Shown here piece by piece: positions 1 to 64,000 of a DNA stretch of 64,000 bases. The notes under the pieces are model-generated. The model worked only from the letters and a program-made list of their open reading frames with translations, ran no database searches and had not been told where the DNA came from. The DNA comes from Trinickia fusca (GTDB lineage Bacteria > Pseudomonadota > Gammaproteobacteria > Burkholderiales > Burkholderiaceae): the NCBI RefSeq assembly GCF_003628145.1, contig NZ_RBZV01000007.1, forward strand, positions 1 to 64,000, given 5' to 3'. The first letter of the stretch is position 1, and every line of letters starts with the position of its first letter. The translations under genes were made by a program, and so were the position numbers.

Positions 1-483
1 GCCGCCCGACGGCGAACGCGACAGCATGCCGATCCAGTAGAACAACGTGGCGAGCACGAACAGCGCGCTCATCCAGAGGATCGCCGATTGGCTCGAGAGG
101 AAATACTTGAGGAAGAAAGCCGAATCGGCGCGCGACAAGTCGCCCTGATACACCTGGATGGCGAACAGCGACAGCGCCGCGATCCCGGCGATGAGCTGCC
201 GCGCGCTCTTCCAGCGCCAGCCCAGCACGACGAGCGCCGGCACCGAGCACACCAGCACCAGCTTGTCGTAGTCGTTCATGTACGCCTGGTATCGCGAAAG
301 CGCGAAGCCGGTGCCTGCAACCATCGCGAGGGCAAACAGCCAGTCAAATGCACCGAGGCGCCTCAGGAAGGAGGGCGCGTCGTACAGGACGCTCGTTTGA
401 TCCGCGCTCGACGTGGGCCGAGGTCGATGCGTTATCGCTGGAGCCGGCACCGCGGCATCAGGAGCAGATGAGCTTGGTTTCAT
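1..483 (-). CDS. ccsB: Cytochrome c biogenesis protein CcsB, N-terminal part
   Basis: The open frame begins with ATG at 483 and runs off the left edge, giving 161 residues. A cytosolic tail rich in Pro, Ser and Thr is followed by FLRRLGAFDWLFALAMVAG, a segment characteristic of the N-terminus of betaproteobacterial CcsB. At least three hydrophobic spans follow. CcsB is the haem-handling membrane partner of ResB in System II cytochrome c maturation; it delivers haem to apocytochromes outside the inner membrane. The C-terminal WWD-type core lies outside the window. In the usual betaproteobacterial arrangement resB sits between a cytochrome c4 gene and ccsB, but here no resB intervenes. The cytochrome, Cyc2-like and haem-fusion genes just upstream are plausible clients. 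Confidence 0.8.
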   Translation of the reverse strand, partial: MKPSSSAPDAAVPAPAITHRPRPTSSADQTSVLYDAPSFLRRLGAFDWLFALAMVAGTGFALSRYQAYMNDYDKLVLVCSVPALVVLGWRWKSARQLIAGIAALSLFAIQVYQGDLSRADSAFFLKYFLSSQSAILWMSALFVLATLFYWIGMLSRSPSGG

Positions 484-568
484 GGGATTCACCGTGGTGA
501 CGACGACTGCAGCGATGAGTACGCGCTTCGAGATTCACTCACGAGCGCGTACGGCCGGGCATAAAAAG

Positions 569-630
569 GGTGCCCGTCGCGGGGAGGACGGGACACCAAG
601 AAAGGTGCCCGCCGAGGGGGACGGGGCACC
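569..630. terminator. Two tandem GC-rich hairpins between cytochrome c and ccsB
   Basis: GGTGCCCGTC (569-578) can pair with GACGGGACACC (587-597). GGTGCCCGCC (604-613) can pair with GACGGGGCACC (620-630). The two hairpins are near copies, lie in the 189-bp gap after the cytochrome c stop, and have no clear T tract. They may be a partial terminator, an mRNA-stabilising structure or a small dispersed repeat. Nothing else is recognisable in this gap. Confidence 0.45.
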
Positions 631-672
631 CAAACTGTTGACCGCTTGTCGATCCGGCAACATGCCGCTTGC

Positions 673-1344
673 TCATTGATCAACTAGCGGGCTGGTAGGC
701 GCCTCCCCTTCTGGCGGAAACGCCTCGACGAACGCGGCCACCGCGCGCATGTCCTGGTCCGACATGTTGGCGCACACAGCCTTCATGACTGCGCCGCGCG
801 GCCGGGTGTCGGTTTGCCGGAAGACATCGAGCTGCTTCATGACGTAGTCCGCATGCTGACCCGCGAGTCGGGGAAACTGATTCATCCCCTCGCCATGCTG
901 GCCGTGGCACGAAACGCATGCTGCGACGCCCTTGTCAGGCAGGCCCGAGTGATAGATCGCGTTGCCTTTGTCGATGAGCGCGAGATCGCTCGCGTCACCG
1001 AGGACCGTGGACTGACTCGAGAAATACGTTGCAAGCGCGTCGATCTGCGCGTCGGTTAAATGTGTGAAGCCCCACATAAAACGCTGGGCGTTCGGGTCGG
1101 CTCGCGAATGGCTCTTGAAGTCCGTCAGTTGATCGATCAGGTATTCCTTTTGTTGCCCGGCAAGCTTCGGAAAGGTAGGCGATACCGAAACGCCGGTCAC
1201 GCCGTGACAGTTCGAGCACACCTGAAGGGCGATGGTCTTTCCCGGCACGTCCGGATTGTCGACTTGCCGCGAATGTTCCAGGTCTTGGCAAGCCGACCCG
1301 GTGAGCAGCATTCCGATGGAGATGATATGTGCCACTTTGTTCAT
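673..1344 (-). CDS. Dihaem cytochrome c (c4-like), secreted or lipid-anchored
   Basis: The 223-residue protein has an N-terminal export signal ending in LLTGSAC, which could be a weak lipobox. Two class I cytochrome c domains follow, with haem sites CSNCH (43-47) and CVSCH (143-147). The length and duplicated layout match cytochrome c4, a periplasmic one-electron carrier that usually feeds terminal oxidases. RFMWG near residue 90 and AVMKA near 186 could supply the axial methionines. An AAGGAG ribosome-binding site precedes the start. Position between the Cyc2-like gene and ccsB suggests it carries electrons from the outer-membrane proteins across the periplasm (inference). Confidence 0.88.
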   Translation of the reverse strand: MNKVAHIISIGMLLTGSACQDLEHSRQVDNPDVPGKTIALQVCSNCHGVTGVSVSPTFPKLAGQQKEYLIDQLTDFKSHSRADPNAQRFMWGFTHLTDAQIDALATYFSSQSTVLGDASDLALIDKGNAIYHSGLPDKGVAACVSCHGQHGEGMNQFPRLAGQHADYVMKQLDVFRQTDTRPRGAVMKAVCANMSDQDMRAVAAFVEAFPPEGEAPTSPLVDQ

Positions 1345-1410
1345 GTCAGCGATCTCCTTACTGCAATTTTTGCGGTGCTCGGTAGCGCTTTCATTTCCCG
1401 CAAAGACGCA

Positions 1411-2799
1411 TCACCATGAAACGGCCCATAGATAGACGAAGAGCGTGTCGTTGTCTCTCGCATTGCGCCCGTTGCCGTCGTAGTTGGACGTGGCCCCGAG
1501 AAACTTGTTGAAGTGCGTGTATTGCACGCCTATTCGAATGCGTTGATTCGGCATCCAGAATATTTCCGGCATCCAGCCTTGCGTGTTCGGGTGGAAGTTC
1601 GCACTGGCCGCGTGGGCTGTACTGTCTGGGCTGCCTGTCGTATTGAAGAACGAAAGACTGATGCCGTACTTCGACTGGTAGACGTACGATGTCTTGAGCC
1701 TCAGCGAATCGAGATTCCCCGACGTGCTGTCGCTAAAGACGAAATTGTTCGGATCGTGGACGTTCTCACGCACATAGCGAGCTTGCGCGGTGACCGTGTG
1801 TGGCTCCAGCAGGTACTCGTACTGCGCGTCCATACCGAAATCGCGGTAGCGCGTCACGCCCTGCCCAAAGATCGGGAACTGGTTGGGGTCGTTCGGATAG
1901 GCGTTCACGTTCAACAGGAACGCGCCCACCATTGCGCTATGGGCCCCCCAGTCTCGCGTCAACGCGATGCGCGCATAGGGGTTGTAGCCGCGCAGATAGA
2001 TCTGCGGGTGAGCGGCGTTTCCTTCACTGTTGCCATGACTCAGGAACGACCAGATGCCGTCGGCCGTGCTGTACGCGGTCAGTTCCGCATAGAGCGTCTT
2101 GTTCCAATACATGTAGCCGCCGATACCTGCCACCTGTGTCGCAAGACTTCCTTCGATGACTGGCAGGTTCGGGATCTTGGCGACCGGACTGATCGTCGAT
2201 GAAATGTACGGATAACCCCATGCCGGCGCGGAGTTCCAGACGTCCTGCACAGTCGGATTGTTGTGCAGCGTCACGCCGAGGATGAGGTCGTTTGCCTCCC
2301 CGATGATCCGATCCACGAACCGGAAGTCGGTATTGTCCGATCCCCAGTGGCCTTGCCATTTGTTCGTCACGCCATTCTGGTGGTCGTAGTTCGTGTAGGT
2401 AAACTGGGCGAAGCCGCCGATCTTGTCGGTGATCTTTCCGGCGAGGAAGATGCTCGCAAAGTCGAATATCGGCAGACCATCCTTGGTGTTGATGGGATTG
2501 CCGTTCGCGTCGCTGTTGGCTCTCGTCTTGCTCAGATCGCCGATCGCCATCGCGGCGATCGGGATCGTGCGCTCGCCAAGCGTATAGCCATTGAGCTTGA
2601 ACATGCGCCCATAGGGCGTGAGCTCAGGAAATTGCCCCCCGGCGTGGCACGCCACACAACTTTGTCCGGTTTGGCGCGCAAAGATCGGCAGCGCGTGTGC
2701 GGTGGTCGCCTGCAGCAACGCCAGGATCATGAATGCGAGTATCCAGCCACCGCGCAGCAAGTGAAGACATGCTGCGTGACTGACAAGAACCTTTGTCAT
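1411..2799 (-). CDS. Cyc2-like fused monohaem cytochrome-porin
   Basis: The protein has 462 residues. A signal peptide (about 1-36) is followed by LPIFARQTGQSCVACH, with the haem site CVACH at 48-52, and then GRMFKLNGYTL. This matches the N-terminal signature of Cyc2, the outer-membrane Fe(II) oxidase in which a short haem domain plugs a beta-barrel of about 16 strands. The remaining 400 or so residues alternate polar and aromatic positions and end in W, as an outer-membrane barrel does. I chose ATG 2799 because GGGAG sits a proper distance upstream; a TTG 42 bases further up lacks a ribosome-binding site. It is flanked by two other haem proteins and lies in the same strand run as the MCO genes. 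The likely role is taking electrons from an external donor to the periplasm. The donor is not shown by the sequence. Confidence 0.8.
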   Translation of the reverse strand: MTKVLVSHAACLHLLRGGWILAFMILALLQATTAHALPIFARQTGQSCVACHAGGQFPELTPYGRMFKLNGYTLGERTIPIAAMAIGDLSKTRANSDANGNPINTKDGLPIFDFASIFLAGKITDKIGGFAQFTYTNYDHQNGVTNKWQGHWGSDNTDFRFVDRIIGEANDLILGVTLHNNPTVQDVWNSAPAWGYPYISSTISPVAKIPNLPVIEGSLATQVAGIGGYMYWNKTLYAELTAYSTADGIWSFLSHGNSEGNAAHPQIYLRGYNPYARIALTRDWGAHSAMVGAFLLNVNAYPNDPNQFPIFGQGVTRYRDFGMDAQYEYLLEPHTVTAQARYVRENVHDPNNFVFSDSTSGNLDSLRLKTSYVYQSKYGISLSFFNTTGSPDSTAHAASANFHPNTQGWMPEIFWMPNQRIRIGVQYTHFNKFLGATSNYDGNGRNARDNDTLFVYLWAVSW

Positions 2800-2863
2800 G
2801 GCTGTTTCTCCCGCACCGCGCGCGATGTCTTTATTGTGCAAATGCGCGATCAGAATCGGGATG

Positions 2864-2890
2864 GGTCAACCTCCTCCTCTTGCGGTAGGG
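2864..2890 (-). promoter_or_regulatory. Shared 27-bp upstream element, copy 2 (before the Cyc2-like gene)
   Basis: Plus-strand GGTCA at 2864 is followed after 11 bases by TTGCGGTAGGG ending at 2890. A copy of identical length and about 21/27 identity lies at 18717-18743 upstream of the first MCO gene. Here it sits 65-91 bases before the Cyc2-like start, in the 115-bp gap after the cytochrome-PBP gene. It may be a regulator site or promoter element giving the last genes of the locus their own transcript. Confidence 0.4.
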
Positions 2891-2914
2891 GAAGCGCTAG
2901 ATGTCGTGCCGACA

Positions 2915-4627
2915 TCACGGCACGATCCAGTCCCCATCGGCCACGAGCTTGAAATGATCCGGTCCGGCAAAGCGGACGATATAGCCGCCCTTGGACGCGA
3001 ATGTCTGCCCCGGCGCCAGCGTCAGGCGCGGATAGTAGCCCGTCAGAATGCGGCGTTCGAGCATGTCCTGAATCCGCTCCACCAGGTAGTCCCTCACGAA
3101 CGCATCGACCATATGGCTCAGTGTCTCTGCGAGCAGACCGCATGCGAGATAGGTGTCGGCCTGCACCTGCGGCGCAACCATCGGAATCTGTCTGATCGAG
3201 AACCAGCCGAACGCGTAGTCGACACGCACGCGCCGCCCTTCCGGCAAATCGAACGGGTACGCGAGGCGCGTGATTGCGCGCCAGCTGGCCGGCACGGGTG
3301 TGCTATCGAGCCCGCCCAGCAGGCCCGACATGAACACGGTGTCCGTCGCCGGGGGGATTCGCGCGAGCGCCGCAACGTCGGGCGGACGCAGCCACAGTAC
3401 GAGCACGTCCGAGCGCGGTATCCCATGCATCGCGCGCGCGACGCTCTCGCCGGGAGCAAGCGCGTGGTTCGATACCGCAATGCCGCGAGCCTTCAGTGCT
3501 GCGGCAAGCGCTTGCGCGCCGCGCTCGCCGTTGTCTCCCGCACGATAGACCTGCCACACGGTCTTCACGGCTTTCGCCACTTTCGTCGCCTGTGCTGGCC
3601 GCGCTCCGGCTTCATCGACAATGCGCGCCGCAATCAGGTCCGACTCGAGCAACACGCCTTTCGAGAAGTACACGGAATAGAAATCGTGATCGGTTTCGAC
3701 CGGCACCTCGACGTTGGGGAAGAGGCACGGCACGGCCTCCTGCTCGCAGAAGTCGTGAATCGGCGCCCAGTTTCTGCCACCGAGACCCGACAACACCGCG
3801 AACACCGGCTGCCGGGCCAGAAACTGCGTGAGCTGCTCATGCCAGGTGTCCGGTGGACCTTTGAGCTCCCACACGTGCAGTTCCCAGCGGCGATTCACCA
3901 TGAACATCATCTTGCGCGACGAACGCAACGCCGGTACCGCACCGAGCGGAAAGACGTTCTTGTCGGCGAAGTAGTGCCTGAGGACATCGAGCATGCCCGC
4001 CCGTTTCACCGGGTCGGCATCGGGCGTGATGATCGTCGCGAAGTGCAGCACGGTATCCGTGACGCCTGCCGGCCTTCGTTGATCGAGGTGTTTCAGATAG
4101 TCGATCAGCGCCTGCATATCGGCGTCGTTCAGCGCGTACTGCGGCATCAGGCTGCTGAGCGGCTTGCCTTCCGAGTCGATCCCTTCCCGAATGGCTCGCG
4201 CGATCGTCGCATCCGTGTACGGTTCGCGTTCGGCGCGCATCCCGGGAACGTACGGCAAGTCGGCATCTTCCGCGTGTGGGGCGCGCGGCTCGACCAGGTA
4301 GCGCCAGGTGATGGGCGGGATGCTGCTGTTGCCCTCCCTGGAGCCCAAGCCACTGCGGCGATGGCAGTTGACGCAGGCAGCGGATACGCCTTGCAGGCGC
4401 ACGCCGTCTTGATGGATTGCTTCAAGCGGTTCGCCCGAACTCAGGACGCCCTGCTGGTAGAGGGCCTCTCCAGCGCTCGCCGTCGCGACCGGCTGTGCGG
4501 CCGGCGCGCAATACGCCTCGCCCACAGGCGTGATTAGCGCGGCGAGCAACGCGCATCGAGCGAGCAATCGCGCAGCAGGCGAGGGTGGCGATGCGCGGCC
4601 TCGCGTCCAGTTTCCCGCGCGCTGCAT
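2915..4627 (-). CDS. Cytochrome c domain fused to a periplasmic-binding-protein-like domain
   Basis: The 570-residue exported protein has a signal sequence within the first 40 residues. A class I cytochrome c domain follows (haem CVNCH at 85-89, probable axial Met 161 in SSLMPQ). From about residue 190 it resembles a type 1 periplasmic-binding fold of the branched-chain amino-acid receptor type, with alternating alpha/beta segments such as QPVFAVLSGLGGRNW. Such fusions could couple ligand sensing to electron transfer, but no function is established by the sequence. The start is only 2 bases after the stop of the preceding LolA-like gene, so the two are surely co-transcribed. The ligand is unknown. 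Confidence 0.72.
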   Translation of the reverse strand: MQRAGNWTRGRASPPSPAARLLARCALLAALITPVGEAYCAPAAQPVATASAGEALYQQGVLSSGEPLEAIHQDGVRLQGVSAACVNCHRRSGLGSREGNSSIPPITWRYLVEPRAPHAEDADLPYVPGMRAEREPYTDATIARAIREGIDSEGKPLSSLMPQYALNDADMQALIDYLKHLDQRRPAGVTDTVLHFATIITPDADPVKRAGMLDVLRHYFADKNVFPLGAVPALRSSRKMMFMVNRRWELHVWELKGPPDTWHEQLTQFLARQPVFAVLSGLGGRNWAPIHDFCEQEAVPCLFPNVEVPVETDHDFYSVYFSKGVLLESDLIAARIVDEAGARPAQATKVAKAVKTVWQVYRAGDNGERGAQALAAALKARGIAVSNHALAPGESVARAMHGIPRSDVLVLWLRPPDVAALARIPPATDTVFMSGLLGGLDSTPVPASWRAITRLAYPFDLPEGRRVRVDYAFGWFSIRQIPMVAPQVQADTYLACGLLAETLSHMVDAFVRDYLVERIQDMLERRILTGYYPRLTLAPGQTFASKGGYIVRFAGPDHFKLVADGDWIVP

Positions 4628-4629
4628 AG

Positions 4630-5466
4630 TCAGGGTGTCGGATGTCCGGCGCCAGGCAGCGTCGGCGAGGCATCGACGTCGATCGAAACCGATTTGCCGC
4701 GCATCGGCGGCGCCGCGGGTTTCGTGAAGAGCCCATCGTCCAGCGACGGATTGAGCGACACCTTGTCGATCGTCAGCTTGTCCTTTTTCTCGGACGCCAC
4801 TGCGCCGCTCTCGATCTCGAGCGGTATCTGCAGCCCCTCGACGCTCCTGAAGTCGCTGTAACTCACCTCCACGACGACCGTCTGCCCGAGCGGGGTGCGC
4901 ACCTGGCGGTCGACCTTCACGTCAAGAAACGTTTGAGCGTCGACCCACACATGGCGGGTCACGCCGGAAGGCAGCTTCGCGGCGAGACGATACGCATCGC
5001 GGCCGCCCACCTGATCGGCACCCTCGAGCGTGACGCCGATACCCTTCGCCTCATGGTCGATCAAGAGCCCGTCGATCACCTGCTCGTCGCGCGCGGACGT
5101 CACCTCATCCATCGTGTACGGCCGGGGAGTGGCGCTGCCCATGCCGTTCGGGCCCAGCTTCCAGCCTTCCTTGCCGTCGAACACGCGCACAGATCGCTGG
5201 TTGAATACGGTGACCTCGAAGCGTGTCTTGTTCGGGCGCTTCATGGCGAGGACGAACGGCAGATCCGGTGCAGGCGCATTGGCGCTATCCACGTGGCCGG
5301 ACCAGATCATGGTCTGGACTTTGCGCCATGCGTCGAGACCGCCTCTCGCGGCCACGTTTTTTTCGACGATCTGATCCACGCTCAGATCCTGCTTGGGTAT
5401 CTGCTCGCTCGCGAACACGACGGACGCGAGGCAACCGGTTAGCACCCATAGGGCGAATGGTTTCAT
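4630..5466 (-). CDS. LolA/LppX-fold secreted protein, second of a pair
   Basis: The 278-residue protein starts MKPFALWVLTGCLASV, which contains a good lipobox (VLTGC) and could instead be cut after VFA. The body has the half-barrel pattern of LolA/LppX proteins, which bind lipid or lipoprotein acyl chains: IVEKNVAARGGLDAWRK, then repeated beta strands (MKRPNKTRFEV, RVFDGKEGWKLG). It is a paralogue of the gene immediately upstream (5497-6405). I prefer the start at 5466 over one 15 bases earlier because GAGG is correctly spaced before it. Possible roles are chaperoning a lipidated or outer-membrane component of the locus. Confidence 0.65.
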   Translation of the reverse strand: MKPFALWVLTGCLASVVFASEQIPKQDLSVDQIVEKNVAARGGLDAWRKVQTMIWSGHVDSANAPAPDLPFVLAMKRPNKTRFEVTVFNQRSVRVFDGKEGWKLGPNGMGSATPRPYTMDEVTSARDEQVIDGLLIDHEAKGIGVTLEGADQVGGRDAYRLAAKLPSGVTRHVWVDAQTFLDVKVDRQVRTPLGQTVVVEVSYSDFRSVEGLQIPLEIESGAVASEKKDKLTIDKVSLNPSLDDGLFTKPAAPPMRGKSVSIDVDASPTLPGAGHPTP

Positions 5467-5496
5467 GGCCGTTGACCTCATCGGGGCCCCCGACGG

Positions 5497-6405
5497 CTAG
5501 TGGCTCGAGCTCGGGCTCGGGTGCGCACCCGGGCTCACACTCGGGCGTGGGCTCGGGTTCGCGTTCGGGGCCGCGCCGAGGACCGGCACCGGGTGCGTCA
5601 CTTTCGCCGCGGTGAGCTGTGGCTTGGCAAAGAGGGCGTCGTCCGCCTGCGGGTTCAGCGCGACCTTATCGATGGTCAGCTTGTGCGTTCCCCTGGCGCC
5701 GACGACAACCGTCTCGAGCGTATGCGGCATGACGAGGCCGCTTTCCTTCCGGTAGTCGCGATAGAAAATGGCGACGTTGTGCATCTTGCCGTCGAGCTTG
5801 CGCGCGTCACCATCGATCTTCAGTTCGAGAAAGCTCGACGCGTCGATCCATACGCGGCGTGACGTGGTGTCTTTCATCGTCAGCTTCAGCACGTACGCGC
5901 GGTGGCCTTCGATCATTTCCATCCCGAGCACGTCGATTCTCGTGCCCTTCGCCGCGTAGTCGACGAGCGGACCGTCCAGCTCGGTCCACGATGCGGCCGT
6001 TTTGGCCTCCGCGGGCGTGTAGGGCTCTACTTCGTTGCGGCCGAGGAAGGGCCTGACCTTCCAGCCCTGGGTGCCGTCATAGACCTGGAACGCCGTCTGG
6101 TCGTTGAAACGGATCTCGATGCGGCTCTTGTGCGGGCGCTTGAACGTCATCGTGAACGGCAGCGGGGTGTTCTTCGTGCCGCCGGCCTCGAGCTGCCCCG
6201 ATACCGTCATCGTGTTGACCGCGCGCCATGCCTGCAGGCCGCCGCGCGCCGCGACGTTCCGGTCGACGATCTGCGCCGCGCTCAGATGCGCCGCTGCTGC
6301 GGTCTGTGCGCTTGCCGCAGAAGATCCGGCGAGCGCCGCCGGACCGTACGTCAGAAGCGTCGCTATCGACGCGGCCTGGATCGCCAGCGATAAAAAGCGG
6401 TTCAT
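5497..6405 (-). CDS. LolA/LppX-fold secreted protein, first of a pair
   Basis: The 302-residue exported protein has a signal peptide ending near ALAGS. Its core is AQIVDRNVAARGGLQAWRAV followed by MTFKRPHKSRIEI and YDGTQGWKVRP, aligning along its length with the neighbour at 4630-5466. The C-terminus is a Pro/Ser-rich tail of about 25 residues that the paralogue lacks. A GGGAGA ribosome-binding site precedes the ATG. The gap to the next gene is 15 bases. By fold it is a periplasmic lipid or lipoprotein carrier; the cargo is unknown. Confidence 0.65.
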   Translation of the reverse strand: MNRFLSLAIQAASIATLLTYGPAALAGSSAASAQTAAAAHLSAAQIVDRNVAARGGLQAWRAVNTMTVSGQLEAGGTKNTPLPFTMTFKRPHKSRIEIRFNDQTAFQVYDGTQGWKVRPFLGRNEVEPYTPAEAKTAASWTELDGPLVDYAAKGTRIDVLGMEMIEGHRAYVLKLTMKDTTSRRVWIDASSFLELKIDGDARKLDGKMHNVAIFYRDYRKESGLVMPHTLETVVVGARGTHKLTIDKVALNPQADDALFAKPQLTAAKVTHPVPVLGAAPNANPSPRPSVSPGAHPSPSSSH

Positions 6406-6421
6406 AAGTGATCTCCCTGTC

Positions 6422-6503
6422 GGCCAGAGTTGGCGCTTTAGTGCCTTACTCTGGCCCCATGCTGCGGTTGCTTGGAGTTAGCGCTTTAGCGTTTACTCCA
6501 AGC
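6422..6503. repeat. Pair of REP-like palindromic elements
   Basis: Unit 1 is GGCCAGAGT (6422-6430) pairing with ACTCTGGCC (6448-6456) around an inner GGCGC/GTGCC stem. Unit 2 is GCTTGGAGT (6470-6478) pairing with ACTCCAAGC (6495-6503) around TAGCGCTTTAGCG. Both share the core AGTT(A/G)GCGCTTTAG. Related units lie at 48594-48676. This looks like a dispersed intergenic palindrome family. Here it fills the 136-bp gap inside the putative operon and may act as a processing or attenuation site. Confidence 0.65.
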
Positions 6504-6541
6504 CCGCAGCCCTTCATCTATGCACGAGCGTTGTCGCGCAA

Positions 6542-7057
6542 TCATTCGACAATCAGCCCGTCGACATGGAACGACCCCACGAATACGTCGACGCGCTCCC
6601 CGGCCTTGATCAGCCCACCTTTGTTCGAAAACACCATCCAGTACGCCTGGCCGACTTCCAGCGGACCGCTCTGGCGTAGCGCGCCGATCTTGTCCATCAC
6701 CGGGATCTCGAGTAATGCATGGCTCGTTCGCCCGAACATCAAGGCCGTCGCGGTCTTTTCGCCGAGCGGCCGCGCCGCCACCGGATCCGTCACGCGATAG
6801 CTGAAGCGGATCAGGTTGCCCGATGCCGTGCGGCGCACGCTCACTTGGTCGATGCCTTGCATCAGCTCGTAATAGCCCTTCGCGCGCTGCGGCAAGTTCG
6901 CCGGCGAGTACGGCGACTGCTTCACCGCCGCCCCCGCCACTTTGTGCGCCGCGTCCGCTCTTTCCTCGCCTGCGGCCGGCTGAAGCGCGGCCGCAGCGAG
7001 GTAAGCACTGCCGGCGATCAGCACTGCCAGCGGCGTCAGAGGGCAACGCGTTCTCAT
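6542..7057 (-). CDS. Small secreted protein of unknown function, coupled to the giant protein
   Basis: This 171-residue protein starts at ATG 7057, which overlaps the stop of the giant gene (ATGA), so translation is probably coupled. A signal peptide (about 1-30, ending LQPAAG) is followed by a domain with GYYELMQGIDQVSVRRTASG and ends FHVDGLIVE, which looks beta-rich. I recognise no family. The coupling suggests a dedicated partner or chaperone of the giant protein. A longer open frame extends upstream of 7057 but runs antisense-like through the giant gene and is not real. Confidence 0.6.
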   Translation of the reverse strand: MRTRCPLTPLAVLIAGSAYLAAAALQPAAGEERADAAHKVAGAAVKQSPYSPANLPQRAKGYYELMQGIDQVSVRRTASGNLIRFSYRVTDPVAARPLGEKTATALMFGRTSHALLEIPVMDKIGALRQSGPLEVGQAYWMVFSNKGGLIKAGERVDVFVGSFHVDGLIVE

Positions 7058-10000
7058 TGCTGAGCTCCAGTCAGCGTATTGGCACCCGGAGGCGTCGTCT
7101 GTACGGGAGCCAACGGCGCGATAGCCGGTAGCGCAGGCAGTGCAGGTAGCGCAGGCAGCGCGGGCAGGCCTCCGGCGCCGACGACGGCCGGCAACAGCCC
7201 CTGCAGCAATCCGAGCAGCGTCCCCAACTGGCTTCCTCCCAGCGCAAGCGGGTACGGCTGTCCTGCGAGCACCGCGGGCCTCACGAGCTCCACCGCGCCG
7301 ATGTCGAAGCCACCCAACTGCGGCCTCCTCGTGCCGAAGATGTCGTGATTCGGCGCGCCGGCCGCCGTAGCGTTGCCGACCGCGGGCGAGGTCGGTTGGA
7401 TCGTGTAGTTGCCGAGCAGCACGTTCAGTTGCGTGCCCGTGCTCGCCTCGTTGAACAGCGACAGCGGACCATACGACATGTTGATCCAGTTGTTGCCTTC
7501 GTCCGGCGTCGCCGACGGCAGCAGGCTGAACAACGGATTCGGCAGCACCGTGTCGGCAATGCCCGGGGGCACCGTGATGCCGATGCCACCTGCCTCTGGC
7601 GGCACGCGCGCACCGTTGCAGTACTGATGGACGACACCCGGATTCGATCCGCTGTTGTGCGCGGCCGGATAGTCGCCGGCGTCGGTCAGGATCGAGTACT
7701 GCGGGTGCATCGTCAGACCCGACCCATGGTTGGTGGGCCCGGTATCGCCGAACGCACCGATGTCCCAGTAGACCGCCTTCGGATCGCAATAGCCCGTGGC
7801 TTGTCCAGCCTGATTCAGCGGCGGATTCAGCGTGACGATGTTTTGCAGCCCCGCGATGCCCGGGTCCAGTCCTCCCACTGCGATGTAGAACGTGCGGTTC
7901 TGCCAGAACAGGTCGTTCGTCAGCACCGGGTTCGAGAACGTCGTGCAGCCCGGATTACCCGCTGGACACGCCACATTCGGGTTGGTAAATGCCGCCACCA
8001 GGTTCTGCGTATGACGGGCGGTCTCGAGTCCGGCCGGCTCGTACGTCGACGTCGTGGTCGGCTGGCACGTCGTTTCCGAACCGGAGGTCGTGCAGGTCGG
8101 CGGCCCGATGTTGGCCTGGCTCGCAGCGGATGTGTTGAACAGCACGCCGGCGGAAGCCGTCGAGTCGTTGGAGACGACCGTGTTGTTGATGAAATTCACG
8201 GCCACTGCATCCTGCAGCGACACACCACCGCCAGCCCAGCCCGCCACGTTGTTCGCGATGATGTTATTGGTCACCTTCACCTGGTACCACGTGGAGCTGT
8301 TGTTCGGACTGCGCTGCACGTCGGTGCCGTTGACGTTCTGCAGCCGCAGGCCGCCGCCCTTGCCGCTTTCCGCCGTATTGCCGACGATCAGGTTGCCGTC
8401 GATCGTGATGCCCGGGCCCACGCCGTCCGAAAGCTGCGGCGCGCAGTCGACGTCCGTGGCCGCGTTCTCGCAGAAGGTGCCGTCGGGCGGCACGCCCTGA
8501 ACGATCAGTCCACCGCCGTACGTCGGCAGCGTCGGGTTGTTGCTCTGATTGAACAGGATCCAGTTGTGCGACAGGTCGCCGTTGTAGCTGAAGCCGAAGT
8601 GCGCGACACCACCGCCGTCACCGCTGCTGATGTTGCCGCATACCCAGTTGTAATTGAACTTGTAGTAGTCCGCGCCCGAGCAGAACGTCACGCCTCCGGC
8701 CGACGACGGCGTGGTCGAATTGATCTCGTCGCCGTACGCGGCGTTCGACGTGACCGCGTTGTTATGCACGTTCACGTAAGTGTTGTACAGGAACGGCATC
8801 TGGGTCACGCCATCCGACGCGATGGTGCCGTCGGGCACTTCGACCTGGCCGACGATGATGCCGCCCGAGAGCGTTCCCGCGTTGGCGAAGACACGGTTGT
8901 TCGACACTTCCGTGTAGTGGTTCCAGCCATGCAGGTAGATCCCGCCGCCGCCTTGCGAGCTGTTCGTGAACGTCATGCCGTCGATGCGCGACGGGTTGCA
9001 CAGGAAGTTGCTCGGATAGGCCGTGCAATCCGCGCTACTGTTGGTGAGCGGCGTGCAGATGCCGTTCGCGACACAGTTCTGATCCTGTGTCAGCACACCG
9101 CCCACCAGTACATCCTTCACGCCCTTGCCAAGCACGGTGATCGCCGCGCCTTCGTACGCGCCCATCAGCGTCGGCTCGATCAGCGTCTCCGCGAGGTTGC
9201 CGTTGAGGTTGAAATCCCAGCCGGAGGTCGGCTCGAACGGTATCCCGTCGATCCTTCGCTGCATCGACGCCGAGCAACTGTACGCGCCGGTCGGGTCGTA
9301 CGGATTGCTCGCCGAGATCAGCCCGCCGTTCAGTGAATCGCCGAACAGGCACCCTATCTGCCTGCGCCACGGGTCGAGCTTGCCCGACGGATGCGGGTTC
9401 GCGTCGACCGTCACGGCCGTTGCACCCACGCCTTGCAGCCGCAGCGGCTTCCACATGACCAGCATCTCCTTGTAGACGCCAGGACCGACGATGATCATGT
9501 CGCCCGGCGTCGCATTGTCGATCGCGGTCTGGAGCGCGTTGCCCGTGTTGTTCTCGCCGCTCACGTAGGTGGGCGTCTTGCCGCCGACCGTGACGGTGAC
9601 CGCATCGATCGAGCGCTTGCCGTTGGCCGCCGCGATGACGAGCTCGCCGCATTGGGTCGGCGTCGTCACGCCGCGCTGCTGGATCGTGCAGGCCGGCAGA
9701 GGCGGAACGATCACCGTGATCGTCTTGTCGCTCCAGCTTTTCACCAACGCCGGGAGGCCCGCGATCGTCACGGTACCCGCTTGCTGGCCGAAGCCGTAGT
9801 TGCGCGTGATGAACTTCTGGTTGAACGGCGCCTTGGCGGCACTCGGACCCGTGTACGCGTTGTTCGGCACTTGCTGCGTGCCGAGCGACGTGATCGTCAG
9901 CGTTCTCCCGGCCGCGCTGACCCACGGGCCTGTGCCGCCGGTGGTGCCGGGGATCGTGTCGCCGGTCACGGTCGAAATCGCCGGCGTGCCGTCCGGATAG

Positions 10001-13000
10001 GCGCAGTCGACCTGGTCATATCCTTCCGCGAAGGCCGAGACGGGCACCACCGGCGTATCCATGTACTGCGTCTGTCCGGGCATGAACGGAATCTCGTAGC
10101 AGAACTGACTGTATGCCGGGTTGTAGAGCGGGTCCTGGATGGTCTGGCCCGGATGCGTCGGGTCTGGCATGTACGGATCGTTCATGCACGCGACCATCAT
10201 CGTCGGCGCGTAACCCGTCGGGTTCGGCGGATTGACTTGCCAGGTCGAGTAGGTCAGCCCGTTGAAGATGCCCCACTGGTCCGAATAGGTGCGCGAGATT
10301 TCGTTGCCTGCGAAGTCCTTGAACGACACCGGCACGTTCGGCACCGCGAACTTCTCGCCGAACTGCGGCGAATACGGGTCGAACTCCGACGAGAAGTCGT
10401 CCAGCATGAAGCCGGTGTAGTGCGCGGCGACGTGCGTCGAGCTGAAGATCCAGAACTTCGCCTGCACCGCGCTCTGGTCGGTGAGCTCCACCTCCTTGCG
10501 GTCGCACAGATGCCGCGATGCCCCGGCGAACGGCGAGACTTCCTGCGAGCCCGGGAACAGGCTGATGTAGTCCGGCACGATCCGCAAGTCGCCCACACAT
10601 GGCCAGAAGCGCTCGATGTCGCCGGTGTCGCCTTCGGCGTGCGGGCCGGAGCCGAGATTCGACGTCATGTTCTGGGCGTTGTTCGGGTTGTAGGTGGCGT
10701 TCATCGCGGCCTGGTCGGGCAGGATGTAGACGTCGCCGATCCCGGCGAACTGTTGCGTGACCGGTGCAATGTAGTTGTCGCCGATCAGGATGTTCTTGTC
10801 CTCCTCCTTCACCAGTTCGTAGCCCGGCGGCACGATGATCTCGACCACATACTTGCCGGGTGGCAGCATCTGCGTGCCGTCCTTCGAGGGGTTCGGCTGG
10901 CAGATCGTGCAGTTGGTGGCGGTCGGCAGGCCCGTATGCGGGTCGCGGCTCGTCACGCTCGGGAACTGGTACATGCCGTCGAACGGCGCGGGCTGCACCT
11001 GGTTGAACACGTGCATGCCGTCATAGCACTTGAACTGCGAGTTCGCAGGCAGCGCGCGATGCTGCGGATCGAGCCACATCGTGGTGTTCTGCAGCGTGAA
11101 GAAATACGGATCGCTGGTGCTCTGGCCCGGACAGTTCATGTTCGGTATGCCATCCGAACGGAAGCCCTGGGACCAGTCGTCCCAGCTCGCGGTCTTCGTC
11201 GTGTCGATGAGCTTCAGGCTCGTGGAGCCGTCCGCCGCGATGCCTTCCTGGTACAGGTTGACCGTGACGCCCGGCACGTCGGGCGTCCACTTCGTGTGAA
11301 CCAGCAACATCGGATCGTCGAACGGGCGCGTCGAGGCATAGACGACTTCGCCTCGGATGCCGCCGTTCTCATTGGCGGCGTAGGGCGTCTTGCCGAACTC
11401 GATGAACGAGTTCTGGCCCGAGAAGCCCTGCCAGCCCATTGTGGTCACCCATGGCGGATCGACCCGGCCGGTCGAAGGATTCGTGCCCGAACGGTCGTTG
11501 CAGTCCGCGTCGTTGCAGTACACCGCGCCCGGCACGCGCAGGTTCGTGGGCAGATGGACCGATTCCAACGTGTTCGCGAAGTTCGCGGCAATGGTCGACG
11601 TGCCGCCGCCCGGCGTGCCGTCGGGCGGACCGCCCGCGTCATAGACGACGTGCACGCCCGTCTGCTTGAAGCGGGTCAGGTCGGTATCGACGACGTACCA
11701 GTTGAACAACGGGAATTCCTCGTTGAACGACGCATAGCCGTTCCCGTCCGTGACGTTGAAATCCGAATAGCTGCCGTCGCGGAAACGGATGTTGGTCGGC
11801 AGCAGCGCGAGGCCGGGCTTGCTCGGATCTCCCACACCGTTGCCGTTCGTGTCGAGGAACGTCCGCGTGTAGAGGTTCGTCTGCCACTGAAGCACTGCAA
11901 GATCTCCGGCGTCCGTCGTCAGGCCGCCCCCGAGCGTCACGGCCGCTGCGAGCCCGTCCATGATCTGGTCGTTCCACTGGTCGAACACCGTGATGCGGGT
12001 AATGCCGGGAGGCAGGCCCGTGAAGCTGAACGTGCCGTCGGCGTTGCACTTGGTGAACGCGTAGTCTTCGCCATCGGGATCGCCCACGCTCACGTAGCAC
12101 TGCGTGAAGCTCAACGGCTTGCGCGACTGGCTGCCGTACAGGTGCTCGTCGGGCGGACGGCTGTAGTGCAGGTTCGTCACGCGGCCCTTGAGCCCGTTGT
12201 TGCAGGTCGAGGTGGCGCAGAGCAAAGGCAGCCGCGCGTTGATGATCTTCGGGTTCGCAAAGCCAATCGACACGTGGAAGCCCGCCGGTCCGAACTCCTG
12301 GAAGTACGCCGGGCCGCCGATCTTGATGAACGAGTCGTGGGCCTTCTCTCCGTCTAGCGTGTTCGTCTGCAGCCATTCCTCGCCTCGCGCGATCCGGTCG
12401 GCCGCCGGCGTCGCGACAATGCCGTATCTGCCCGGCATCAGGTTGGCGATCACCGCCTGGCCGACGAGCGGCGACAGCGTCTTGCCGTCCGACTCGTATT
12501 TCGGGCAGGTCGGGATCATGCCGACGAGGCCGTCGGTGGAGGTCGAAATCGGGCACGCGTTGAGCTTCGTGATCGGATCGATCGTGCCTTGCAGCGAATT
12601 GGACAACGGCATGTTGAACATGTCGTAGGTCATCTGCCCGGTCGGCTGGCCGCTGCCGCCGGCGTCGTCCCACAGCTTGATCTCGAAGCCGCCGAGACCC
12701 GGCTCGCGGGCCGAGCCGAAGGCGTCGGTGCCGCCGCTCACGTCCACTTCGCCGTTGAGCGGCGCATCGTCTTCGAACACGAACACCGAAACCTTCGCAG
12801 TCGGGAACGGCGACTCCTCCAGCAACACGTTGACCGAGTTCTGTCCGGGCGAGATCGGCGCGCCTCCCATGCCGTTGCCGCACTTGCCCTTGCCCGGCGC
12901 GAAGTCCGTGCCGCCGGCACCCGACGGACAGTCTTGGGCGATGGAGAACTGCCGCAGCGTCCCGGTGGGTTGGGTCGGATCGACCGGCTGCGGATTGCCG

Positions 13001-15306
13001 CCGCCGTTCGTGAACGAGTTGTAGGCGTTGCCCGGCAAGATCGAGATGTAATAGCGCTTGGTCGGATCGAGTGCCACCTGTGACGGATCCACCGGCACCT
13101 GTTGCGCCGCGGTTGTCCGGCATACGCCGTTGCCGATATCGCACACCGCCGGCTTGTGGGTCTGGCTGGCCGGATCGTAGACCGTCTGGCCCGATTCGCA
13201 CGCTGCGACGCCGACACACCCCGCCGCCACCACCGGCATGTAGCTCGTGTGGAAGTTCGCGCCGAGACTCGGCACCGGCAAGGGCGGACACGTCGCCGGA
13301 CGCGTGGGCGAGTTCACCTGGCAGGCGGGGTCGATCTGGAACGTACGGTCTTCCTCGATGATCCAGCGGTAGTCGCTGATCTTCACCGGCGTGTTGCCCG
13401 GTTGCGCGCTGGGCGCATCCAGCACGTTGACGACGAGTCCGCTGCCGCCCTTGAATGTCACCGTCACGGTCGCCGCCTGGCTCGCCGTGTTCTGCGCATT
13501 CACCGCCTGGTACTGGAACGTCACGTTGGCGCTTGCCGCATTGCCGACCGGCGCCGTCGTCGGCGTCGCCGTGAACGAGCCGTCCGGATTCAGCGTAACG
13601 GAGCCGCCTGTCGGGGTGCCGACCAGGGTCGCGGTAAGCTGCAGTCCAGCCGGATCGCTGGCGTACGCGAGCACACCGGGCTCGCTGATCTGCAGACGCG
13701 ATGCGATGTTGCTCGTATAGGCGGCGTTGCCGGCCGTGGGGGGTCCGGACAGACACCCGTTGCCCGACGTGCAGGCCGTGAGCGTCACCGTCGCAAAGAC
13801 GTTCGCATTCCCGTTCACCTGGTACTGGAAGCTGTCAGCTGTCGTGCCGGCATTGGGCGTGTAGACGAACGTGCCGTCCGGGTTCAGCGTGAGCGTGCCG
13901 CCCGTCGGCGCCGTCTTCAGTTGCACGCCGTAGACGTTGACGTCCTTCGCCATTACGCCTCTCGCCGGGTCGGACACGGTCAGTGTCTTGCCGGGAACGA
14001 AGTAATACGTGGCATTCGTGGCCGACGCATTCGCCACGGCGCCGGCCGCCGCCGAGGTCGCGTTGTTGACGCTGATGTAGCCCTGCATGCCGCCGTCGCG
14101 CGCGTTGTTCGTCGAAAGGCTCAGCTGGCGATCGAACACGGGCAGCGCAGAAGCGCTTGCGGGCGGCAAGTTGACCAGCGCGTCGTACACCTTGCCGGCC
14201 GCCATAAATACTTCCGACTGGATCCGCGGATTGCCGGGCAGCACGTTGCCGTCCTCGGCGATCAGCGAGAAGCCGGAAACCGGTGGGGTGCCCGTTTGCG
14301 CGCCGACCACCGACGGCACGTGCATGCGCAGCCCCGCGTTGACGAAGCGAAGCATCACCGGCCCGGTGGTTGCTGTGCTCGTGGCGGCGAACGTGGAAGC
14401 GCCCGGATTGGTCCGGTCGAACGAGACGCCGTTGATCAGGTAGTAACGCGGATCGTAGTTCACCGTGGGCGGATAGCAGGTGCCGAACGACGTCGACTGC
14501 GGATTGCCGCAGCCGCCCGGCTGCCCGGACCAGACTTGGGTTTCGCTGAAGCCCGGCATCGCGACCGCGGCGGCCACCGCTGCGTTCTGCACCGGGTCGA
14601 TTTCGCTCAGCACGAGCGGCACGTCAGTGTCGTAGCTGATGCCCGGATAGGCCTGCGCGGGCGTCGTGCCGTTGGCTGGCGTTCTCACCACCAGCACGCC
14701 GTAAAGCCCCATCGGCCCCTGGATCGACGGGTGCGTGCCCGACTCGATCAGATAGGTGCCAGGATTCAGGTTGTTCCACGTGAGGGCGGTGGTGCTCCCA
14801 TGCGCCACTTCAGTGGCAAACGACTGCACGCGAGGCCCTTGTGCTGGCGGCGTAAAGGTCGCGCCTCCAGGCGCGGTGCCGGCGACTGGCCACGTGGTCG
14901 CCGTCTGCGTCGGGTGCGTCGGGCTCGGCGTGCTTGTCGCCGTCCTACCCAGACCGCCGCCCAGCTGCCCGACGACGACGAGCGACGTCGGCACAGAGGC
15001 CGGCAGGCTGTTGGTGAGATTGATCGTGAGCTGCCCAGGCGGCACCGTGATCACCACGGGCGACCAGTTCGCGCCAGCCCCGGGGTTCGCGGCCGCACAC
15101 GCGGCAGGCGCAACGGCCGCCGACGAGCACGTGTAGCCCCACATCGGCACGGCCTGTCCGTCGGGCAACATCGCAGTGCTGGCCTTCGCCGTCAGACTGA
15201 CGGTCGCCTGCGCGAATGCCATGCCGCTCGCAGTCAGCAACACGGAAGCTGCAATCGAAGTCTTAAGCACACCTAACAGGTTTGCCTTGAGTGTGGTGGA
15301 TCTCAT
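7054..15306 (-). CDS. Giant secreted protein: ligand-less MCO-like head, SdrD-B and TIG modules, beta-helix tail
   Basis: The protein has 2750 residues and a signal peptide at about 1-32. Residues 35-210 and 225-415 look like two cupredoxin domains of an MCO (PGTYLIESGTHPSIQGPMGLYGVLVV is MCO domain-1-like in outline), but no HxH or HCH copper motif is present. Residues 440-620 hold two cadherin/VCBS-like repeats (GGTLTLNPDGTF, GGSVTLNPDGSF). SdrD-B-like modules follow, with TFLDTNGNGVGD near 1148. A TIG/IPT domain lies near 1835-1915, and a right-handed beta-helix with many short N-rich coils spans about 1920-2560. It ends with a FGTRRPQLGGFDIGAVEL block and an (LPA)n tail. A GGGAG site precedes the ATG. 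The likely role is a surface scaffold for the two MCO proteins encoded just upstream (17-bp gap). Confidence 0.75.
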   Translation of the reverse strand: MRSTTLKANLLGVLKTSIAASVLLTASGMAFAQATVSLTAKASTAMLPDGQAVPMWGYTCSSAAVAPAACAAANPGAGANWSPVVITVPPGQLTINLTNSLPASVPTSLVVVGQLGGGLGRTATSTPSPTHPTQTATTWPVAGTAPGGATFTPPAQGPRVQSFATEVAHGSTTALTWNNLNPGTYLIESGTHPSIQGPMGLYGVLVVRTPANGTTPAQAYPGISYDTDVPLVLSEIDPVQNAAVAAAVAMPGFSETQVWSGQPGGCGNPQSTSFGTCYPPTVNYDPRYYLINGVSFDRTNPGASTFAATSTATTGPVMLRFVNAGLRMHVPSVVGAQTGTPPVSGFSLIAEDGNVLPGNPRIQSEVFMAAGKVYDALVNLPPASASALPVFDRQLSLSTNNARDGGMQGYISVNNATSAAAGAVANASATNATYYFVPGKTLTVSDPARGVMAKDVNVYGVQLKTAPTGGTLTLNPDGTFVYTPNAGTTADSFQYQVNGNANVFATVTLTACTSGNGCLSGPPTAGNAAYTSNIASRLQISEPGVLAYASDPAGLQLTATLVGTPTGGSVTLNPDGSFTATPTTAPVGNAASANVTFQYQAVNAQNTASQAATVTVTFKGGSGLVVNVLDAPSAQPGNTPVKISDYRWIIEEDRTFQIDPACQVNSPTRPATCPPLPVPSLGANFHTSYMPVVAAGCVGVAACESGQTVYDPASQTHKPAVCDIGNGVCRTTAAQQVPVDPSQVALDPTKRYYISILPGNAYNSFTNGGGNPQPVDPTQPTGTLRQFSIAQDCPSGAGGTDFAPGKGKCGNGMGGAPISPGQNSVNVLLEESPFPTAKVSVFVFEDDAPLNGEVDVSGGTDAFGSAREPGLGGFEIKLWDDAGGSGQPTGQMTYDMFNMPLSNSLQGTIDPITKLNACPISTSTDGLVGMIPTCPKYESDGKTLSPLVGQAVIANLMPGRYGIVATPAADRIARGEEWLQTNTLDGEKAHDSFIKIGGPAYFQEFGPAGFHVSIGFANPKIINARLPLLCATSTCNNGLKGRVTNLHYSRPPDEHLYGSQSRKPLSFTQCYVSVGDPDGEDYAFTKCNADGTFSFTGLPPGITRITVFDQWNDQIMDGLAAAVTLGGGLTTDAGDLAVLQWQTNLYTRTFLDTNGNGVGDPSKPGLALLPTNIRFRDGSYSDFNVTDGNGYASFNEEFPLFNWYVVDTDLTRFKQTGVHVVYDAGGPPDGTPGGGTSTIAANFANTLESVHLPTNLRVPGAVYCNDADCNDRSGTNPSTGRVDPPWVTTMGWQGFSGQNSFIEFGKTPYAANENGGIRGEVVYASTRPFDDPMLLVHTKWTPDVPGVTVNLYQEGIAADGSTSLKLIDTTKTASWDDWSQGFRSDGIPNMNCPGQSTSDPYFFTLQNTTMWLDPQHRALPANSQFKCYDGMHVFNQVQPAPFDGMYQFPSVTSRDPHTGLPTATNCTICQPNPSKDGTQMLPPGKYVVEIIVPPGYELVKEEDKNILIGDNYIAPVTQQFAGIGDVYILPDQAAMNATYNPNNAQNMTSNLGSGPHAEGDTGDIERFWPCVGDLRIVPDYISLFPGSQEVSPFAGASRHLCDRKEVELTDQSAVQAKFWIFSSTHVAAHYTGFMLDDFSSEFDPYSPQFGEKFAVPNVPVSFKDFAGNEISRTYSDQWGIFNGLTYSTWQVNPPNPTGYAPTMMVACMNDPYMPDPTHPGQTIQDPLYNPAYSQFCYEIPFMPGQTQYMDTPVVPVSAFAEGYDQVDCAYPDGTPAISTVTGDTIPGTTGGTGPWVSAAGRTLTITSLGTQQVPNNAYTGPSAAKAPFNQKFITRNYGFGQQAGTVTIAGLPALVKSWSDKTITVIVPPLPACTIQQRGVTTPTQCGELVIAAANGKRSIDAVTVTVGGKTPTYVSGENNTGNALQTAIDNATPGDMIIVGPGVYKEMLVMWKPLRLQGVGATAVTVDANPHPSGKLDPWRRQIGCLFGDSLNGGLISASNPYDPTGAYSCSASMQRRIDGIPFEPTSGWDFNLNGNLAETLIEPTLMGAYEGAAITVLGKGVKDVLVGGVLTQDQNCVANGICTPLTNSSADCTAYPSNFLCNPSRIDGMTFTNSSQGGGGIYLHGWNHYTEVSNNRVFANAGTLSGGIIVGQVEVPDGTIASDGVTQMPFLYNTYVNVHNNAVTSNAAYGDEINSTTPSSAGGVTFCSGADYYKFNYNWVCGNISSGDGGGVAHFGFSYNGDLSHNWILFNQSNNPTLPTYGGGLIVQGVPPDGTFCENAATDVDCAPQLSDGVGPGITIDGNLIVGNTAESGKGGGLRLQNVNGTDVQRSPNNSSTWYQVKVTNNIIANNVAGWAGGGVSLQDAVAVNFINNTVVSNDSTASAGVLFNTSAASQANIGPPTCTTSGSETTCQPTTTSTYEPAGLETARHTQNLVAAFTNPNVACPAGNPGCTTFSNPVLTNDLFWQNRTFYIAVGGLDPGIAGLQNIVTLNPPLNQAGQATGYCDPKAVYWDIGAFGDTGPTNHGSGLTMHPQYSILTDAGDYPAAHNSGSNPGVVHQYCNGARVPPEAGGIGITVPPGIADTVLPNPLFSLLPSATPDEGNNWINMSYGPLSLFNEASTGTQLNVLLGNYTIQPTSPAVGNATAAGAPNHDIFGTRRPQLGGFDIGAVELVRPAVLAGQPYPLALGGSQLGTLLGLLQGLLPAVVGAGGLPALPALPALPALPAIAPLAPVQTTPPGANTLTGAQQ
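7124..7168 (-). repeat. 9-bp tandem repeat coding Leu-Pro-Ala units
   Basis: Five imperfect 9-bp units (plus-strand consensus GCAGGTAGC) near the 3' end of the giant gene encode a run of Leu-Pro-Ala triplets. Such a run is likely a flexible or extended C-terminal linker and is prone to slippage. Confidence 0.7.
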
Positions 15307-15323
15307 CGCGTTTCTCCCCGCCT

Positions 15324-16931
15324 CTAATTCGATTCGTCGATCAGGAACACCTGCGGATCGACGAGCATCATCATCATCATTCCGCCAGGGAAGATGTTGT
15401 TCGTGGTGATCTCGCGCTCATTGTGCGAGTGCCACATGAACGCAAAGCCTGCTTCCGTTTGCGGCGGATTCACGGACGTGCCGCTCGGCGGCGTCGTGCC
15501 CGTGGGTGAGGTTGCGCGCATGGTCGCATCCGGTCCGAGATAAGGACTGCCGCCGTACCAGAAGCCGTTGGTCAGCACATGCGAGTCCGGCAACGTGACC
15601 GGGCCGCCGCTGGCGACCTTGCCGAACGGATGCGTCTCGAGCGCCTTGTTGTGATCCGCGCACCACTCGTAGTAGTTCGGCGCTGTCGGATTGGCGGTGT
15701 AGTAGCCGTTTGCATCCGGGATGCAGACGCTGCCGTCGCCGGGGTAATGCCCGTACACGTCCCAGTTCAGGCCCTTGCCCGTCCAGTAGAAGATCCCGTC
15801 CATCGCAAGGCCTGGCGTCGTGGTGGTCGTGAACAGCAGCGGGCCGGCTACCTTGGTCGCGTCCGTGTTCGCGAGCAGCATGTTGCCGTCGCGCGCGAGC
15901 ACGCGTACGTGATTGCCGTGCTCGTGGAACGGATGCTGCCAGCGGCCGGTGCCGATGATCCGCAGCAGGACCAGCTCGCCGGGGTGCATGTGCGGGTTGC
16001 CGTTGTACGGCTGGTTCGGATACTGCGCCGCGTAGTTCGGGTCCATGTCGTCCGGCATCGAGCGGCCGTTCACCATGAAGTACGCCGGGTGATAGGGCTC
16101 CGTCTCGACGGTCATGCAGCCGGTCGGCTGCGTGCACGCGTTGCCGGCCTGCTGCTCCGCCTGGGTGTGAATGCGCGGATCCATCTCGGAGAACTGGAAC
16201 AGATACTCGCGGTCGTAGCACGCTGCGCTGTGGTTGTAGGCCGCAGCGGCGTTGCGGAAGTCGGGCTGTCCGTCCAGCAGCTTGCGCGTTCCCTGGATCG
16301 GGTTGCAGCCGGTCGGCACGGCGAGCGTGCCGGGCGACGAGGTCGGCAACACGATGATCGCGCCGAAGAGCCCCATCTCGATCTGCAGATCGCCCTGCGT
16401 GCCGCTGTAGTAGGCGTGTGTGCCGGGCGTGGCGGCGACGAAGCTGTAGGTCACCGTGGCGGTATGGGACGCCTCGCGCGTGAGCAGCCCCTGCACGCCG
16501 GTCGGCGTGCCGGAGCAGACCTTCGTCGTCGGATCGATGGTGCCCATGCATACGTCGAACCCGGGAAAGAGAATCGACGTGTTGCCCGCTGCCGCCGGCA
16601 GATTGTTGGTGAGGGTCACCGTGATGATGTCGCCCTGGTTGACGATCAGCGTCGGGCCGGGAATCTGCATGGTCGGACAGTTCGCACCGGCGATGTTGGG
16701 TGGCGAGAATCCGGCCGGCGCGGTATTGCAGCCGTAGCCCCACGAATAGACGCTATTGCCGTCCGGCTGGGTGATGCGGTTCGCCTCGGCCCGCAGGTCG
16801 AAATGCGGGCCCGTGATGCCGGGCGCGGCCGCATGCACTTGCACGTAGAAGAGCGCCGCCACGCCGAACAGCGCAAGCCGTCCGAACCGCGCGAGCGTCG
16901 CGATCCATGTTTGGTGAGTGTCGTGTCCCAC
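15324..16931 (-). CDS. Multicopper oxidase-like protein carrying only the L3/L4 trinuclear ligands
   Basis: The 535-residue protein starts at GTG 16931 with AGGAGA upstream and has an N-terminal signal or membrane anchor (15-35). Domain 1 (about 40-200) has the MCO outline (MQIPGPTLIVNQGD; GTHAYYSGTQGDLQIEMGL), but the usual HWHG and HSH sites are gone. Domain 2 holds HPFHEHG (333-339), the L3 motif, and WHSHNE (500-505), an L4 motif with Ser in place of the type 1 Cys. It therefore keeps four trinuclear-cluster histidines but no blue-copper cysteine. The neighbouring protein at 17016-18584 carries the complementary ligands. Pairing of the two would complete an MCO centre (inference). Confidence 0.82.
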   Translation of the reverse strand: MGHDTHQTWIATLARFGRLALFGVAALFYVQVHAAAPGITGPHFDLRAEANRITQPDGNSVYSWGYGCNTAPAGFSPPNIAGANCPTMQIPGPTLIVNQGDIITVTLTNNLPAAAGNTSILFPGFDVCMGTIDPTTKVCSGTPTGVQGLLTREASHTATVTYSFVAATPGTHAYYSGTQGDLQIEMGLFGAIIVLPTSSPGTLAVPTGCNPIQGTRKLLDGQPDFRNAAAAYNHSAACYDREYLFQFSEMDPRIHTQAEQQAGNACTQPTGCMTVETEPYHPAYFMVNGRSMPDDMDPNYAAQYPNQPYNGNPHMHPGELVLLRIIGTGRWQHPFHEHGNHVRVLARDGNMLLANTDATKVAGPLLFTTTTTPGLAMDGIFYWTGKGLNWDVYGHYPGDGSVCIPDANGYYTANPTAPNYYEWCADHNKALETHPFGKVASGGPVTLPDSHVLTNGFWYGGSPYLGPDATMRATSPTGTTPPSGTSVNPPQTEAGFAFMWHSHNEREITTNNIFPGGMMMMMLVDPQVFLIDESN

Positions 16932-17015
16932 GGCGCTTCTCCTAAATGCAGGCCTTCCTGTCCGGGTCCATGGCAGAGCAGCCGTGGACCGCGTTTATCA
17001 AGGGCAATGGGCGTC

Positions 17016-18584
17016 TCATAGCGTGCATACCTTCGTCTTGGGATCCACCGACTTGCAGATGTGCACCTCGGTCATCAGACCGCCGAAGTTTTCCTGGTCG
17101 TTCGCCAGATGATCCAGATTCGGCGTGTACAGGTAGAAGACTTGCCCTGACTGATACTTCGTCGTGTCGCTGGCGTCGAGGATCAGATCGAGCGACTCTC
17201 CGCCGCCGAGCGTGATCGAGTTCGTGTAGTAGGTCATGTCGTTGCCGGCCATGTCGCGCAGCAGCCGCGCATTGATGGCTACCACGTGCATCGGAATGCC
17301 GAGCGAAGCGAGCGTCTGATATTCGGTGACGTCGAGATCGGAAATCCGCAGCAGCACCTTGCCCCCGGCGGGAATATTGATCAGCGACGGCAGCGGTTGC
17401 GAGAAACGCGGCACGCCGTCGGACGCCGGCGTCGAAAGCGGATTCGGATTCACCGTGTCCGGATAGCTGCGGCCGTTCAGCAGGAAGAACTTGTCTTTCA
17501 TGTCGGTGAACGGTTCCGGATTGAACGTCATGCCGACGAAGTGGAAGTTCGGATCGAAGCCGTGGATCTGCACCGGATACTCGACGTCGTAGGCGGTCGA
17601 GCCGTTGCCGTCGTTGTAGGCGTAAAGCGTTGGCGTGCCGCTCAGGTTGTTCGCATGCAGGACGCTGTTCTGCGGCGGCACCGGTGTCGAGCACAGAATG
17701 TCGTTGCCGCACCGGGTGCGTAGATCCTGCTGCTGCGCCTGCAGCGCGTTGTACAGCGACTGGCCGGCGGGGACGCGATTCTGGCGCGGTCGCACAAAGA
17801 TCTGGCCGACCATGCCCATCTGCAGGTGCTCCGGCGGCGTGATGTGGCAGTGCCAGAAGTAGGTGCCCGCGTCCGGCGCGAGGTAGTAGTACGTGAAGCT
17901 CGCGCCGATGTTGATCGCGACCGACGCATCCGGCACGCCGTCATAGAACGACGAGGCATTCGGATAGCCGTGGAAGTGCACCGTATGCTTCTCGAACAGG
18001 TCGGGACGCATGATCATGCCGACGTTGGTCAGCGTGAGGAAGAACTCGTCGTCCTCGTCGATCGCCATCATCGGCGCGGGCTCGTTGCCGTTCATCACGC
18101 CGATGTCCATGATCGTCCGAGGGTCGACATGGCCGGTGAGCTGACCGGGCGGAACGGATTCGGGATCGGGCGTGAGACCGACCGCGCCGTTGTATGTCGG
18201 ATCGGTTCTGGGATCGCCTACGGTGTTGAACACCGAGGGGAGCTGCGTGCCGGGCAGCCCTGCCTTGATGTCGGCGAGACCGGACAGCGGCCCGAAAGCG
18301 AACAGGTAGGTCTGAATGCCATTGGCCATCGTCGCGTAACCGTCGCCGCCCGAGATCTGCTGACACTTGATCGCACCGTTGACGACGCCTGTCGAGGTGG
18401 AGTTCTGTCCCGTGAAGGACGGCCCTGTGTACGCGGGTTCGCCAGCGCCGGGCGGCAGCGCCGTCGGATGAGACGGCGTGGTGCTCGGGCATTGAACCAT
18501 GAACGACTGGGAGAATGAGGGAATCGCGAACAGCATGAACGACAGTGCGGCCACACTGTTGCGACACCTGCGGATGCTGAACAT
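17016..18584 (-). CDS. Multicopper oxidase-like protein carrying type 1 copper and L1/L2 ligands
   Basis: The 522-residue protein has a signal peptide (about 1-26). Domain 1 contains KHTVHFHG (199-206) and FWHCHITPPEHLQMGM (243-258). His200, Cys246, His253 and Met258 fit a type 1 site, and HFH (203-205) plus HCH (245-247) are two of the four HxH motifs of a trinuclear cluster. Domain 2 (about 330-520) keeps the cupredoxin outline (DKFFLLNGRSYPDT) but has no HxH motif. The Cys-to-His loop is two residues longer than in laccases. GGAGG precedes the ATG. It is first in the minus-strand run. Alone it cannot build a normal MCO centre within one chain unless it oligomerises. Confidence 0.85.
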   Translation of the reverse strand: MFSIRRCRNSVAALSFMLFAIPSFSQSFMVQCPSTTPSHPTALPPGAGEPAYTGPSFTGQNSTSTGVVNGAIKCQQISGGDGYATMANGIQTYLFAFGPLSGLADIKAGLPGTQLPSVFNTVGDPRTDPTYNGAVGLTPDPESVPPGQLTGHVDPRTIMDIGVMNGNEPAPMMAIDEDDEFFLTLTNVGMIMRPDLFEKHTVHFHGYPNASSFYDGVPDASVAINIGASFTYYYLAPDAGTYFWHCHITPPEHLQMGMVGQIFVRPRQNRVPAGQSLYNALQAQQQDLRTRCGNDILCSTPVPPQNSVLHANNLSGTPTLYAYNDGNGSTAYDVEYPVQIHGFDPNFHFVGMTFNPEPFTDMKDKFFLLNGRSYPDTVNPNPLSTPASDGVPRFSQPLPSLINIPAGGKVLLRISDLDVTEYQTLASLGIPMHVVAINARLLRDMAGNDMTYYTNSITLGGGESLDLILDASDTTKYQSGQVFYLYTPNLDHLANDQENFGGLMTEVHICKSVDPKTKVCTL

Positions 18585-18881
18585 ATGACCTCCGTCCTTG
18601 GGGTCAACCAGCGCGTTACGCGCTGAACGTCACGCTCTAATGCAAATGCGGGCTCATGAGATTTGTCACAGTGACCCGTATCGAGATATTGGAGTTGGGC
18701 GACGGAGCCTGCGATAGGTCACCTCCCTACATTTGCGGTAGGGCACCCCCTCGCCAAGTTCCGGCTCCCAGCAGCGAGTGATGGCCGAGCCACCAGCGAT
18801 GAGTGTTTCCTTGGCCACAGAATGCGTTCTCAACCTCGGCTAGGGTGTAGGGGAATTTCCTCTGAGGAAGGAGAGACCGCG
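18585..18881. promoter_or_regulatory. Divergent promoter region between the MCO locus and the sedolisin gene
   Basis: This 297-bp gap must hold the promoters for both directions. Visible structure includes CAGCGCG-tta-CGCGCTG (18609-18625) just before the MCO start, the short palindrome GTCACAGTGAC (18665-18675), and the 27-bp element at 18717-18743. I could not assign convincing -35/-10 boxes. Confidence 0.45.
18717..18743 (-). promoter_or_regulatory. Shared 27-bp upstream element, copy 1 (before the MCO genes)
   Basis: GGTCA (18717) is followed by an 11-base spacer and TTGCGGTAGGG (ending 18743), matching the element at 2864-2890. In this copy CCCTAC (18725-18730) and GTAGGG (18738-18743) also form a perfect dyad with a 7-base loop, as an operator would. 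It lies 133-159 bases upstream of the first MCO start. Confidence 0.45.
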
Positions 18882-20105
18882 ATGAAGCGACCCGTATCGT
18901 TTGCCTGTGCCCAGCTGCTTTTCATGGCGACACTCTGGGGCCCGTCCGCTTGGGGCGTGCAACCCCATTCCGGCACGATCCTCGTTCCTGATTCGACCAT
19001 CGAGCATCCTGCCGATGTCGGTCACAAGGCTCACACCAACCACGTCGTCTTCTTGCGCGACACGGCGCAAGGTATAGGTAGCTCGCCGTCCGGCGAAACG
19101 CCACAGTCCCTGAGCACGCAGGTCTACGCCTTGCCGGACCCGTCCACGTCTGGAACGGGAAGCGGCACCATCGTCCTGGTCGATGCCTATGACTACCCCA
19201 CGGCAGAGAACGATTTGAACGTGTTCTCACAGACTTTCGGGCTGCCGAAGACCTGCGCCACGGGCTCCACCCCGTGCGTCAGCTTCCAGAAGATTTACGC
19301 CAGCGGCAGTCAGCCCCACCTGAACTGCGGTTGGGCTCAGGAGGCTTCACTGGACATCGAATGGGCGCACGCGATGGCGCCCAATGCCAATATCGTGCTG
19401 GTGGAGGCGGCCAGCAGTAGCTTCAGCGACCTGTTCAACGCTGTCGATGTGGCCGTAGACACAATCAGGCGAAGCGGGGTGGGGGGCGAGGTGTCGATGA
19501 GCTGGGGCGGCAGCGAGTTCCGCTCGGAAACGCTGTACGACCGGCACTTTACCCCGACGGGCGCTACCGTCGTGTTCTTCGCCTCCTCCGGCGACACTGG
19601 CGGGGTCAACATCTATCCCAGCGTTTCACCCTACGTCGTATCGGCAGGCGGCACCACGATCAACCGCAATACAACCGGCCAGTTCGTGAGCGAAACAGGC
19701 TGGAGCGGCAGCGGCGGTGGCGCAAGCCAGTATGAGTCCCGCCCCGCTTGGCAACAGGCCATCGCCAAGATCGTGGGCAGCCGGCGCGGTGCGCCGGATT
19801 TCTCGTTCGATGCCGACCCGCGTTCCGGGGTGTCGGTGTACGACAGTACGTCTTGCCAGGGCTACAGCGGCTGGATGGTGTTCGGCGGCACCAGTGTCGC
19901 CGCGCCTTCGCTCGCGGGGATCGTCAATTCGGCCGGGAAATTTAATTCCAGCAGCACTAGCGAGCTCACCACGATCTATAGCAACATGCCGAACGCGTTG
20001 GACTTTCGGGACATCACGTCCGGCATGGCCGGCAGCCACAGCGCAGGGCCGGGCTGGGACTTCGTTACCGGCGTGGGATCGAACCAGGGCTTCAACGGGA
20101 AATAG
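18882..20105 (+). CDS. Secreted S53 (sedolisin) family serine-carboxyl peptidase
   Basis: The 407-residue protein starts at ATG 18882 with a strong AGGAAGGAG site. After a signal peptide (about 1-25) come the sedolisin catalytic features: Glu154 and Asp158 in WAQEASLDIEW, oxyanion Asp238 in SSGDTG, and nucleophile Ser338 in FGGTSVAAPS. The spacing E-x3-D is that of the family. The pre-catalytic segment is short for a sedolisin, which usually carries a large propeptide. Family members act extracellularly, often at acid pH. It is divergent from the MCO locus and shares its promoter region, so processing of surface proteins such as the giant one is possible but unproven. Confidence 0.88.
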   Translation: MKRPVSFACAQLLFMATLWGPSAWGVQPHSGTILVPDSTIEHPADVGHKAHTNHVVFLRDTAQGIGSSPSGETPQSLSTQVYALPDPSTSGTGSGTIVLVDAYDYPTAENDLNVFSQTFGLPKTCATGSTPCVSFQKIYASGSQPHLNCGWAQEASLDIEWAHAMAPNANIVLVEAASSSFSDLFNAVDVAVDTIRRSGVGGEVSMSWGGSEFRSETLYDRHFTPTGATVVFFASSGDTGGVNIYPSVSPYVVSAGGTTINRNTTGQFVSETGWSGSGGGASQYESRPAWQQAIAKIVGSRRGAPDFSFDADPRSGVSVYDSTSCQGYSGWMVFGGTSVAAPSLAGIVNSAGKFNSSSTSELTTIYSNMPNALDFRDITSGMAGSHSAGPGWDFVTGVGSNQGFNGK

Positions 20106-20114
20106 CCGGGACCG

Positions 20115-21224
20115 TCAGGCCGTGTCGCTCACCTGGCGGATCGGGATCACGGTGCGGCCGCCGCAGTTGCGCAACAGGTCTCGCAATTCGTTGATGACCG
20201 GGAACACTTCGTGGTTCCAGTCGGCACCCTGCTTGTCGTGGGCCTCTTGCTCGCGCTCGACGATCCAGCGGTCCTCCTTGAAGATTCGTTCGGTGAACCA
20301 GACCAGCAGCGGCCATGCCAGGTCCAGTGCAAACGGGATGCCGGGCCTGCGGATCGACAGCAGGCCAAACGTTCGATTGGTGCGTTGCGCCGCATCGAGC
20401 GGCACGTAGACGATCCATAGGTCCATCACCAGCGTGCCGTCACCGGAGCGGATCTGGAGCGTCTGGTACGGATAGCCGGTGCGTACCGTCATCACGTCCT
20501 TGTCGTTCTGGTCGCCTTCCTTCTTGCTGGCGCCAAACACCAGCGCTTCGCCCACAGGCTGTTTGCCTTCCATGCGCGCGAACGTGTAGTCCACCTCCAC
20601 CCAATCCTCGCCGCGACGGCGGCCCAGCGAGCGCGCTCGCATCTGCCCCATCTGCCGCCGATGCAGGAACTGGTGGTTCATGTCCATCAGGTTTTCGTGC
20701 ATGAAGGAGTAGTGGCACTTGACCTCGCGGCCAAAGCGGCGCGTCTTGTACGCCTTGTCCGCCACCGATGGCAGGGCGGGCAGCGGCCGCTCTTCGGCGA
20801 GTGCTGCGTCGCCGGGAAAGACGAAGATCAGGCCGTGCATCTCGCGGCAGGGATAGGCACGCACGCCGTTGGGCAGGCGCTCACGCCCGAGGTAGGGCAC
20901 ATCGACGCAGCGACCGGTGCAGTCATAAGTCCAGCCGTGATAGCCGCAACGGATGGACTCGCCATCTACCACGCCTGCATGCAGCGGCACTTGCCGGTGT
21001 GCGCAACGATCTTCCAGGGCGAATACCTTACCGGACTTGGTACGCGCCAGCACGATCGGATCGCCGGCAAAGTGCACCCCGAGGGCTTTGCCCCGCTTGA
21101 CCTCGCGCGACCAGGCCAGTGGATACCAGTGATCGGGATGGATGGGTACGCGGCGCAGATCGCGCACGGGCGCGCTTGCGGGTGGGTCGATGGCGTTGCT
21201 ATCAAGCACAGGCACTGCATGCAT
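20115..21224 (-). CDS. Rieske non-haem iron oxygenase, alpha subunit type
   Basis: The 369-residue protein has a Rieske [2Fe-2S] motif: Cys74-Ala-His76 and Cys93-Gly-Tyr-His96 in CAHRQVPLHAG...CGYHGW. A mononuclear iron motif near 176-189 (MHENLMDMNHQFLH) gives His184 and His188 as likely ligands. This is the layout of ring-hydroxylating or O-demethylating oxygenase alpha subunits. No reductase or ferredoxin gene adjoins it, so electrons must come from elsewhere. The substrate cannot be read from the sequence. It converges on the sedolisin gene with 9 bases between the stops. Confidence 0.88.
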   Translation of the reverse strand: MHAVPVLDSNAIDPPASAPVRDLRRVPIHPDHWYPLAWSREVKRGKALGVHFAGDPIVLARTKSGKVFALEDRCAHRQVPLHAGVVDGESIRCGYHGWTYDCTGRCVDVPYLGRERLPNGVRAYPCREMHGLIFVFPGDAALAEERPLPALPSVADKAYKTRRFGREVKCHYSFMHENLMDMNHQFLHRRQMGQMRARSLGRRRGEDWVEVDYTFARMEGKQPVGEALVFGASKKEGDQNDKDVMTVRTGYPYQTLQIRSGDGTLVMDLWIVYVPLDAAQRTNRTFGLLSIRRPGIPFALDLAWPLLVWFTERIFKEDRWIVEREQEAHDKQGADWNHEVFPVINELRDLLRNCGGRTVIPIRQVSDTA

Positions 21225-21563
21225 GCGTGAGGCCTCCTTGCATAACGGGAGCTTCGACCGTCGCCACCAGAGGATGCATTAGCGAACGGGGATCTGGCGC
21301 AGTCTACGTGAAACCGGCATGACTGTTCGCGATTTCAAAAAGCTTGCCCGTGACTTCCGTGAGGCGCCGTAATCGGCGCGTGTTGCTGGCTATTCGCTAT
21401 CAGCAACTGCCTCAGTCGTCAGCCTGTTGGTCAGGGTTTCGTGAATTTAACTAGAAACATGACAGAGATCTGTAAAGATTGACAAAAGCATCTGATATAT
21501 TGGCGATACGTGAGGGCATGGAAATTCGTCCTTCGTTCTCAACAAGTTCACGGAACTCGGGTC
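21225..21563. other. Non-coding gap, 339 bp
   Basis: I see no gene here. Short hairpins include GCGCCG-taat-CGGCGC (about 21363-21378). The stretch from about 21440 on is distinctly AT-rich and contains TTGACA near 21479, a possible -35 box for the gene at 21564, without a well-spaced -10 box. Confidence 0.4.
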
Positions 21564-22022
21564 ATGAATTTATCGCCAATAAGCCTAACCGTTTCGAACC
21601 CCACGCTCGACATGGCTGGCAAGCCCTCGTCAACACCTAATTCAGAAAGCGACCCTTCGACGAAGGCGAATGGCGCTGGCAGCGCTACGCCGAGCATTGA
21701 ATCCTCCCCAACTTCGACTGGCGCGTCGGCGCAATCCAGCTCCTCGTCGGACGCCGGTATGAAAATCCGATCATCCGTAATCGATCATCTGAAAGAGTTG
21801 ATCCAAGCGTTGGAAAAGCAGCAGGCGCAGTTACAGCAGCAAATTGCTCAAGCTTCCGCGAGTGTGAGTTCCAGCGCAGGCGTACCCAATACGTCGAAGG
21901 TGGAAGGCTTGATGGGGGAAGCGAGTTCGATTTCATCGGCTTTGCAGACGGCACGCGCCGAGTTGGTACAAGCCATGCTGAACGAAGGAAAGACGACCGG
22001 GTTGTTGTCCGCTAAAGGGTGA
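21564..22022 (+). CDS. Hypothetical FlxA-like coiled-coil protein
   Basis: The 152-residue protein has a disordered N-terminal half very rich in Ser, Thr, Pro and Asn. A coiled-coil follows (IDHLKELIQALEKQQAQLQQ, about 75-100), then a short Ala/Ser-rich helical end. The coiled segment resembles FlxA-like proteins of unknown role. I start at ATG 21564; a GTG 54 bases upstream is possible. Base composition is less GC-rich than the neighbours. Secretion is conceivable given the disordered N-terminus, but no promoter signal supports it. Confidence 0.6.
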   Translation: MNLSPISLTVSNPTLDMAGKPSSTPNSESDPSTKANGAGSATPSIESSPTSTGASAQSSSSSDAGMKIRSSVIDHLKELIQALEKQQAQLQQQIAQASASVSSSAGVPNTSKVEGLMGEASSISSALQTARAELVQAMLNEGKTTGLLSAKG

Positions 22023-22030
22023 TCGATTGC

Positions 22031-22089
22031 GATGAAGCCTGCGTTCGCTCGCGCGGCTTCATCTACCGAAGCGCTCGACGGCGCTTCGG
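22031..22089 (+). terminator. Two tandem hairpins after the FlxA-like gene
   Basis: GATGAAGCC (22031-22039) pairs with GGCTTCATC (22055-22063), and CCGAAGCGC (22066-22074) pairs with GCGCTTCGG (22081-22089). Both stems are perfect and begin nine bases after the stop. There is no T tract, so this may be a Rho-assisted or processing structure. Confidence 0.5.
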
Positions 22090-22283
22090 TCTGAGGGCCT
22101 GATCGCCGGGTATTTGGCGTGGTATAACCGGCATCGGACGGATTCGAGCGTGGCAGATCGAGCGCTGGACGAGCGCTTACCTTGCAGTACTGCCTGCGAT
22201 CAAAACGGTGACATACGTCCCGGCGGCTTTCACTCGAGTTCGCTTGCAAACCGTCCGAACGAACAGAGCCCCCGCCTTCACTC

Positions 22284-23714
22284 ATGCCGATGCACCAGAG
22301 CTTGACCTCCCGCCGCGCCGACCAGCCCGCCGCGTTTCCTCTGACAGAATCCGTGATTCCGCAGATCCCGCTGCTTCCCGGCGCTGTCGCACTTTTCTCG
22401 CTGTTGGTTTTTGTCGTCGCCGTCCCTTTCGCCAAGACGCGGCTGCCGGCGATACCGGCGTTCATCCCGGTCTACGAATCGGCACTGGTCGTCAACGACC
22501 TGATCACGGCCGTGCTCTTGTTCGGTCAATGTGTGATTTCTCGCTCCCGGGCCGTCGGCGCATTGGCAAGTGGCTACCTGTACACGGCAGCCATTGCTTT
22601 GCTACACATGTTGAGCTTTCCAGGGTTGTTTTCGGCAACGGGATTGCTGAACGCAGGCCCGCAAAGCACGGCATGGATCTACATGTTCTGGCATGCCGGA
22701 TTTCCGCTGTTCGTGCTCGGTTATGCGCTGCTCAAGGATCGAAAGCACGACAGGATGTCTGGCAAACCCATTCGAGCAGGCTGGCTATTGTTCATCATCG
22801 CAGCCGTGCTAGGCGTCGCCGGTGCTTTGGCGGCACTTGCGACCGCTGGCGCGCATCTGCTGCCACAAATCATGCGGGGCAACGGCTATACGCCGCAAAT
22901 GTTTTGGGTAATAGGCGTGACCTGGGGGCTGTGTCTTTTCGCGCTCGTCGTGCTGTGGCGACAAAGGCGAGATAGCGCGATAGACCGGTGGCTGATGGTC
23001 GTGCTTTGCGTCTGGATATGCGACGTCGCGCTCAGCGCGGTTTTCAATGGGGGCCGCTACGATCTCGGTTTTTACGCGGGACGGGTTTATGGTCTATTCG
23101 CGGCGAGCGTCGTGCTTCTGCTCTTGCTCGTCGAAAACTGCTTCCTTCAATCGCGGCTGGCTGTCGCGCTCGAGGAGCTGAAACGGCTGGCTACCGTCGA
23201 CCCATTGACTGGAGCGGCCAATCGCCGCGCGTTCGACGCTGCACTCACCTCGCACCGGCAACGGGCCGCGCATGACCGCGCACCCTTGTCGCTGTTGATG
23301 ATCGATATCGATCACTTCAAGCTTTTCAACGACCGCTACGGGCACCTCGAAGGCGACCGCTGCCTCGCTCGCGTCGCGCAATGCCTAATGGGGGCAGCCC
23401 GCCAAGGCCGTGATTTGGTCGCGCGTTACGGTGGTGAGGAATTCGCGGTTTTGTTGCCGGAAACGGATGTGTCTGGGGCGGCATCTGTCGGGCAACGGAT
23501 GTGCGATTCAATCGCCGCGTTGGCGATTCCCAATGCGGGATCGAGTGCAGCGCCACACGTCACGATCAGCGTCGGCGTCGCCAGTTACATCGATGATGAA
23601 GGCGAATCGACGGACGGTCTGGTGAGAGCGGCAGATAAGGCGCTTTATGCAGCGAAGGAGGCAGGGCGCGGCCGTGTGGAACGGGCGGTATTGGCCGAAG
23701 CTGTTGCAGGGTGA
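22284..23714 (+). CDS. Membrane-bound diguanylate cyclase (MASE4-like sensor plus GGDEF)
   Basis: The 476-residue protein has about eight membrane segments over residues 25-285, resembling a MASE4-type sensor. A GGDEF domain follows (about 300-470), with LTGAANRRAF, the metal-binding DIDHFKLFNDRYGH, and an intact catalytic RYGGEEF near 385. It should make cyclic di-GMP from two GTP. The inhibitory I-site RxxD is not kept: the position reads QGRD. So product inhibition may be weak. It stands alone between unrelated genes. The input signal of the membrane part is unknown. Confidence 0.88.
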   Translation: MPMHQSLTSRRADQPAAFPLTESVIPQIPLLPGAVALFSLLVFVVAVPFAKTRLPAIPAFIPVYESALVVNDLITAVLLFGQCVISRSRAVGALASGYLYTAAIALLHMLSFPGLFSATGLLNAGPQSTAWIYMFWHAGFPLFVLGYALLKDRKHDRMSGKPIRAGWLLFIIAAVLGVAGALAALATAGAHLLPQIMRGNGYTPQMFWVIGVTWGLCLFALVVLWRQRRDSAIDRWLMVVLCVWICDVALSAVFNGGRYDLGFYAGRVYGLFAASVVLLLLLVENCFLQSRLAVALEELKRLATVDPLTGAANRRAFDAALTSHRQRAAHDRAPLSLLMIDIDHFKLFNDRYGHLEGDRCLARVAQCLMGAARQGRDLVARYGGEEFAVLLPETDVSGAASVGQRMCDSIAALAIPNAGSSAAPHVTISVGVASYIDDEGESTDGLVRAADKALYAAKEAGRGRVERAVLAEAVAG

Positions 23715-23733
23715 AGGCGCGACGGCAAATCAA

Positions 23734-24135
23734 TCATCTCCCAGGACCATTCTCTCTTACGCAACTCAGCACCAGCGTGTCGCCCGGTTTCGCCCCGGCG
23801 CTGAGCGCTGCAGTATGGAATTCGGTCTTGCCGCATCGCCATTCGGCAAGAAAGCCGCGGCGGCAAGCCGCGGTGTCTCCATCGCCGAATGCATCATTCA
23901 AAACGTAGTCACAGGTCCGGCGACCATCACACCGACGCGCGAGGCTTTGGGTGGCGTTGCCACGCGGCACGCCACAGTTTTCGCCATACGTTCCTGACAC
24001 GATATTTATCGTTTGCGTGTCTGCTTCCGGCGCCACAGCCTGAACGATGATCTCAGAAGACGTAGCGCTTTGCGCAGAGTCGACGAAGCAGATACAAATC
24101 AGTACTCCGAATAAGGCGAATTGGAATGCGTGCAT
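23734..24135 (-). CDS. Small secreted lectin-like (SUEL-type) protein
   Basis: The 133-residue protein starts at ATG 24135, with GGGGAGAGG upstream. A signal peptide (about 1-23, ending AQSA) is followed by one domain with GTYGENCGVPRGNATQSLARR, CDGRRTCDYVLNDAFGDG and a C-terminal LSC. The Cys pattern and YG...C...FGD order resemble the rhamnose/galactose-binding SUEL lectin fold, which is better known from animals. Six to seven cysteines would form disulfides in the periplasm or outside. The assignment is by pattern only. It converges with the cyclase gene 19 bases away. Confidence 0.6.
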   Translation of the reverse strand: MHAFQFALFGVLICICFVDSAQSATSSEIIVQAVAPEADTQTINIVSGTYGENCGVPRGNATQSLARRCDGRRTCDYVLNDAFGDGDTAACRRGFLAEWRCGKTEFHTAALSAGAKPGDTLVLSCVRENGPGR

Positions 24136-24282
24136 AACGCCTCTCCCCGCCATGGTCGCGTGCCACCAGCCCACGCCGCAGGCACCCGAATCCGGCTCTT
24201 CGATAGGGGGTTAGAGGTTACCTTGAGGGTTGATGTTCCCAGCTGGGAGATTGCGGTAAAACCGTGGGGCGTTTCGCTTCCC

Positions 24283-25173
24283 TCATCCCCCACCAAACTC
24301 CTCAATAAGAAACCCAAGAAAGGCGCGGATTTTCGGTGCAACGTGTTGCCGCGACGAATAGACGGCATAGAGCGTGGTCTCCACCGTGCTCCAGTCCTCC
24401 AGTGCGGATTGCAGCCGCCCCTCCTTCAAGTCGTTTTCGACGTAGGGGTAGGGGATCAGACTAAGGCCGAAGCCCTCGCATAGTGCGTCACGGATCGCGA
24501 GACTCGATCCCACCGAATAGCGGGCATTGATGGCAATCCTTTCGGTGCGATCGCCCTTTTTGAACTCCCACGTATCGGCACGTCCCGAGTGGCTGAATCG
24601 AATGCAATTGAGCGCCTTCAAGTCGGACGGTACTTTGGGTTTGCCATGCTCCGCGAAATAGGACGGAGCCGCACAGACCACGTGCGACATGACCGCCAAC
24701 TTCCTGGCGATCAAGCTGGAGTCCTCGAGATTGTCGGTGCCACGGATGGCAAGGTCGAACCCCTCTCGGACGAGATCGACCCGCCTGTCATCGAGGTGCA
24801 GATCGAGCTTCAAATCGGGGTATTGCGACAGAAACCGGGGAATGGCAGTGGAGAGCCGCGTCAATGTAACGGTCATCGGCGCCGTGACCCGTAACGTGCC
24901 GCTCGGCGCTGCTTTGATCGGGCCCAGCGCCTCGTCCGCGTCGGCCAACGCATCGAGCCCGCGCGTCACATGCTCCAGATAAATTCTGCCTTCCTCGGTG
25001 AGCGCCATCCGCCGCGTCGTCCGGTTGATGAGCCGCGCGCCAACGTACGTCTCCAACTCGGCGATGTTTTTGCTGATCGCGGCTGACGACAGACCGAGCC
25101 GCCGCGCGGCCTCAGCGAAGCTGTTCAGCTCCGCCACATAACGAAAAACCTGCAAGGCGGTATAGCGGTCCAT
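24283..25173 (-). CDS. LysR-family transcriptional regulator
   Basis: The 296-residue protein has an N-terminal winged helix-turn-helix (LNSFAEAARRLGLSSAAISK, about 15-35) and a LysR effector domain from about 90. The gene is divergent from the nitroreductase/EamA unit, with the palindrome ATAATGTT-N11-AACATTAT between them. That arrangement strongly suggests it controls both itself and the divergent pair. The inducer is unknown. Confidence 0.92.
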   Translation of the reverse strand: MDRYTALQVFRYVAELNSFAEAARRLGLSSAAISKNIAELETYVGARLINRTTRRMALTEEGRIYLEHVTRGLDALADADEALGPIKAAPSGTLRVTAPMTVTLTRLSTAIPRFLSQYPDLKLDLHLDDRRVDLVREGFDLAIRGTDNLEDSSLIARKLAVMSHVVCAAPSYFAEHGKPKVPSDLKALNCIRFSHSGRADTWEFKKGDRTERIAINARYSVGSSLAIRDALCEGFGLSLIPYPYVENDLKEGRLQSALEDWSTVETTLYAVYSSRQHVAPKIRAFLGFLIEEFGGG

Positions 25174-25193
25174 CGATAATCAACCATTGGTAA

Positions 25194-25220
25194 ATAATGT
25201 TCTTACTTATTTAACATTAT
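25194..25220. promoter_or_regulatory. LysR-type operator dyad
   Basis: ATAATGTT (25194-25201) and AACATTAT (25213-25220) are perfect inverted arms separated by 11 bases, as in the classical T-N11-A LysR box. It lies 21 bases before the lysR start codon and 55 before the nitroreductase start. A second dyad, TCAGTA-ttc-TACTGA, is at 25236-25250 and may be an activation site. Confidence 0.7.
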
Positions 25221-25274
25221 CATCTGTCGGTGAATTCAGTATTCTACTGACAAAACTTTTCAGCCCGGAACGGA

Positions 25275-25892
25275 ATGATGATGAATCCCACCATTGCCCT
25301 GATCGAGCAGCGTATTTCCGCCAATCTCTTCGATGCCTCGCACGTCTTGGCCGATACGGAGATCGAAGCGCTCGTGCGTCTCGCGACACGCGCTCCGACC
25401 GCGTACAACCTGCAGAATTGGCGGTTCATTGCGGTGCGGACACCGGAATTGAAGGCCAGATTGCGCGGCCTCGCTTACAACCAGGCGAAGGTGTCGGACG
25501 CCGCCGTTACCTTCATCATCTGCGGCCTGCTGCCCGATTCCACCACCCTCACCGAAAGGCTACGGCCTTTCGTCGAGACTGGCCACATGTCGGCGAATAT
25601 GTCTTCGGGGTGGCAAGAAGGGGCTCGCGCACTCTATGCCGATCCTCAAACAGCACGTGACGAAGCCGTGCGCTCGGCCACCCTCGGCGCTGCGACGCTG
25701 ATCTACGCAGCCGAAGCGATGGGCTTCGTCTCAGGTCCGATGATCGGATTCAATGCTGAAGGCGTGATGCGCGAGTTCGGACTCGAATCCAACGAAGTGC
25801 CCGTGATGCTCGTTCCAGTGGGTCGCGCTGCGCCGGGAAATTGGCCGCAGAAGCCGCGCCGTCCACTCACCGAAGTTCTGCAAATCGCATGA
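25275..25892 (+). CDS. Nitroreductase-family flavoprotein
   Basis: The 205-residue protein has the FMN-binding N-terminal pattern (RRATRAPTAYNLQNWRF-like, about 40-50) and the family's C-terminal region (MIGFNAEGVMREFGL, PVMLVPVGRAAP). It likely reduces a nitro, quinone or enone compound with NAD(P)H. Three consecutive ATGs (25275, 25278, 25281) make the exact start uncertain. Its stop overlaps the next start (ATGA at 25889-25892), so it is coupled to an EamA exporter. The pair looks like a LysR-controlled modification and export unit. Confidence 0.85.
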   Translation: MMMNPTIALIEQRISANLFDASHVLADTEIEALVRLATRAPTAYNLQNWRFIAVRTPELKARLRGLAYNQAKVSDAAVTFIICGLLPDSTTLTERLRPFVETGHMSANMSSGWQEGARALYADPQTARDEAVRSATLGAATLIYAAEAMGFVSGPMIGFNAEGVMREFGLESNEVPVMLVPVGRAAPGNWPQKPRRPLTEVLQIA

Positions 25893-26737
25893 GAACCCAT
25901 TCTTCCGACTTGTTGCTCACGGCGATCGCGCCTGTCGTGTGGGGCAGTACCTACATCGTCACCACTCAGTTTCTGCCGAATTTCTCGCCGATGACGGTTG
26001 CGATGCTGCGTGCCTTGCCGGCCGGCTTGCTGCTGCTCGCAATCGTGCGGCAACTGCCAACGGGCATCTGGTGGCGGCGCATCTTCGTCCTCGGGGCGCT
26101 CAATATCTCGATCTTCTTGAGCATGCTGTTCGTCGCGGCCTACCGGCTTCCCGGCGGGGTCGCTGCGACGGTGGCGGCGGTCCAACCGCTGTTTGCGGTT
26201 TTCCTTGCCTCTGCGCTGCTTGCGAGCCCGCTTCGTCCGTTGTCGATCCTCGCCGCGCTTGTCGGGATCGGCGGCGTTGCGTTGCTGGTGCTGACACCGC
26301 GCGCGGGGCTCGACGCGGTCGGCGTTGCCGCGGGCCTCACCGCAGCGGCTTCCATGGCCGTCGGAAACATCCTGACCCGTAAGTGGCAACCGCCGGTATC
26401 GCTGCTCACGTTTACTGCATGGCAATTGACGGCCGGCGGCATTCTTCTGGTTCCAGTGGTCCTCATTTTCGCGCCGACTATTCCGGCTCCGACGGTAACC
26501 AACCTGTTTGGACTGGTGTGGCTCGGGCTGATTGGTGCCGCTTTGACTTATGTCCTGTGGTTCCGGGGTATTGCGCGGCTCGAATCCGCAGTAGTATCAC
26601 CGCTCCTTTTCATCAGCCCATTGACTGCTGTGCTGCTTGGATGGATGTTCCTGGATCAGACGCTGAGTCCGATTCAGATCGCGGGTATCGTGTTCGTCAT
26701 TGGCAGCATTTGGCTAAGCCAACGGCCTGCTCGCTAG
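25889..26737 (+). CDS. EamA/RhaT-family (DMT) transporter
   Basis: The 282-residue protein has ten predicted membrane helices in two EamA repeats (GSTYIVTTQFLPNFSP near 15; second repeat from about 140). DMT proteins usually export amino acids, metabolites or toxic compounds. The start overlaps the nitroreductase stop, so they are one transcription unit. I rejected an earlier start inside the nitroreductase. Confidence 0.88.
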   Translation: MRTHSSDLLLTAIAPVVWGSTYIVTTQFLPNFSPMTVAMLRALPAGLLLLAIVRQLPTGIWWRRIFVLGALNISIFLSMLFVAAYRLPGGVAATVAAVQPLFAVFLASALLASPLRPLSILAALVGIGGVALLVLTPRAGLDAVGVAAGLTAAASMAVGNILTRKWQPPVSLLTFTAWQLTAGGILLVPVVLIFAPTIPAPTVTNLFGLVWLGLIGAALTYVLWFRGIARLESAVVSPLLFISPLTAVLLGWMFLDQTLSPIQIAGIVFVIGSIWLSQRPAR

Positions 26738-26794
26738 GCCAACGCGCCAATCGCGATTCAGAGCTTTCGTCCAGACCGCCCGGAGACTATTTCC

Positions 26795-27586
26795 ATGCGA
26801 TTTGTGCGCCTCGCGCTTACCCTGTTCGCTATTGTTATCGCCTCGCCTGCCTTCGCGAAGATGATCGCCAAGCCCGTCAATTGGACGCTGGACGGCACGA
26901 CTTTCAATAGCATGCTCGTCTATGACGATGCCACGACGGCCAAGCGCCCCGGCCTCGTCATGGTGCCCAACTGGTTCGGCGTCAACGACATCGCCATCAA
27001 GAAGGCCCAAATGATCGCGGGCAAGGACTATGTCATCCTGCTTGTCGATATGTACGGGGCAGGGATACGTCCCAAGAGCGATGCGCAGGCGAGGACTGCT
27101 GTCGGACCGCTTTATGACAGCCGCCCCTTGATGCGCAAGCGTATTGGCAGGGCTTTCGAGCAACTGAAGGCCGAAGCCGCCGACGCGCCGATCGATCTCT
27201 CGCGTCTTGCGGCCATCGGTTTTTGTTTCGGTGGCACCGTTGTGTTGGACCTGGCGCGTAGCGGCTCGGAAGCGAAGGCCGCGATCTCCTTTCATGGCGA
27301 TCTCAGCACCGACAATCCCGCTCTCGTGAAGAACATCAAAGCGCGCGTGCTCGCGATGAACGGCGCTGACGATGCCTTCACCATGCCGGACGCGCCCGAG
27401 TTCTTGAAGGAAATGAAACACGACACGGCCGATTGGCAGTTCGTCGAGATCGGCCACGCCGTTCATTGCTATACCGAGACCGAGGCGACGGCCAAGACAG
27501 GCAATTGCCGCTATGACGCCAAGGCCTCAGCGCGGTCCTATACGATGATGCGGGATTGGCTCACGGAAAGTTTTGGTTCGAATTGA
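26795..27586 (+). CDS. Periplasmic dienelactone hydrolase-family protein
   Basis: The 263-residue protein has a signal peptide (1-22, SPAFAK). The alpha/beta-hydrolase core carries the Cys nucleophile motif GFCFGG (Cys144), an acid at Asp192/193 (NGADDAF) and His221 or His224 (GHAVHCY). A Cys-Asp-His triad is the mark of dienelactone hydrolases. Export is unusual for a catabolic DLH, so the substrate is probably another ester or lactone. No catabolic genes adjoin. Confidence 0.85.
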   Translation: MRFVRLALTLFAIVIASPAFAKMIAKPVNWTLDGTTFNSMLVYDDATTAKRPGLVMVPNWFGVNDIAIKKAQMIAGKDYVILLVDMYGAGIRPKSDAQARTAVGPLYDSRPLMRKRIGRAFEQLKAEAADAPIDLSRLAAIGFCFGGTVVLDLARSGSEAKAAISFHGDLSTDNPALVKNIKARVLAMNGADDAFTMPDAPEFLKEMKHDTADWQFVEIGHAVHCYTETEATAKTGNCRYDAKASARSYTMMRDWLTESFGSN

Positions 27587-27598
27587 ATGGGCGAATGC

Positions 27599-28735
27599 TC
27601 ATTTAACGGCTAGAGGCGATGCAGCCGTCCCGGAGGACGGTTGCGACGAATCCGTCTGGTCGCATCCCTCTCGATCGAAGAGCGCTGCCATTCCACAAGT
27701 CGACGCATACATGCGCGAGCTGCTATGCGCGACGCCTGGGACTTCGATCACGCGCTGGCCGAAATGTGCCTCGTCTTGCGAACGTAGATGGGCGACGTAG
27801 TTGAGCCCGCGCGACAGGCGCGTTGGTCCTTGTTCCTCTGCGCCGCACGAGCGGTCCAGCTCTTTGTGGTTCGGATCGGTATCGTCCATTCCCAGCAGGT
27901 ACACGACATCGCGCGCGAGGTAGCGCTTCTCCAGTTCGGACGGGGATACAGGCTGCGCGACATAGGGCGGCAAACCACTGCTCAATCCGTATTCCCAGCG
28001 ATCAAAATTCGCGCAGGGTCGATCGCCTGTTACGACCGGCCGCTGGGCATCGAAGTACAAGTAAGAAGACGGATTGGCAACCACATAACGGATAGCGATG
28101 CCGCGCGTCAGCAGAGGTGATTGTCCGTGACCGACTGCTGCGTATCGCTGGACGAACTGGCCGCCCGCCGAGTGCCCGGCGAGCACGACCTGCTTTAGCG
28201 CGGGAAACAGCGTTTTGTCGGCGAGACGCGCGAAGATGGTATCGATCACGCTATACGAACTGATTGGCACTGGCCCGTGCGCATCGTAGCCGGTCTTCCA
28301 GCCGTCGGTTCCCCAGTGCAGGGTGTCGGCTGGCAATTGATGGGCTTCTATATCCGCGGCGATCAGGAACTGCGGCGTGATGATGATGGCGTCTTGCGCG
28401 GACGAACCCGCCTTGATAGCGGCCTGGTCACCTGAAGTCAGGTCTCGTCGAGGCCAGCCGTGAATGACGATGACCGCGCGCGTGACGTCAGGTTGGGGTA
28501 CCGACCAGTCGCGTGATACGTGTATCGGAACCACGCCTCGGCCTGCCGGCGTGATGACCTCCAGGCGGCCATCCTGAATGACAGGGACTGGCGAGCGCAC
28601 GACTGGATCGCTTTTGTGCGACGTGGGCCCGGTGTCTACTGTCGGCGATGCAGCCGCGGCGAACGTTGGCGCAATATGCAGGAAAGCGGCGGCAATAAGG
28701 GCGGGTAGCGCTCGGGTACGGATTGCCGACAGCAT
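27599..28735 (-). CDS. Secreted alpha/beta hydrolase
   Basis: The 378-residue protein has a signal peptide (about 1-28, FAAAAS). VIVIHGWPRRD forms the oxyanion region and GHSAGG (in VVLAGHSAGGQF) contains the nucleophile Ser. GVAHSS near 340 may supply the catalytic His. It is larger than a minimal hydrolase, with a lid-like insertion. Converges with the DLH gene, stops 12 bases apart. Esterase or amidase activity is likely; the substrate is unknown. Confidence 0.8.
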   Translation of the reverse strand: MLSAIRTRALPALIAAAFLHIAPTFAAAASPTVDTGPTSHKSDPVVRSPVPVIQDGRLEVITPAGRGVVPIHVSRDWSVPQPDVTRAVIVIHGWPRRDLTSGDQAAIKAGSSAQDAIIITPQFLIAADIEAHQLPADTLHWGTDGWKTGYDAHGPVPISSYSVIDTIFARLADKTLFPALKQVVLAGHSAGGQFVQRYAAVGHGQSPLLTRGIAIRYVVANPSSYLYFDAQRPVVTGDRPCANFDRWEYGLSSGLPPYVAQPVSPSELEKRYLARDVVYLLGMDDTDPNHKELDRSCGAEEQGPTRLSRGLNYVAHLRSQDEAHFGQRVIEVPGVAHSSSRMYASTCGMAALFDREGCDQTDSSQPSSGTAASPLAVK

Positions 28736-28834
28736 ATTGTTCTTCCTTCTTCTGGTTTTTCCGACAGGCCAATTGCGGGGGGCGGGTCAATTATCGGGGC
28801 AATTATCCTTTGACCCGCCATTTCGCTACTGGAA

Positions 28835-29923
28835 TCAAGCAAGCTGTGGCACGGTGGCCTTGAAGCTCTCCCGCTCGCTCATGACCCGCTGAGCACGCCG
28901 CACGTTCGGGCGCTTCGCCAGCAGCGTTTCGCCTTCGGGGAACTTGCCGAGGCCGAGGTAGTAGACGAGCGGCGCCAGGAACAGATCGGCCATCGACAGC
29001 GCGTTGCCGACGAGGTAATCGCGGTCGCCATAAGCCGCGTCGAACGCCGCGAGGTGGGCATCGATCTCGGGCACCGCGGCGTCGATGACGGCCCGGTCGG
29101 GCCGACCCTCTTCGCCCTTCGGGAACACGTACTGCAGAAGGTAGCGGCGGGATATTGCGTCATAGGCGTGGCAGCTGATGACGCTGATCCACTGCTCGCC
29201 GCGCGCGCGAGCAGTGGGACCCCATTGCGGAAGCAGGCTCGGCCCGTCGAATGCCTCCTCGATGTAAGTCAGGATCGCGCGGGTTTCGTAGAACTCGATC
29301 GGACCGTCGCACAGCACCGGGATGCGACCGAACGGATTGTGCACATCGACTTCGGGCGTATGCGGCGCTGCCGGTTGAAGCGTGTAGGCGACGCCCTTTT
29401 CCGCGAGTGCCATGCGTACCGTGCGGACATAGGGGCTGCGCGGATCGCCGATCACCGTCACCGTGCCCGCGCTGCCGGCCGGGTCCAGATGATCGTTGAG
29501 GCGGTTGAATACCGACTGCCAGCCACCCATGTGCGAGTCGCGCGTCTGCGCGTCGGGGAAGCCGCTGTGACGCATGTGCAGGTGCGTACCGTTGTCTCCC
29601 TCCGTCAGCGTGACTTCGATCAACGTCTTCAGTTCGGGCGGCATCGAACCGGCTTCCCAGTACCAGGTGTAGGCGAGGAAGCCGGGACGCTCGATGTGCT
29701 GGTACTCGCCTGCGGCCACGTGCTGCTTGCCGTCGCGCCCGCCCATCACGACGCGATACTTGCCGCCGACACGCGCGTCGGCGCTCACGTCGACCACACT
29801 CATGCCACGCGGACAATGCCAGGCGGCGAGCGCGGCCTCGCTCGTGAACGCATCGAAGACCTTCTCGCGTGGGGCGCGGATGAAGCGGGTCATTTCCAAT
29901 TGGAAGGTGGCAGCTTGGGTCAT
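28835..29923 (-). CDS. SRPBCC (AHSA1-type) domain fused to glutathione S-transferase
   Basis: The 362-residue protein starts at ATG 29923 behind GGGGAAG. Residues 1 to about 147 form an AHSA1-like SRPBCC domain (FIRAPREKVFDAFTSEAALA, GGWQSVFNRLNDHL). From about 155 it is a GST: SPYVRTVRMALAEKGVAYTL is the thioredoxin-fold start and ALSMADLFLAPLVYYL the helical domain. ArsR-SRPBCC pairs are common, but a GST joined in the same frame is not. The start overlaps the arsR stop (ATGA). A role in binding and conjugating a small hydrophobic compound is inference. Confidence 0.85.
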   Translation of the reverse strand: MTQAATFQLEMTRFIRAPREKVFDAFTSEAALAAWHCPRGMSVVDVSADARVGGKYRVVMGGRDGKQHVAAGEYQHIERPGFLAYTWYWEAGSMPPELKTLIEVTLTEGDNGTHLHMRHSGFPDAQTRDSHMGGWQSVFNRLNDHLDPAGSAGTVTVIGDPRSPYVRTVRMALAEKGVAYTLQPAAPHTPEVDVHNPFGRIPVLCDGPIEFYETRAILTYIEEAFDGPSLLPQWGPTARARGEQWISVISCHAYDAISRRYLLQYVFPKGEEGRPDRAVIDAAVPEIDAHLAAFDAAYGDRDYLVGNALSMADLFLAPLVYYLGLGKFPEGETLLAKRPNVRRAQRVMSERESFKATVPQLA

Positions 29924-30303
29924 GATTTCTTCCCCTTGACTTCGGTTTCGCCGCGCTTGCCCTCCGAGGCGTCCGCAGCATGGGTGCGCTCGACGAATTC
30001 GACGAGCCGGTCGAGATTGCCTTCCCAATGACGACGATAGGCTTCGAGCCAGTCGTGCGCGTCGCGCAAGGCATCGGCGCGCAGATGGCAAATGCGCCAG
30101 CGCGCGCTGACCTCGCGTTCGATGAGCCCGGCGTCGGCCAGCACGCGCAGATGCTTCGAGATCGCCGGCGCCGACATGTCGAATGGACGAGCCAGTTCGC
30201 CGACCGGCGCTCCGCCTTGGGCGAGGCGGGTCAGGATGGCGCGGCGCGTGGGGTCGGCCAAGGCGGCGAAGACAGCGGAGAGGGAGTCGGTGGAAGAAGG
30301 CAT
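29920..30303 (-). CDS. ArsR-family regulator of the SRPBCC-GST gene
   Basis: The 127-residue winged-helix protein (SAVFAALADPTRRAILTRLA; recognition helix around MSAPAISKHLRVL) has no metal-binding Cys cluster. It is of the non-metal ArsR type usually paired with SRPBCC proteins. I chose ATG 30303 because the perfect palindrome TTAACCAATTGGTTAA lies just outside it; a start 48 bases earlier would place the palindrome inside the gene. It overlaps the next gene by 4 bases. Confidence 0.9.
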   Translation of the reverse strand: MPSSTDSLSAVFAALADPTRRAILTRLAQGGAPVGELARPFDMSAPAISKHLRVLADAGLIEREVSARWRICHLRADALRDAHDWLEAYRRHWEGNLDRLVEFVERTHAADASEGKRGETEVKGKKS

Positions 30304-30311
30304 GGCTTCAT

Positions 30312-30327
30312 TTAACCAATTGGTTAA
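30312..30327. promoter_or_regulatory. ArsR operator palindrome
   Basis: TTAACCAATTGGTTAA is a perfect 16-bp palindrome nine bases upstream of the arsR start. It fits autorepression of the regulator and its fused partner gene. Confidence 0.75.
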
Positions 30328-30507
30328 TCGAAAGTCAAGGTGGGTTGCCAAGAGAGCCTAAGTCTCTGCGCCACCGCATTCTTTGCCTATTTGTCTGGCT
30401 ATTATCGGTGGTGGCATTCGTTCGCTATTTGCGTACCGCGATGGTCTCGATCGAGTCTTCCTTAATGAGCGCGGGTTTCCGTCACCACCTATGGAGCGAT
30501 TCAACAC

Positions 30508-31026
30508 ATGAATGGGCTGACAATTTTCAAACGCGTTACTGCCGGCACGGTGTTCTCGGCGTGTACGTTATTTGCAAGCTTCGCTCACGCCGATGCAACA
30601 GGTGTCGAGCCTTCTCTGACCGGGACGTGGACTTTAGTGGCCGCAGATGTTCAGCATCCCGATGGTTCGCGGACGCGAGACTACGGCGCTGCTCCCAAGG
30701 GGCTGCTGCTCATCGACGCGCAGGGACACTATTCGCTGCAAATTTTCAAGGTGGAACGCGCTCAATTCGCTTCAGGCGACAAGGGCTCGGGCACGCCGGC
30801 TGAGTACAAAGCAGCCGTCATGGGCTCAAGCACTCACTTCGGTACGATCAGCGTCGACCCGGTTGGCGGAATATTGACGTTTCACATTCAAAACGCCTCC
30901 TTTCCTAACTGGGAGGGAGAAGTGCAGAAGCGAAGCTACGAGCTCAAAGGCGGTGAGCTGAGCTATCGCGTAGCACCGCGACCGAATGGAGATGTGCCGA
31001 TTTCGGTCTGGCGACGGTTGGACTAG
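30508..31026 (+). CDS. Secreted lipocalin-like domain protein
   Basis: The 172-residue protein has a signal peptide (about 1-29, FAHADA). A single lipocalin-like domain follows: LTGTWTLVAADVQHPDGSR at its start and SYRVAPRPNGDVPISVWRRL at its end. Members of this family (Lipocalin_5 type) are small secreted proteins of poorly defined function, often near detoxification genes. GGAG lies 11 bases before the ATG. Confidence 0.75.
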   Translation: MNGLTIFKRVTAGTVFSACTLFASFAHADATGVEPSLTGTWTLVAADVQHPDGSRTRDYGAAPKGLLLIDAQGHYSLQIFKVERAQFASGDKGSGTPAEYKAAVMGSSTHFGTISVDPVGGILTFHIQNASFPNWEGEVQKRSYELKGGELSYRVAPRPNGDVPISVWRRLD

Positions 31027-31105
31027 GTGTGCCATCAAGCGCTTCGTTGTGCCTTTCCTTTGTGTAGTCGCTAGCGGCAAAGCGTGTCTTGGGGTGACGG
31101 GAATG

Positions 31106-31144
31106 CTCGGCGTGCGCAGCACGTGTCATATCGCGCACGCCGAG
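31106..31144. terminator. Inverted repeat between convergent genes
   Basis: CTCGGCGTGCGC (31106-31117) and GCGCACGCCGAG (31133-31144) are perfect 12-bp arms with a 15-base loop. They lie in the 152-bp gap between two convergent genes and may serve both as terminator, though no T tract is present. Confidence 0.5.
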
Positions 31145-31178
31145 ATACATCGTCAAGCTGAAGCTGACTCAAGCAAGC

Positions 31179-32855
31179 TCAGTCCCGGTCCTGGCTGTGC
31201 TCGTGTTCGATGCCGAGGCCCGGCAGCGTACGCGTGCCTTCCACCTGGACCGAGTGCAGCAGATCCGGGTCGAGGTCGAGTGCACTCAGGATCGTCGGTG
31301 CGACCTGGGTCGTGTAGACGTACCTGTCATCCGTGCGACCGCCGTGGTGCAGGCCGGGGAACGACACGACGAGACCCAGGTGACTGTCGTCGGGTGCATT
31401 GCCGCCGTGCTCTTCGTCTTTGCTCTTGCTGGACGTGTAGATCACGCCGGGGTTCGGCTGCACGATGATGTCAGGCGTGCGGCCGTTCGCCGGATCGCCG
31501 AACCAGTGCTCGAGGCGCTCGCCATGCAGGATGTACGCTTGCGGGCCGTCCGCGCAGATGCCCGGTGCCGTGCAGCCGAGGTTGGCCTTTAGCGTCTTCA
31601 CCACGGCATCCTTCTGGCTCTGATCGCGCAGCCAGATGAGGCCGACATCGTCGGTCTGCACGAAGCCCGTGCCCGAGAGGCCCGAGCCGTCGTTCAGGTT
31701 ACCCGTCGTCGTGTTGTTCTGGCCGAAGTTGCCGCTCGAGTCCAGATAGTTGCTGGCCTCGAGCAGTTTCGTCAGCGTGTCGCCGTTTTTGACGAGCTTC
31801 GTATGGTCAGTCGGCGACTGGCCGTGCTTGGCCGTCACGATGATGAGGGTCGACGAATAGAGGTTGCGTTGCTTCAGTTCCGACACGACACGCCCGAGCG
31901 CGCCGTCGAGGTAAGTGATGGCGGCGGCGACCTGAGGACCCGGCGTGAAGTCGGCGTCGAGATAACCCCCGTTATCCGCCACCGGCGACTTCTGCGCGAC
32001 GCTAAGCGTCTGGAAGTTCGTGCCGAACACCGTCGGCACCGCAGCGCTCGTCTTACCTGTCGAATCCAGGCCGTCGATCTCGTTGATCAGCGCCTGCACG
32101 TGGATGTTGTCGAACACCTCGGTGTGCGTATACGTGTCGAGATAGTAGGTGCCCGTCTTGGGGTCGATCGAGTTGATCTCGGTGCGTGCCAGATCGTCGA
32201 CGCCCTTGCCGGACGGCCCGTTGACCCAGTCATAGCCCCACGCGTGCTTGTCCGCCCATGCAGTGCGCGAGCCTCGAATGTGTTCCTTGACGACTTCGAA
32301 CACCGTGTTCGTCTTGATGTAGTTGTGCGGGTAGACGGGCGTACAGACACCGCCCACCTTCGCATAGGGAATCGCATCCGGATTGAATGCGCCGCCGCCG
32401 TCGAGATTGATCAGTGGGCCGCCGCCCTTTGCATCGATCCCGGTCGTTTCGTCGAACACGACGTTCCATCCCTGCGCGCCCGTGCAGGTCGAATCGAGCG
32501 GGGCGTAGAGCGTCCGGTCATATGACACGTCATAGAAGAGGCCCGCGCTCTTCGGGGAGCCACCCGTCAGCAGCGCCGCAAGACCGGGGAACGAATCCGA
32601 CAGATGAGGCGTGTGGGCGTTCGTGTAGGTCACGCCCGATTTCGCGAGCAACGCGAGGTTGGGGCAGGCGTTGCTGCCGATGCAACGGGCGACGTCCTGT
32701 TCATGCAAACCGTCGAAGCTGATGAGTAGCACGTGTTTCACGTCGTTCTTGCCGTGCGCCTGCGCAGGCATCGCATGCAAGCCGGCGAAGGCAAGCGCGA
32801 CGGCACCGCAGATCGCGCTGACGCGATACCCGATTTGAGTCTCTTTCTTCATCAT
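31179..32855 (-). CDS. Secreted alkaline phosphatase-superfamily phosphodiesterase
   Basis: The 558-residue protein has a signal peptide (about 1-33, MPAQAH). HVLLISFDGLHEQDV supplies the first metal-binding Asp, THPHL-like TPHLSDSFPGLAALLTGG the nucleophile region, and VTAKHGQSP and DDSHLGLVV further metal ligands. This is the type I phosphodiesterase/nucleotide pyrophosphatase layout. It would act in the periplasm or outside on phosphate esters or diesters. A tandem repeat upstream (32985-33022) might be regulatory. The substrate is unknown. Confidence 0.82.
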   Translation of the reverse strand: MMKKETQIGYRVSAICGAVALAFAGLHAMPAQAHGKNDVKHVLLISFDGLHEQDVARCIGSNACPNLALLAKSGVTYTNAHTPHLSDSFPGLAALLTGGSPKSAGLFYDVSYDRTLYAPLDSTCTGAQGWNVVFDETTGIDAKGGGPLINLDGGGAFNPDAIPYAKVGGVCTPVYPHNYIKTNTVFEVVKEHIRGSRTAWADKHAWGYDWVNGPSGKGVDDLARTEINSIDPKTGTYYLDTYTHTEVFDNIHVQALINEIDGLDSTGKTSAAVPTVFGTNFQTLSVAQKSPVADNGGYLDADFTPGPQVAAAITYLDGALGRVVSELKQRNLYSSTLIIVTAKHGQSPTDHTKLVKNGDTLTKLLEASNYLDSSGNFGQNNTTTGNLNDGSGLSGTGFVQTDDVGLIWLRDQSQKDAVVKTLKANLGCTAPGICADGPQAYILHGERLEHWFGDPANGRTPDIIVQPNPGVIYTSSKSKDEEHGGNAPDDSHLGLVVSFPGLHHGGRTDDRYVYTTQVAPTILSALDLDPDLLHSVQVEGTRTLPGLGIEHEHSQDRD

Positions 32856-33247
32856 TCACCTCATTGAGGGACGTTTGGGGGGAGTCAAACGTTGCGCCGC
32901 GTGAAGGGAACGGCTCGCTCCTTCATCCGGCGCGGGCATGGACCCGCGATGAACCTGCGCGCGGGCGAGCCATTCTCAGCGAGTCAGGTTGAAGGACTGT
33001 GACGGCAGGTTGAATGACTGTGCGATAGCCAACCAACGCAGCATCTTTGTCTGGAACCCAGCGCACGCGAGCCTCGCCGGCGGCAGTCAGTTGGGTCGTC
33101 CGTTCGGATGTGGCGGAGCAGCAGGGCGGCCCTCCTAACTATTGGTTATGCCTATAGAAAGAATAACGGATAAGTCTTGGACGCTATAGTTGGATCGGCG
33201 CATGCTTCGTCCATCGGTTTTCGACTCACCCCCAGATGGAGCAGAAC
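32856..33247. other. Divergent intergenic region, 392 bp
   Basis: No gene is seen. It holds a 21-bp-period tandem repeat (CAGGTTGAAGGACTGTG at 32985-33001 and CAGGTTGAATGACTGTG at 33006-33022) and possible LysR-type dyads near 33139-33167 before the cyanate genes. Confidence 0.5.
33139..33167 (+). promoter_or_regulatory. Candidate operator of the cyanate operon
   Basis: CTAT (33139-33142) and ATAG (33154-33157) are separated by 11 bases, and GTTAT (33145-33149) and ATAAC (33163-33167) form a second dyad. Cyn operons are classically activated by the LysR protein CynR in response to cyanate. No cynR is in the window, so a distant one would have to act here. Confidence 0.4.
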
Positions 33248-33907
33248 ATGCAAGAAATCATCGATGGCTTTCTGAAATTCCAGCGCGATGCCTTTCCGCA
33301 GCGCTCAGCGCTTTTCAAGCAGCTGGCCACGAGTCAACACCCGCGGACGTTGTTCATTTCGTGTTCGGACAGCCGGCTCGTGCCGGAGCTTGTTACCCAG
33401 CGCGAGCCGGGCGATCTGTTCGTCATCCGCAACGCGGGCAACATCGTGCCGTCGTACGGCCCGGAACCGGGTGGCGTGAGCGCTACGGTCGAATACGCAG
33501 TTGCCGCGCTCGGTGTCACGGACGTAGTGATCTGTGGTCACTCCGATTGCGGCGCAATGACGGCCATCGCCACCTGCAAATGCATGGATCACATGCCGGC
33601 GGTGCGCAATTGGCTGAGTTACGCGGACTCCGCGAGAGTCGTCAACGAGGCGCGTGAGCACAAGAGCGAACGCGAACGTATCGACTCGATGGTCCGCGAG
33701 AACGTCATCGCTCAACTCGCGAACATCAAGACGCATCCGTCCGTGCGGCTCGCGCTCGAACAAGGGCATCTCGCCCTACACGGCTGGATCTACGACATCG
33801 AAACCGGCTCGATCGACGCGTTCGACGGCACGACGGGCCGCTTCGTTTCTCTTGCGCAACATCCGCATGCTCGCGCAACCCCGGCTCGACTCGACGCCGC
33901 TGCCTGA
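33248..33907 (+). CDS. cynT: Beta-class carbonic anhydrase of the cyanate operon
   Basis: The 219-residue protein has SCSDSR (Cys39, Asp41) and GHSDCG (His98, Cys101), the zinc ligands and gate of beta carbonic anhydrases. It hydrates CO2 to bicarbonate. Paired with cynS it replenishes the bicarbonate that cyanase consumes. I start at ATG 33248, which has GGAG correctly placed upstream; ATG 33236 has no such site. The next gene follows after 41 bases. Confidence 0.92.
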
Positions 33908-33948
33908 ATAGCCGCTGTTCCATTCACTTCATTTCAAGGAGCATCATC

Positions 33949-34419
33949 ATGACGCAATCCCAACATAGCCAAGTCGCCCGTGAGGCGCTGACCGACGCAA
34001 TCATTGACGCGAAGGTCCGCAAAGGCTTGACGTTCGAGCAGATCAACGAAGGCACAGGCCTTAGCCTCGCGTTCGTCACCGCCGCGCTACTCGGCCAGCA
34101 TCCGCTGCCAAGCGACGCCGCGAAGGTCGTGGTCGACAAGCTCGAACTCGGCGAAGACGCCCTTCGTCTGCTGCAGACCATCCCGGTGCGCGGCAGCATT
34201 CCGGGGGGCGTACCGACCGATCCGACGATCTACCGCTTCTATGAAATGGTGCAGATTTACGGGTCGACGCTGAAAGCGCTGGTTCACGAAAAATTCGGCG
34301 ACGGCATCATCAGCGCAATCAATTTCAAGCTCGACATCAAGAAGGTCGACGATCCGGAAGGCGGCTCGCGTGCGGTGATCACGCTTGACGGCAAATATCT
34401 GCCGACCAAACCGTTCTAA
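33949..34419 (+). CDS. cynS: Cyanate hydratase (cyanase)
   Basis: The 156-residue protein keeps the catalytic residues at the E. coli positions: Arg96 and Glu99 (YRFYEM) and Ser122 (IISAINF). Cyanase is a decamer that converts cyanate and bicarbonate to carbamate, which decays to ammonia and CO2. The N-terminal part is the helical DNA-binding-like domain. AAGGAG precedes the ATG. It allows cyanate detoxification and use as nitrogen source. Confidence 0.97.
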
Positions 34420-34425
34420 GGGAGG

Positions 34426-34456
34426 TGGGAGTCGTTCTTGCGTGAATGATCTCCCA
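34426..34456 (+). terminator. Terminator-like hairpin after cynS
   Basis: TGGGAGTCGTTC (34426-34437) pairs imperfectly with GAATGATCTCCCA (34444-34456), followed by TTATTTAATTAG. Position seven bases after the cynS stop supports a terminator. Confidence 0.6.
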
Positions 34457-34544
34457 TTATTTAATTAGTCATCCTTAATATTTAGCCGGAAGCTTGCAAG
34501 GCTTTGGGCGTACTCGTCACCCTATTTCCTCGATGGAAAACATC

Positions 34545-34874
34545 ATGAAGACCCGCATTCTTTCACTTATCGTCGCAAGCGCTATGGCTGTTCCGGCTTT
34601 CGCGGGCACCAACGCGCCTGCGTTGACCCGTGCCCAAGTGTATGCCGAGCTCCAGCAGCTACGAGCAGCCGGCTACGACCAGTCCCACGGCCAAGACACG
34701 AACTATCCGGTCGAGATTCAAGCGGCCGAAGCGCGCGTCGCAGAGCAAAACAGTGGCGCTGGCGGGTATGGCGGCGTACCGGCCAATGGTTCGTCGGCCG
34801 CTAGCGCTCGCGTTAGTGTCAGCGCCCCCCAGCCGGCCGGTGACGGCTTGCCGCCGATGTATTTTGGTCAATGA
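34545..34874 (+). CDS. DUF4148 family small secreted protein
   Basis: The 109-residue protein has a signal peptide (1-20, VPAFAG) followed by LTRAQVYAELQQLRAAGYDQ, the hallmark of the DUF4148 family common in Burkholderiales, and a Gly/Ser/Pro-rich tail. I start at ATG 34545; another ATG lies 12 bases upstream. The function of the family is unknown. Confidence 0.88.
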   Translation: MKTRILSLIVASAMAVPAFAGTNAPALTRAQVYAELQQLRAAGYDQSHGQDTNYPVEIQAAEARVAEQNSGAGGYGGVPANGSSAASARVSVSAPQPAGDGLPPMYFGQ

Positions 34875-34909
34875 CCCGTCAAGACTGGAGCATGGGTGAA
34901 CGCTGCGGA

Positions 34910-35662
34910 TTATCGGCTGAGGGAGGCCTGTGCCCGTTGCAGCCACTCGCTGTTGTGTTCGCGGGCGTGGCGTGGCCAATGCTTGGCATCGTGCACGATC
35001 TCAGCGTAGAGTTCGCGCGCACGCTGGCGGTCGGCCTCGCTGGGCTGTGCCACTAGCCAATCAGCGAACAGGCAACGGGGCGCAGCGTCGCTTGCGCTGG
35101 CCAGCGCTGTCTCGAATGCGGCGCGTGTGCCTGGTGCGCCAATCGCAGCCAAGGCCCTTGCATACAGCAAGGCAGGTTCCGGCTGCTGGCGGGCGCGGGG
35201 ATCGACAGCGAACAGTTTTTCCAGCGTGTGCTGCGTGGCCAACGCATCGCCCTTGGCAAACTGCGCACGCGCCAGCCCTTGCAGTAAGGCCGGATCGGAT
35301 GCGAATGGCCCACTGGCCGCAGCTTGGTAGTGTTCCAGGGCCTCGGTGGCATTTCCTGCATCGAGCAGCGCCGCACCCAGCCGCATGCGATGAGCGACGG
35401 TCGGCGCGCGATCGAAATCCGTGCGTGCCTCGCGCACCGCCCTGTTGGGATCGACAAGCTGCGAGATGGCCCGCGTTGCCGCCCACGCTCCACGCGACTG
35501 GCGCAGGGAGGGCAGGTAAATGGCAAAGAAGTAGACCACACTGCCAACGCCGGGGAAAAGAAACAGGATGAGCAGCCAGTACATGTTCTGCTGGGTGCGC
35601 ACGGCATGTACCGCAAAGAACAGCGCGATGATGACGTAAAGGCTTATTCCGAAAAAGCGCAT
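34910..35662 (-). CDS. Membrane-anchored TPR-like protein with PLDc_N-type helices
   Basis: The 250-residue protein begins with two membrane helices (ISLYVIIALFFAVHAV; MYWLLILFLFPGVGSVVYFF) like the N-terminal region of cardiolipin synthase-type proteins. A helical repeat domain follows (LLDAGNATEALEHYQAAASG, ALLQGLARAQFAKGDALATQ) with TPR character. The long open extension upstream of 35662 is not convincing. It may be an inner-membrane assembly or scaffolding factor; no partner adjoins. Confidence 0.75.
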   Translation of the reverse strand: MRFFGISLYVIIALFFAVHAVRTQQNMYWLLILFLFPGVGSVVYFFAIYLPSLRQSRGAWAATRAISQLVDPNRAVREARTDFDRAPTVAHRMRLGAALLDAGNATEALEHYQAAASGPFASDPALLQGLARAQFAKGDALATQHTLEKLFAVDPRARQQPEPALLYARALAAIGAPGTRAAFETALASASDAAPRCLFADWLVAQPSEADRQRARELYAEIVHDAKHWPRHAREHNSEWLQRAQASLSR

Positions 35663-35916
35663 GGCGAGAAGGTCAGTTATGGTGCGTTGCCAGTGGCACG
35701 TCAGCGAAACGGCAGAGCGAAATTGTGACAGAAGTGCGCGGATGCCGATCGACCCGTCGACGCTATCGGACGGGGCACTGGTCTTTGCGGGGATTCCGGA
35801 AAAGTGGTTGCCGCCCCCCCTGCCTCTCATGCAAGCGCGTTTCGATCTGCACGGCCAGCACGTTGCGTGACCAACCATGATGCCGCAAGCAGACGCCTCC
35901 GGCGACGCGAAGCCCA

Positions 35917-37533
35917 TCACTTGCGGGGCTGGATGGTCGCCATCGCGAGCCCTGCGCCAGCGAACGCGCACACGGCGGACACCAGCGCGACGGCGCGCAG
36001 CGCGTCAGTGATGGCGTCGGCTTCCGCCAGCGCCACGGGTGTCTGGGGCGGCATAGGGGTATCGCCGGCTGCCGCCCCGGCTTGTGCATCCGGCTCCAGC
36101 AACCGCCCGGTCTCGCGTGCACCCTGAGGAACGTGCAGCTCGTCGAGCCGCGCCGATAGCGCCGCGTGGTGCGACCACACGAACACGATCCCGAGCACCG
36201 CAATCGCCAGCAGGCTCGCCACGCGTGCAACCGCGTTGTTGATGCCGGATGCGACGCCTGCGCGCTCGCCCGGCACCGAGCCCATCACGGCCGTCGTGAG
36301 TGGCGCGACCGTGATGGTCATGCCGAGCCCGAGCACGGCGAGCGCAGGGAGGAATCCGCTCCAATAGCTGCCGCGCACGAACGGCAGCGCCAGCATCACG
36401 AACCCGATTCCGGCGACGCCCGGGCCGACGCTCAACAGCGTCCGTGAGCCAAAGCGGCTCGTCAAGCCGCCGGTGAAGTGCGACAACAAGCCGATGATGA
36501 CCGGCACTGGCAGCAGCGCCGCGCCCGCCTCGGTTGCGGTGTAACCATGTGCGCGGATCAGCGTGAAAGGCAGGAAGAAGAGTGCGCCGCCCAGACCGAA
36601 GTAGAGCAGCAGCGTGACGAGGTTGGCGCCGGTGAAATCGCGCGAGCGGAACACGTCGAGCGGCATCATGGGGTGACGGCTGTTTGCTTCGATCATCACG
36701 AATGCGACCAGCACGAGCACGCCGACGACGATCGCAGACAGTACGAGCGGATGCGCGAAGCCACGCGCAGATGCCTGGGTTAGCCCATAGGTGAGGGCGG
36801 CGAGCCCCGCTGCCGCGCTCAGCGCGCCGGGCCAGTCCAACTGTTCGGGCGCATCGAGCTTGTGGCTGTTCGGCACCGACGAAATCGCGAGCGCAATCGT
36901 CACCGCTGCAAGCGGGACGTTGAGGAAGAAGATCGCGCGCCACGACGACGCGTCGACGAGCCAGCCGCCCGCCACCGGCCCCACCGCCGACGTGATCGCG
37001 CCGACGCCCGCCCAGGTGCCGATTGCCCGTCCGCGCGCTTCGCCTTCGAATACGGCGCCGATGATCGCGAGACTGCTGGGCACGAATAGCGCCGCGCCAA
37101 TGCCCTGCACCGCGCGCGCGGCGATCAGCGAACCCGCGTTCGGCGCGAGCCCGCAAGCGGCCGATGCCAGCGTGAAGATCCCGATGCCCACGATGAACAC
37201 CGTGCGGCGGCCGAGCTTGTCGCCCATCGATCCGCCCACCAGCACGAGCGACCCGAGAAAGAGCAGGTAGGCGTTGACGATCCACTGCATCGCCGCGACG
37301 CTCGCATGGAGCTCGCTCTGAATGGCGGGCAGCGCGACGTTGACGACGGAGCCGTCGATAAACGCCATGCTCGAGCCTAGGATCGTTGCGGCGAGCGCGA
37401 GACGCTTGCGCCGGCACGGTCGATCGACCACGGCGGGCTGAGTGCGGATGACGAGCTCGTCGCACGGGCTTGCTTGCGCAGCGACGATGTGCGCGGTCTT
37501 TAGGTCGCTATCGAGAAGATCCGGGTTGGGCAA
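35917..37533 (-). CDS. DHA2-family (14-TM) MFS drug transporter
   Basis: The 538-residue protein has about 14 membrane helices. Family motifs include SSMAFIDGSVVNVALPAIQ (motif D of DHA2), GDKLGRRTVF (motif A) and the GTWAGVGAITSAVGPVAGGW helix (motif C, antiporter). EmrB/QacA-type pumps export drugs with proton exchange. No EmrA-like adaptor adjoins, so it probably works alone in the inner membrane. It is divergent from yceH. Confidence 0.9.
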   Translation of the reverse strand: MPNPDLLDSDLKTAHIVAAQASPCDELVIRTQPAVVDRPCRRKRLALAATILGSSMAFIDGSVVNVALPAIQSELHASVAAMQWIVNAYLLFLGSLVLVGGSMGDKLGRRTVFIVGIGIFTLASAACGLAPNAGSLIAARAVQGIGAALFVPSSLAIIGAVFEGEARGRAIGTWAGVGAITSAVGPVAGGWLVDASSWRAIFFLNVPLAAVTIALAISSVPNSHKLDAPEQLDWPGALSAAAGLAALTYGLTQASARGFAHPLVLSAIVVGVLVLVAFVMIEANSRHPMMPLDVFRSRDFTGANLVTLLLYFGLGGALFFLPFTLIRAHGYTATEAGAALLPVPVIIGLLSHFTGGLTSRFGSRTLLSVGPGVAGIGFVMLALPFVRGSYWSGFLPALAVLGLGMTITVAPLTTAVMGSVPGERAGVASGINNAVARVASLLAIAVLGIVFVWSHHAALSARLDELHVPQGARETGRLLEPDAQAGAAAGDTPMPPQTPVALAEADAITDALRAVALVSAVCAFAGAGLAMATIQPRK

Positions 37534-37653
37534 GCTTGCTCCCGTGCTGGTCGATGCTGACTAGCATAGCAACTGGAGAGGGGCGGACGTCAGCAAAGCT
37601 CTACCCGTCCCGGGCTATCATATCGATCCACCTTCACCGCCCTCAGCTGCCCC

Positions 37654-38334
37654 ATGACCCAACCCCTGCGCGACCTCACTTCCCTCGAAGCCCGCATCCT
37701 TGGCGTGCTGGTCGAAAAGCAGCACACGGTCCCGGATACGTACCCGCTTTCGCTGAATGCTTTAACCGCCGGCTGCAATCAGAAAACGGCCCGCTCCCCG
37801 GTCATGAGCGTCACAGAGCCAGAAGTCCAGACCGCGATCGATGGTCTAAAGCGTCTGAGCCTGGTCATGGAGGCGAGCAGTAGCCGTGTCACGCGCTACG
37901 AGCACAACATGAATCGCGTGCTCGGTATCCCGAGTCAGTCCGCCGCGTTGCTGACGATCCTGCTGCTCCGAGGCCCGCAGACCGCGGCCGAATTGCGGCT
38001 GAACGCGGCGCGTCTGCATGGTTTCGCGGACAACTCTTCGGTCGAGGCATTCCTCGACGAACTCGCCGCGCGCACGCCTGCGCTCGCGGTGAAGCTGCCG
38101 TGCGCCCCTGGCGAACGGGAAAATCGCTGGATGCATCTGATGTGCGGCGAGGTGAGCATCGACCAAGTCGCCGCCGCGCGCGAATTCGTTGAAGAATCGA
38201 TCCCGTCCACCGAGTTCGAGGCGCTGAGAGCCGAACAAAAGCGCTTGGCCGGCGAAGTGGTCCAACTGCGGGCGCTCGTCGAACGCATGGCGGCTGAACT
38301 AGGCATCTCCGTCGATCGTCCGTCGCAGGACTGA
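37654..38334 (+). CDS. yceH: YceH family (DUF480) protein
   Basis: The 226-residue protein matches YceH throughout: LEARILGVLVEKQHTVPDTYPLS at the start, two winged-helix domains, and CNQKTARSPVM. The C-terminus has a coiled coil (RAEQKRLAGEVVQLRALVER). The function is not known. It usually stands alone, as here. Confidence 0.92.
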   Translation: MTQPLRDLTSLEARILGVLVEKQHTVPDTYPLSLNALTAGCNQKTARSPVMSVTEPEVQTAIDGLKRLSLVMEASSSRVTRYEHNMNRVLGIPSQSAALLTILLLRGPQTAAELRLNAARLHGFADNSSVEAFLDELAARTPALAVKLPCAPGERENRWMHLMCGEVSIDQVAAAREFVEESIPSTEFEALRAEQKRLAGEVVQLRALVERMAAELGISVDRPSQD

Positions 38335-38382
38335 GCAGCCGGCGATCCCGGCCGCCGTCTTCATACCATCATCCTGGAAGGG

Positions 38383-38760
38383 CTAGGCTTCGGGGTCCTG
38401 GCAAACCACTTCGATGTTGTGCCCGTCCGGATCAATGACGAACGCTGCATAGTAATTTGCGTGGTAATGCGGGCGCAGACCAGGCGCACCATGGTCTTTG
38501 CCACCCGCCTCCAGAGCCGCACGATAGAAAGCGTCGACTTGCTGGCGATTCTCGGCCGCGAACGCCAGGTGAAGATGCGCCGGCTTCTCCTCGGTTTGGA
38601 ATAGGCACAATGAAGCCTTACTCTTTGGGCCAATAAGCTCGACACCGTATGTCGGCTGCCCCTCCCCCGCAACCGCTACGCCGAGCGGTTCGAGTGCCTT
38701 GAGGTAGAACGCTTTGCTCGCTGCATAGTCGCTGACGCCGAATTTGACGTGGTCAAACAT
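38383..38760 (-). CDS. VOC-family (glyoxalase-like) protein
   Basis: The 125-residue single-domain protein starts MFDHVKFGVSDYAASKAFY and has HLHLAFAAENRQQVDAFY and a C-terminal FVIDPDGHNIEVVC. His4, a middle His and Glu near 118 fit the metal site of the vicinal oxygen chelate fold. It may be a dioxygenase, lyase or binding protein; there is no context to choose. Confidence 0.85.
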   Translation of the reverse strand: MFDHVKFGVSDYAASKAFYLKALEPLGVAVAGEGQPTYGVELIGPKSKASLCLFQTEEKPAHLHLAFAAENRQQVDAFYRAALEAGGKDHGAPGLRPHYHANYYAAFVIDPDGHNIEVVCQDPEA

Positions 38761-39152
38761 GAGCTCTCCTGAATAGTGTGGGGTGGGCCTGTGCGAGGCC
38801 TAACTTGGTTTGGTTTTAGGGCGAGTCGAACGGCGTGACGACCATCGGAACGACCCGGCCCATCATCGTAGCGGCAAAGCGTTTTAGACGCAGGCAAATG
38901 CAACTCGAGATGCCGGTTCCGCAGCCACTCACATCAAAGCCCATAGCGGCAAGCGCCATTCGTGGCTTCGCTTTTCAGCAAGCTTGAAATCTTGAAAGGT
39001 TTGCCCTAAATCCATATCAACTCTTCGAGAAATATAAAAATTTGTGCGCCGCATCCACTCGTCGATGTGGTCACAAGCGGTCCGTGCGAGCGACATCAAT
39101 CCCCACACGATTCGAAGCGATTCCCTCCCCAACAAACATAACGGAGGAGACC
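38761..39152. other. Gap before the arsenic island, 392 bp
   Basis: No gene is convincing. The last 150 bases are AT-rich and must contain the aioBA promoter. ATAT (39014) and ATAT (about 39032) flank TTCGAG and loosely recall the arsR operator at 42309-42340. I found no clean sigma-54 -24/-12 pair. Confidence 0.4.
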
Positions 39153-39674
39153 ATGAGTCTTAGCCGCAGGCAATTTCTCAAACTGACTGGTGGCGCGGCC
39201 GCCGGTGCAACGGCGGCGGTAGCCGGCGCACCGACGGCTCGGGCGGCTCAGGTGGCCCAGGCCGATGCCGGTAGAACGACTTTGCCTTACATCCCCAAAG
39301 TGATTGCTCGTGCCGGGCAGTTGCGCGCGAACGTCCCGCTCGCGTTCACGTTCCCGGACGCCGCATCACCGTGCGTAGTCGTCAAGATAGGAGCCTCCGT
39401 GCCCGGTGGCGTCGGTCCCGAGGGCGACATCGTCGCGTTTAGCACCTTATGCACCCATATGGGCTGTCCGGTTGCCTACGATCTCGCTACCCGTGAATTC
39501 AAATGCCCATGCCACTTCAGCGCATTCGATGCGGAGAAGGCCGGCCAGATGATTTCGGGGCAGGCTACCGAGAAACTTCCCGCGATCGTGCTCGACTACA
39601 ACGCCAGCGACGGCACAGTGCGCGCGATCGCGGTCGACGGGTTGATCTACGGCCGCCAAGCCAATCTCCTGTAG
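39153..39674 (+). CDS. aioB: Arsenite oxidase small (Rieske) subunit
   Basis: The 173-residue protein starts with a twin-arginine signal ([11 protein letters not shown]) and continues with a Rieske [2Fe-2S] domain: Cys100-Thr-His102 and Cys118-...-His121 in CTHMGC and CPCHF, with Cys105 and Cys120 able to form the disulfide. It exports the AioAB complex through Tat and passes electrons from AioA to a cytochrome or azurin. GGAGGA precedes the ATG. AioA follows after 13 bases. Confidence 0.96.
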
Positions 39675-39687
39675 AAAGGGGGCGATC

Positions 39688-42180
39688 ATGGCTACCAACA
39701 AGGATCGGGTGGCGCTCCCGCCCGTTCAAGCCCAGCGCACGAATCTCACGTGCCACTTCTGTATCGTCGGCTGCGGATACCACGTGTTCAAGTGGCCTGA
39801 AAACACCGAGGGCGGGCGGGCACCCAATCAGAACGCCTTGGGGCTGGACTTCCGCAAACAATTGCCGCCGTTGTCCATCGTCATGACGCCGGCCATGCAG
39901 AACACGATCACCGACAAGGACGGGCGCCGGTACAACATCATGGTCGTGCCGGACAAGGAGTGCAGCGTCAATCGCGGCTTGTCTTCCACGCGTGGCGGGC
40001 AGCTGGCGAAGGTGATGTACAACCCGGACGGCGGCGTTGCCAAGGAGCGTTTGCGAAGTCCCCGTGTGTACCTGGCCGATCAATGGATGGATACGAGCTG
40101 GGACGATGCACTCGCGCTCTATGCGGGCCTGACCAAGAAGATTCTCGATACCGTCGGCCCTTCGGTGCTCGCCTTCGATTGCTTCGATCACGGCGGCGCC
40201 GGTGGCGGCTTCGAGAATACCTGGGGCACGGGCAAGTTGATGTTCACCGCGCTGAAGACGCCGCTCGTGCGCATTCACAACCGGCCTGCCTACAACTCGG
40301 AGTGCCATGCCACGCGTGAAATGGGCATCGGTGAGTTGAACAACAGCTACGAGGACGCCGAGCTGGCCGACGTCATCATGGCGATCGGCTGCAACTCGTA
40401 CGAAACGCAGACCAACTACTTCCTCGCCCATTGGGTGCCGAATCTGCAAGGGCAAACGGTCGACAAGCGCAAACAGCATTTCCCCGGTGAGACTGTCGAA
40501 GCGGCGAAGATCATCTTCGTGGACCCGCGCCGCACCACCACGATCGCGATCGCCGAGCGCGTTGCCGGCAAACAGAACGTATTGCATCTGGACATCGAGC
40601 CCGGTACCGACATCGCCCTGTTCGACGGCTTGCTGACCTACGTGGTCGAACAGGGGTGGCATGACAAGGACTTCATCGCGCAGTTCACCAACGGATTCGA
40701 CGACGCCGTGAAAACCAACCGGCTATCCTTGGAAGAGACTAGTCGCATTACCGGGGTACCCGTCGAGCGTCTGAAGCAGGCAGCCGAATGGGCCTACAAG
40801 CCGAAGGCATCCGGACATCGGCCGCGGACGATGCACGCGTACGAGAAGGGCATCATTTGGGGCAACGACAATTACCTCATTCAGTCCGCGTTGGTGGATG
40901 TCGTGCTGGCGACGCACAACGTAGGGCGCCGCGGTACCGGTGTGGTTCGAATGGGCGGGCATCAGGAAGGCTACACGCGCCCGCCTTATCCCGGCGACAC
41001 GAAGATCTACGTCGACCAGGAGATCATTCACGGCAAGGGCATGATGTACACGGCCTGGGGGGCGAATCCGTTCCAGACGACCCTGAACGCGCAAGAGCAT
41101 CGTGCGGTCATCCTGCACCGCGCCGGCATCGTGCGGGAAGCGATGGCGCGCGAGCGCGGCGCGTCGACCGCGCAGCTCGTGGATGTCGCTTATGACGCAG
41201 TGAAAAATAAAGGCGGGCTCTTTGTCGCGAATATCAACCTGTACCCGACCAAACTCGCCGACGCGGCCCACGTGATGCTGCCGGCTGCGCATCCGGGCGA
41301 AATGAACCTGACGTCGATGAACGGAGAACGGCGCATGCGCCTGTCGGAGCGCTTCATGGACCCGCCCGGCACCGCGATGCCCGACTGCTTGATTGCGGCC
41401 GCAATCGCGAACACGCTCAAGCGGATGTACGAGGCGGAGGGCAAGCGTGACATGGCCGCACGGTTTTCCGGTTTCGACTGGAAGACCGAGGAGGACGCGT
41501 TCAGCGATGGCTTCCGGCAAGCCGGGCAGCCGGGCGCTGCGCCAATCGATAGCCAGGGCGGCAAGACAGGAAACCTGGTGACGTACGCTCGGCTGCGCGC
41601 GATGGGCAACAACGGCGTCCAGCTGCCGGCCAAGTCGTACGAAGGCGGCAAGCTGATCGGCACCGAAATGCTCTACATGGACGGCAAGTTCGACACAGCC
41701 GACGGCAAGGCGCAGTTCAAGCCTGCGAAGTGGCCGGGTCTGCCCAAGACAGTTGCCGACCAGAAGGCGAAGTACCCGTTCTGGATCAATAACGGCCGCG
41801 TGAACGAAGTCTGGCAGACGCTTTATCACGACCAGTACAACGAGTTCGTTCGCGAACGCGTGCCGATGGCGTTCCTCGAACTCAACCCGGAAGACGCGCG
41901 CTCGCTCGGTATCGCTTCCGGCGACGTCGTGGAGGTCTATAACGATTACGGTTCGACCTACGCGATGGCCTATCTCGAGCCCGCGATCAAGCACGGCCAG
42001 ACGTTCATGCAATTCGGGCATTTCAACGGGATCATGGGCAACGTGACGACCCCGTGGACCGATCGGAACGTCGTGCCGTACTACAAGGGCACGTGGGCAA
42101 ATTTGCGGCGTGTAGGTACCGTGCAGGACTTCAAGGAAACCGTGAGCTTCAAGAGTCGGCGGATCGATGCGACCACATGA
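39688..42180 (+). CDS. aioA: Arsenite oxidase large (molybdopterin) subunit
   Basis: The 830-residue protein is full length. The [3Fe-4S] motif CHFCIVGC gives Cys22, Cys25 and Cys29 with no fourth Cys, as in AioA and unlike most DMSO-reductase enzymes. [10 protein letters not shown] follows. It oxidises arsenite to arsenate at a bis-molybdopterin guanine dinucleotide cofactor in the periplasm, riding on AioB's Tat signal. No aioXSR regulators are in the window; an arsR follows 158 bases downstream. Confidence 0.97.
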
Positions 42181-42308
42181 GCGCGCTCGGGGATAGGTCG
42201 TGCGCAACGCGGCGCGATGGCGGGTCAACCGTCGTCGCGCCGCGCTTTGTTGTGTTGCGTTTGTGTTGCGGAGATGGGGTTCGATCGATCTCAGAATTCG
42301 GGCTGTGC

Positions 42309-42340
42309 ATATTTCAATATTTCGATTAAGATGGAAATAT
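42309..42340. promoter_or_regulatory. Candidate ArsR operator overlapping the arsR start
   Basis: ATATTTC (42309-42315) and GAAATAT (42334-42340) form an inverted repeat around an AT-rich centre. The right arm reaches the arsR start codon, so bound repressor would block transcription of the arsR-arsC-aqpS unit. Confidence 0.6.
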
Positions 42341-42680
42341 GGAAACGAACTCTGTCGTCCGCGCCCTCGGCGCCTTGGCTCAGGAGTCCCGGCTGGCCGT
42401 CTTTCGACTCCTTGTGGAAGCCGGCCCCGGCGGGCTGCCTGCTGGTCAGATCGCCGAGCGCCTGGGCATCGCGCCGTCGTCACTGTCCTTTCACATGAAA
42501 GAGCTTACCTACGCGAATCTCGTCACGGTCGAGCAGCGTGGCCGCTTCATGATCTATTCGGCCAATTACGCGGTGATGAACGACCTGCTTGCCTTCCTGA
42601 CCGAGAACTGCTGCGGGGGGAATCCCTGCACGCCAGTCCGCGTTGGCTCTTGCAACACCTCAAAGGCGGGCGAATCGTGA
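42339..42680 (+). CDS. arsR: Arsenite-responsive ArsR repressor with C-terminal cysteines
   Basis: The 113-residue winged-helix repressor (AERLGIAPSSLSFHMKEL is the recognition region) lacks the usual CxC pair in the DNA-binding helix. It has Cys91, Cys92 and Cys97 near the C-terminus (ENCCGGNPC), like the Acidithiobacillus-type ArsR, whose As(III) site is built from such cysteines. It should release DNA on arsenite binding. First gene of the arsenic resistance unit downstream of aioBA. Confidence 0.93.
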   Translation: METNSVVRALGALAQESRLAVFRLLVEAGPGGLPAGQIAERLGIAPSSLSFHMKELTYANLVTVEQRGRFMIYSANYAVMNDLLAFLTENCCGGNPCTPVRVGSCNTSKAGES

Positions 42681-42715
42681 AACGCCTGCATATCCATCTC
42701 TTTTGCTGCTGCTGA
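42677..42715 (+). CDS. Possible 12-residue mini-ORF ending in three cysteines
   Basis: GTG at 42677 overlaps the arsR stop (GTGA) and opens a 12-codon frame, MKRLHIHLFCCC, ending ten bases before arsC. It could be a leader peptide, or the remnant of an ArsI-like VOC gene, whose proteins begin with a similar KRLHVHV segment. Short length makes chance possible. Confidence 0.3.
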   Translation: MKRLHIHLFCCC

Positions 42716-42724
42716 GGCTCGACC

Positions 42725-43219
42725 ATGAGCGACAAGCCTTACAACGTATTGTTCGTGTGCACGGGCAATTCCGCCCGCTCGATCCTCTCCGAGGCGCTGA
42801 TGAACAAGCACGGCGACGGACGCTTCGTCGCCTATTCGGCGGGCAGTCACCCCAAGGGAGAGGTGAACCCGTTTGCGTTGGTCGAGCTTGCGCGCTGGCA
42901 TCTGCCGACCGAGGGGTATCGGAGTAAGAGCTGGGATGAGTTCGCCCAGCCTGGCGCGCCTGTGCTCGATTTCGTATTTACCGTGTGCGACAAGGCCGCG
43001 GGTGAAGTCTGCCCGGTATGGCCCGGTCAGCCGATGACTGCGCATTGGGGTGTGCCAGACCCAGCCGAGGCGGAAGGCTCCGATGAACGTAAGCAGCAGG
43101 TGATGCACGAAGTGGCGCTGATGCTGAAGCGCCGGATCGACCTGTTGCTAGCCGTACCGCTCGCCAAGCTCGATAACATCGCGCTGCAGAAGGCCGTGCA
43201 CGACATTGGACAACAGTGA
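42725..43219 (+). CDS. arsC: Arsenate reductase, LMW-PTP type, first copy
   Basis: The 164-residue protein has the phosphatase loop CTGNSARS (Cys12) and CDKAAGEVCPVWPGQP with the downstream redox cysteines. It reduces arsenate to arsenite in the cytoplasm using glutaredoxin or thioredoxin. It is followed at once by a second, divergent arsC. Confidence 0.94.
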   Translation: MSDKPYNVLFVCTGNSARSILSEALMNKHGDGRFVAYSAGSHPKGEVNPFALVELARWHLPTEGYRSKSWDEFAQPGAPVLDFVFTVCDKAAGEVCPVWPGQPMTAHWGVPDPAEAEGSDERKQQVMHEVALMLKRRIDLLLAVPLAKLDNIALQKAVHDIGQQ

Positions 43220-43230
43220 AGTTCCCGCCT

Positions 43231-43725
43231 ATGACCACCAACGTATTGATCCTCTGCACCCACAATTCCGCACGCAGCGTGCTCTCGGAAGGGATGCTCA
43301 ATCACTGGGCCGCGAAACTCGGTAAGGACGTGCGCGCCTATAGCGCCGGAAGCGAGCCGAGCGGTCGACTGAACCCGTTCGCGCTCGAAGCGCTGACCGA
43401 TGCCGGTATCGATGTGAGCGGCTACCGCAGCAAGAGCTGGGACGAATTTGTGGGCGAGGATGCGCCCGAGATGCGCGTTGTCATCACGGTGTGTGACAGT
43501 GCTGCCGCGGAGACGTGTCCGTACTGGCCGGGCAGCCCGGTGCAGATGCATTGGGGCTATGCCGACCCGTCGAACGCGCCGGGTGGCGACGAAGGGAAGC
43601 GTCTGGCCTTCGAACTCACGCGCCAGGCCATCGGTTTCCGCATGCTGCAGTTGCTCGCGCTGCCGCTCGATACGATGAGCAATGCGGACCTCCAGCAAGC
43701 ACTCACCGCCATCTCGGAGAGCTGA
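43231..43725 (+). CDS. arsC: Arsenate reductase, LMW-PTP type, second copy
   Basis: The 164-residue protein has CTHNSARS (Cys9) and CDSAAAETCPYWPGSP. It is clearly related to but diverged from the first ArsC (different active-site loop CTHNSAR versus CTGNSAR), so it is an old duplication or an independent acquisition. I start at ATG 43231; a GTG at 43216 overlapping the previous stop is also possible. The aquaporin gene starts 3 bases after its stop. Confidence 0.94.
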   Translation: MTTNVLILCTHNSARSVLSEGMLNHWAAKLGKDVRAYSAGSEPSGRLNPFALEALTDAGIDVSGYRSKSWDEFVGEDAPEMRVVITVCDSAAAETCPYWPGSPVQMHWGYADPSNAPGGDEGKRLAFELTRQAIGFRMLQLLALPLDTMSNADLQQALTAISES

Positions 43726-43727
43726 AC

Positions 43728-44438
43728 GTGATCGTCGATTTGCGCCGCAAGATCCTTGCCGAATTGCTGGGCACCGCGCTGTTGCTGGCGGTCGTCATCG
43801 GTTCGGGCATCATGGCCGAGCGTCTCGCTGGCGGCAATGTGGCGATCGCGCTGATTGCCAACACGCTCGCGACCGTCGGCGGGCTGTATGTGCTGATCGA
43901 GGTGTTCGGTCCGTTGAGTGGTGCGCATTTCAATCCGGCTGTCAGCGTGGCCATGACACTGCGTGGCGAGCTGCCGGCTTTCGAGCTGCCGCCCTACATC
44001 GTCGCGCAATTGCTCGGCGCGGTGCTGGGTGCGTGGCTGGCACACGCCATGTTTGACCTGCCGATCCTGCAGTTCTCGACGAAGATTCGCGCGGGCACAG
44101 GTCAATGGATTGCCGAGGCGGTGGCCACCGCAGGGCTGCTGCTGATCATCCTGCGGGCTCCAGCCGGCCGGGCTTCCGCGATGGTGGCGGGCTATATCGG
44201 CGCAGCCTATTGGTTCACGGCGTCGACGTCGTTCGCCAACCCGGCCGCTGCATTTGGCCGCATGTTCAGCAACACCTTTGCCGGCATCGCGCCTGCCAAT
44301 GTGCCGGCTTTCATGCTTGCCGAAATGGCCGGCGCGTTGATTGGCCTCGCTATTCACGGTGCGCTCGAGCCATCTCGCGTGCGAGCCGGACACCCGAACT
44401 TGATCGAGTCATCAGGCGAACATGAGGAGGCGCGTTAA
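43728..44438 (+). CDS. aqpS: AqpS-like aquaglyceroporin for arsenite efflux
   Basis: The 236-residue protein has six membrane helices and two half-helix NPA motifs: HFNPAVSVA (Asn69) and SFANPAAAFGR (Asn171). The second, followed by FSNTFAGI, is like AqpS of Sinorhizobium meliloti, which lets arsenite made by ArsC flow out of the cell. It stands where an ArsB or Acr3 pump would be expected. The GTG start at 43728 lies 2 bases after the ArsC stop. Confidence 0.93.
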   Translation: MIVDLRRKILAELLGTALLLAVVIGSGIMAERLAGGNVAIALIANTLATVGGLYVLIEVFGPLSGAHFNPAVSVAMTLRGELPAFELPPYIVAQLLGAVLGAWLAHAMFDLPILQFSTKIRAGTGQWIAEAVATAGLLLIILRAPAGRASAMVAGYIGAAYWFTASTSFANPAAAFGRMFSNTFAGIAPANVPAFMLAEMAGALIGLAIHGALEPSRVRAGHPNLIESSGEHEEAR

Positions 44439-44534
44439 GCATTGACCGACGCTGCTCTGCGGCCGCTCCAGACCAGCGTGAAATCACTCAGGTCCAAAGC
44501 GGCCGGTCCCACCGTAATGCGTCAGCCCATCACA

Positions 44535-45917
44535 TCAATGACGCGGCACGACAGACCCGCTACCCGACCCGAGGTCACTGGCAAACCGATTCGTATAACC
44601 CAGCGTGCCAACACCCCCAATCGAGTTGCAAATCGGTGATGCGGAGCCGGGCCCACAATCGTTGTCGCGATCAAACGACCAGAAGTGCACACCTGCGAGC
44701 CCGTTCTGTTTCACAAACGCGGAGACAGTGTCCGCATCCGCCGGCGTGAACGTTTCGCCAGCCACATCGTTACCGCCGATCATCGGAGTGATTTCAATCT
44801 GGCTATACGGCACCCCCCAGTGATCGTGCAGGTTCATTGCCGCCTGAACAGCCGATTGCCCCATCTCGCAGGCACCGTCGACGACCACGCAGTTGCCCGG
44901 ACCCGCCGAACCGTAGTCCATCGTCATCAGGTCGATGGTGTAGTTCTTCAGGCCGGACGCCTGGATGGCCTGCATGACCCAGTCGCCATAGATGTTGAAG
45001 CTATCCTGCGCGTTTGAGCCCAAGGAGGTGGCTGTGGTCTGCCCCGGCTGCGAAGGAGCCAGCGTCGCCAGCGTGAAGCTGAAACGCAGATTGGGATAAC
45101 TTTGCTGGGCCACCACCACACGTTGCACAAGATCGCTGATGATCTGCTGCGTCTGCCCCCCCTCGATATCGAAATCGATCCCGACGAGGTTATTCGATGC
45201 ATAGCGCTTGATGAAGGTCGCCATGCCCGAATCGCTACCGCACGTGAACGAACCCGCGGCGCCGCCGGTAGAAATCACATAGTTGACATTGGCCGCCGTG
45301 AACAGCGGCACATTGACGGTAGCCAAGGCATCAGCGTTGACACCCCCCCAGTTTTCGCTGCCGCATTCACCGGTCGCGAAAGCGAGCGTCAGCGTTCGGA
45401 CATTGCCTGGCAGCACCGACGTCACAGGGTTTATCTGGCCAGTGACGTTCGACGAGATGACGTTCGTATTCCAGTTCATCGAAATCGTCGCGTCCTTGTA
45501 CGGGCTGAGAATGAATCCTGCAGCCGTACCGGTACCCGAACCGCCAGAGCCACCTGAACCGCCTGAACCGCCTGAACCACCCGAACCGCCGGAGCCGCCT
45601 GAACCACCGGAGCCACCTGAACCACCGGACCCGGTTCCCGAGCAGGCGCTGACAACGGTCCACGGCTCGCCGCTACCGGCCACGCCGCTGTTTGATGCAG
45701 GGTTCTGGTTCTGATTCCACCAGTTGGCCCGATAGTTATTGCTGTTGTATGAGGCGACGTTGCCTTGTGTATAGACCTGACTGGCACTCCACGCCGCTTC
45801 ACAGGCGGGCGGTGTGGTTGTGGCAGCGGCCGCGTCGAAGGGTAACCACATCAACAGCGCGACCGACGCAACACCCAAGGCCGATCGCAGCACGATTCCA
45901 GATCGTTCTTTCTTCAT
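44535..45917 (-). CDS. Secreted GH18 chitinase with CBM5/12 domain
   Basis: The 460-residue protein has a signal peptide (about 1-31). A CBM5/12-type chitin-binding module follows (about 39-92, with YTQGNVASYNSNNYRANWW and GEPWTVVSAC), then a Gly-Gly-Ser linker (about 93-134) and a GH18 catalytic domain. The catalytic DxDxE motif is VGIDFDIEGG near residue 248. It should hydrolyse chitin outside the cell. I chose ATG 45917, preceded by AAGGAGG, over an ATG 39 bases upstream. Confidence 0.92.
   Translation of the reverse strand: MKKERSGIVLRSALGVASVALLMWLPFDAAAATTTPPACEAAWSASQVYTQGNVASYNSNNYRANWWNQNQNPASNSGVAGSGEPWTVVSACSGTGSGGSGGSGGSGGSGGSGGSGGSGGSGGSGGSGTGTAAGFILSPYKDATISMNWNTNVISSNVTGQINPVTSVLPGNVRTLTLAFATGECGSENWGGVNADALATVNVPLFTAANVNYVISTGGAAGSFTCGSDSGMATFIKRYASNNLVGIDFDIEGGQTQQIISDLVQRVVVAQQSYPNLRFSFTLATLAPSQPGQTTATSLGSNAQDSFNIYGDWVMQAIQASGLKNYTIDLMTMDYGSAGPGNCVVVDGACEMGQSAVQAAMNLHDHWGVPYSQIEITPMIGGNDVAGETFTPADADTVSAFVKQNGLAGVHFWSFDRDNDCGPGSASPICNSIGGVGTLGYTNRFASDLGSGSGSVVPRH
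45541..45628 (-). repeat. 9-bp tandem repeat coding the Gly-Gly-Ser linker
   Basis: About ten imperfect copies of a 9-bp unit (plus-strand consensus CCGCCTGAA) encode the flexible linker of the chitinase. The number of units may vary by slippage. Confidence 0.85.
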
Positions 45918-46280
45918 TTCCTTGCCTCCTTGAAATGGTGGGTTTATTGCTGACATATGCGTATCGAATCAATCGGTGCAACACATTTTGATGCGAGCTA
46001 TGACAAATACTTGCCGAGCCGTTCGGCACGTATTTTATAAATCAGCAATTTTTAGAAAAAATTTCTTGGGCCGCAAAAGTGGCGATATGTGGTGCCGAGT
46101 TGGGATGTTTTATGCCGAATAAATAGGTAGGCATTGCGATGTTGGCTGTCGCAATGATTTATGAAGTGTTTAAACAATGATGGGCTACAAGATCGGGTAG
46201 GCTATTTGAAGATGTGAGGTTATAGAGGCTGGCTTATTTCTTTACTCTTCGCCCTGGTGGCCTGGAATAGGCGCGGGAGA
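45918..46280. other. AT-rich gap upstream of the chitinase, 363 bp
   Basis: No gene is seen. It is markedly poorer in GC than its flanks and contains a 13-bp imperfect dyad (AAATACTTGCCGA at 46005-46017, TCGGCACGTATTT at 46023-46035) 88-118 bases before the chitinase start, which may be an operator. Confidence 0.5.
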
Positions 46281-46718
46281 TCACGGCTCCCATAAGCAAA
46301 CTACTGCATTGCTGCGTAAAGCGACTTCATCGAAGAACCGGCGCAAGTCGCGCAGTAGCCATGTGTATGGGTTTGGTGGGTGATGGGTCGCAATGCTGTC
46401 AAAGAAATTTTCCTCGACTGTATTGAGTGCGGTGGCGATATCTTTCGCCAATTGGCACCCCAAAAAGCTGACATTGGGATCATCGAACTCGTTGAGCTCC
46501 GCATGCAGTTCGCCGATGAACAGCTTGCCCAAGGGATAGGGCTGAAGCTCGAGCTCGTTTCCCAGGAGGTTCACCGAATCTTCGAGATCGCACTCTGCCG
46601 ATTTGCCGGCGCCGACGCCGATCTCGCCCATCGCGTCGTACCAGTCAGACTTGGTGCGACAGTCCCGGAAGCGCTCCCTTGCAGAATCCGGGACTTCATA
46701 AAGCTTGCCCCATCCCAT
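46281..46718 (-). CDS. Hypothetical cytosolic protein
   Basis: The 145-residue acidic protein starts MGWGKLYEVPDSARERF, behind AAGGAAA. I do not recognise a family. It has no signal or membrane segment, is rich in acidic and aromatic residues, and ends LRSNAVVCLWEP. Codon use is less GC-biased than the neighbours. Small acidic proteins of this look can be immunity or stress proteins, but there is no adjacent toxin. Confidence 0.6.
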   Translation of the reverse strand: MGWGKLYEVPDSARERFRDCRTKSDWYDAMGEIGVGAGKSAECDLEDSVNLLGNELELQPYPLGKLFIGELHAELNEFDDPNVSFLGCQLAKDIATALNTVEENFFDSIATHHPPNPYTWLLRDLRRFFDEVALRSNAVVCLWEP

Positions 46719-46735
46719 ATCGTTTCCTTGCGCAT

Positions 46736-47098
46736 CTAGCCGTGATCCGAGTCCATGGCGTCGACTTCGACGAACTCAAATCCGGGGCGGCTTTTGAGCC
46801 AGAGACCGAAGTCGCGCATGACGTCGACCACGGGCCTCAGACGCTGGCCGTCTTGGGTGAGCTGGTATTCGACCTTTACCGGCACCTCTGGAAAAACGGT
46901 CCGCTGTACCAAGCCAGCCTGCTCGAGCGCTCGCAAATCCAGCGTCAGCATGCGCTGCGATATTCCTGGGACATCCCGCCGTAAATCGTTGAAGCGCTTT
47001 GGCCCGTCCAGCAGATAGGAAACCAGCAGCAGACGCCAGCGGCCACCCAGCAGGCGCATGGCTTCCTCGACCGAACACCCCGTTGCACTTCGCTTCAT
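46736..47098 (-). CDS. HxlR-family transcriptional regulator
   Basis: The 120-residue winged-helix protein begins MKRSATGCSVEEAMRLLGG, with the conserved Cys8 of HxlR/HypR regulators that can sense thiol or aldehyde stress. It contains RWRLLLVSYLLDGPKRFNDL and PGISQRMLTLDLRALEQAGL. A GTG three codons upstream is an alternative start. It is divergent from a GST gene, which it probably controls through the AT-rich region with GTATA and TATAT at about 47115-47135. Confidence 0.92.
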   Translation of the reverse strand: MKRSATGCSVEEAMRLLGGRWRLLLVSYLLDGPKRFNDLRRDVPGISQRMLTLDLRALEQAGLVQRTVFPEVPVKVEYQLTQDGQRLRPVVDVMRDFGLWLKSRPGFEFVEVDAMDSDHG

Positions 47099-47245
47099 CA
47101 CCGACACTCGCCAAGTATATTTTTTGTACCTATATCACAAAATTCTGCCTTCTTCACTTTTTATCCTGTCTGCGAGATATTGCTCGCCGTGACATTTGTG
47201 CCATGACAGTGCGGGCACGCGTTTTTGACCAAAGGGAAAAAGGGA

Positions 47246-47878
47246 ATGAAGCTATATCACGCACCTGGTAGTTGCTCACAAGCGATCTGCATCGTCTTGC
47301 AGGAAGCCGGATTGGATGCGGAAATCACAAAGGTCGATGCGCGCAAGCATCTGATCGAAGATGGGACGAACTACTACGACGTGACCGAATTGGGCTATGT
47401 GCCACTTTTGCAGCTCGACGATGGTACGTTTCTGCGAGAGGGGCCCGTCATTGCACAGTATCTGGCTGATCAACGTCCAGAATTGGGCTTGACGCCGGCG
47501 CACGGCACGATGGATCGTTACCGGCTGCTCGAATGGCTCAATTTCCTGACCTCTGAAATTCACAAAGGCTTCATTCCGCTGCTTTATGCGGTGGCGGCAG
47601 GCAAGTATGTCGAGACTGCCGGGCCAAAGCTCGCAAGCCGGTACGCGTGGCTGGATCAACAGCTCGCCGGTAAGCAATTTCTAATGGGAGACAAGTTCAC
47701 TATCGCTGATGCCTATCTCTTCGCATTGACGGGCTGGGGTAAGGCGAAATGGATGAAGTCCGTGTACAACGCGAACATTGACCTTAGCGAGCACCAGCAT
47801 CTTCAAGCCTGGTATGAACGGGTCCGGAGTCGACCAACGGTTCAGCACGTCCTCCGTGCGGAAGGTTTGCTGAGCTGA
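47246..47878 (+). CDS. gstA: Beta-class glutathione S-transferase
   Basis: The 210-residue protein starts MKLYHAPGSCSQAICIVLQE, with Cys10, the active residue of bacterial beta-class GSTs, and has FTIADAYLFALTGWGKA in the helical domain. It conjugates or reduces electrophiles with glutathione. ATG 47246 follows AAAGGGA. It is divergent from the hxlR gene and convergent with tetR, whose stop abuts its own. Confidence 0.92.
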   Translation: MKLYHAPGSCSQAICIVLQEAGLDAEITKVDARKHLIEDGTNYYDVTELGYVPLLQLDDGTFLREGPVIAQYLADQRPELGLTPAHGTMDRYRLLEWLNFLTSEIHKGFIPLLYAVAAGKYVETAGPKLASRYAWLDQQLAGKQFLMGDKFTIADAYLFALTGWGKAKWMKSVYNANIDLSEHQHLQAWYERVRSRPTVQHVLRAEGLLS

Positions 47879-48529
47879 CTACCGGATGCACCCAGCGAGA
47901 AAAATCTGCACCGCTTGTCGCGCGATGCGGGCACGCATAGGCGCATTAGGGCGCCGGGCGGCACCAAGCAGCATTCTGGTCCGGATGCCGCCGAGCACGA
48001 GATAGACGAACTGCTCGGTGGCCAGGCCAATGTCGTCGATCCTCAGCACGTCTTCGGCAACCGCCGCGCGAAGGTATTCGGAAAGCGGCTCCATCCCGCT
48101 CAAGCCGCCCCTTTTGTCGTAGTAACCGCGGATCAGTTCAGGAGAACGGTGCGCATCGAGCAGCAGCAAGCGGTACAACTCGATCATGTCGGGACGCGTG
48201 CCTACCTCGAGGAGGTGGAGCGCGACTGTTTCGAGCACGGTTTCGGGGCGATTCGATTCGAGCACCAGCCCTTGAAGTTCGGCGATCCAGGCGTGCCGGA
48301 GCGCGTCGAGAATCGTGGCGAACAAGCCGGCCTTGCTGCCGAATCGGCTATAGAGCGTTTTCTTTGCTACGCCGGCTTCGCGTGCGATGCCTTCCAGGCT
48401 CGTCTCGCGATAGCCCGCGCTTAGAAATTGCCGCTTGGCGACGTCGAGCACGCGCTGCACGCGGTCCTCCGATTCCTGCAGCGTAGGGCGGCCTCCTGAT
48501 TTCGTCTTGGGAATCGAAGCTGTTTGCAT
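47879..48529 (-). CDS. TetR-family repressor of the RND operon
   Basis: The 216-residue protein has an N-terminal helix-turn-helix (LEGIAREAGVAKKTLYSRFGS, about 45-65) and a TetR_C ligand domain. It is divergent from the RND efflux genes, so it is probably their local repressor. The stop abuts that of the GST gene. Confidence 0.9.
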   Translation of the reverse strand: MQTASIPKTKSGGRPTLQESEDRVQRVLDVAKRQFLSAGYRETSLEGIAREAGVAKKTLYSRFGSKAGLFATILDALRHAWIAELQGLVLESNRPETVLETVALHLLEVGTRPDMIELYRLLLLDAHRSPELIRGYYDKRGGLSGMEPLSEYLRAAVAEDVLRIDDIGLATEQFVYLVLGGIRTRMLLGAARRPNAPMRARIARQAVQIFLAGCIR

Positions 48530-48593
48530 GACGATTGCAATCTATTGACAAGCCGGGCTCGAGGTGGAAACTATACCGGTGCGTTTCCGTGTC

Positions 48594-48683
48594 GACCAGA
48601 GTTAGCGCTTTAGCTGTCGGCAGGAGTTGGTGCTTCAGCACTTACTTCTGCCCCATGCAGAGCACTTACTCTGGTCCCATGCG
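48594..48683. repeat. Nested REP-like palindromes upstream of the RND operon
   Basis: The outer arms GACCAGAGT (48594-48602) and ACTCTGGTC (48668-48676) belong to the same family as the elements at 6422-6503, with the core AGTTAGCGCTTTAG. Inside lies a second complete unit (GGCAGGAGTTGGTGCT ... AGCACTTACTTCTGCC, about 48619-48651), so one copy has inserted in another. The ATG of the RND gene is 38 bases further on. Confidence 0.65.
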
Positions 48684-48720
48684 GCGCACAAAACCCACCC
48701 GACCCAGGGGGGCGCGGTCA

Positions 48721-51700
48721 ATGGTCGACTTCTTCATTGAGCGTCCGGTCTTCGCATCGTCGATCGCCATCATCATGGTGCTGGCGGGACTCATTGCCTG
48801 GTTCAACCTCCCGGTCGAGCGCTTCCCGCAAATCACGCCGCCTCAGGTTCTCGTCAAGTCGACCTATACGGGCGCTAGCGCACAGGTCGTCGCGGATACT
48901 GTGACGACGCCGCTCGAAGCCCAGATCAACGGTGTCGAGGGCATGAGCTACATCTCGTCGGTGAGTGCCAACGATGGCAGTTCGACGATCACGGTCACGT
49001 TCGATGTCGGCTATGACATCAATATCGGCGCCGTGGACGTTCAAAACCGTGTTTCGCAGGCGACCGCGCAACTGCCCGGCGTCGTCACTCAAACCGGCAT
49101 CACGATCCAGAAACAGAACCCGAACTTCGTTCTGGCGGTGAACCTCTACTCGCCCGATCACTCGATCGATCCGGTTACGCTCAGCAACTTCGCCTATCTC
49201 CAGGTCGTCGATTCGCTCAAGCGCCTGCCTGGCGTGAGCGACGTCACCATTTTCGGCGAGCGCCGCTATTCGATGCGTATCTGGCTCGATCCGGACAAGC
49301 TCGCCGCGCTCGGCATGACGGCGACCGATGTCCAGAATGCGATTCTCGAGCAGAACGTCCAGGTCGCGGCCGGCAAGTTCGGTGAAGCGCCGGCGCCGCC
49401 CGGCACGACGTTCCAATATCAGATCAACACGCAAGGCCAGCTTGCGGACCAGCGGCAATTCGGCGACATCGTGCTGCGCTCTGGCACTACGAACGACGCC
49501 ACCGTGCATTTGCGCGATGTTGCGCGCACCGATCTGGGCGCACAGCAGTACACGTCGAGCGCGTCGGTGAACGAAGACCCGGCGGTGCTGCTCGCCGTGT
49601 TCCAATTGCCGACCGCGAATGCGTTGGATCTCGACAAGCGCGTCGACGCGACGATGCAAACGCTCGCACGGCGCTTTCCCAAAGGCATGGCGTGGGGGAT
49701 CACCTACGACACCACGATGTTCGTCTCGGCGTCGATGATCGAAGTGATGAAGACGCTTAGCTTCGCACTCCTACTCGTGCTTGGTGTCGTGTATCTGTTC
49801 CTGCAGAGCTGGCGGACCACGGTGATACCGATGATCGCCATTCCGGTGGCGCTCATTGGCACGCTGTCTGTCATGCTGGTGCTGAATTTTTCGCTGAACA
49901 CGGTCAGCATGCTGGGCATGGTGCTCGCGATCGGCCTCGTCGTCGACGATGCCATCGTCGTGGTCGAAAACGTGGAGCGACAGCTCCAAAGCGGGCTTGC
50001 GCCCATGGCGGCGGCAAAGCAGGCCATGCGCGAAGTGACGGGGCCGATTGTCGCGACCTCGGCGGTGCTCGGCGCCGTATTCGTGCCGATTGCCTTCCTG
50101 CCGGGTATCACGGGCCGCCTCTACAACCAGTTTGCGCTGACCATCGCGATCTCCGTGATGATCTCGGCGTTCAATTCGCTGACGCTGAGCCCCGCGCTGT
50201 GCGCCGTGTTGCTGCGGCATGACGAGCGGCGGCGCTTCCTACTGTTCCGCGCGTTCAACTCGGGCTTCAACTGGGCGAGGCAGCGGTACGCGGGTTCGGT
50301 GCGCCAACTGATCGGCGTGCGTTGGGCCGCGCTGGCGCTGTTCGCAGGCGGCCTCGGCATCACGTATCTGCTTTATTCGACGATTCCGCATGCGTTTCTG
50401 CCCATCGAGGACCCAGGCTATTTCTATGTGATCACGCAACTGCCGAACGGGGCGTCGCTGCAACGCACCGAAGCCGTCATCGATAAGACGCGCACGATTC
50501 TCCAGGCGACGCCTGGCGTGGCCAATGTGCTGTCCATCAGCGGCCTGAATTTCATCACTCGGGCTACCGCGCCGAACAGCGCTGCCCAGTTCGTGATCCT
50601 GAAGCCGTGGGACGAGCGAGGCGACAAGCAGAGTGTCGCCAACCTCATCGCGGCCGTGCAGCCCAAGCTCGCTCGAATTCCGGAGGCCGTATCGCTCGCG
50701 CTGAATCCTCCGGCTATTTCCGGGCTGGGTACGTTCGGCGGCTTCGATTTCGAGGTCGAGGATCTGACGGGCCGCGGCAGCGTCGCGCTCGATGAGGCGA
50801 CCAAGGCCTTTCTCGCTGAGGCGCGCAAACAGCCGGAACTCGATACGCGCACACTCCTGACCAGCTTCAACACATCGACACCCCAATTCAATTTCCAGAT
50901 CGACCGCGAGAAGGCCAAGCTGCTCGGATTGAAAACGAGTGATGTCTTCAATACGATGCAGATCTATCTCGGCTCGCTGTTCGTCAACAACGTCACGCTG
51001 TTCGGCCGCAATTTCGAGGTCGTAGTTCAGGCGGACAGCAGCGCACGAGGCAGCAGAAGCGACCTGTCGCGCCTCTATGTGCGTAACGCCGAAGGAGGCA
51101 TGGTGCCGCTCTCGACTCTTGGGCAGCTTGAGTCGACGGTCGGCCCCGAGACGGTCCCGCGCTACGACGTATACGGCGCGGCGGAGATCACGGGCAGCGC
51201 GGCGCCCGGCTACAGTTCGGGTCAGGCGATCGCGGCGATGGAGCGCGCTGCTCGGGTGCTGCCCGCGGATTTCGGCTTCGACTGGACGGGCATCACCTAT
51301 CAGGAGCTGAAGGCCGGCTCGGTCGCCGGTCTTGTGTTCGCGCTCGCGCTCGTCTTCGTTTTCCTGTTCCTCTCGGCGCAGTATGAAAGCTGGTCGTTGC
51401 CGTTCACGATCATCCTCACGGTGCCACTCGCGTTGTTCGGCGCGTTGGGGTTGCTCTGGCTACGACGCATGCAGGTCGACATCTACGCGCAGATCGGATT
51501 CGTCTTGCTGATCGGACTGGCGGCAAAGAACGCCATCCTCATCGTCGAATTCGCCAAGCGGCGCCGAGAGGCAGGCCACGATATCGTCGAAGCGGTGACC
51601 GAGGCGGCACGCCTGCGTTTGCGTCCGATCCTGATGACGGCGTTCGCTTTCATCTTCGGCGCTGTCCCGCTGATGCTCGCGAGCGGCGCAGGTGCCGCAA

Positions 51701-51870
51701 GTCGGCAATCGATCGGCACCACCGTGGTGGGCGGCATGCTCGCGGCCACGCTGCTGTCGCTCGGGTTCGTGCCGATCTTCTACGCCGTCATCGAACGGCT
51801 GCGTGAAGCGATACTCGAACGCCTCGGACGCGCAAGCAAGCATCACGGCCCATCGGCGCCCGGAGAATGA
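48721..51870 (+). CDS. RND (HAE1) efflux pump inner-membrane protein
   Basis: The 1049-residue protein starts MVDFFIERPVFASSIAIIMV, typical of AcrB/MexB relatives, with twelve membrane helices and two large periplasmic loops. TM4 has GLVVDDAIVVVENVER, with the proton-relay Asp pair. It exports drugs or solvents through a tripartite pump. I rejected an earlier ATG 186 bases upstream because the repeat lies there. The adaptor follows after 15 bases; this pump-adaptor-channel order is less common than adaptor first. Confidence 0.94.
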   Translation: MVDFFIERPVFASSIAIIMVLAGLIAWFNLPVERFPQITPPQVLVKSTYTGASAQVVADTVTTPLEAQINGVEGMSYISSVSANDGSSTITVTFDVGYDINIGAVDVQNRVSQATAQLPGVVTQTGITIQKQNPNFVLAVNLYSPDHSIDPVTLSNFAYLQVVDSLKRLPGVSDVTIFGERRYSMRIWLDPDKLAALGMTATDVQNAILEQNVQVAAGKFGEAPAPPGTTFQYQINTQGQLADQRQFGDIVLRSGTTNDATVHLRDVARTDLGAQQYTSSASVNEDPAVLLAVFQLPTANALDLDKRVDATMQTLARRFPKGMAWGITYDTTMFVSASMIEVMKTLSFALLLVLGVVYLFLQSWRTTVIPMIAIPVALIGTLSVMLVLNFSLNTVSMLGMVLAIGLVVDDAIVVVENVERQLQSGLAPMAAAKQAMREVTGPIVATSAVLGAVFVPIAFLPGITGRLYNQFALTIAISVMISAFNSLTLSPALCAVLLRHDERRRFLLFRAFNSGFNWARQRYAGSVRQLIGVRWAALALFAGGLGITYLLYSTIPHAFLPIEDPGYFYVITQLPNGASLQRTEAVIDKTRTILQATPGVANVLSISGLNFITRATAPNSAAQFVILKPWDERGDKQSVANLIAAVQPKLARIPEAVSLALNPPAISGLGTFGGFDFEVEDLTGRGSVALDEATKAFLAEARKQPELDTRTLLTSFNTSTPQFNFQIDREKAKLLGLKTSDVFNTMQIYLGSLFVNNVTLFGRNFEVVVQADSSARGSRSDLSRLYVRNAEGGMVPLSTLGQLESTVGPETVPRYDVYGAAEITGSAAPGYSSGQAIAAMERAARVLPADFGFDWTGITYQELKAGSVAGLVFALALVFVFLFLSAQYESWSLPFTIILTVPLALFGALGLLWLRRMQVDIYAQIGFVLLIGLAAKNAILIVEFAKRRREAGHDIVEAVTEAARLRLRPILMTAFAFIFGAVPLMLASGAGAASRQSIGTTVVGGMLAATLLSLGFVPIFYAVIERLREAILERLGRASKHHGPSAPGE

Positions 51871-51885
51871 GGCAAGAGCGAGGCT

Positions 51886-53061
51886 ATGATGAAAGTCAGC
51901 AAGTTCAGCCTGGTTGCCGCGGCTCTTGCGATCGCTATCGCTCTGTGCGTTCCGTGGCTCATTCCACGGGGTGCACATCGCGCGGCTGGCGACCCGCCTC
52001 CATCCCGTCAGGCCGCCGTACTGGACGTGCCCGTCACCGCTGTTGTCGCGCGGACAGTACCCGTTTTTCTCGAGTATGTCGGCACCACGGATGCTATTCG
52101 CACCGTCACGCTTCAAGCGCAAGTGACCGGCTATCTGCAGAAGCAAGCGGTGTCGGACGGCGCAGACGTGACTGCAAGCGAGCTTCTTTATCAGATCGAT
52201 CCGCGCACCTATCAGGCGACACTCGACCAGGCGAAGGCGCAGGCGGAAAAGGACGCAGCTGCGCTCGAATACGCGAGTGCCAGCCATCGTCGCAATGCGG
52301 TGCTCAGCGAGACCGGTGATGTGTCGACCGATACGCTGCAGCAATCCGCGAGCACCGAGCGTCAGGACAAGGCGGCCCTCGCGGCCGACCGCGCGCTCAT
52401 CGAGACGGCGCAACTGAGCCTGCTCTTCACCACCATCCGCGCACCCTTTGCAGGCCGTCTTGGCTTGAGCCTGGTTCATGAGGGTGCGCTCATCAGCAAC
52501 GCGGGGACGCAACTGAACACCCTCGTGCAGCTCGACCCGATCTATGCGACCTTCAATCCCCCGGACACCGATCTGCCGGAAATCCAGGCACGCCAGTCGA
52601 AGGGTGCGATTCCGGTCGACGTCATCGTTGGTCAGGCGCGCACGCCGCAATACCGCGGCAAGCTCGCCTTGCTCGACAACAGCATCGTGCGAGGCACCGG
52701 CACGATCACTGCACGCGCAACGATCGAGAACCCCAACCATACGTTGCTGCCAGGGCAATTCATCCGTGTGCGCTTGCATGTCGCCGACCAGCTCGATACC
52801 CTCTTGGTGCCGCAAGTAGCCATCGGCTCGAACCAGCTCGGTCAGTACGTCTACATAGTCGGTCCCGGCAACCGTCTTGAGCAGCGCTACGTGACGTTGG
52901 GCGCTGACTACGCGCCATTCGTCGAGGTGCGTAAGGGCGTCGTCAAAGGGGAATCGGTCGTCGTTGGCAACCTCCTTAAGCTCAGTCCGGGTGCGGCGGT
53001 GCGGCCGACTCCAGCCGAGATGTCGAAAGCGGCAGCGCCCACAAGGAGCGGCAACCGATGA
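51886..53061 (+). CDS. RND periplasmic adaptor (membrane fusion) protein
   Basis: The 391-residue protein has an N-terminal membrane anchor or signal (about 8-30). A split lipoyl/barrel-sandwich domain follows (VTGYLQKQAVSDGADVTASE), with a coiled hairpin (about 105-165) and a beta-barrel domain (TITARATIENPNHTLLPGQF). It joins the pump to the outer-membrane channel. The next gene overlaps it by 4 bases. Confidence 0.93.
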   Translation: MMKVSKFSLVAAALAIAIALCVPWLIPRGAHRAAGDPPPSRQAAVLDVPVTAVVARTVPVFLEYVGTTDAIRTVTLQAQVTGYLQKQAVSDGADVTASELLYQIDPRTYQATLDQAKAQAEKDAAALEYASASHRRNAVLSETGDVSTDTLQQSASTERQDKAALAADRALIETAQLSLLFTTIRAPFAGRLGLSLVHEGALISNAGTQLNTLVQLDPIYATFNPPDTDLPEIQARQSKGAIPVDVIVGQARTPQYRGKLALLDNSIVRGTGTITARATIENPNHTLLPGQFIRVRLHVADQLDTLLVPQVAIGSNQLGQYVYIVGPGNRLEQRYVTLGADYAPFVEVRKGVVKGESVVVGNLLKLSPGAAVRPTPAEMSKAAAPTRSGNR

Positions 53062-54560
53062 CATCACGTCACGATCCCCCTCCTTGCGCCTGTCCGGGAT
53101 TGGGCCTTGGCATTGCGTGCATCGCGCTTTCGGCAGCGATGCTTGCCGGGTGCGCCGTCGGGCCCGACTTCGCGCGGCCAGCGCCGCCACAAGTCAGCGG
53201 CTATTCGCGCGAGCCGTTGCCGGAGAGCACCGTCGCGTCCGATGTCCATGGCGGCGAGGCGCAACGCTTCGTGCAAGGGCTCGACATTCCGGGCGCGTGG
53301 TGGACGCTGTTCCGTTCGCCGGCGCTCAACGCGATCATCGAACGTGCGCTGGTGGCCAACCCAAATCTGCAAGCCGCGCAGGCCGCGTTGCGCGTGGCGA
53401 ACGAAGAACGCCATGCCGGCGAAGGGGCGTTGTTTCCGACATTGAGCGCCAATGCGTCGATCACGCGCGAGCGGATTTCGAGTGCGTCGCTCGGTACGAG
53501 CAGTACGATCCCGGTTTTCACGCTCAAAACGGCTTCCGTGAATGTCACCTACCTTCTCGACATCTGGGGCGGGACGCGCAGACAGATTGAATCCCTGACC
53601 GCACAGGCCGAATATCAGCGGTTCGAACTTGAAGCAAGCTACCTGACACTGATCTCGAACGTCGTGTTGGCGGCGATGCAGGACGCCTCCTTGCGCGCGC
53701 AGATTGTCGCCACGCAGGAGATCATCGATATCGAAACGCAGGAGCTTGCGGGCCTGAAACGCGAATTCGCGATTGGCGCTGCGGCCAACGCCGCCGTGCT
53801 GGCTCAGGCTGCGGCTCTCGCTCAGGCGAGTGCCCAGTTGCCGCCGCTGCAAAAGCAGCTTGCCCAGACGCGTGATCAGCTCACCGCCTATCTCGGCCGC
53901 TTTCCCAGCGAGGAGCCTACCGAGACGTTCGATCTCCAGTCGTTGCAACTGCCCGATACGTTGCCCGTCAGTTTGCCCTCGAAGCTCGTCGAGCAACGTC
54001 CGGATGTTCGCGCATCGGAGGCACTGCTACATGCCGCGAGTGCTGAAGTGGGCGTTGCCACCGCGAATATGCTGCCGCAACTGACGCTCAGTGCGGCGTA
54101 TGGCAGCGAGACCGCCAATGTCTTGTTTGGGCCGGGGACGGCGATCTGGAATTTGGGCGCAGGGTTGATGCAACCGTTATTCGAAGGCGGCACGCTGCTG
54201 CATCGACGCCGGGCCGCGATTGCCGCTTTCGATGAAGCGGCTGCGCAGTATCGCGCCACGATCATCACCGCATTCCAGAACGTGGCGGATGCATTGCGAT
54301 CACTGCAATCCGATGCAGACGCGGTCAACGCCGAGGTTGCGGCGGAACGCGCTGCCGCCGATAGCCTCGCTGCATCACAGCGCGAGTTCCGCAACGGCGC
54401 CATCAGCTATCTCGCTCTGCTCGATGCCGAACGGACTTACCAGCAGGCCCGTATCGGCGAAGTCCAAGCCGTGGCCACACGGTATTCGGATGTCGTCGCG
54501 CTTTTTCAGGCGTTGGGGGGAGGGTGGTGGAATCGGGGGGATGTGGAAGAAGCGCGGTGA
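53058..54560 (+). CDS. RND outer-membrane factor lipoprotein (NodT/OprM type)
   Basis: The 500-residue protein has a lipobox MLAGC (Cys32) followed by AVGPDFARP, characteristic of OprM/NodT factors. Two helical repeat halves (LVANPNLQAAQAALRVANEE and related) form the periplasmic tunnel. It closes the tripartite pump. The start overlaps the adaptor stop (ATGA). Confidence 0.93.
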   Translation: MTSRHDPPPCACPGLGLGIACIALSAAMLAGCAVGPDFARPAPPQVSGYSREPLPESTVASDVHGGEAQRFVQGLDIPGAWWTLFRSPALNAIIERALVANPNLQAAQAALRVANEERHAGEGALFPTLSANASITRERISSASLGTSSTIPVFTLKTASVNVTYLLDIWGGTRRQIESLTAQAEYQRFELEASYLTLISNVVLAAMQDASLRAQIVATQEIIDIETQELAGLKREFAIGAAANAAVLAQAAALAQASAQLPPLQKQLAQTRDQLTAYLGRFPSEEPTETFDLQSLQLPDTLPVSLPSKLVEQRPDVRASEALLHAASAEVGVATANMLPQLTLSAAYGSETANVLFGPGTAIWNLGAGLMQPLFEGGTLLHRRRAAIAAFDEAAAQYRATIITAFQNVADALRSLQSDADAVNAEVAAERAAADSLAASQREFRNGAISYLALLDAERTYQQARIGEVQAVATRYSDVVALFQALGGGWWNRGDVEEAR

Positions 54561-54584
54561 GAGGTTGGATTAGCCTGCTCGCTT

Positions 54585-54920
54585 TCAAACCAGTTCCAGT
54601 GTCCCGCCTATCGTTGCCGTGGGATGGGTGACGACTAACGTATCTCCACGCAATTCGATGATGTGTTTCTGAGCTTGGCCTGCGCACCAATACGACGAAC
54701 GGGTTACGCGATGTTTGCGTAACTCGTTTGCTTTTGCGCGTGCAGGAAGTAGATCTTTCGGCCGCGCAATTGCACTTCCGTTGGCCTGATTTTTTGCCGA
54801 GAAGCGGGCTCTGTCGCCCTCCTGCCAGAAGAATGATCGCTCTCTTACGGTGATGGCGACGCATTCGCCGTTTCCCGTCCATGCAAAGAACGAGAAGCGT
54901 GAACAAATCCAGGAGGGCTG
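54585..54920 (-). pseudogene. Start-less protein remnant next to the toxin
   Basis: A minus-strand frame of 111 codons, with a protein-like composition (NGECVAITVRERSFFWQEGD near its start, HIIELRGDTLVVTHPTATIG near its end), has no ATG, GTG or TTG in its first 90 codons. The in-frame stop before it lies on the toxin's start codon (54921-54923). It looks like a gene that lost its 5' end where the toxin cassette joined. I do not recognise the family. It is also possible that the frame is chance. Confidence 0.4.
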
Positions 54921-54923
54921 TTA

Positions 54924-55511
54924 ATGGCGAAGATCCGTCCTTCTCGCCTCAAAGACGCTGCCATTGCACTCGCGACAATGCTTGCCGCAGTGGGTGGCGC
55001 CGTTCGCGGGGTTTTTGACCGAGCGTCGCCCAATTCGGACGGCCTCGAGCAGGATAAAGCGAAGTCGAGGTCGGCCGCGCGCGTGATACCGAAGCCGGAC
55101 GAATCTCGCGAGCGCTGCCCTCCTGCCAGGGGGCGGTTGGTGACACGCAGGTGGCATATGTCCGAGATCTCGCGGGAGTATCAGGCGCGGGTGACCGGGT
55201 TCGACCCATACATGGAATGGGAGTTTGAATCGATCGAATTTGATGGTTTCCGCTCGACGGAATGTCGGTTGCAGGAAGCGAAGGCTCAGTACGATCAGTT
55301 TTTTGATTCAGAAACCGGTTTGCCGGAGTATTTCTTCAGAATTGCTGGTGTGGGACGAATGCTGGCGCAAGCTCGGAAGCAAAGTCTGGCCGTCGTGAAT
55401 AACCCGCCAGCGAGGCTGACTTGGTATTTCATGCAACCGATATCCCATAAATTTTTCTCCGAGCTGTTCTCAAAAGAAAAGCTCCAGATTGAATCTTTGC
55501 TTCATCCTTAA
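54924..55511 (+). CDS. Tox-REase-5 domain nuclease toxin
   Basis: The 195-residue protein has a hydrophobic N-terminal segment (about 11-27). The Tox-REase-5 domain begins about residue 65: CPPARG...EYQARVTGF, then MEWEFESIEFDGF and LQEAKAQYDQFF. Asp107, Glu118 and Lys120 form the PD-(D/E)xK nuclease site. This domain is a DNase payload of T6SS and other polymorphic toxin systems. AGGAGG precedes the ATG. An Imm52 immunity gene follows after 3 bases. No VgrG, PAAR or other delivery gene is nearby, so the pair is an orphan module. Confidence 0.85.
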   Translation: MAKIRPSRLKDAAIALATMLAAVGGAVRGVFDRASPNSDGLEQDKAKSRSAARVIPKPDESRERCPPARGRLVTRRWHMSEISREYQARVTGFDPYMEWEFESIEFDGFRSTECRLQEAKAQYDQFFDSETGLPEYFFRIAGVGRMLAQARKQSLAVVNNPPARLTWYFMQPISHKFFSELFSKEKLQIESLLHP

Positions 55512-55514
55512 CAT

Positions 55515-56225
55515 ATGCGAGTAACCCTGATCTTTCAGCTGCGGCTAGACACGCTCCCTTCTAGGGAGGAACATCTTGGCTACCTTTGGCGGGTGGCAAA
55601 ACTGCTCGAGTCGATTGGATTCCCCATCGACAACTGGTATCCGCCTGCCCGTACACCCAAGAAGTCGCTCGAGAACCCAGCCTTCAACCACACTGGCCCA
55701 ACGCCCGTAGCGCTGGAAATGCTTCGAGCACGAGACGAGAAAGACGGAACAACCAACTATCGAGTAACGGGTGTCTGGAGCGGCAAAACGAAGGGCCGCA
55801 GAGGGGCGTTCTCTACCTCGTTGTCCTCCGACGTCTGTAACCCAACCTGCGTATTTGATCTCCAATTTGAGGATGTCGAGGCACTCAGCGACGCGAGCAA
55901 CATGCAGCGATTCATGCTCGGCTTGCTCGACATATGGCCCGCTGCCTCTGAAATTGAAGTTGGGCCATTCATCTACTACACCACGCACAAAGTTTTTCCC
56001 AAGCGACTAGGAGCCGGTTGGATGCTCTACCTTCCGCAGGCAATCACCACAGAGGAGTTGCCGGAAGCAGCCGAGCTGATGCCGGTCATGGAAGGCGATA
56101 AGCAGAAAGGCACAATCATCGTCAGCGTCGCCGACGCGGTCTTCTCGGTCGACAATCCCGAGCACGTGAAGATTGCTAACGCGATCGAAGTGCGATTGGC
56201 GGATCAGGGCCTCTTACCCCTATAG
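55515..56225 (+). CDS. Imm52-family immunity protein
   Basis: The 236-residue protein starts MRVTLIFQLRLDTLPSREEHL and continues with LLESIGFPIDNWYPP, as in the Imm52 family that neutralises Tox-REase-5 toxins. It is three bases after the toxin and so co-expressed. The protein is cytosolic with no signal. The assignment rests on pattern and on the pairing. Confidence 0.82.
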   Translation: MRVTLIFQLRLDTLPSREEHLGYLWRVAKLLESIGFPIDNWYPPARTPKKSLENPAFNHTGPTPVALEMLRARDEKDGTTNYRVTGVWSGKTKGRRGAFSTSLSSDVCNPTCVFDLQFEDVEALSDASNMQRFMLGLLDIWPAASEIEVGPFIYYTTHKVFPKRLGAGWMLYLPQAITTEELPEAAELMPVMEGDKQKGTIIVSVADAVFSVDNPEHVKIANAIEVRLADQGLLPL

Positions 56226-56258
56226 CCGGACTTGCTGCCAGGAACAGCCCGCTGAATG

Positions 56259-56301
56259 TCCGGACACGGTCTCTCACTTAGTGTGAGAGACCGTGTCCGG
56301 A
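56259..56301. repeat. Perfect 19-bp inverted repeat after the immunity gene
   Basis: TCCGGACACGGTCTCTCAC (56259-56277) and its exact inverse at 56283-56301 flank TTAGT. The stem is longer than an ordinary terminator's. It may terminate the toxin-immunity unit. It may instead be two abutting insertion-sequence ends, since the right arm reads outward like a terminal repeat (TGAGAGACCGTGTCCGGA). Confidence 0.7.
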
Positions 56302-56348
56302 AGTAAGGGGCAAATAGGGAATGCTACCGTGCAGGGTATCAAGCCCAT

Positions 56349-56402
56349 GGCAGTAAGCCGTTGCAAATCATCCAGCAACGAGCCGAGCCCTTGGGCTTTT
56401 TT
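56349..56402. repeat. 54-bp direct repeat, copy A
   Basis: This segment, beginning GGCAGTAAGCCG and ending GGGCTTTTTT, recurs at 58525-58578 with one mismatch. Weaker similarity extends about 25 bases further right. On the minus strand it encodes QGLGSLLDDLQRLTA, so it is a fragment of the decayed gene seen at copy B. The plus strand could also form a short terminator (AGCC-CTTG-GGCT-T6). Confidence 0.75.
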
Positions 56403-56436
56403 GCGTTCTGGCGCTAGAAAACTACCATCAGTCGAT

Positions 56437-56517
56437 ATGTCTACAGCGATTCTCATTGACGGTGCTTTCTTCATCAAGAGTGGCAACCGATTCCGCCAAA
56501 CCTCAATGAGCATATAG
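56437..56517 (+). pseudogene. N-terminal fragment of an NYN-domain gene
   Basis: A 26-codon frame opens with MSTAILIDGAFFIK, the start of NYN (PIN-like) nuclease-domain proteins including the first catalytic Asp. Similarity ends after about 14 residues and a stop follows. Upstream is a repeat fragment, downstream an IS3 tail, so this is debris rather than a gene. Confidence 0.5.
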
Positions 56518-56623
56518 ACGGCTTGAGATCCACATGCCCGCAAGTGCAGCGGGTACGCGACGGAAGCCGCCAATAAGCGACCGTGACCTTGCCCCTGTTT
56601 CAAGAATCCTATAGCTGAAGCCA

Positions 56624-56692
56624 TCAGGCCGCTTGCCCTCGCTGAGCGGCGGCCCAATTCTTCTCGAACGTCATGGGGCTGACGTAGTTTGA
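56624..56692 (-). pseudogene. C-terminal remnant of an IS3-type transposase
   Basis: On the minus strand NYVSPMTFEKNWAAAQRGQAA followed by a stop at 56624-56626 is the typical end of IS3-family OrfB (YxSPxxFE..W). Nothing upstream in frame continues the integrase core. It marks a past insertion in this region. Confidence 0.65.
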
Positions 56693-56742
56693 CCTGCCCC
56701 CGCTTTTCATTCAAGGCATGGCCCGCAAAGCACTTCGTGGTG

Positions 56743-56920
56743 CACTTCGCGATATACCGGGGCAACAACTCGCCCAGCGACCACTATATCGTTGTCGCTC
56801 CGCAGCGGCCGGATAGCCTGGATGGCATTCGGCCGATAACGTATTCGCAATACCACAGGGCAGAAGCTCATCGACGGAGCTTCGCGATCGTGGCAGCGAA
56901 TGGGGGGCAATGGCCGCTGA
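56743..56920 (+). pseudogene. Truncated, frameshifted paralogue of the effector-like gene
   Basis: IVVAPQRPDSLDGIRPIT in one frame continues, after a one-base insertion, as IRNTTGQKLIDGASRS and a stop at 56918-56920. This matches the C-terminus of the intact gene downstream (IVIGPQRPDDLDGVRQIA, IRNSAGQQLINQ). The 5' part is missing. An ancestral tandem pair has lost one member. Confidence 0.75.
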
Positions 56921-56998
56921 GGTAAGCTTGAATCAGCAGTTCCCGCGCAATCCCTCGCGCCCCGCGAGCAAATGTTATCGGCCTGCATGCCCCCTTGT

Positions 56999-57059
56999 TT
57001 CGCAAATCGCTTTGATACTTCGCCGATTACTCACGAAATGACATAAGCCGCTCCATAAT
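56999..57059 (+). promoter_or_regulatory. PIP-box (hrpII) promoter
   Basis: TTCGC (56999-57003) and TTCGC (57019-57023) are 15 bases apart, exactly the TTCGB-N15-TTCGB plant-inducible-promoter box bound by HrpB/HrpX. A -10 box CATAAT (YANNNT) at 57054-57059 follows after 30 bases, within the functional 30-32 range. It lies 63 bases before the start of the effector-like gene. Confidence 0.85.
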
Positions 57060-57122
57060 GCATGCAACGCAGCGGCATTCTCACCGTGCGCAGTGCCCCC
57101 AACCCACGGAGCCAAAGGCATC

Positions 57123-58220
57123 ATGCAAGGAATTACCAACAACATTTCCGACCACGAACTACCGACATACACGCCGGCAGCCGCGCCCTCGACACAAACG
57201 ACCGTTGGATCATCGTCACATGCGAATTCGGCGGCGTTTGACTCCATAAACGGGGGGGGGCCGGTGCCGCAATCGCCAGGGCATGGTCCAATACGGCTCA
57301 ACTCTCCCCCGCTACTGGGGCGCAATGATTCTCCCTCTGAAAAAACCAGAAAAATAGCCGATTGGTACGACAACGGTGCCGAAACGCCGCTTGTACCCAA
57401 CCAACGGCATGCGTTGGAATTTCTTTTCGAGAAGGGAGAGGCAGTCGACTACTCAACGAGAAGCAAGCTAGTCGAACAATTGAAAACGACGAACCAGAAC
57501 TATCGTCCTTTCATCTATGCGGACGAGGGTGGCAAGCTTAGGATTCCCGGCAAGCTCTCAGTCGAACTGCCTGGGACATTGGCGAATTGGAAATTACCAG
57601 AGCCCACAAGGAATCAAAGCCCACCCGAATCAACCAAGGCGACAACAACGAGTCTAGCCCATGTCACAAACGACGCGTCGCTAATGAATCAAAGTCTCAT
57701 CAATGTCGCCACTGGGAGTAAGGGTGAATTCAGCTATGGGTTCTATCTCACCACGGGCAACGAAACCACGCCTCAGGAGAGAATCCAAACAAAATGGCGA
57801 ACAAAAGATAAACCCTTCAATGAAGTCGTTCGCTTTGCCGTACCCAACGAATTGATCGGGAAGGCCGTCGGTGATGACGAAAATCAGAAAAATTTTCTGA
57901 TCCACGTGATGCAGAACAGCCACAGCTACCCTCCAAACATGACTCCCGATCAAATCATCGGCACAATCAATGAAATCAATAAAAAGGGCCATGCATTGAT
58001 TTTTCCGAATGACAAGGATCAGAAAGTCAATATCGACAAAGACACCCAACAATCTTGGCACGAGTATACGGCAGGAAATGCTGCTCAGAGTAGTCACTTC
58101 ATCGTTATCGGTCCCCAACGTCCGGACGATCTGGACGGCGTGCGACAGATCGCGATTCGCAATTCCGCCGGGCAGCAGCTAATTAACCAAGTTCCGCGCT
58201 CGCAGCAGCGACTTAGTTAG
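57123..58220 (+). CDS. Candidate type III secreted effector, unknown activity
   Basis: The 365-residue protein has a disordered N-terminal region (about 1-70) rich in Ser, Thr, Pro and Gly with no classical signal, as type III effectors do. A globular part follows (FLFEKGEAVDYSTRSKLVEQ; EFSYGFYLTTGNE; HFIVIGPQRPDDLDGVRQIA). I recognise no enzymatic family. The PIP-box promoter, low GC content and the decaying paralogue upstream all support an acquired, Hrp-regulated effector. I start at ATG 57123 with AAAGG upstream; a GTG 30 bases earlier is possible. No type III apparatus genes are in the window. Confidence 0.7.
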   Translation: MQGITNNISDHELPTYTPAAAPSTQTTVGSSSHANSAAFDSINGGGPVPQSPGHGPIRLNSPPLLGRNDSPSEKTRKIADWYDNGAETPLVPNQRHALEFLFEKGEAVDYSTRSKLVEQLKTTNQNYRPFIYADEGGKLRIPGKLSVELPGTLANWKLPEPTRNQSPPESTKATTTSLAHVTNDASLMNQSLINVATGSKGEFSYGFYLTTGNETTPQERIQTKWRTKDKPFNEVVRFAVPNELIGKAVGDDENQKNFLIHVMQNSHSYPPNMTPDQIIGTINEINKKGHALIFPNDKDQKVNIDKDTQQSWHEYTAGNAAQSSHFIVIGPQRPDDLDGVRQIAIRNSAGQQLINQVPRSQQRLS

Positions 58221-58273
58221 GCTCGAGCCGAATCGATGAAAGCGCGCCCGCGGCTTTGGCTAACAGTCCATTG

Positions 58274-58600
58274 TCACGTACCGTGGGCGCTTCTTCTCGA
58301 ACCCATAGGCTTGTTGTTCGATTTCGTTGAGTTATTCTCTGTCGGGTATCGGAAAAACACCCCGCGCCCGTCCATATCATCGATCTTGGCTATGGCGTCG
58401 TCCAAGTCTGCCGGCATCGGCAACCAGACAGTTTTAGCCCTCGACTCGAGTTCGGCCTTGTGGCACGTGAGCAGGTCGATTAATCCGTTATATAGCGAAC
58501 CACAAATTGTGGATGCTTGTCCTTGGCAGTAAGCCGTTGCACATCATCCAGCAACGAGCCGAGCCCTTGGGCTTTTTTCGTCAGGTGCCGGCAAACTATC
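58274..58600 (-). pseudogene. Frameshifted remnant of an unknown gene, overlapping repeat copy B
   Basis: On the minus strand KKAQGLGSLLDDVQRLTAKD runs to VVRYITD and a stop; shifting one base, it continues as LIDLLTCHKAELESRAKTVW and VFFRYPTENN to a stop at 58274-58276. The two halves read as one protein broken by a single-base loss. The family is unknown to me. A fragment of the same gene is at 56349-56402. Confidence 0.5.
58525..58578. repeat. 54-bp direct repeat, copy B
   Basis: This copy matches 56349-56402 at 53 of 54 positions in the same orientation. The two copies bracket the NYN fragment, the IS3 tail, the broken paralogue and the effector-like gene. Recombination between them would delete about 2.2 kb. 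Confidence 0.75.
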
Positions 58601-58639
58601 TGAAAAGGCGGGCGCCCACCGCATGGCTCAGGCACGTCT

Positions 58640-60127
58640 TCAACGCGGCTTCAGTTCAACCGGCGGACCAGCCCGATAGCCCCCACCAAGCGCCTTCACC
58701 AGCGCGATTTCCTGACTGATCCGCTGCCCGTCGAGATCGAGCAATGCCACCTGCTCGGCGATCACCGGCTCGCGCGCCTCCATCGCGGTCAACTGGCTCG
58801 CAAGCCCGCGCCGGTAATGCGCTTCAGCGCTGTCACGCGCAAACACAACCGCCTGCACTTTCCGCGTTTGCAGCGCCACTTCGGCATCCAGATCCTCCAG
58901 TCGGCTGCCACTCTTTGCAACATCGCGCACCGCATCGAGCACGGCCTGATCGTATTGCTCGATCAGCGCATTACTCGCCGTGCGCGCGCCGCTCAGGTTC
59001 GCGTTCAAGCGCCCGCCGTCGAAGATCGGCAGCGTCAACCCGGGAATGAAATTGATCTGCTGGCTCCGGCGCGTGAACAGGTCGCCGAGGTGCAGCGCGT
59101 CGACGCCGAAGAACGCCCTGATGTCGAAGCTCGGATAGAACGCAGCTTTCGCGGCGTCGATCCGATCGAACGACGACTGCACATACCAGCGCATCGCCTG
59201 CAGGTCGGGACGCCGCGCAAGCAGCTCGTACGACAACGTCGACGGCAACGCGGCGCGTGATGCCGGCAGCGGCACGGGCTCGATGTCGGGCAGATTGTCC
59301 GCGCCGGCGCCGATCAACGCGCGCAGCGATTCGCGGAACTGCTTGACCTGCCCCCGAGCGTTGACGATCTGCCGCTGCGCGGCCAATTGCTGCGCGCGTG
59401 AAATCTCGGCGAAGGTGCGCGATTCGAGGCCGCGTGCCACCCGGGCCTCGTGCGCATCGACTGCGAACGCCGCTACCTGCCGCGACTGCTCGAGAAGGTC
59501 GATCAACTGATAGGTCGTCTGAATCCCGTAGTAGAGCTGCGCCACGTCAGTCGAAATCTCGAGCTCGACCGCCGACGCTTCCGCGAGCCGTGCGTTCTGC
59601 ACGCCGAGCGACGCCGCGACCTGGGCGCGCTGCTTGCCCCAAATGTCGACGTTCAAGCTCGCGCCGAGCCCGACGATCCCCTCGGTATACCACGGACCGG
59701 ACAAGCCCAACGCCGGGTCGTTCGCCGCGAACGGCCCGAGGAAGCCGTTCGACGACACGTGCTCGCGGTCGATCATCCCAAGCGCGACCACCTGCAGGTT
59801 GGAGCCGGCTTTCACGAGTTCGACGTCCGACTTTGCCTGCGCGACGCGCGTGCGCGCGATCACCATTGTCGGCGCATTGGCTAGCGCGCGGTCGATCAGT
59901 GCGTCGAGCTGCGCATCGCCGTAGCCGGTCCACCAGCGCGCGGACGGCCAGCCCTCGCGCGCGAGGTGGATGTCGTTGGCGAGGCGGATCTCATCGGGCG
60001 CGATTGGCGCATAGGGTCTGCTGTCGTGGTGGATCAGCGCGCAGGCGGACAGTATGCTGACGAGCCCCGCGGGCAGCACACCACGACGGAGGAACCCACG
60101 CCAACGCGAACGGTTTCGCTTAATCAT
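58640..60127 (-). CDS. mdtP: Outer-membrane efflux lipoprotein (MdtP-like)
   Basis: The 495-residue protein has a lipobox ILSAC (Cys29) and two helical repeat halves of the NodT/OprM type, with LARRPDLQAMRWYVQSSFD in the second. It is the channel of a ytcA-mdtNOP-like operon. Its start overlaps the mdtO-like stop (ATGA). I rejected a longer open extension upstream. Confidence 0.9.
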   Translation of the reverse strand: MIKRNRSRWRGFLRRGVLPAGLVSILSACALIHHDSRPYAPIAPDEIRLANDIHLAREGWPSARWWTGYGDAQLDALIDRALANAPTMVIARTRVAQAKSDVELVKAGSNLQVVALGMIDREHVSSNGFLGPFAANDPALGLSGPWYTEGIVGLGASLNVDIWGKQRAQVAASLGVQNARLAEASAVELEISTDVAQLYYGIQTTYQLIDLLEQSRQVAAFAVDAHEARVARGLESRTFAEISRAQQLAAQRQIVNARGQVKQFRESLRALIGAGADNLPDIEPVPLPASRAALPSTLSYELLARRPDLQAMRWYVQSSFDRIDAAKAAFYPSFDIRAFFGVDALHLGDLFTRRSQQINFIPGLTLPIFDGGRLNANLSGARTASNALIEQYDQAVLDAVRDVAKSGSRLEDLDAEVALQTRKVQAVVFARDSAEAHYRRGLASQLTAMEAREPVIAEQVALLDLDGQRISQEIALVKALGGGYRAGPPVELKPR

Positions 60128-62223
60128 GTTCGGTCGACTCTTGACTCTTGCGGGACGCTCGAACGTGGGACCGCAAGATACCAGTCCGGCAGCCCGGCCA
60201 CCTCGTGTGCCAGACGGCGTGCGCTGGCCCAAAGCGGCGCGTCGGGCGCATCGTCCGGCCACGCGGGGATCTCGATGCGTTGCGGGGGGCGGGCGACAGG
60301 CGGGTTGACCGCCAGTTCGTCTGCGTAGCGTTCGACGAGCGCGGCGGCTTGCTCCTGGACGGCGCGCACCGCGTCGACCGTTTCCCGAGCAACCCTCGCG
60401 TCACGCGAATCGAGCGCGTTATGAAGCGCGTTGCCGGCCAGCATGATCTCGCGCCCTTGTGCGAGCACCGTCTGCGCTCGGGCCGTCAACTGCGCTTGCT
60501 CGCCTTCTTGCCAGTTCGGTTCCAGCGCGACGCGCGCGAGCATCGCTTCACAGTCGCTCAGCACGGCCCACGCTCGCAGTTGCTGCTGCGCATAGGGCAT
60601 TTGCTCCGCTGCCGCAGCAGCAGCGGCCAGCGGAGCGCGCGATAGTGCGGAGATCGGCCGCAGCATCGATGCCAGCTTCAGGCGCAACGCGTCGCCTTCG
60701 CCTTCGCGCCAGAACGACATCTGGACGAAGGTCGCAATGCCGACGCCGAGCACGATCCCGAGCATCCGGTCGCGGATTTCGGTGAGGTTGCTGGTCGGCC
60801 CAAACTGGCTGAGCACCGCGAGCGAGAACGTGAACAGCAGCTGCACGCCGGCATAGCCGATGCGTTCCGATCCGGCCGCGATCCACGCGGCCAGCGCGGC
60901 GACTGGCAACGTCATCAGCAGCAGGCCAACCACGCTCTCGAGCCGCGGGATCACGAATACGACCATGAAGAGCGCAAGCAGGCTGCCGCCGATCGCACCG
61001 GCCACGCGCAGCAGCGCGCGCTGCGTCGACGCGCCGAGGCTCGGCAGCGCGACGATCAGGCAGGTCAGCATGATCGTGTGAATGCCTTGCCAATCGCTCG
61101 CGTTATAGAAGACATAGGAAACCAGTACCGCGAGCAACGTTTTGAGTGAAAAGCGCGCGTAAGAGGGGTTGGTCCACGCGTCCGGCGCGACCATCGGCTC
61201 CTTTGCAGGCGGCTTGCCGGTCATCTCGCCGCGCGCGCCGAAATCGCCGAACGCGTGCAGCGCCCTCTGCATCTCGGCCACCGCGTGCGGCATGTCCGCT
61301 GCGTCCGGTGCGGCGTCGCGCCGGACAAGGTAGGGTTCATCGGCGGCGATCGCGGCATCGAGCGTACGGCAGTCAGCTCGCAGCGTGTGCAGCATGGGAA
61401 GCCGCGCAGTCGACACCTGCCGTGCGTCGGCTGACAGTTCGCTCGCACTGCGATAGAGGCGCGTCACCGTGGCGATCAGCGCAAGCTGATAGGCCTCAGT
61501 CTCGCGATAGCGTGCGTCCCGCATCGCAGCGAACTTGAGCAGCTTCTGTAGCGTCAGCGCGCCTTGCTGGACGGCCGGCAGTGCGATCGGCGCGGGCGTG
61601 GCGCCGCCGTTGGTCAGATACGTCAGCTGTGCGTCGATGGTTGCCAGCTGTCGCTGGAGTTCCGCCTTCAATTGGCGTCGCGGTTCGGCGGGTAGTAGCA
61701 GCGAGTTGATCACGAGCGTCAGCGCGATCGGATAGATCACCGCGACCCAGACCCACAGCACGGCACGGATCAGCAACTCGGCCTGATCGGTCTCGTCGAA
61801 GAAGCTCTGCACGTAGATGATCACGATCGCGACGATGAAGAACACGACGCCGATCTTCAGCACGCGCATCAGATACACGCTGCCGAAGAACAGCGCGCTC
61901 GCGACGACGATGCGGATCAGCGGATAGTCGAAGGTGAACTTGAGTAGCAGGATCGAGCCGCCGATCGCGAGCGTCGACCCGACGATGAACATCAAGCCGA
62001 CGAGCCGCGTGATGACGACGTTCGACTGCGTAACGTAGAACACCACCAGTAACGACAAAGGCAGCTCCGGCACCTCGAGCGCCATCGACACGACGATCAC
62101 GATCGCGCTCGTCAGCAGGGCGCGCAGCATCACGTTGATGCGGCCCGGAAACGGCGCAAGTTCGGTGCGCAGAAATGCACTCGCGTCGCGTAGCGTGTCA
62201 GGAAGGGCGGAGGCGAGGTTCAT
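60124..62223 (-). CDS. mdtO: FUSC-family efflux inner-membrane protein (MdtO-like)
   Basis: The 699-residue protein has two sets of membrane helices (about 35-180 and 365-510) each followed by cytosolic domains, as in FUSC/AaeB-type proteins that export aromatic acids and drugs. I start at ATG 62223, with GAGGA six bases upstream, not at the ATG at 62229, which is too near that site. It lies between the HlyD-type adaptor and the outer-membrane factor. Confidence 0.9.
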   Translation of the reverse strand: MNLASALPDTLRDASAFLRTELAPFPGRINVMLRALLTSAIVIVVSMALEVPELPLSLLVVFYVTQSNVVITRLVGLMFIVGSTLAIGGSILLLKFTFDYPLIRIVVASALFFGSVYLMRVLKIGVVFFIVAIVIIYVQSFFDETDQAELLIRAVLWVWVAVIYPIALTLVINSLLLPAEPRRQLKAELQRQLATIDAQLTYLTNGGATPAPIALPAVQQGALTLQKLLKFAAMRDARYRETEAYQLALIATVTRLYRSASELSADARQVSTARLPMLHTLRADCRTLDAAIAADEPYLVRRDAAPDAADMPHAVAEMQRALHAFGDFGARGEMTGKPPAKEPMVAPDAWTNPSYARFSLKTLLAVLVSYVFYNASDWQGIHTIMLTCLIVALPSLGASTQRALLRVAGAIGGSLLALFMVVFVIPRLESVVGLLLMTLPVAALAAWIAAGSERIGYAGVQLLFTFSLAVLSQFGPTSNLTEIRDRMLGIVLGVGIATFVQMSFWREGEGDALRLKLASMLRPISALSRAPLAAAAAAAEQMPYAQQQLRAWAVLSDCEAMLARVALEPNWQEGEQAQLTARAQTVLAQGREIMLAGNALHNALDSRDARVARETVDAVRAVQEQAAALVERYADELAVNPPVARPPQRIEIPAWPDDAPDAPLWASARRLAHEVAGLPDWYLAVPRSSVPQESRVDRT

Positions 62224-62232
62224 TTGCATTCC

Positions 62233-63294
62233 TCATCGATGGCCGGCATCGATGCTGCGCCCGGGATAGAGCACGGCGACGGCGGAGGTGCCGATGCGAA
62301 ACAAGTCCGGATTCGGGTTCTCGACGCGGATCTTGACCGGAAAGCGTTGCGCGACGTGGACCCAGTTGAGCGTGCGCTCGATGCGAGGCAGGCCGCCGGG
62401 CAGCGCCAAGCCGCCTTCGTTGGGCAACACGCCGTAGCTGATCGAATCGACCGTGCCGCGAAAGCGTTGGCTCGTGTCGCTCATCAGATAGACGTTGGCG
62501 CGCGTGCCAGCCCTGATGCCCTTCAACTCGGTCTCGCGGAAATTGGCCACGACGTACCAATGGCGGGCGTCGATCAACGTGAACACCGGCTTGAGCGCAG
62601 AGGCGAACTGGCCGGTCGATGTCTTCAGCGAGACGACCCAGCCGTCGAACGGCGCACGCACCGTTGCGAATTCCAGGTTCAATTCGGCAATCGCGATCTC
62701 GGCTTCGGCCACCGCCCGTTGAGCGACGAGCGCATCGACACCGCTGACCGCCGCCGCGGCCTGCTGGGCTTGAAGCTCGGCGGCGGCCAGTTCGGCCTGC
62801 GTAGCCCGCTGCGCGGTACGGGCGAGATCGACGTCTTGCGCCGACACATACCCTTGCGACAACAGCGGCGCGGTGCGATGCAGTGTGTCCGTCGCCTGGG
62901 TGGCAGCGGCCCGCGCGCGCTCGACCGCCGCGCGCACGGACTGGGCGTTGTACTGCTGCGCGTTGACCGTGCGCTGGGTCAGCTCGATCTGCTTGTCGAG
63001 TGCGACGAGATTCGCCTTCGCACGCGTGAGCGCATCCTGGTACGGACGCGGGTCGATCTGGAACAGGAGGTCGCCTTGCTTGACGGCCTGATTGTCGTGC
63101 ACCGCGAGTTCGACGATGCGCCCGCTGACCTCCGGCACGACGTCGATCGTGTCCGCGTAGGCATAGGCATCGTCGGTGCGCGGCTCGCGGTCCAGGCGCC
63201 AGACGACGAAGATCAGCACCAGTACGGTCAACACGACCAACGCGATGCCCAGCCACGCCTTGTTCGATTTCTGGCTGGTCGTCGGCGTCGTCAT
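62233..63294 (-). CDS. mdtN: HlyD-family efflux adaptor (MdtN-like)
   Basis: The 353-residue protein has one N-terminal membrane helix (about 14-36). DDAYAYADTIDVVPEVSGRI starts the biotin-lipoyl half and VRAPFDGWVVSLKTSTGQ the second half. A coiled hairpin lies between them (about 95-195). It links the FUSC protein to the outer-membrane channel. GGAGGGA precedes the ATG. Confidence 0.92.
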   Translation of the reverse strand: MTTPTTSQKSNKAWLGIALVVLTVLVLIFVVWRLDREPRTDDAYAYADTIDVVPEVSGRIVELAVHDNQAVKQGDLLFQIDPRPYQDALTRAKANLVALDKQIELTQRTVNAQQYNAQSVRAAVERARAAATQATDTLHRTAPLLSQGYVSAQDVDLARTAQRATQAELAAAELQAQQAAAAVSGVDALVAQRAVAEAEIAIAELNLEFATVRAPFDGWVVSLKTSTGQFASALKPVFTLIDARHWYVVANFRETELKGIRAGTRANVYLMSDTSQRFRGTVDSISYGVLPNEGGLALPGGLPRIERTLNWVHVAQRFPVKIRVENPNPDLFRIGTSAVAVLYPGRSIDAGHR

Positions 63295-63315
63295 GGGATC
63301 CCTCCTTGCTCGGGT

Positions 63316-63612
63316 TCACTGTTGAAAGAAGATCAACCAGACAACGAGCGCAAGGAGTGTCACGAGCGCGGGGTAGACGAGTGCGGGAGGGCCGAACCGT
63401 TGCCCGCCGGGGACACGCGCGAGCACGAGGTAGACGACGATCGTCAGTATGACGCCCGCGACGATGCAGAACAGCCAGTCAGGAAAATAGGCGCCGAGCA
63501 CGTTGATGGACGGCGCATGCGCGCATCCTGCCGTCAGCAAAGCGGCGACGGCGACAGCGACAGCGACAGTGCCGATCGCACGCAAGGTGCCTCGCGTTTT
63601 CAGGGCCGGCAT
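63316..63612 (-). CDS. ytcA: YtcA-family small lipoprotein
   Basis: The 98-residue protein has a lipobox LLTAGC (Cys29), then APSINVLGAYFPDWLFCIVA and two membrane helices. This is the YtcA family, whose gene precedes mdtNOP in E. coli. It is first in this operon, 21 bases before the adaptor. The role in efflux is unclear. Confidence 0.85.
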   Translation of the reverse strand: MPALKTRGTLRAIGTVAVAVAVAALLTAGCAHAPSINVLGAYFPDWLFCIVAGVILTIVVYLVLARVPGGQRFGPPALVYPALVTLLALVVWLIFFQQ

Positions 63613-63854
63613 GTTGTGAGCGCTCCAAAGTCGTCGTGTTCGTTCGGATCGGGGTCACGCTTTGTGCCGTGGGCAACCTATTCTGCCCGATCCATTTGTG
63701 CTTTGGAAAGTCGGTATGAACGCCATGAGCCATCTCCCCGATTCGATACCCCTGCGATCGACTGCCAGTCACAAAACGGGAATTATCAAACCAGACGCCG
63801 CTATCTACGATGCCAGCCCATGCACCACCCACCACGAACACACGAGGCACGAGC

Positions 63855-64000
63855 ATGGCAATGGACATCCAGTCAAACGGCATCCGGATTCGCGTCAGCG
63901 AAAAGGGGCACGGCAAACGGGCGTTGGTTTTTCTGCACTACTGGGGAGGATCGTCGCGCACCTGGCAGTTCGTCATGGAGGAACTGTCGGACACCTATCG
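63855..64000 (+). CDS. Alpha/beta hydrolase, N-terminal part
   Basis: The frame from ATG 63855 runs off the right edge (48 codons). IRIRVSEKGHGKRALVFLHY followed by WGGSSRTWQFVMEEL is the first strand and HxxGG-type oxyanion region of an alpha/beta hydrolase. The nucleophile and His lie outside the window. It is divergent from the efflux operon, with a 242-bp gap holding both promoters. Confidence 0.75.
   Translation, partial: MAMDIQSNGIRIRVSEKGHGKRALVFLHYWGGSSRTWQFVMEELSDTY

What the first reader, a model, noticed from the sequence alone, without database searches (positions are those of the whole stretch)
1..18584. Candidate outer-surface oxidation system: Cyc2-like haem-porin with multicopper proteins, a giant scaffold and dedicated cytochromes
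Ten consecutive minus-strand genes encode two MCO proteins, a 2750-residue secreted MCO-headed protein, a coupled small secreted protein, two LolA-like proteins, a cytochrome-PBP fusion, a Cyc2-like haem-porin, a dihaem cytochrome c and CcsB. Cyc2 is established as an Fe(II) oxidase, and large MCOs (MnxG/MofA) as Mn(II) oxidases. I know of no described system that joins the two. The set offers a full path: oxidise a donor outside, move electrons through the porin, then through periplasmic cytochromes. Both the substrate and the direction of flow are inference.
Basis: partly seen in the sequence, partly recalled or inferred. Interest (0 to 1): 0.92.

Follow-up and report, generated by a model that had tools for sequence, protein, structure and literature searches.

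The report
Exported split copper oxidase beside Cyc2
Soil bacteria related to Paraburkholderia carry a conserved gene set for a copper enzyme that seems to be built from several different proteins, shipped out of the cell by its own export machine, and often encoded next to an iron-oxidising type of haem-porin; its core resembles a gene cluster already reported to be more abundant when an iron bacterium grows on magnetite.

Summary
The ten genes are real and form a conserved unit. The Cyc2-like gene carries the published Cyc2 signature and co-occurs with McoA in Burkholderiaceae: 38 of 42 McoA genomes have one, 32 of 42 on the same contig 12.9-16.6 kb away. The unit is larger than the finding: a two-component system and a type II secretion system go with it (25 of 28 other loci; in the window's genome on another contig end). 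The novelty claim is half right: the three-cupredoxin core fits a cluster described in Sideroxydans lithotrophicus ES-1 (Slit_1812-1818), more abundant on magnetite and reported in Paraburkholderia and Ralstonia (PMC12016527). New here: the copper ligands are split. McoA holds the type-1 site and half of the trinuclear cluster, McoB the other half without type-1 cysteine, the giant none; invariant in every sequence that could be scored. I infer one oxygen-reducing site shared by two gene products, exported onto a giant scaffold. Cyc2 is an optional partner, so a linear donor-MCO-porin wire is not supported. Substrate unproven; solid Fe(II) or Mn(II) likeliest.

The parts
17016..18584 (-). McoA, 522 aa, secreted two-domain cupredoxin protein; N-terminal domain with type-1 copper site and half of the trinuclear site
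   Evidence: PF07732 E 2e-14; two-domain MCO 3g5w E 2.4e-14; ligands invariant in 29/29 rows, one region in twice
17970..17987 (-). McoA H200-x-x-H203-x-H205: T1 and T2/T3 copper ligands
   Evidence: 29 of 29 rows
17811..17852 (-). McoA H245-C246-H247...H253...M258: T3 and T1 copper ligands
   Evidence: 29 of 29 rows
15324..16931 (-). McoB, 535 aa, secreted two-domain cupredoxin protein; C-terminal domain with the other half of a trinuclear site, no T1 cysteine
   Evidence: PF07732/PF07731; ligands invariant
15918..15935 (-). McoB H333-P-F-H336-E-H338
   Evidence: His in 28 of 28 scorable rows
15423..15431 (-). McoB H501-S502-H503 (serine where a T1-bearing domain has cysteine)
   Evidence: both His in 26 of 26 scorable rows; Ser invariant in 13 of 13
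7054..15306 (-). Giant scaffold, 2,750 aa: cupredoxin-like head without copper ligands, Ig/cadherin-like (PF17963, PF17892), SdrD_B (PF17210), weak NosD-like stretch and choice-of-anchor Q
   Evidence: in four distant loci head and scaffold are separate genes
6542..7057 (-). Small protein, about 171 aa, start overlaps the stop of the giant
   Evidence: no Pfam; found in 34 of 36 genomes (the stretches of the other two end before it)
5497..6405 (-). LolA-like protein 2
   Evidence: PF17131 below cut-off; conserved in the family, not found in four distant loci
4630..5481 (-). LolA-like protein 1
   Evidence: PF17131 below cut-off; conserved in the family, not found in four distant loci
2915..4627 (-). 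MofC-like monohaem cytochrome c with a putative periplasmic-binding part, 570 aa
   Evidence: PF00034 E 2e-5; MofC-like described as Cyt c + periplasmic binding domain in PMC5566968
1411..2841 (-). Cyc2-like fused cytochrome-porin, 476 aa
   Evidence: signature motif; 16 strands in a low-confidence model; conserved
2644..2694 (-). Cyc2 signature ALPIFARQT-GQS-CVACH, residues 50-66
   Evidence: C62, C65, H66 invariant in 30 of 30 rows
673..1344 (-). Dihaem cytochrome, c4/Cyc1-like
   Evidence: PF00034 E 4.2e-21 and PF13442, two stretches each
1..492 (-). N-terminal part of a cytochrome c assembly protein (CcsB/CcsA type), cut by the contig end
   Evidence: relative L139:13090-14313 matches PF01578

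Best explanation
The locus encodes an extracellular heteromeric multicopper oxidase and its export and redox partners. McoA, McoB and the head of the giant protein are three diverged copies of one two-domain cupredoxin unit. In known two-domain MCOs three identical chains form a trimer with each trinuclear copper site between domain 1 of one chain and domain 2 of the next. Here the chains differ, and only one such site is left, between McoA domain 1 (which also holds the type-1 copper) and McoB domain 2; the head has kept the fold and lost the copper. The head ties this single-site oxidase to a long adhesin-like, beta-helix-like scaffold. The proteins go through Sec and fold in the periplasm, with LolA-like and small proteins as likely helpers, and a dedicated type II secretion system, controlled by an adjacent two-component system, puts them on the cell surface. 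There the type-1 copper oxidises an extracellular one-electron donor, most likely solid-phase or complexed Fe(II) or Mn(II), and passes electrons to O2. The MofC-like cytochrome and, where present, the Cyc2-c4 pair work on the same donor or its dissolved product and lead a share of electrons into the cell. Shown: gene set, conservation, split ligands, linkages. Inferred: assembly, export substrate, regulation, donor, electron split.
For: Split ligands invariant from 97% down to about 35% identity. The three chains are homologous (hhalign E 1.3e-11 McoA-head, 2.1e-22 McoA-McoB, 1.6e-37 McoB-head) and match two-domain MCOs such as 3g5w. In 2dMCO trimers residues of two protomers bind the trinuclear site, and type C has T1 in the N-terminal domain (PMC13151041 passages). 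Four distant loci encode head and scaffold as separate genes but keep three cupredoxin chains. Seven-gene core complete in 18 of 22 stretches read, L088 and L104 being one region. T2SS genes at 25 of 28 other loci and at the end of contig C16, which lines up with C39 on a relative; secretin and T2SSE by Pfam in the own genome, T2SSF too in CH34; three pseudopilin-type N-termini. The ES-1 cluster of the same make-up is more abundant on magnetite than on Fe(II)-citrate and predicted extracellular (PMC12016527).
Against: No complex was modelled: single-chain McoB gave mean pLDDT 33.8, and complexes cannot be predicted here. McoA and McoB could each pair with other partners. The tie to ES-1 is by described make-up and order, not by comparison with Slit sequences; that paper's main candidate on magnetite is MtoAB, and the cupredoxins are high mainly at the late time-point. 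T2SS genes were not found at 3 of 28 loci (G070, G559, G605); at G501 and G431 they lie some 25 kb from mcoA with an ATPase only 55-56% identical, hardly above the unrelated 53% copy elsewhere in the own genome. LolA-like genes were not found at four distant loci. Cyc2 has no match in 4 of 42 McoA genomes and is not nearby in 6 more. No metal phenotype is known to me for the window's organism.
Confidence: 0.5

Rival explanations
1. One reading: donor electrons enter the surface copper proteins and run inward through the Cyc2-like porin and the periplasmic cytochromes to the inner membrane.
For: The Cyc2-like gene follows the MofC-like gene by 73 bases on the same strand and lies near mcoA in 32 of 42 McoA genomes; a c4-type cytochrome follows Cyc2, and Cyc1 of Acidithiobacillus is a cytochrome c4 (PMC10654088 Table 1 passage).
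Against: A complete T1-trinuclear ligand set spends electrons on O2. The core persists without any Cyc2 match in 4 of 42 genomes and without a nearby one in 6 more. In 6 of the 32 linked genomes Cyc2 and mcoA lie on opposite strands. Cyc2 is argued to take dissolved Fe2+ that enters its pore (PMC8406198 passages).
Confidence: 0.15
2. Surface laccase or copper-detoxifying oxidase: the split MCO oxidises phenolics, lignin fragments or Cu(I), and the scaffold binds plant polysaccharide or cell wall.
For: Best PDB sequence matches are two-domain MCOs, laccases and copper nitrite reductases; some relatives are root-nodule or soil species (recalled from the names); a Rieske/VanA_C oxygenase gene lies near mcoA in the window.
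Against: The Rieske gene and ORF 18822-20105 were found in none of the other loci searched. Steady company of c-type cytochromes and, in 32 of 42, Cyc2; abundance of the ES-1 cluster on magnetite.
Confidence: 0.15
3. Two unrelated neighbours: an MCO-scaffold-secretion island beside which a separate cyc2-c4-ccsB module has come to lie several times.
For: Cyc2-c4 pairs occur without the MCO core in the stretches L113-L118 and L120 (L119 had no hit); the linked label needs at least 4 changes on a tree of 30 Cyc2 rows; in G313 and G138 the two modules are on different contigs.
Against: 34 of 38 genomes with a Cyc2 match of 60% identity or more also have McoA, against 8 of 360 others (kinship not corrected); linkage spans 7 of the 8 genera with McoA.
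Confidence: 0.2

Closest known systems
Cupredoxin cluster Slit_1812-1818 of Sideroxydans lithotrophicus ES-1 (Keffer et al. 2025, PMC12016527; three tandem MCO genes also in He et al. 2017, PMC5566968)
   Same: Three adjacent cupredoxin genes, two with MCO motifs, the third larger, without motifs and with adhesin- and polysaccharide-lyase-like parts; small proteins; a cytochrome (mofC-like in He et al.); predicted extracellular. The authors report similar clusters in Paraburkholderia and Ralstonia.
   Different: SCO1/SenC gene in the ES-1 cluster, not among the window's ten genes; no Cyc2 in the described cluster (ES-1 Cyc2 genes are Slit_0263-0265). The parts of the text that I read do not mention split ligands, and the word 'secretion' does not occur in it; Fig. 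S4 could not be seen.
Two-domain multicopper oxidases, type C (for example 3g5w; its type is recalled)
   Same: Two cupredoxin domains, T1 in domain 1, trinuclear site between domain 1 of one chain and domain 2 of another.
   Different: Described as trimers of one protein with both halves on each chain; here the two halves are on two gene products and a third chain has none.
mofABC / OmpB clusters (Leptothrix, Geobacter)
   Same: MofC-like cytochrome; extracellular MCO; in C. metallidurans CH34, G421 and G398 also a PPIC-type isomerase as MofB is a PPIase.
   Different: He et al. state that the ES-1 three-MCO set is not homologous to MofA/OmpB; no PPIase in the window or on the C16 end.
Cyc2 iron oxidase
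   Same: Signature motif, one haem, 476 residues, 16 predicted strands; followed by a c4-type cytochrome as in cyc2-cyc1.
   Different: Cyc2 cluster (1-3) and substrate not assigned here; linked to an MCO locus.
Atypical type II secretion of OmpB in Geobacter sulfurreducens (recalled)
   Same: T2SS that handles an outer-surface multicopper protein.
   Different: Here the system is encoded beside its presumed substrate.

Membership tests
Cyc2 | AxPxFAR[Q/K][T/Y] upstream of CxxCH, called unique to Cyc2 | tested here: met
   ALPIFARQTGQSCVACH, residues 50-66; definition from PMC8406198 passages
Cyc2 | CxxCH, PxL shortly after it, length at least 365 | tested here: met
   CVACH, PEL five residues on (source says four), 476 aa
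Cyc2 | 16-stranded outer-membrane porin | tested here: inconclusive
   16 strands in the model but mean pLDDT 45.7; Foldseek top hits are outer-membrane porins at low TM-score
Cyc2 | Oxidises Fe(II) | not testable with these tools
   needs assay
ES-1-type three-cupredoxin cluster (Slit_1812-1818) | Three adjacent cupredoxin genes, two with MCO motifs, third larger and without, with adhesin-like parts | tested here: met
   against the description
ES-1-type three-cupredoxin cluster (Slit_1812-1818) | SCO1/SenC gene in the cluster | tested here: not met
   None of the ten window genes matches it; the other loci were not screened for it except G575, which has one
ES-1-type three-cupredoxin cluster (Slit_1812-1818) | Sequence homology to Slit_1816-1818 | not tested
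Two-domain MCO | Domain-1 and domain-2 halves of the trinuclear site on the same gene product | tested here: not met
   Domain-1 half only in McoA, domain-2 half only in McoB
MofA/OmpB | Homology of the MCO to MofA | not tested
   He et al. 2017 report none for ES-1's three MCOs
MofA/OmpB | mofB-like PPIase in the cluster | tested here: not met
   None among the ten window genes; no match of the CH34 PPIase in window, L153 or L154; present in CH34, G421 and G398
MofA/OmpB | mofC-like Cyt c plus periplasmic-binding protein | tested here: inconclusive
   Cyt c matched, binding part without a profile or PDB match
Type II secretion system at the locus | Secretin, ATPase E, F and pseudopilins | tested here: met
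   L153/L154 of contig C16; that C16 and C39 adjoin is inferred from G083

The most novel reading that the evidence does not exclude
A multicopper oxidase whose trinuclear copper site is assembled from two different gene products, a split counterpart of a six-domain MCO made of three unlike two-domain chains. It is mounted on a giant adhesive scaffold, exported by its own type II secretion system, and teamed with Cyc2 so that a cell can attack solid and dissolved metal at once.
Probability: 0.4. Interest if true: 0.8.

Novelty: new variant of a known kind. Interest (0 to 1): 0.62.

Why it matters
If right, it gives a mechanism to a gene cluster that, in the papers I could find, is known only as uncharacterised cupredoxins, extends it to common soil and root-associated bacteria and to the laboratory strain Cupriavidus metallidurans CH34, and makes two questions testable in tractable hosts: how bacteria oxidise solid Fe(II) or Mn(II) at the surface, and whether a multicopper oxidase can be split between genes with exactly one active site left.

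Tried and rejected
Working giant MCO: rejected, no HxH or HCH in 2,750 residues. 'Nothing described joins the two': rejected for the core (PMC12016527), kept for the linkage with Cyc2 and T2SS; the listings of searches showed me no paper on that linkage or on a split site, but I opened only seven papers in part, and the ES-1 paper's Fig. S4 and supplements were not readable. Co-occurrence as artefact of close kin: not removed; the Fisher value ignores kinship, and several named loci are the same genomes as (equal contig lengths), so the two counts are not independent. One origin of linked Cyc2: the tree (30 rows at hand, not every match) needs several changes and has very long branches (L091, L117), so I draw no origin from it. 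McoB structure from one sequence: useless. Cyc2 profile against PDB: no match. Cyc2 reference from a named iron-oxidiser chromosome: not available; the Acidithiobacillus and Acidiphilium plasmid proteins are annotated hypothetical and served only as distant relatives. McoB profile across the phylum: 2 of 398 genomes at E up to 1e-15, own included; McoA profile in the order: 7 of 349 at E up to 1e-20, own included. RNA families above gathering score: none. tRNAs: none.
Full report
WHAT IS THERE. The window is the left end of contig C39 of a 6.1-Mb genome; its nearest named relatives are Burkholderiaceae. Minus-strand genes, in order of transcription: mcoA 17016-18584, mcoB 15324-16931, giant 7054-15306, small 6542-7057, lolA2 5497-6405, lolA1 4630-5481, cytochrome-PBP 2915-4627, cyc2-like 1411-2841, dihaem cytochrome 673-1344, and the first 164 residues of a cytochrome c assembly protein. 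Spacing runs from a few bases of overlap to 180 bases, which suits one transcription unit (inference). Pfam finds MCO domains in McoA and McoB, cytochrome c in P0004 and P0002, Ig/cadherin-like and SdrD_B stretches in the giant, and LolA_like below cut-off; NCBIfam adds choice-of-anchor Q and a weak NosD-like stretch.

CONSERVATION. A pattern scan of the genome-contig collection with the Cyc2-like protein gave 17 loci. In 12 of 17 the giant (3' part), small, lolA2, lolA1 and cytochrome-PBP genes stand directly upstream on the same strand; in L025 they are present but inverted; in L014, L015, L016 and L026 they are not in the stretch held. Among 398 genomes of the family, 73 have a Cyc2-like match at E up to 0.001 and 42 have McoA at E up to 1e-30. 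After dropping one genome with a 67-residue Cyc2 match, 38 have both, 4 only McoA, 34 only Cyc2, 322 neither (Fisher p 1.6e-28, kinship ignored). In 32 of 42 the two lie on one contig 12.9-16.6 kb apart, 6 of these 32 on opposite strands. Six have Cyc2 on another contig or far off (G313, G138, G402, G383, G392, G271) and four have no match (G070, G166, G299, G338). The seven-gene core mcoA to cytochrome-PBP is complete in 18 of 22 stretches (L088 and L104 are one region of C. metallidurans CH34); three are cut by the end of the stretch, and L107 is a distant variant without lolA1 and cytochrome-PBP in the stretch (a cytochrome-PBP match lies further on). Outside the family six more core loci were found; none showed a Cyc2 match in the stretch read, and four of the six showed no LolA-like match. 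So the core is the constant part and cyc2-c4-ccsB the frequent but optional partner.

THE UNIT IS LARGER. In CH34 the genes upstream of mcoA include a response regulator, a histidine kinase, T2SSF, T2SSE and a secretin (Pfam), and a PPIC-type isomerase lies downstream of the cytochrome-PBP. Homologues of the T2SS genes were found at 25 of 28 other core loci, within about 30 kb of the core; for three of the 25 (OK233, G387, PGU19) only T2SSF was reached, and G501 and G431 are weaker cases. They were not found at G070, G559 and G605; seven named loci with short flanks were not counted. In the window's genome they are at the right end of contig C16 (secretin and T2SSE by Pfam; three pseudopilin-type N-termini). 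C16's end and C39's start lie in line on relative G083 with about 626 bases between them, inside the assembly-protein gene; I infer that the assembly broke there.

SPLIT COPPER SITE. In 29 McoA rows (one region in twice), down to about 35% identity, H200, H203, H205, H245, C246, H247, H253 and M258 are invariant; in McoB H333, H336 and H338 are invariant in 28 of 28 and H501 and H503 in 26 of 26 rows that reach them, with Ser between the last two in 13 of 13. McoA domain 1 aligns to domain 1 of the two-domain MCO 3g5w with the T1 and four trinuclear His in register, and McoB's HPFHEH stretch aligns to the domain-2 HAIHTH stretch of the same chain (weak score). McoA lacks the domain-2 ligands, McoB lacks the domain-1 ligands and the T1 cysteine, and the giant has no HxH at all. 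The three chains are homologous. Published 2dMCOs bind the trinuclear site with residues of two protomers (PMC13151041, passages). The simplest reading is a hetero-oligomer with one site. In four distant loci (G501, G605, G431, G654) the head and the scaffold are separate genes while the three cupredoxin chains stay.

THE HAEM-PORIN. The defining Cyc2 motif is present and conserved. The model shows 16 strands and resembles outer-membrane porins, but its confidence is low. Relatives include plasmid proteins of Acidithiobacillus ferrooxidans and Acidiphilium at about 32%. It is a Cyc2 family member by signature; iron oxidation is untested.

WHAT IS KNOWN. Keffer et al. 2025 (PMC12016527; part 1 of sections 8 and 9, and passages) describe Slit_1812-1818 of ES-1: three cupredoxin proteins, two with MCO motifs, one larger with adhesin- and lyase-like parts, SCO1/SenC, a cytochrome; more abundant on magnetite than on Fe(II)-citrate; similar clusters in Paraburkholderia and Ralstonia; MtoAB is their main candidate. 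He et al. 2017 (PMC5566968; sections 13 and 19 and passages) describe MofC-like proteins and the ES-1 trio as not homologous to MofA/OmpB. Passages only were seen of PMC8406198, PMC10654088, PMC11412304, PMC9040806 and PMC13151041. The window's core fits the ES-1 description in gene kinds and order. The linkage with Cyc2, the T2SS beside it and the split site were not seen in the papers listed.

MECHANISM. Because the ligand set is complete across two chains, the oxidase should reduce O2 by itself; this makes a one-way wire through the porin unnecessary. A scaffold, an export system, abundance on a mineral in a relative, and steady company with c-type cytochromes point to oxidation of a solid or bound metal at the cell surface, with Cyc2-c4 taking dissolved Fe(II). 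The donor, the assembly and the share of electrons that reach the cell remain inference.

Noticed in passing
window 39042-44438 (+): Arsenic cluster: arsenite oxidase small and large subunits (TIGR02694 173.5 bits, TIGR02693 1292 bits), two LMWPc/ArsC-like proteins and an aquaporin-type channel.
   Followed up: partly
window 1 / contig C39 left end and L154 (contig C16 right end): The cluster is cut by an assembly gap of about 626 bases as measured on relative G083; the likely continuation is at the end of C16.
   Followed up: yes
L014, L015, L016, L113: cyc2-c4-ccsB module without MCO genes in the stretch, in P. nodosa kin; G313, G138 and G402 carry McoA on another contig.
   Followed up: partly
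L116, L117, L118, L120: A second group of Cyc2 relatives in the family, about 40-46% identical, paired with a c4-like cytochrome and without the MCO core in the stretch read.
   Followed up: partly
L038 (G023:C45:415543-416943) and G416:C5:95805-96443: Cyc2-like matches reported with one stop inside; described only.
   Followed up: no
window 18822-20105 (+): Secreted-looking protein that reads like a sedolisin-type peptidase to me (recalled); no Pfam or NCBIfam match.
   Followed up: no
window 48535-54560 (+): RND efflux set: AcrB-type pump, HlyD-type adaptor, OEP channel.
   Followed up: no
window 55515-56225 (+): Imm52-like immunity protein, PF15579 E 3.1e-7.
   Followed up: no
L168 (G559): Two adjacent cytochrome-PBP matches follow the core in this distant locus.
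   Followed up: no
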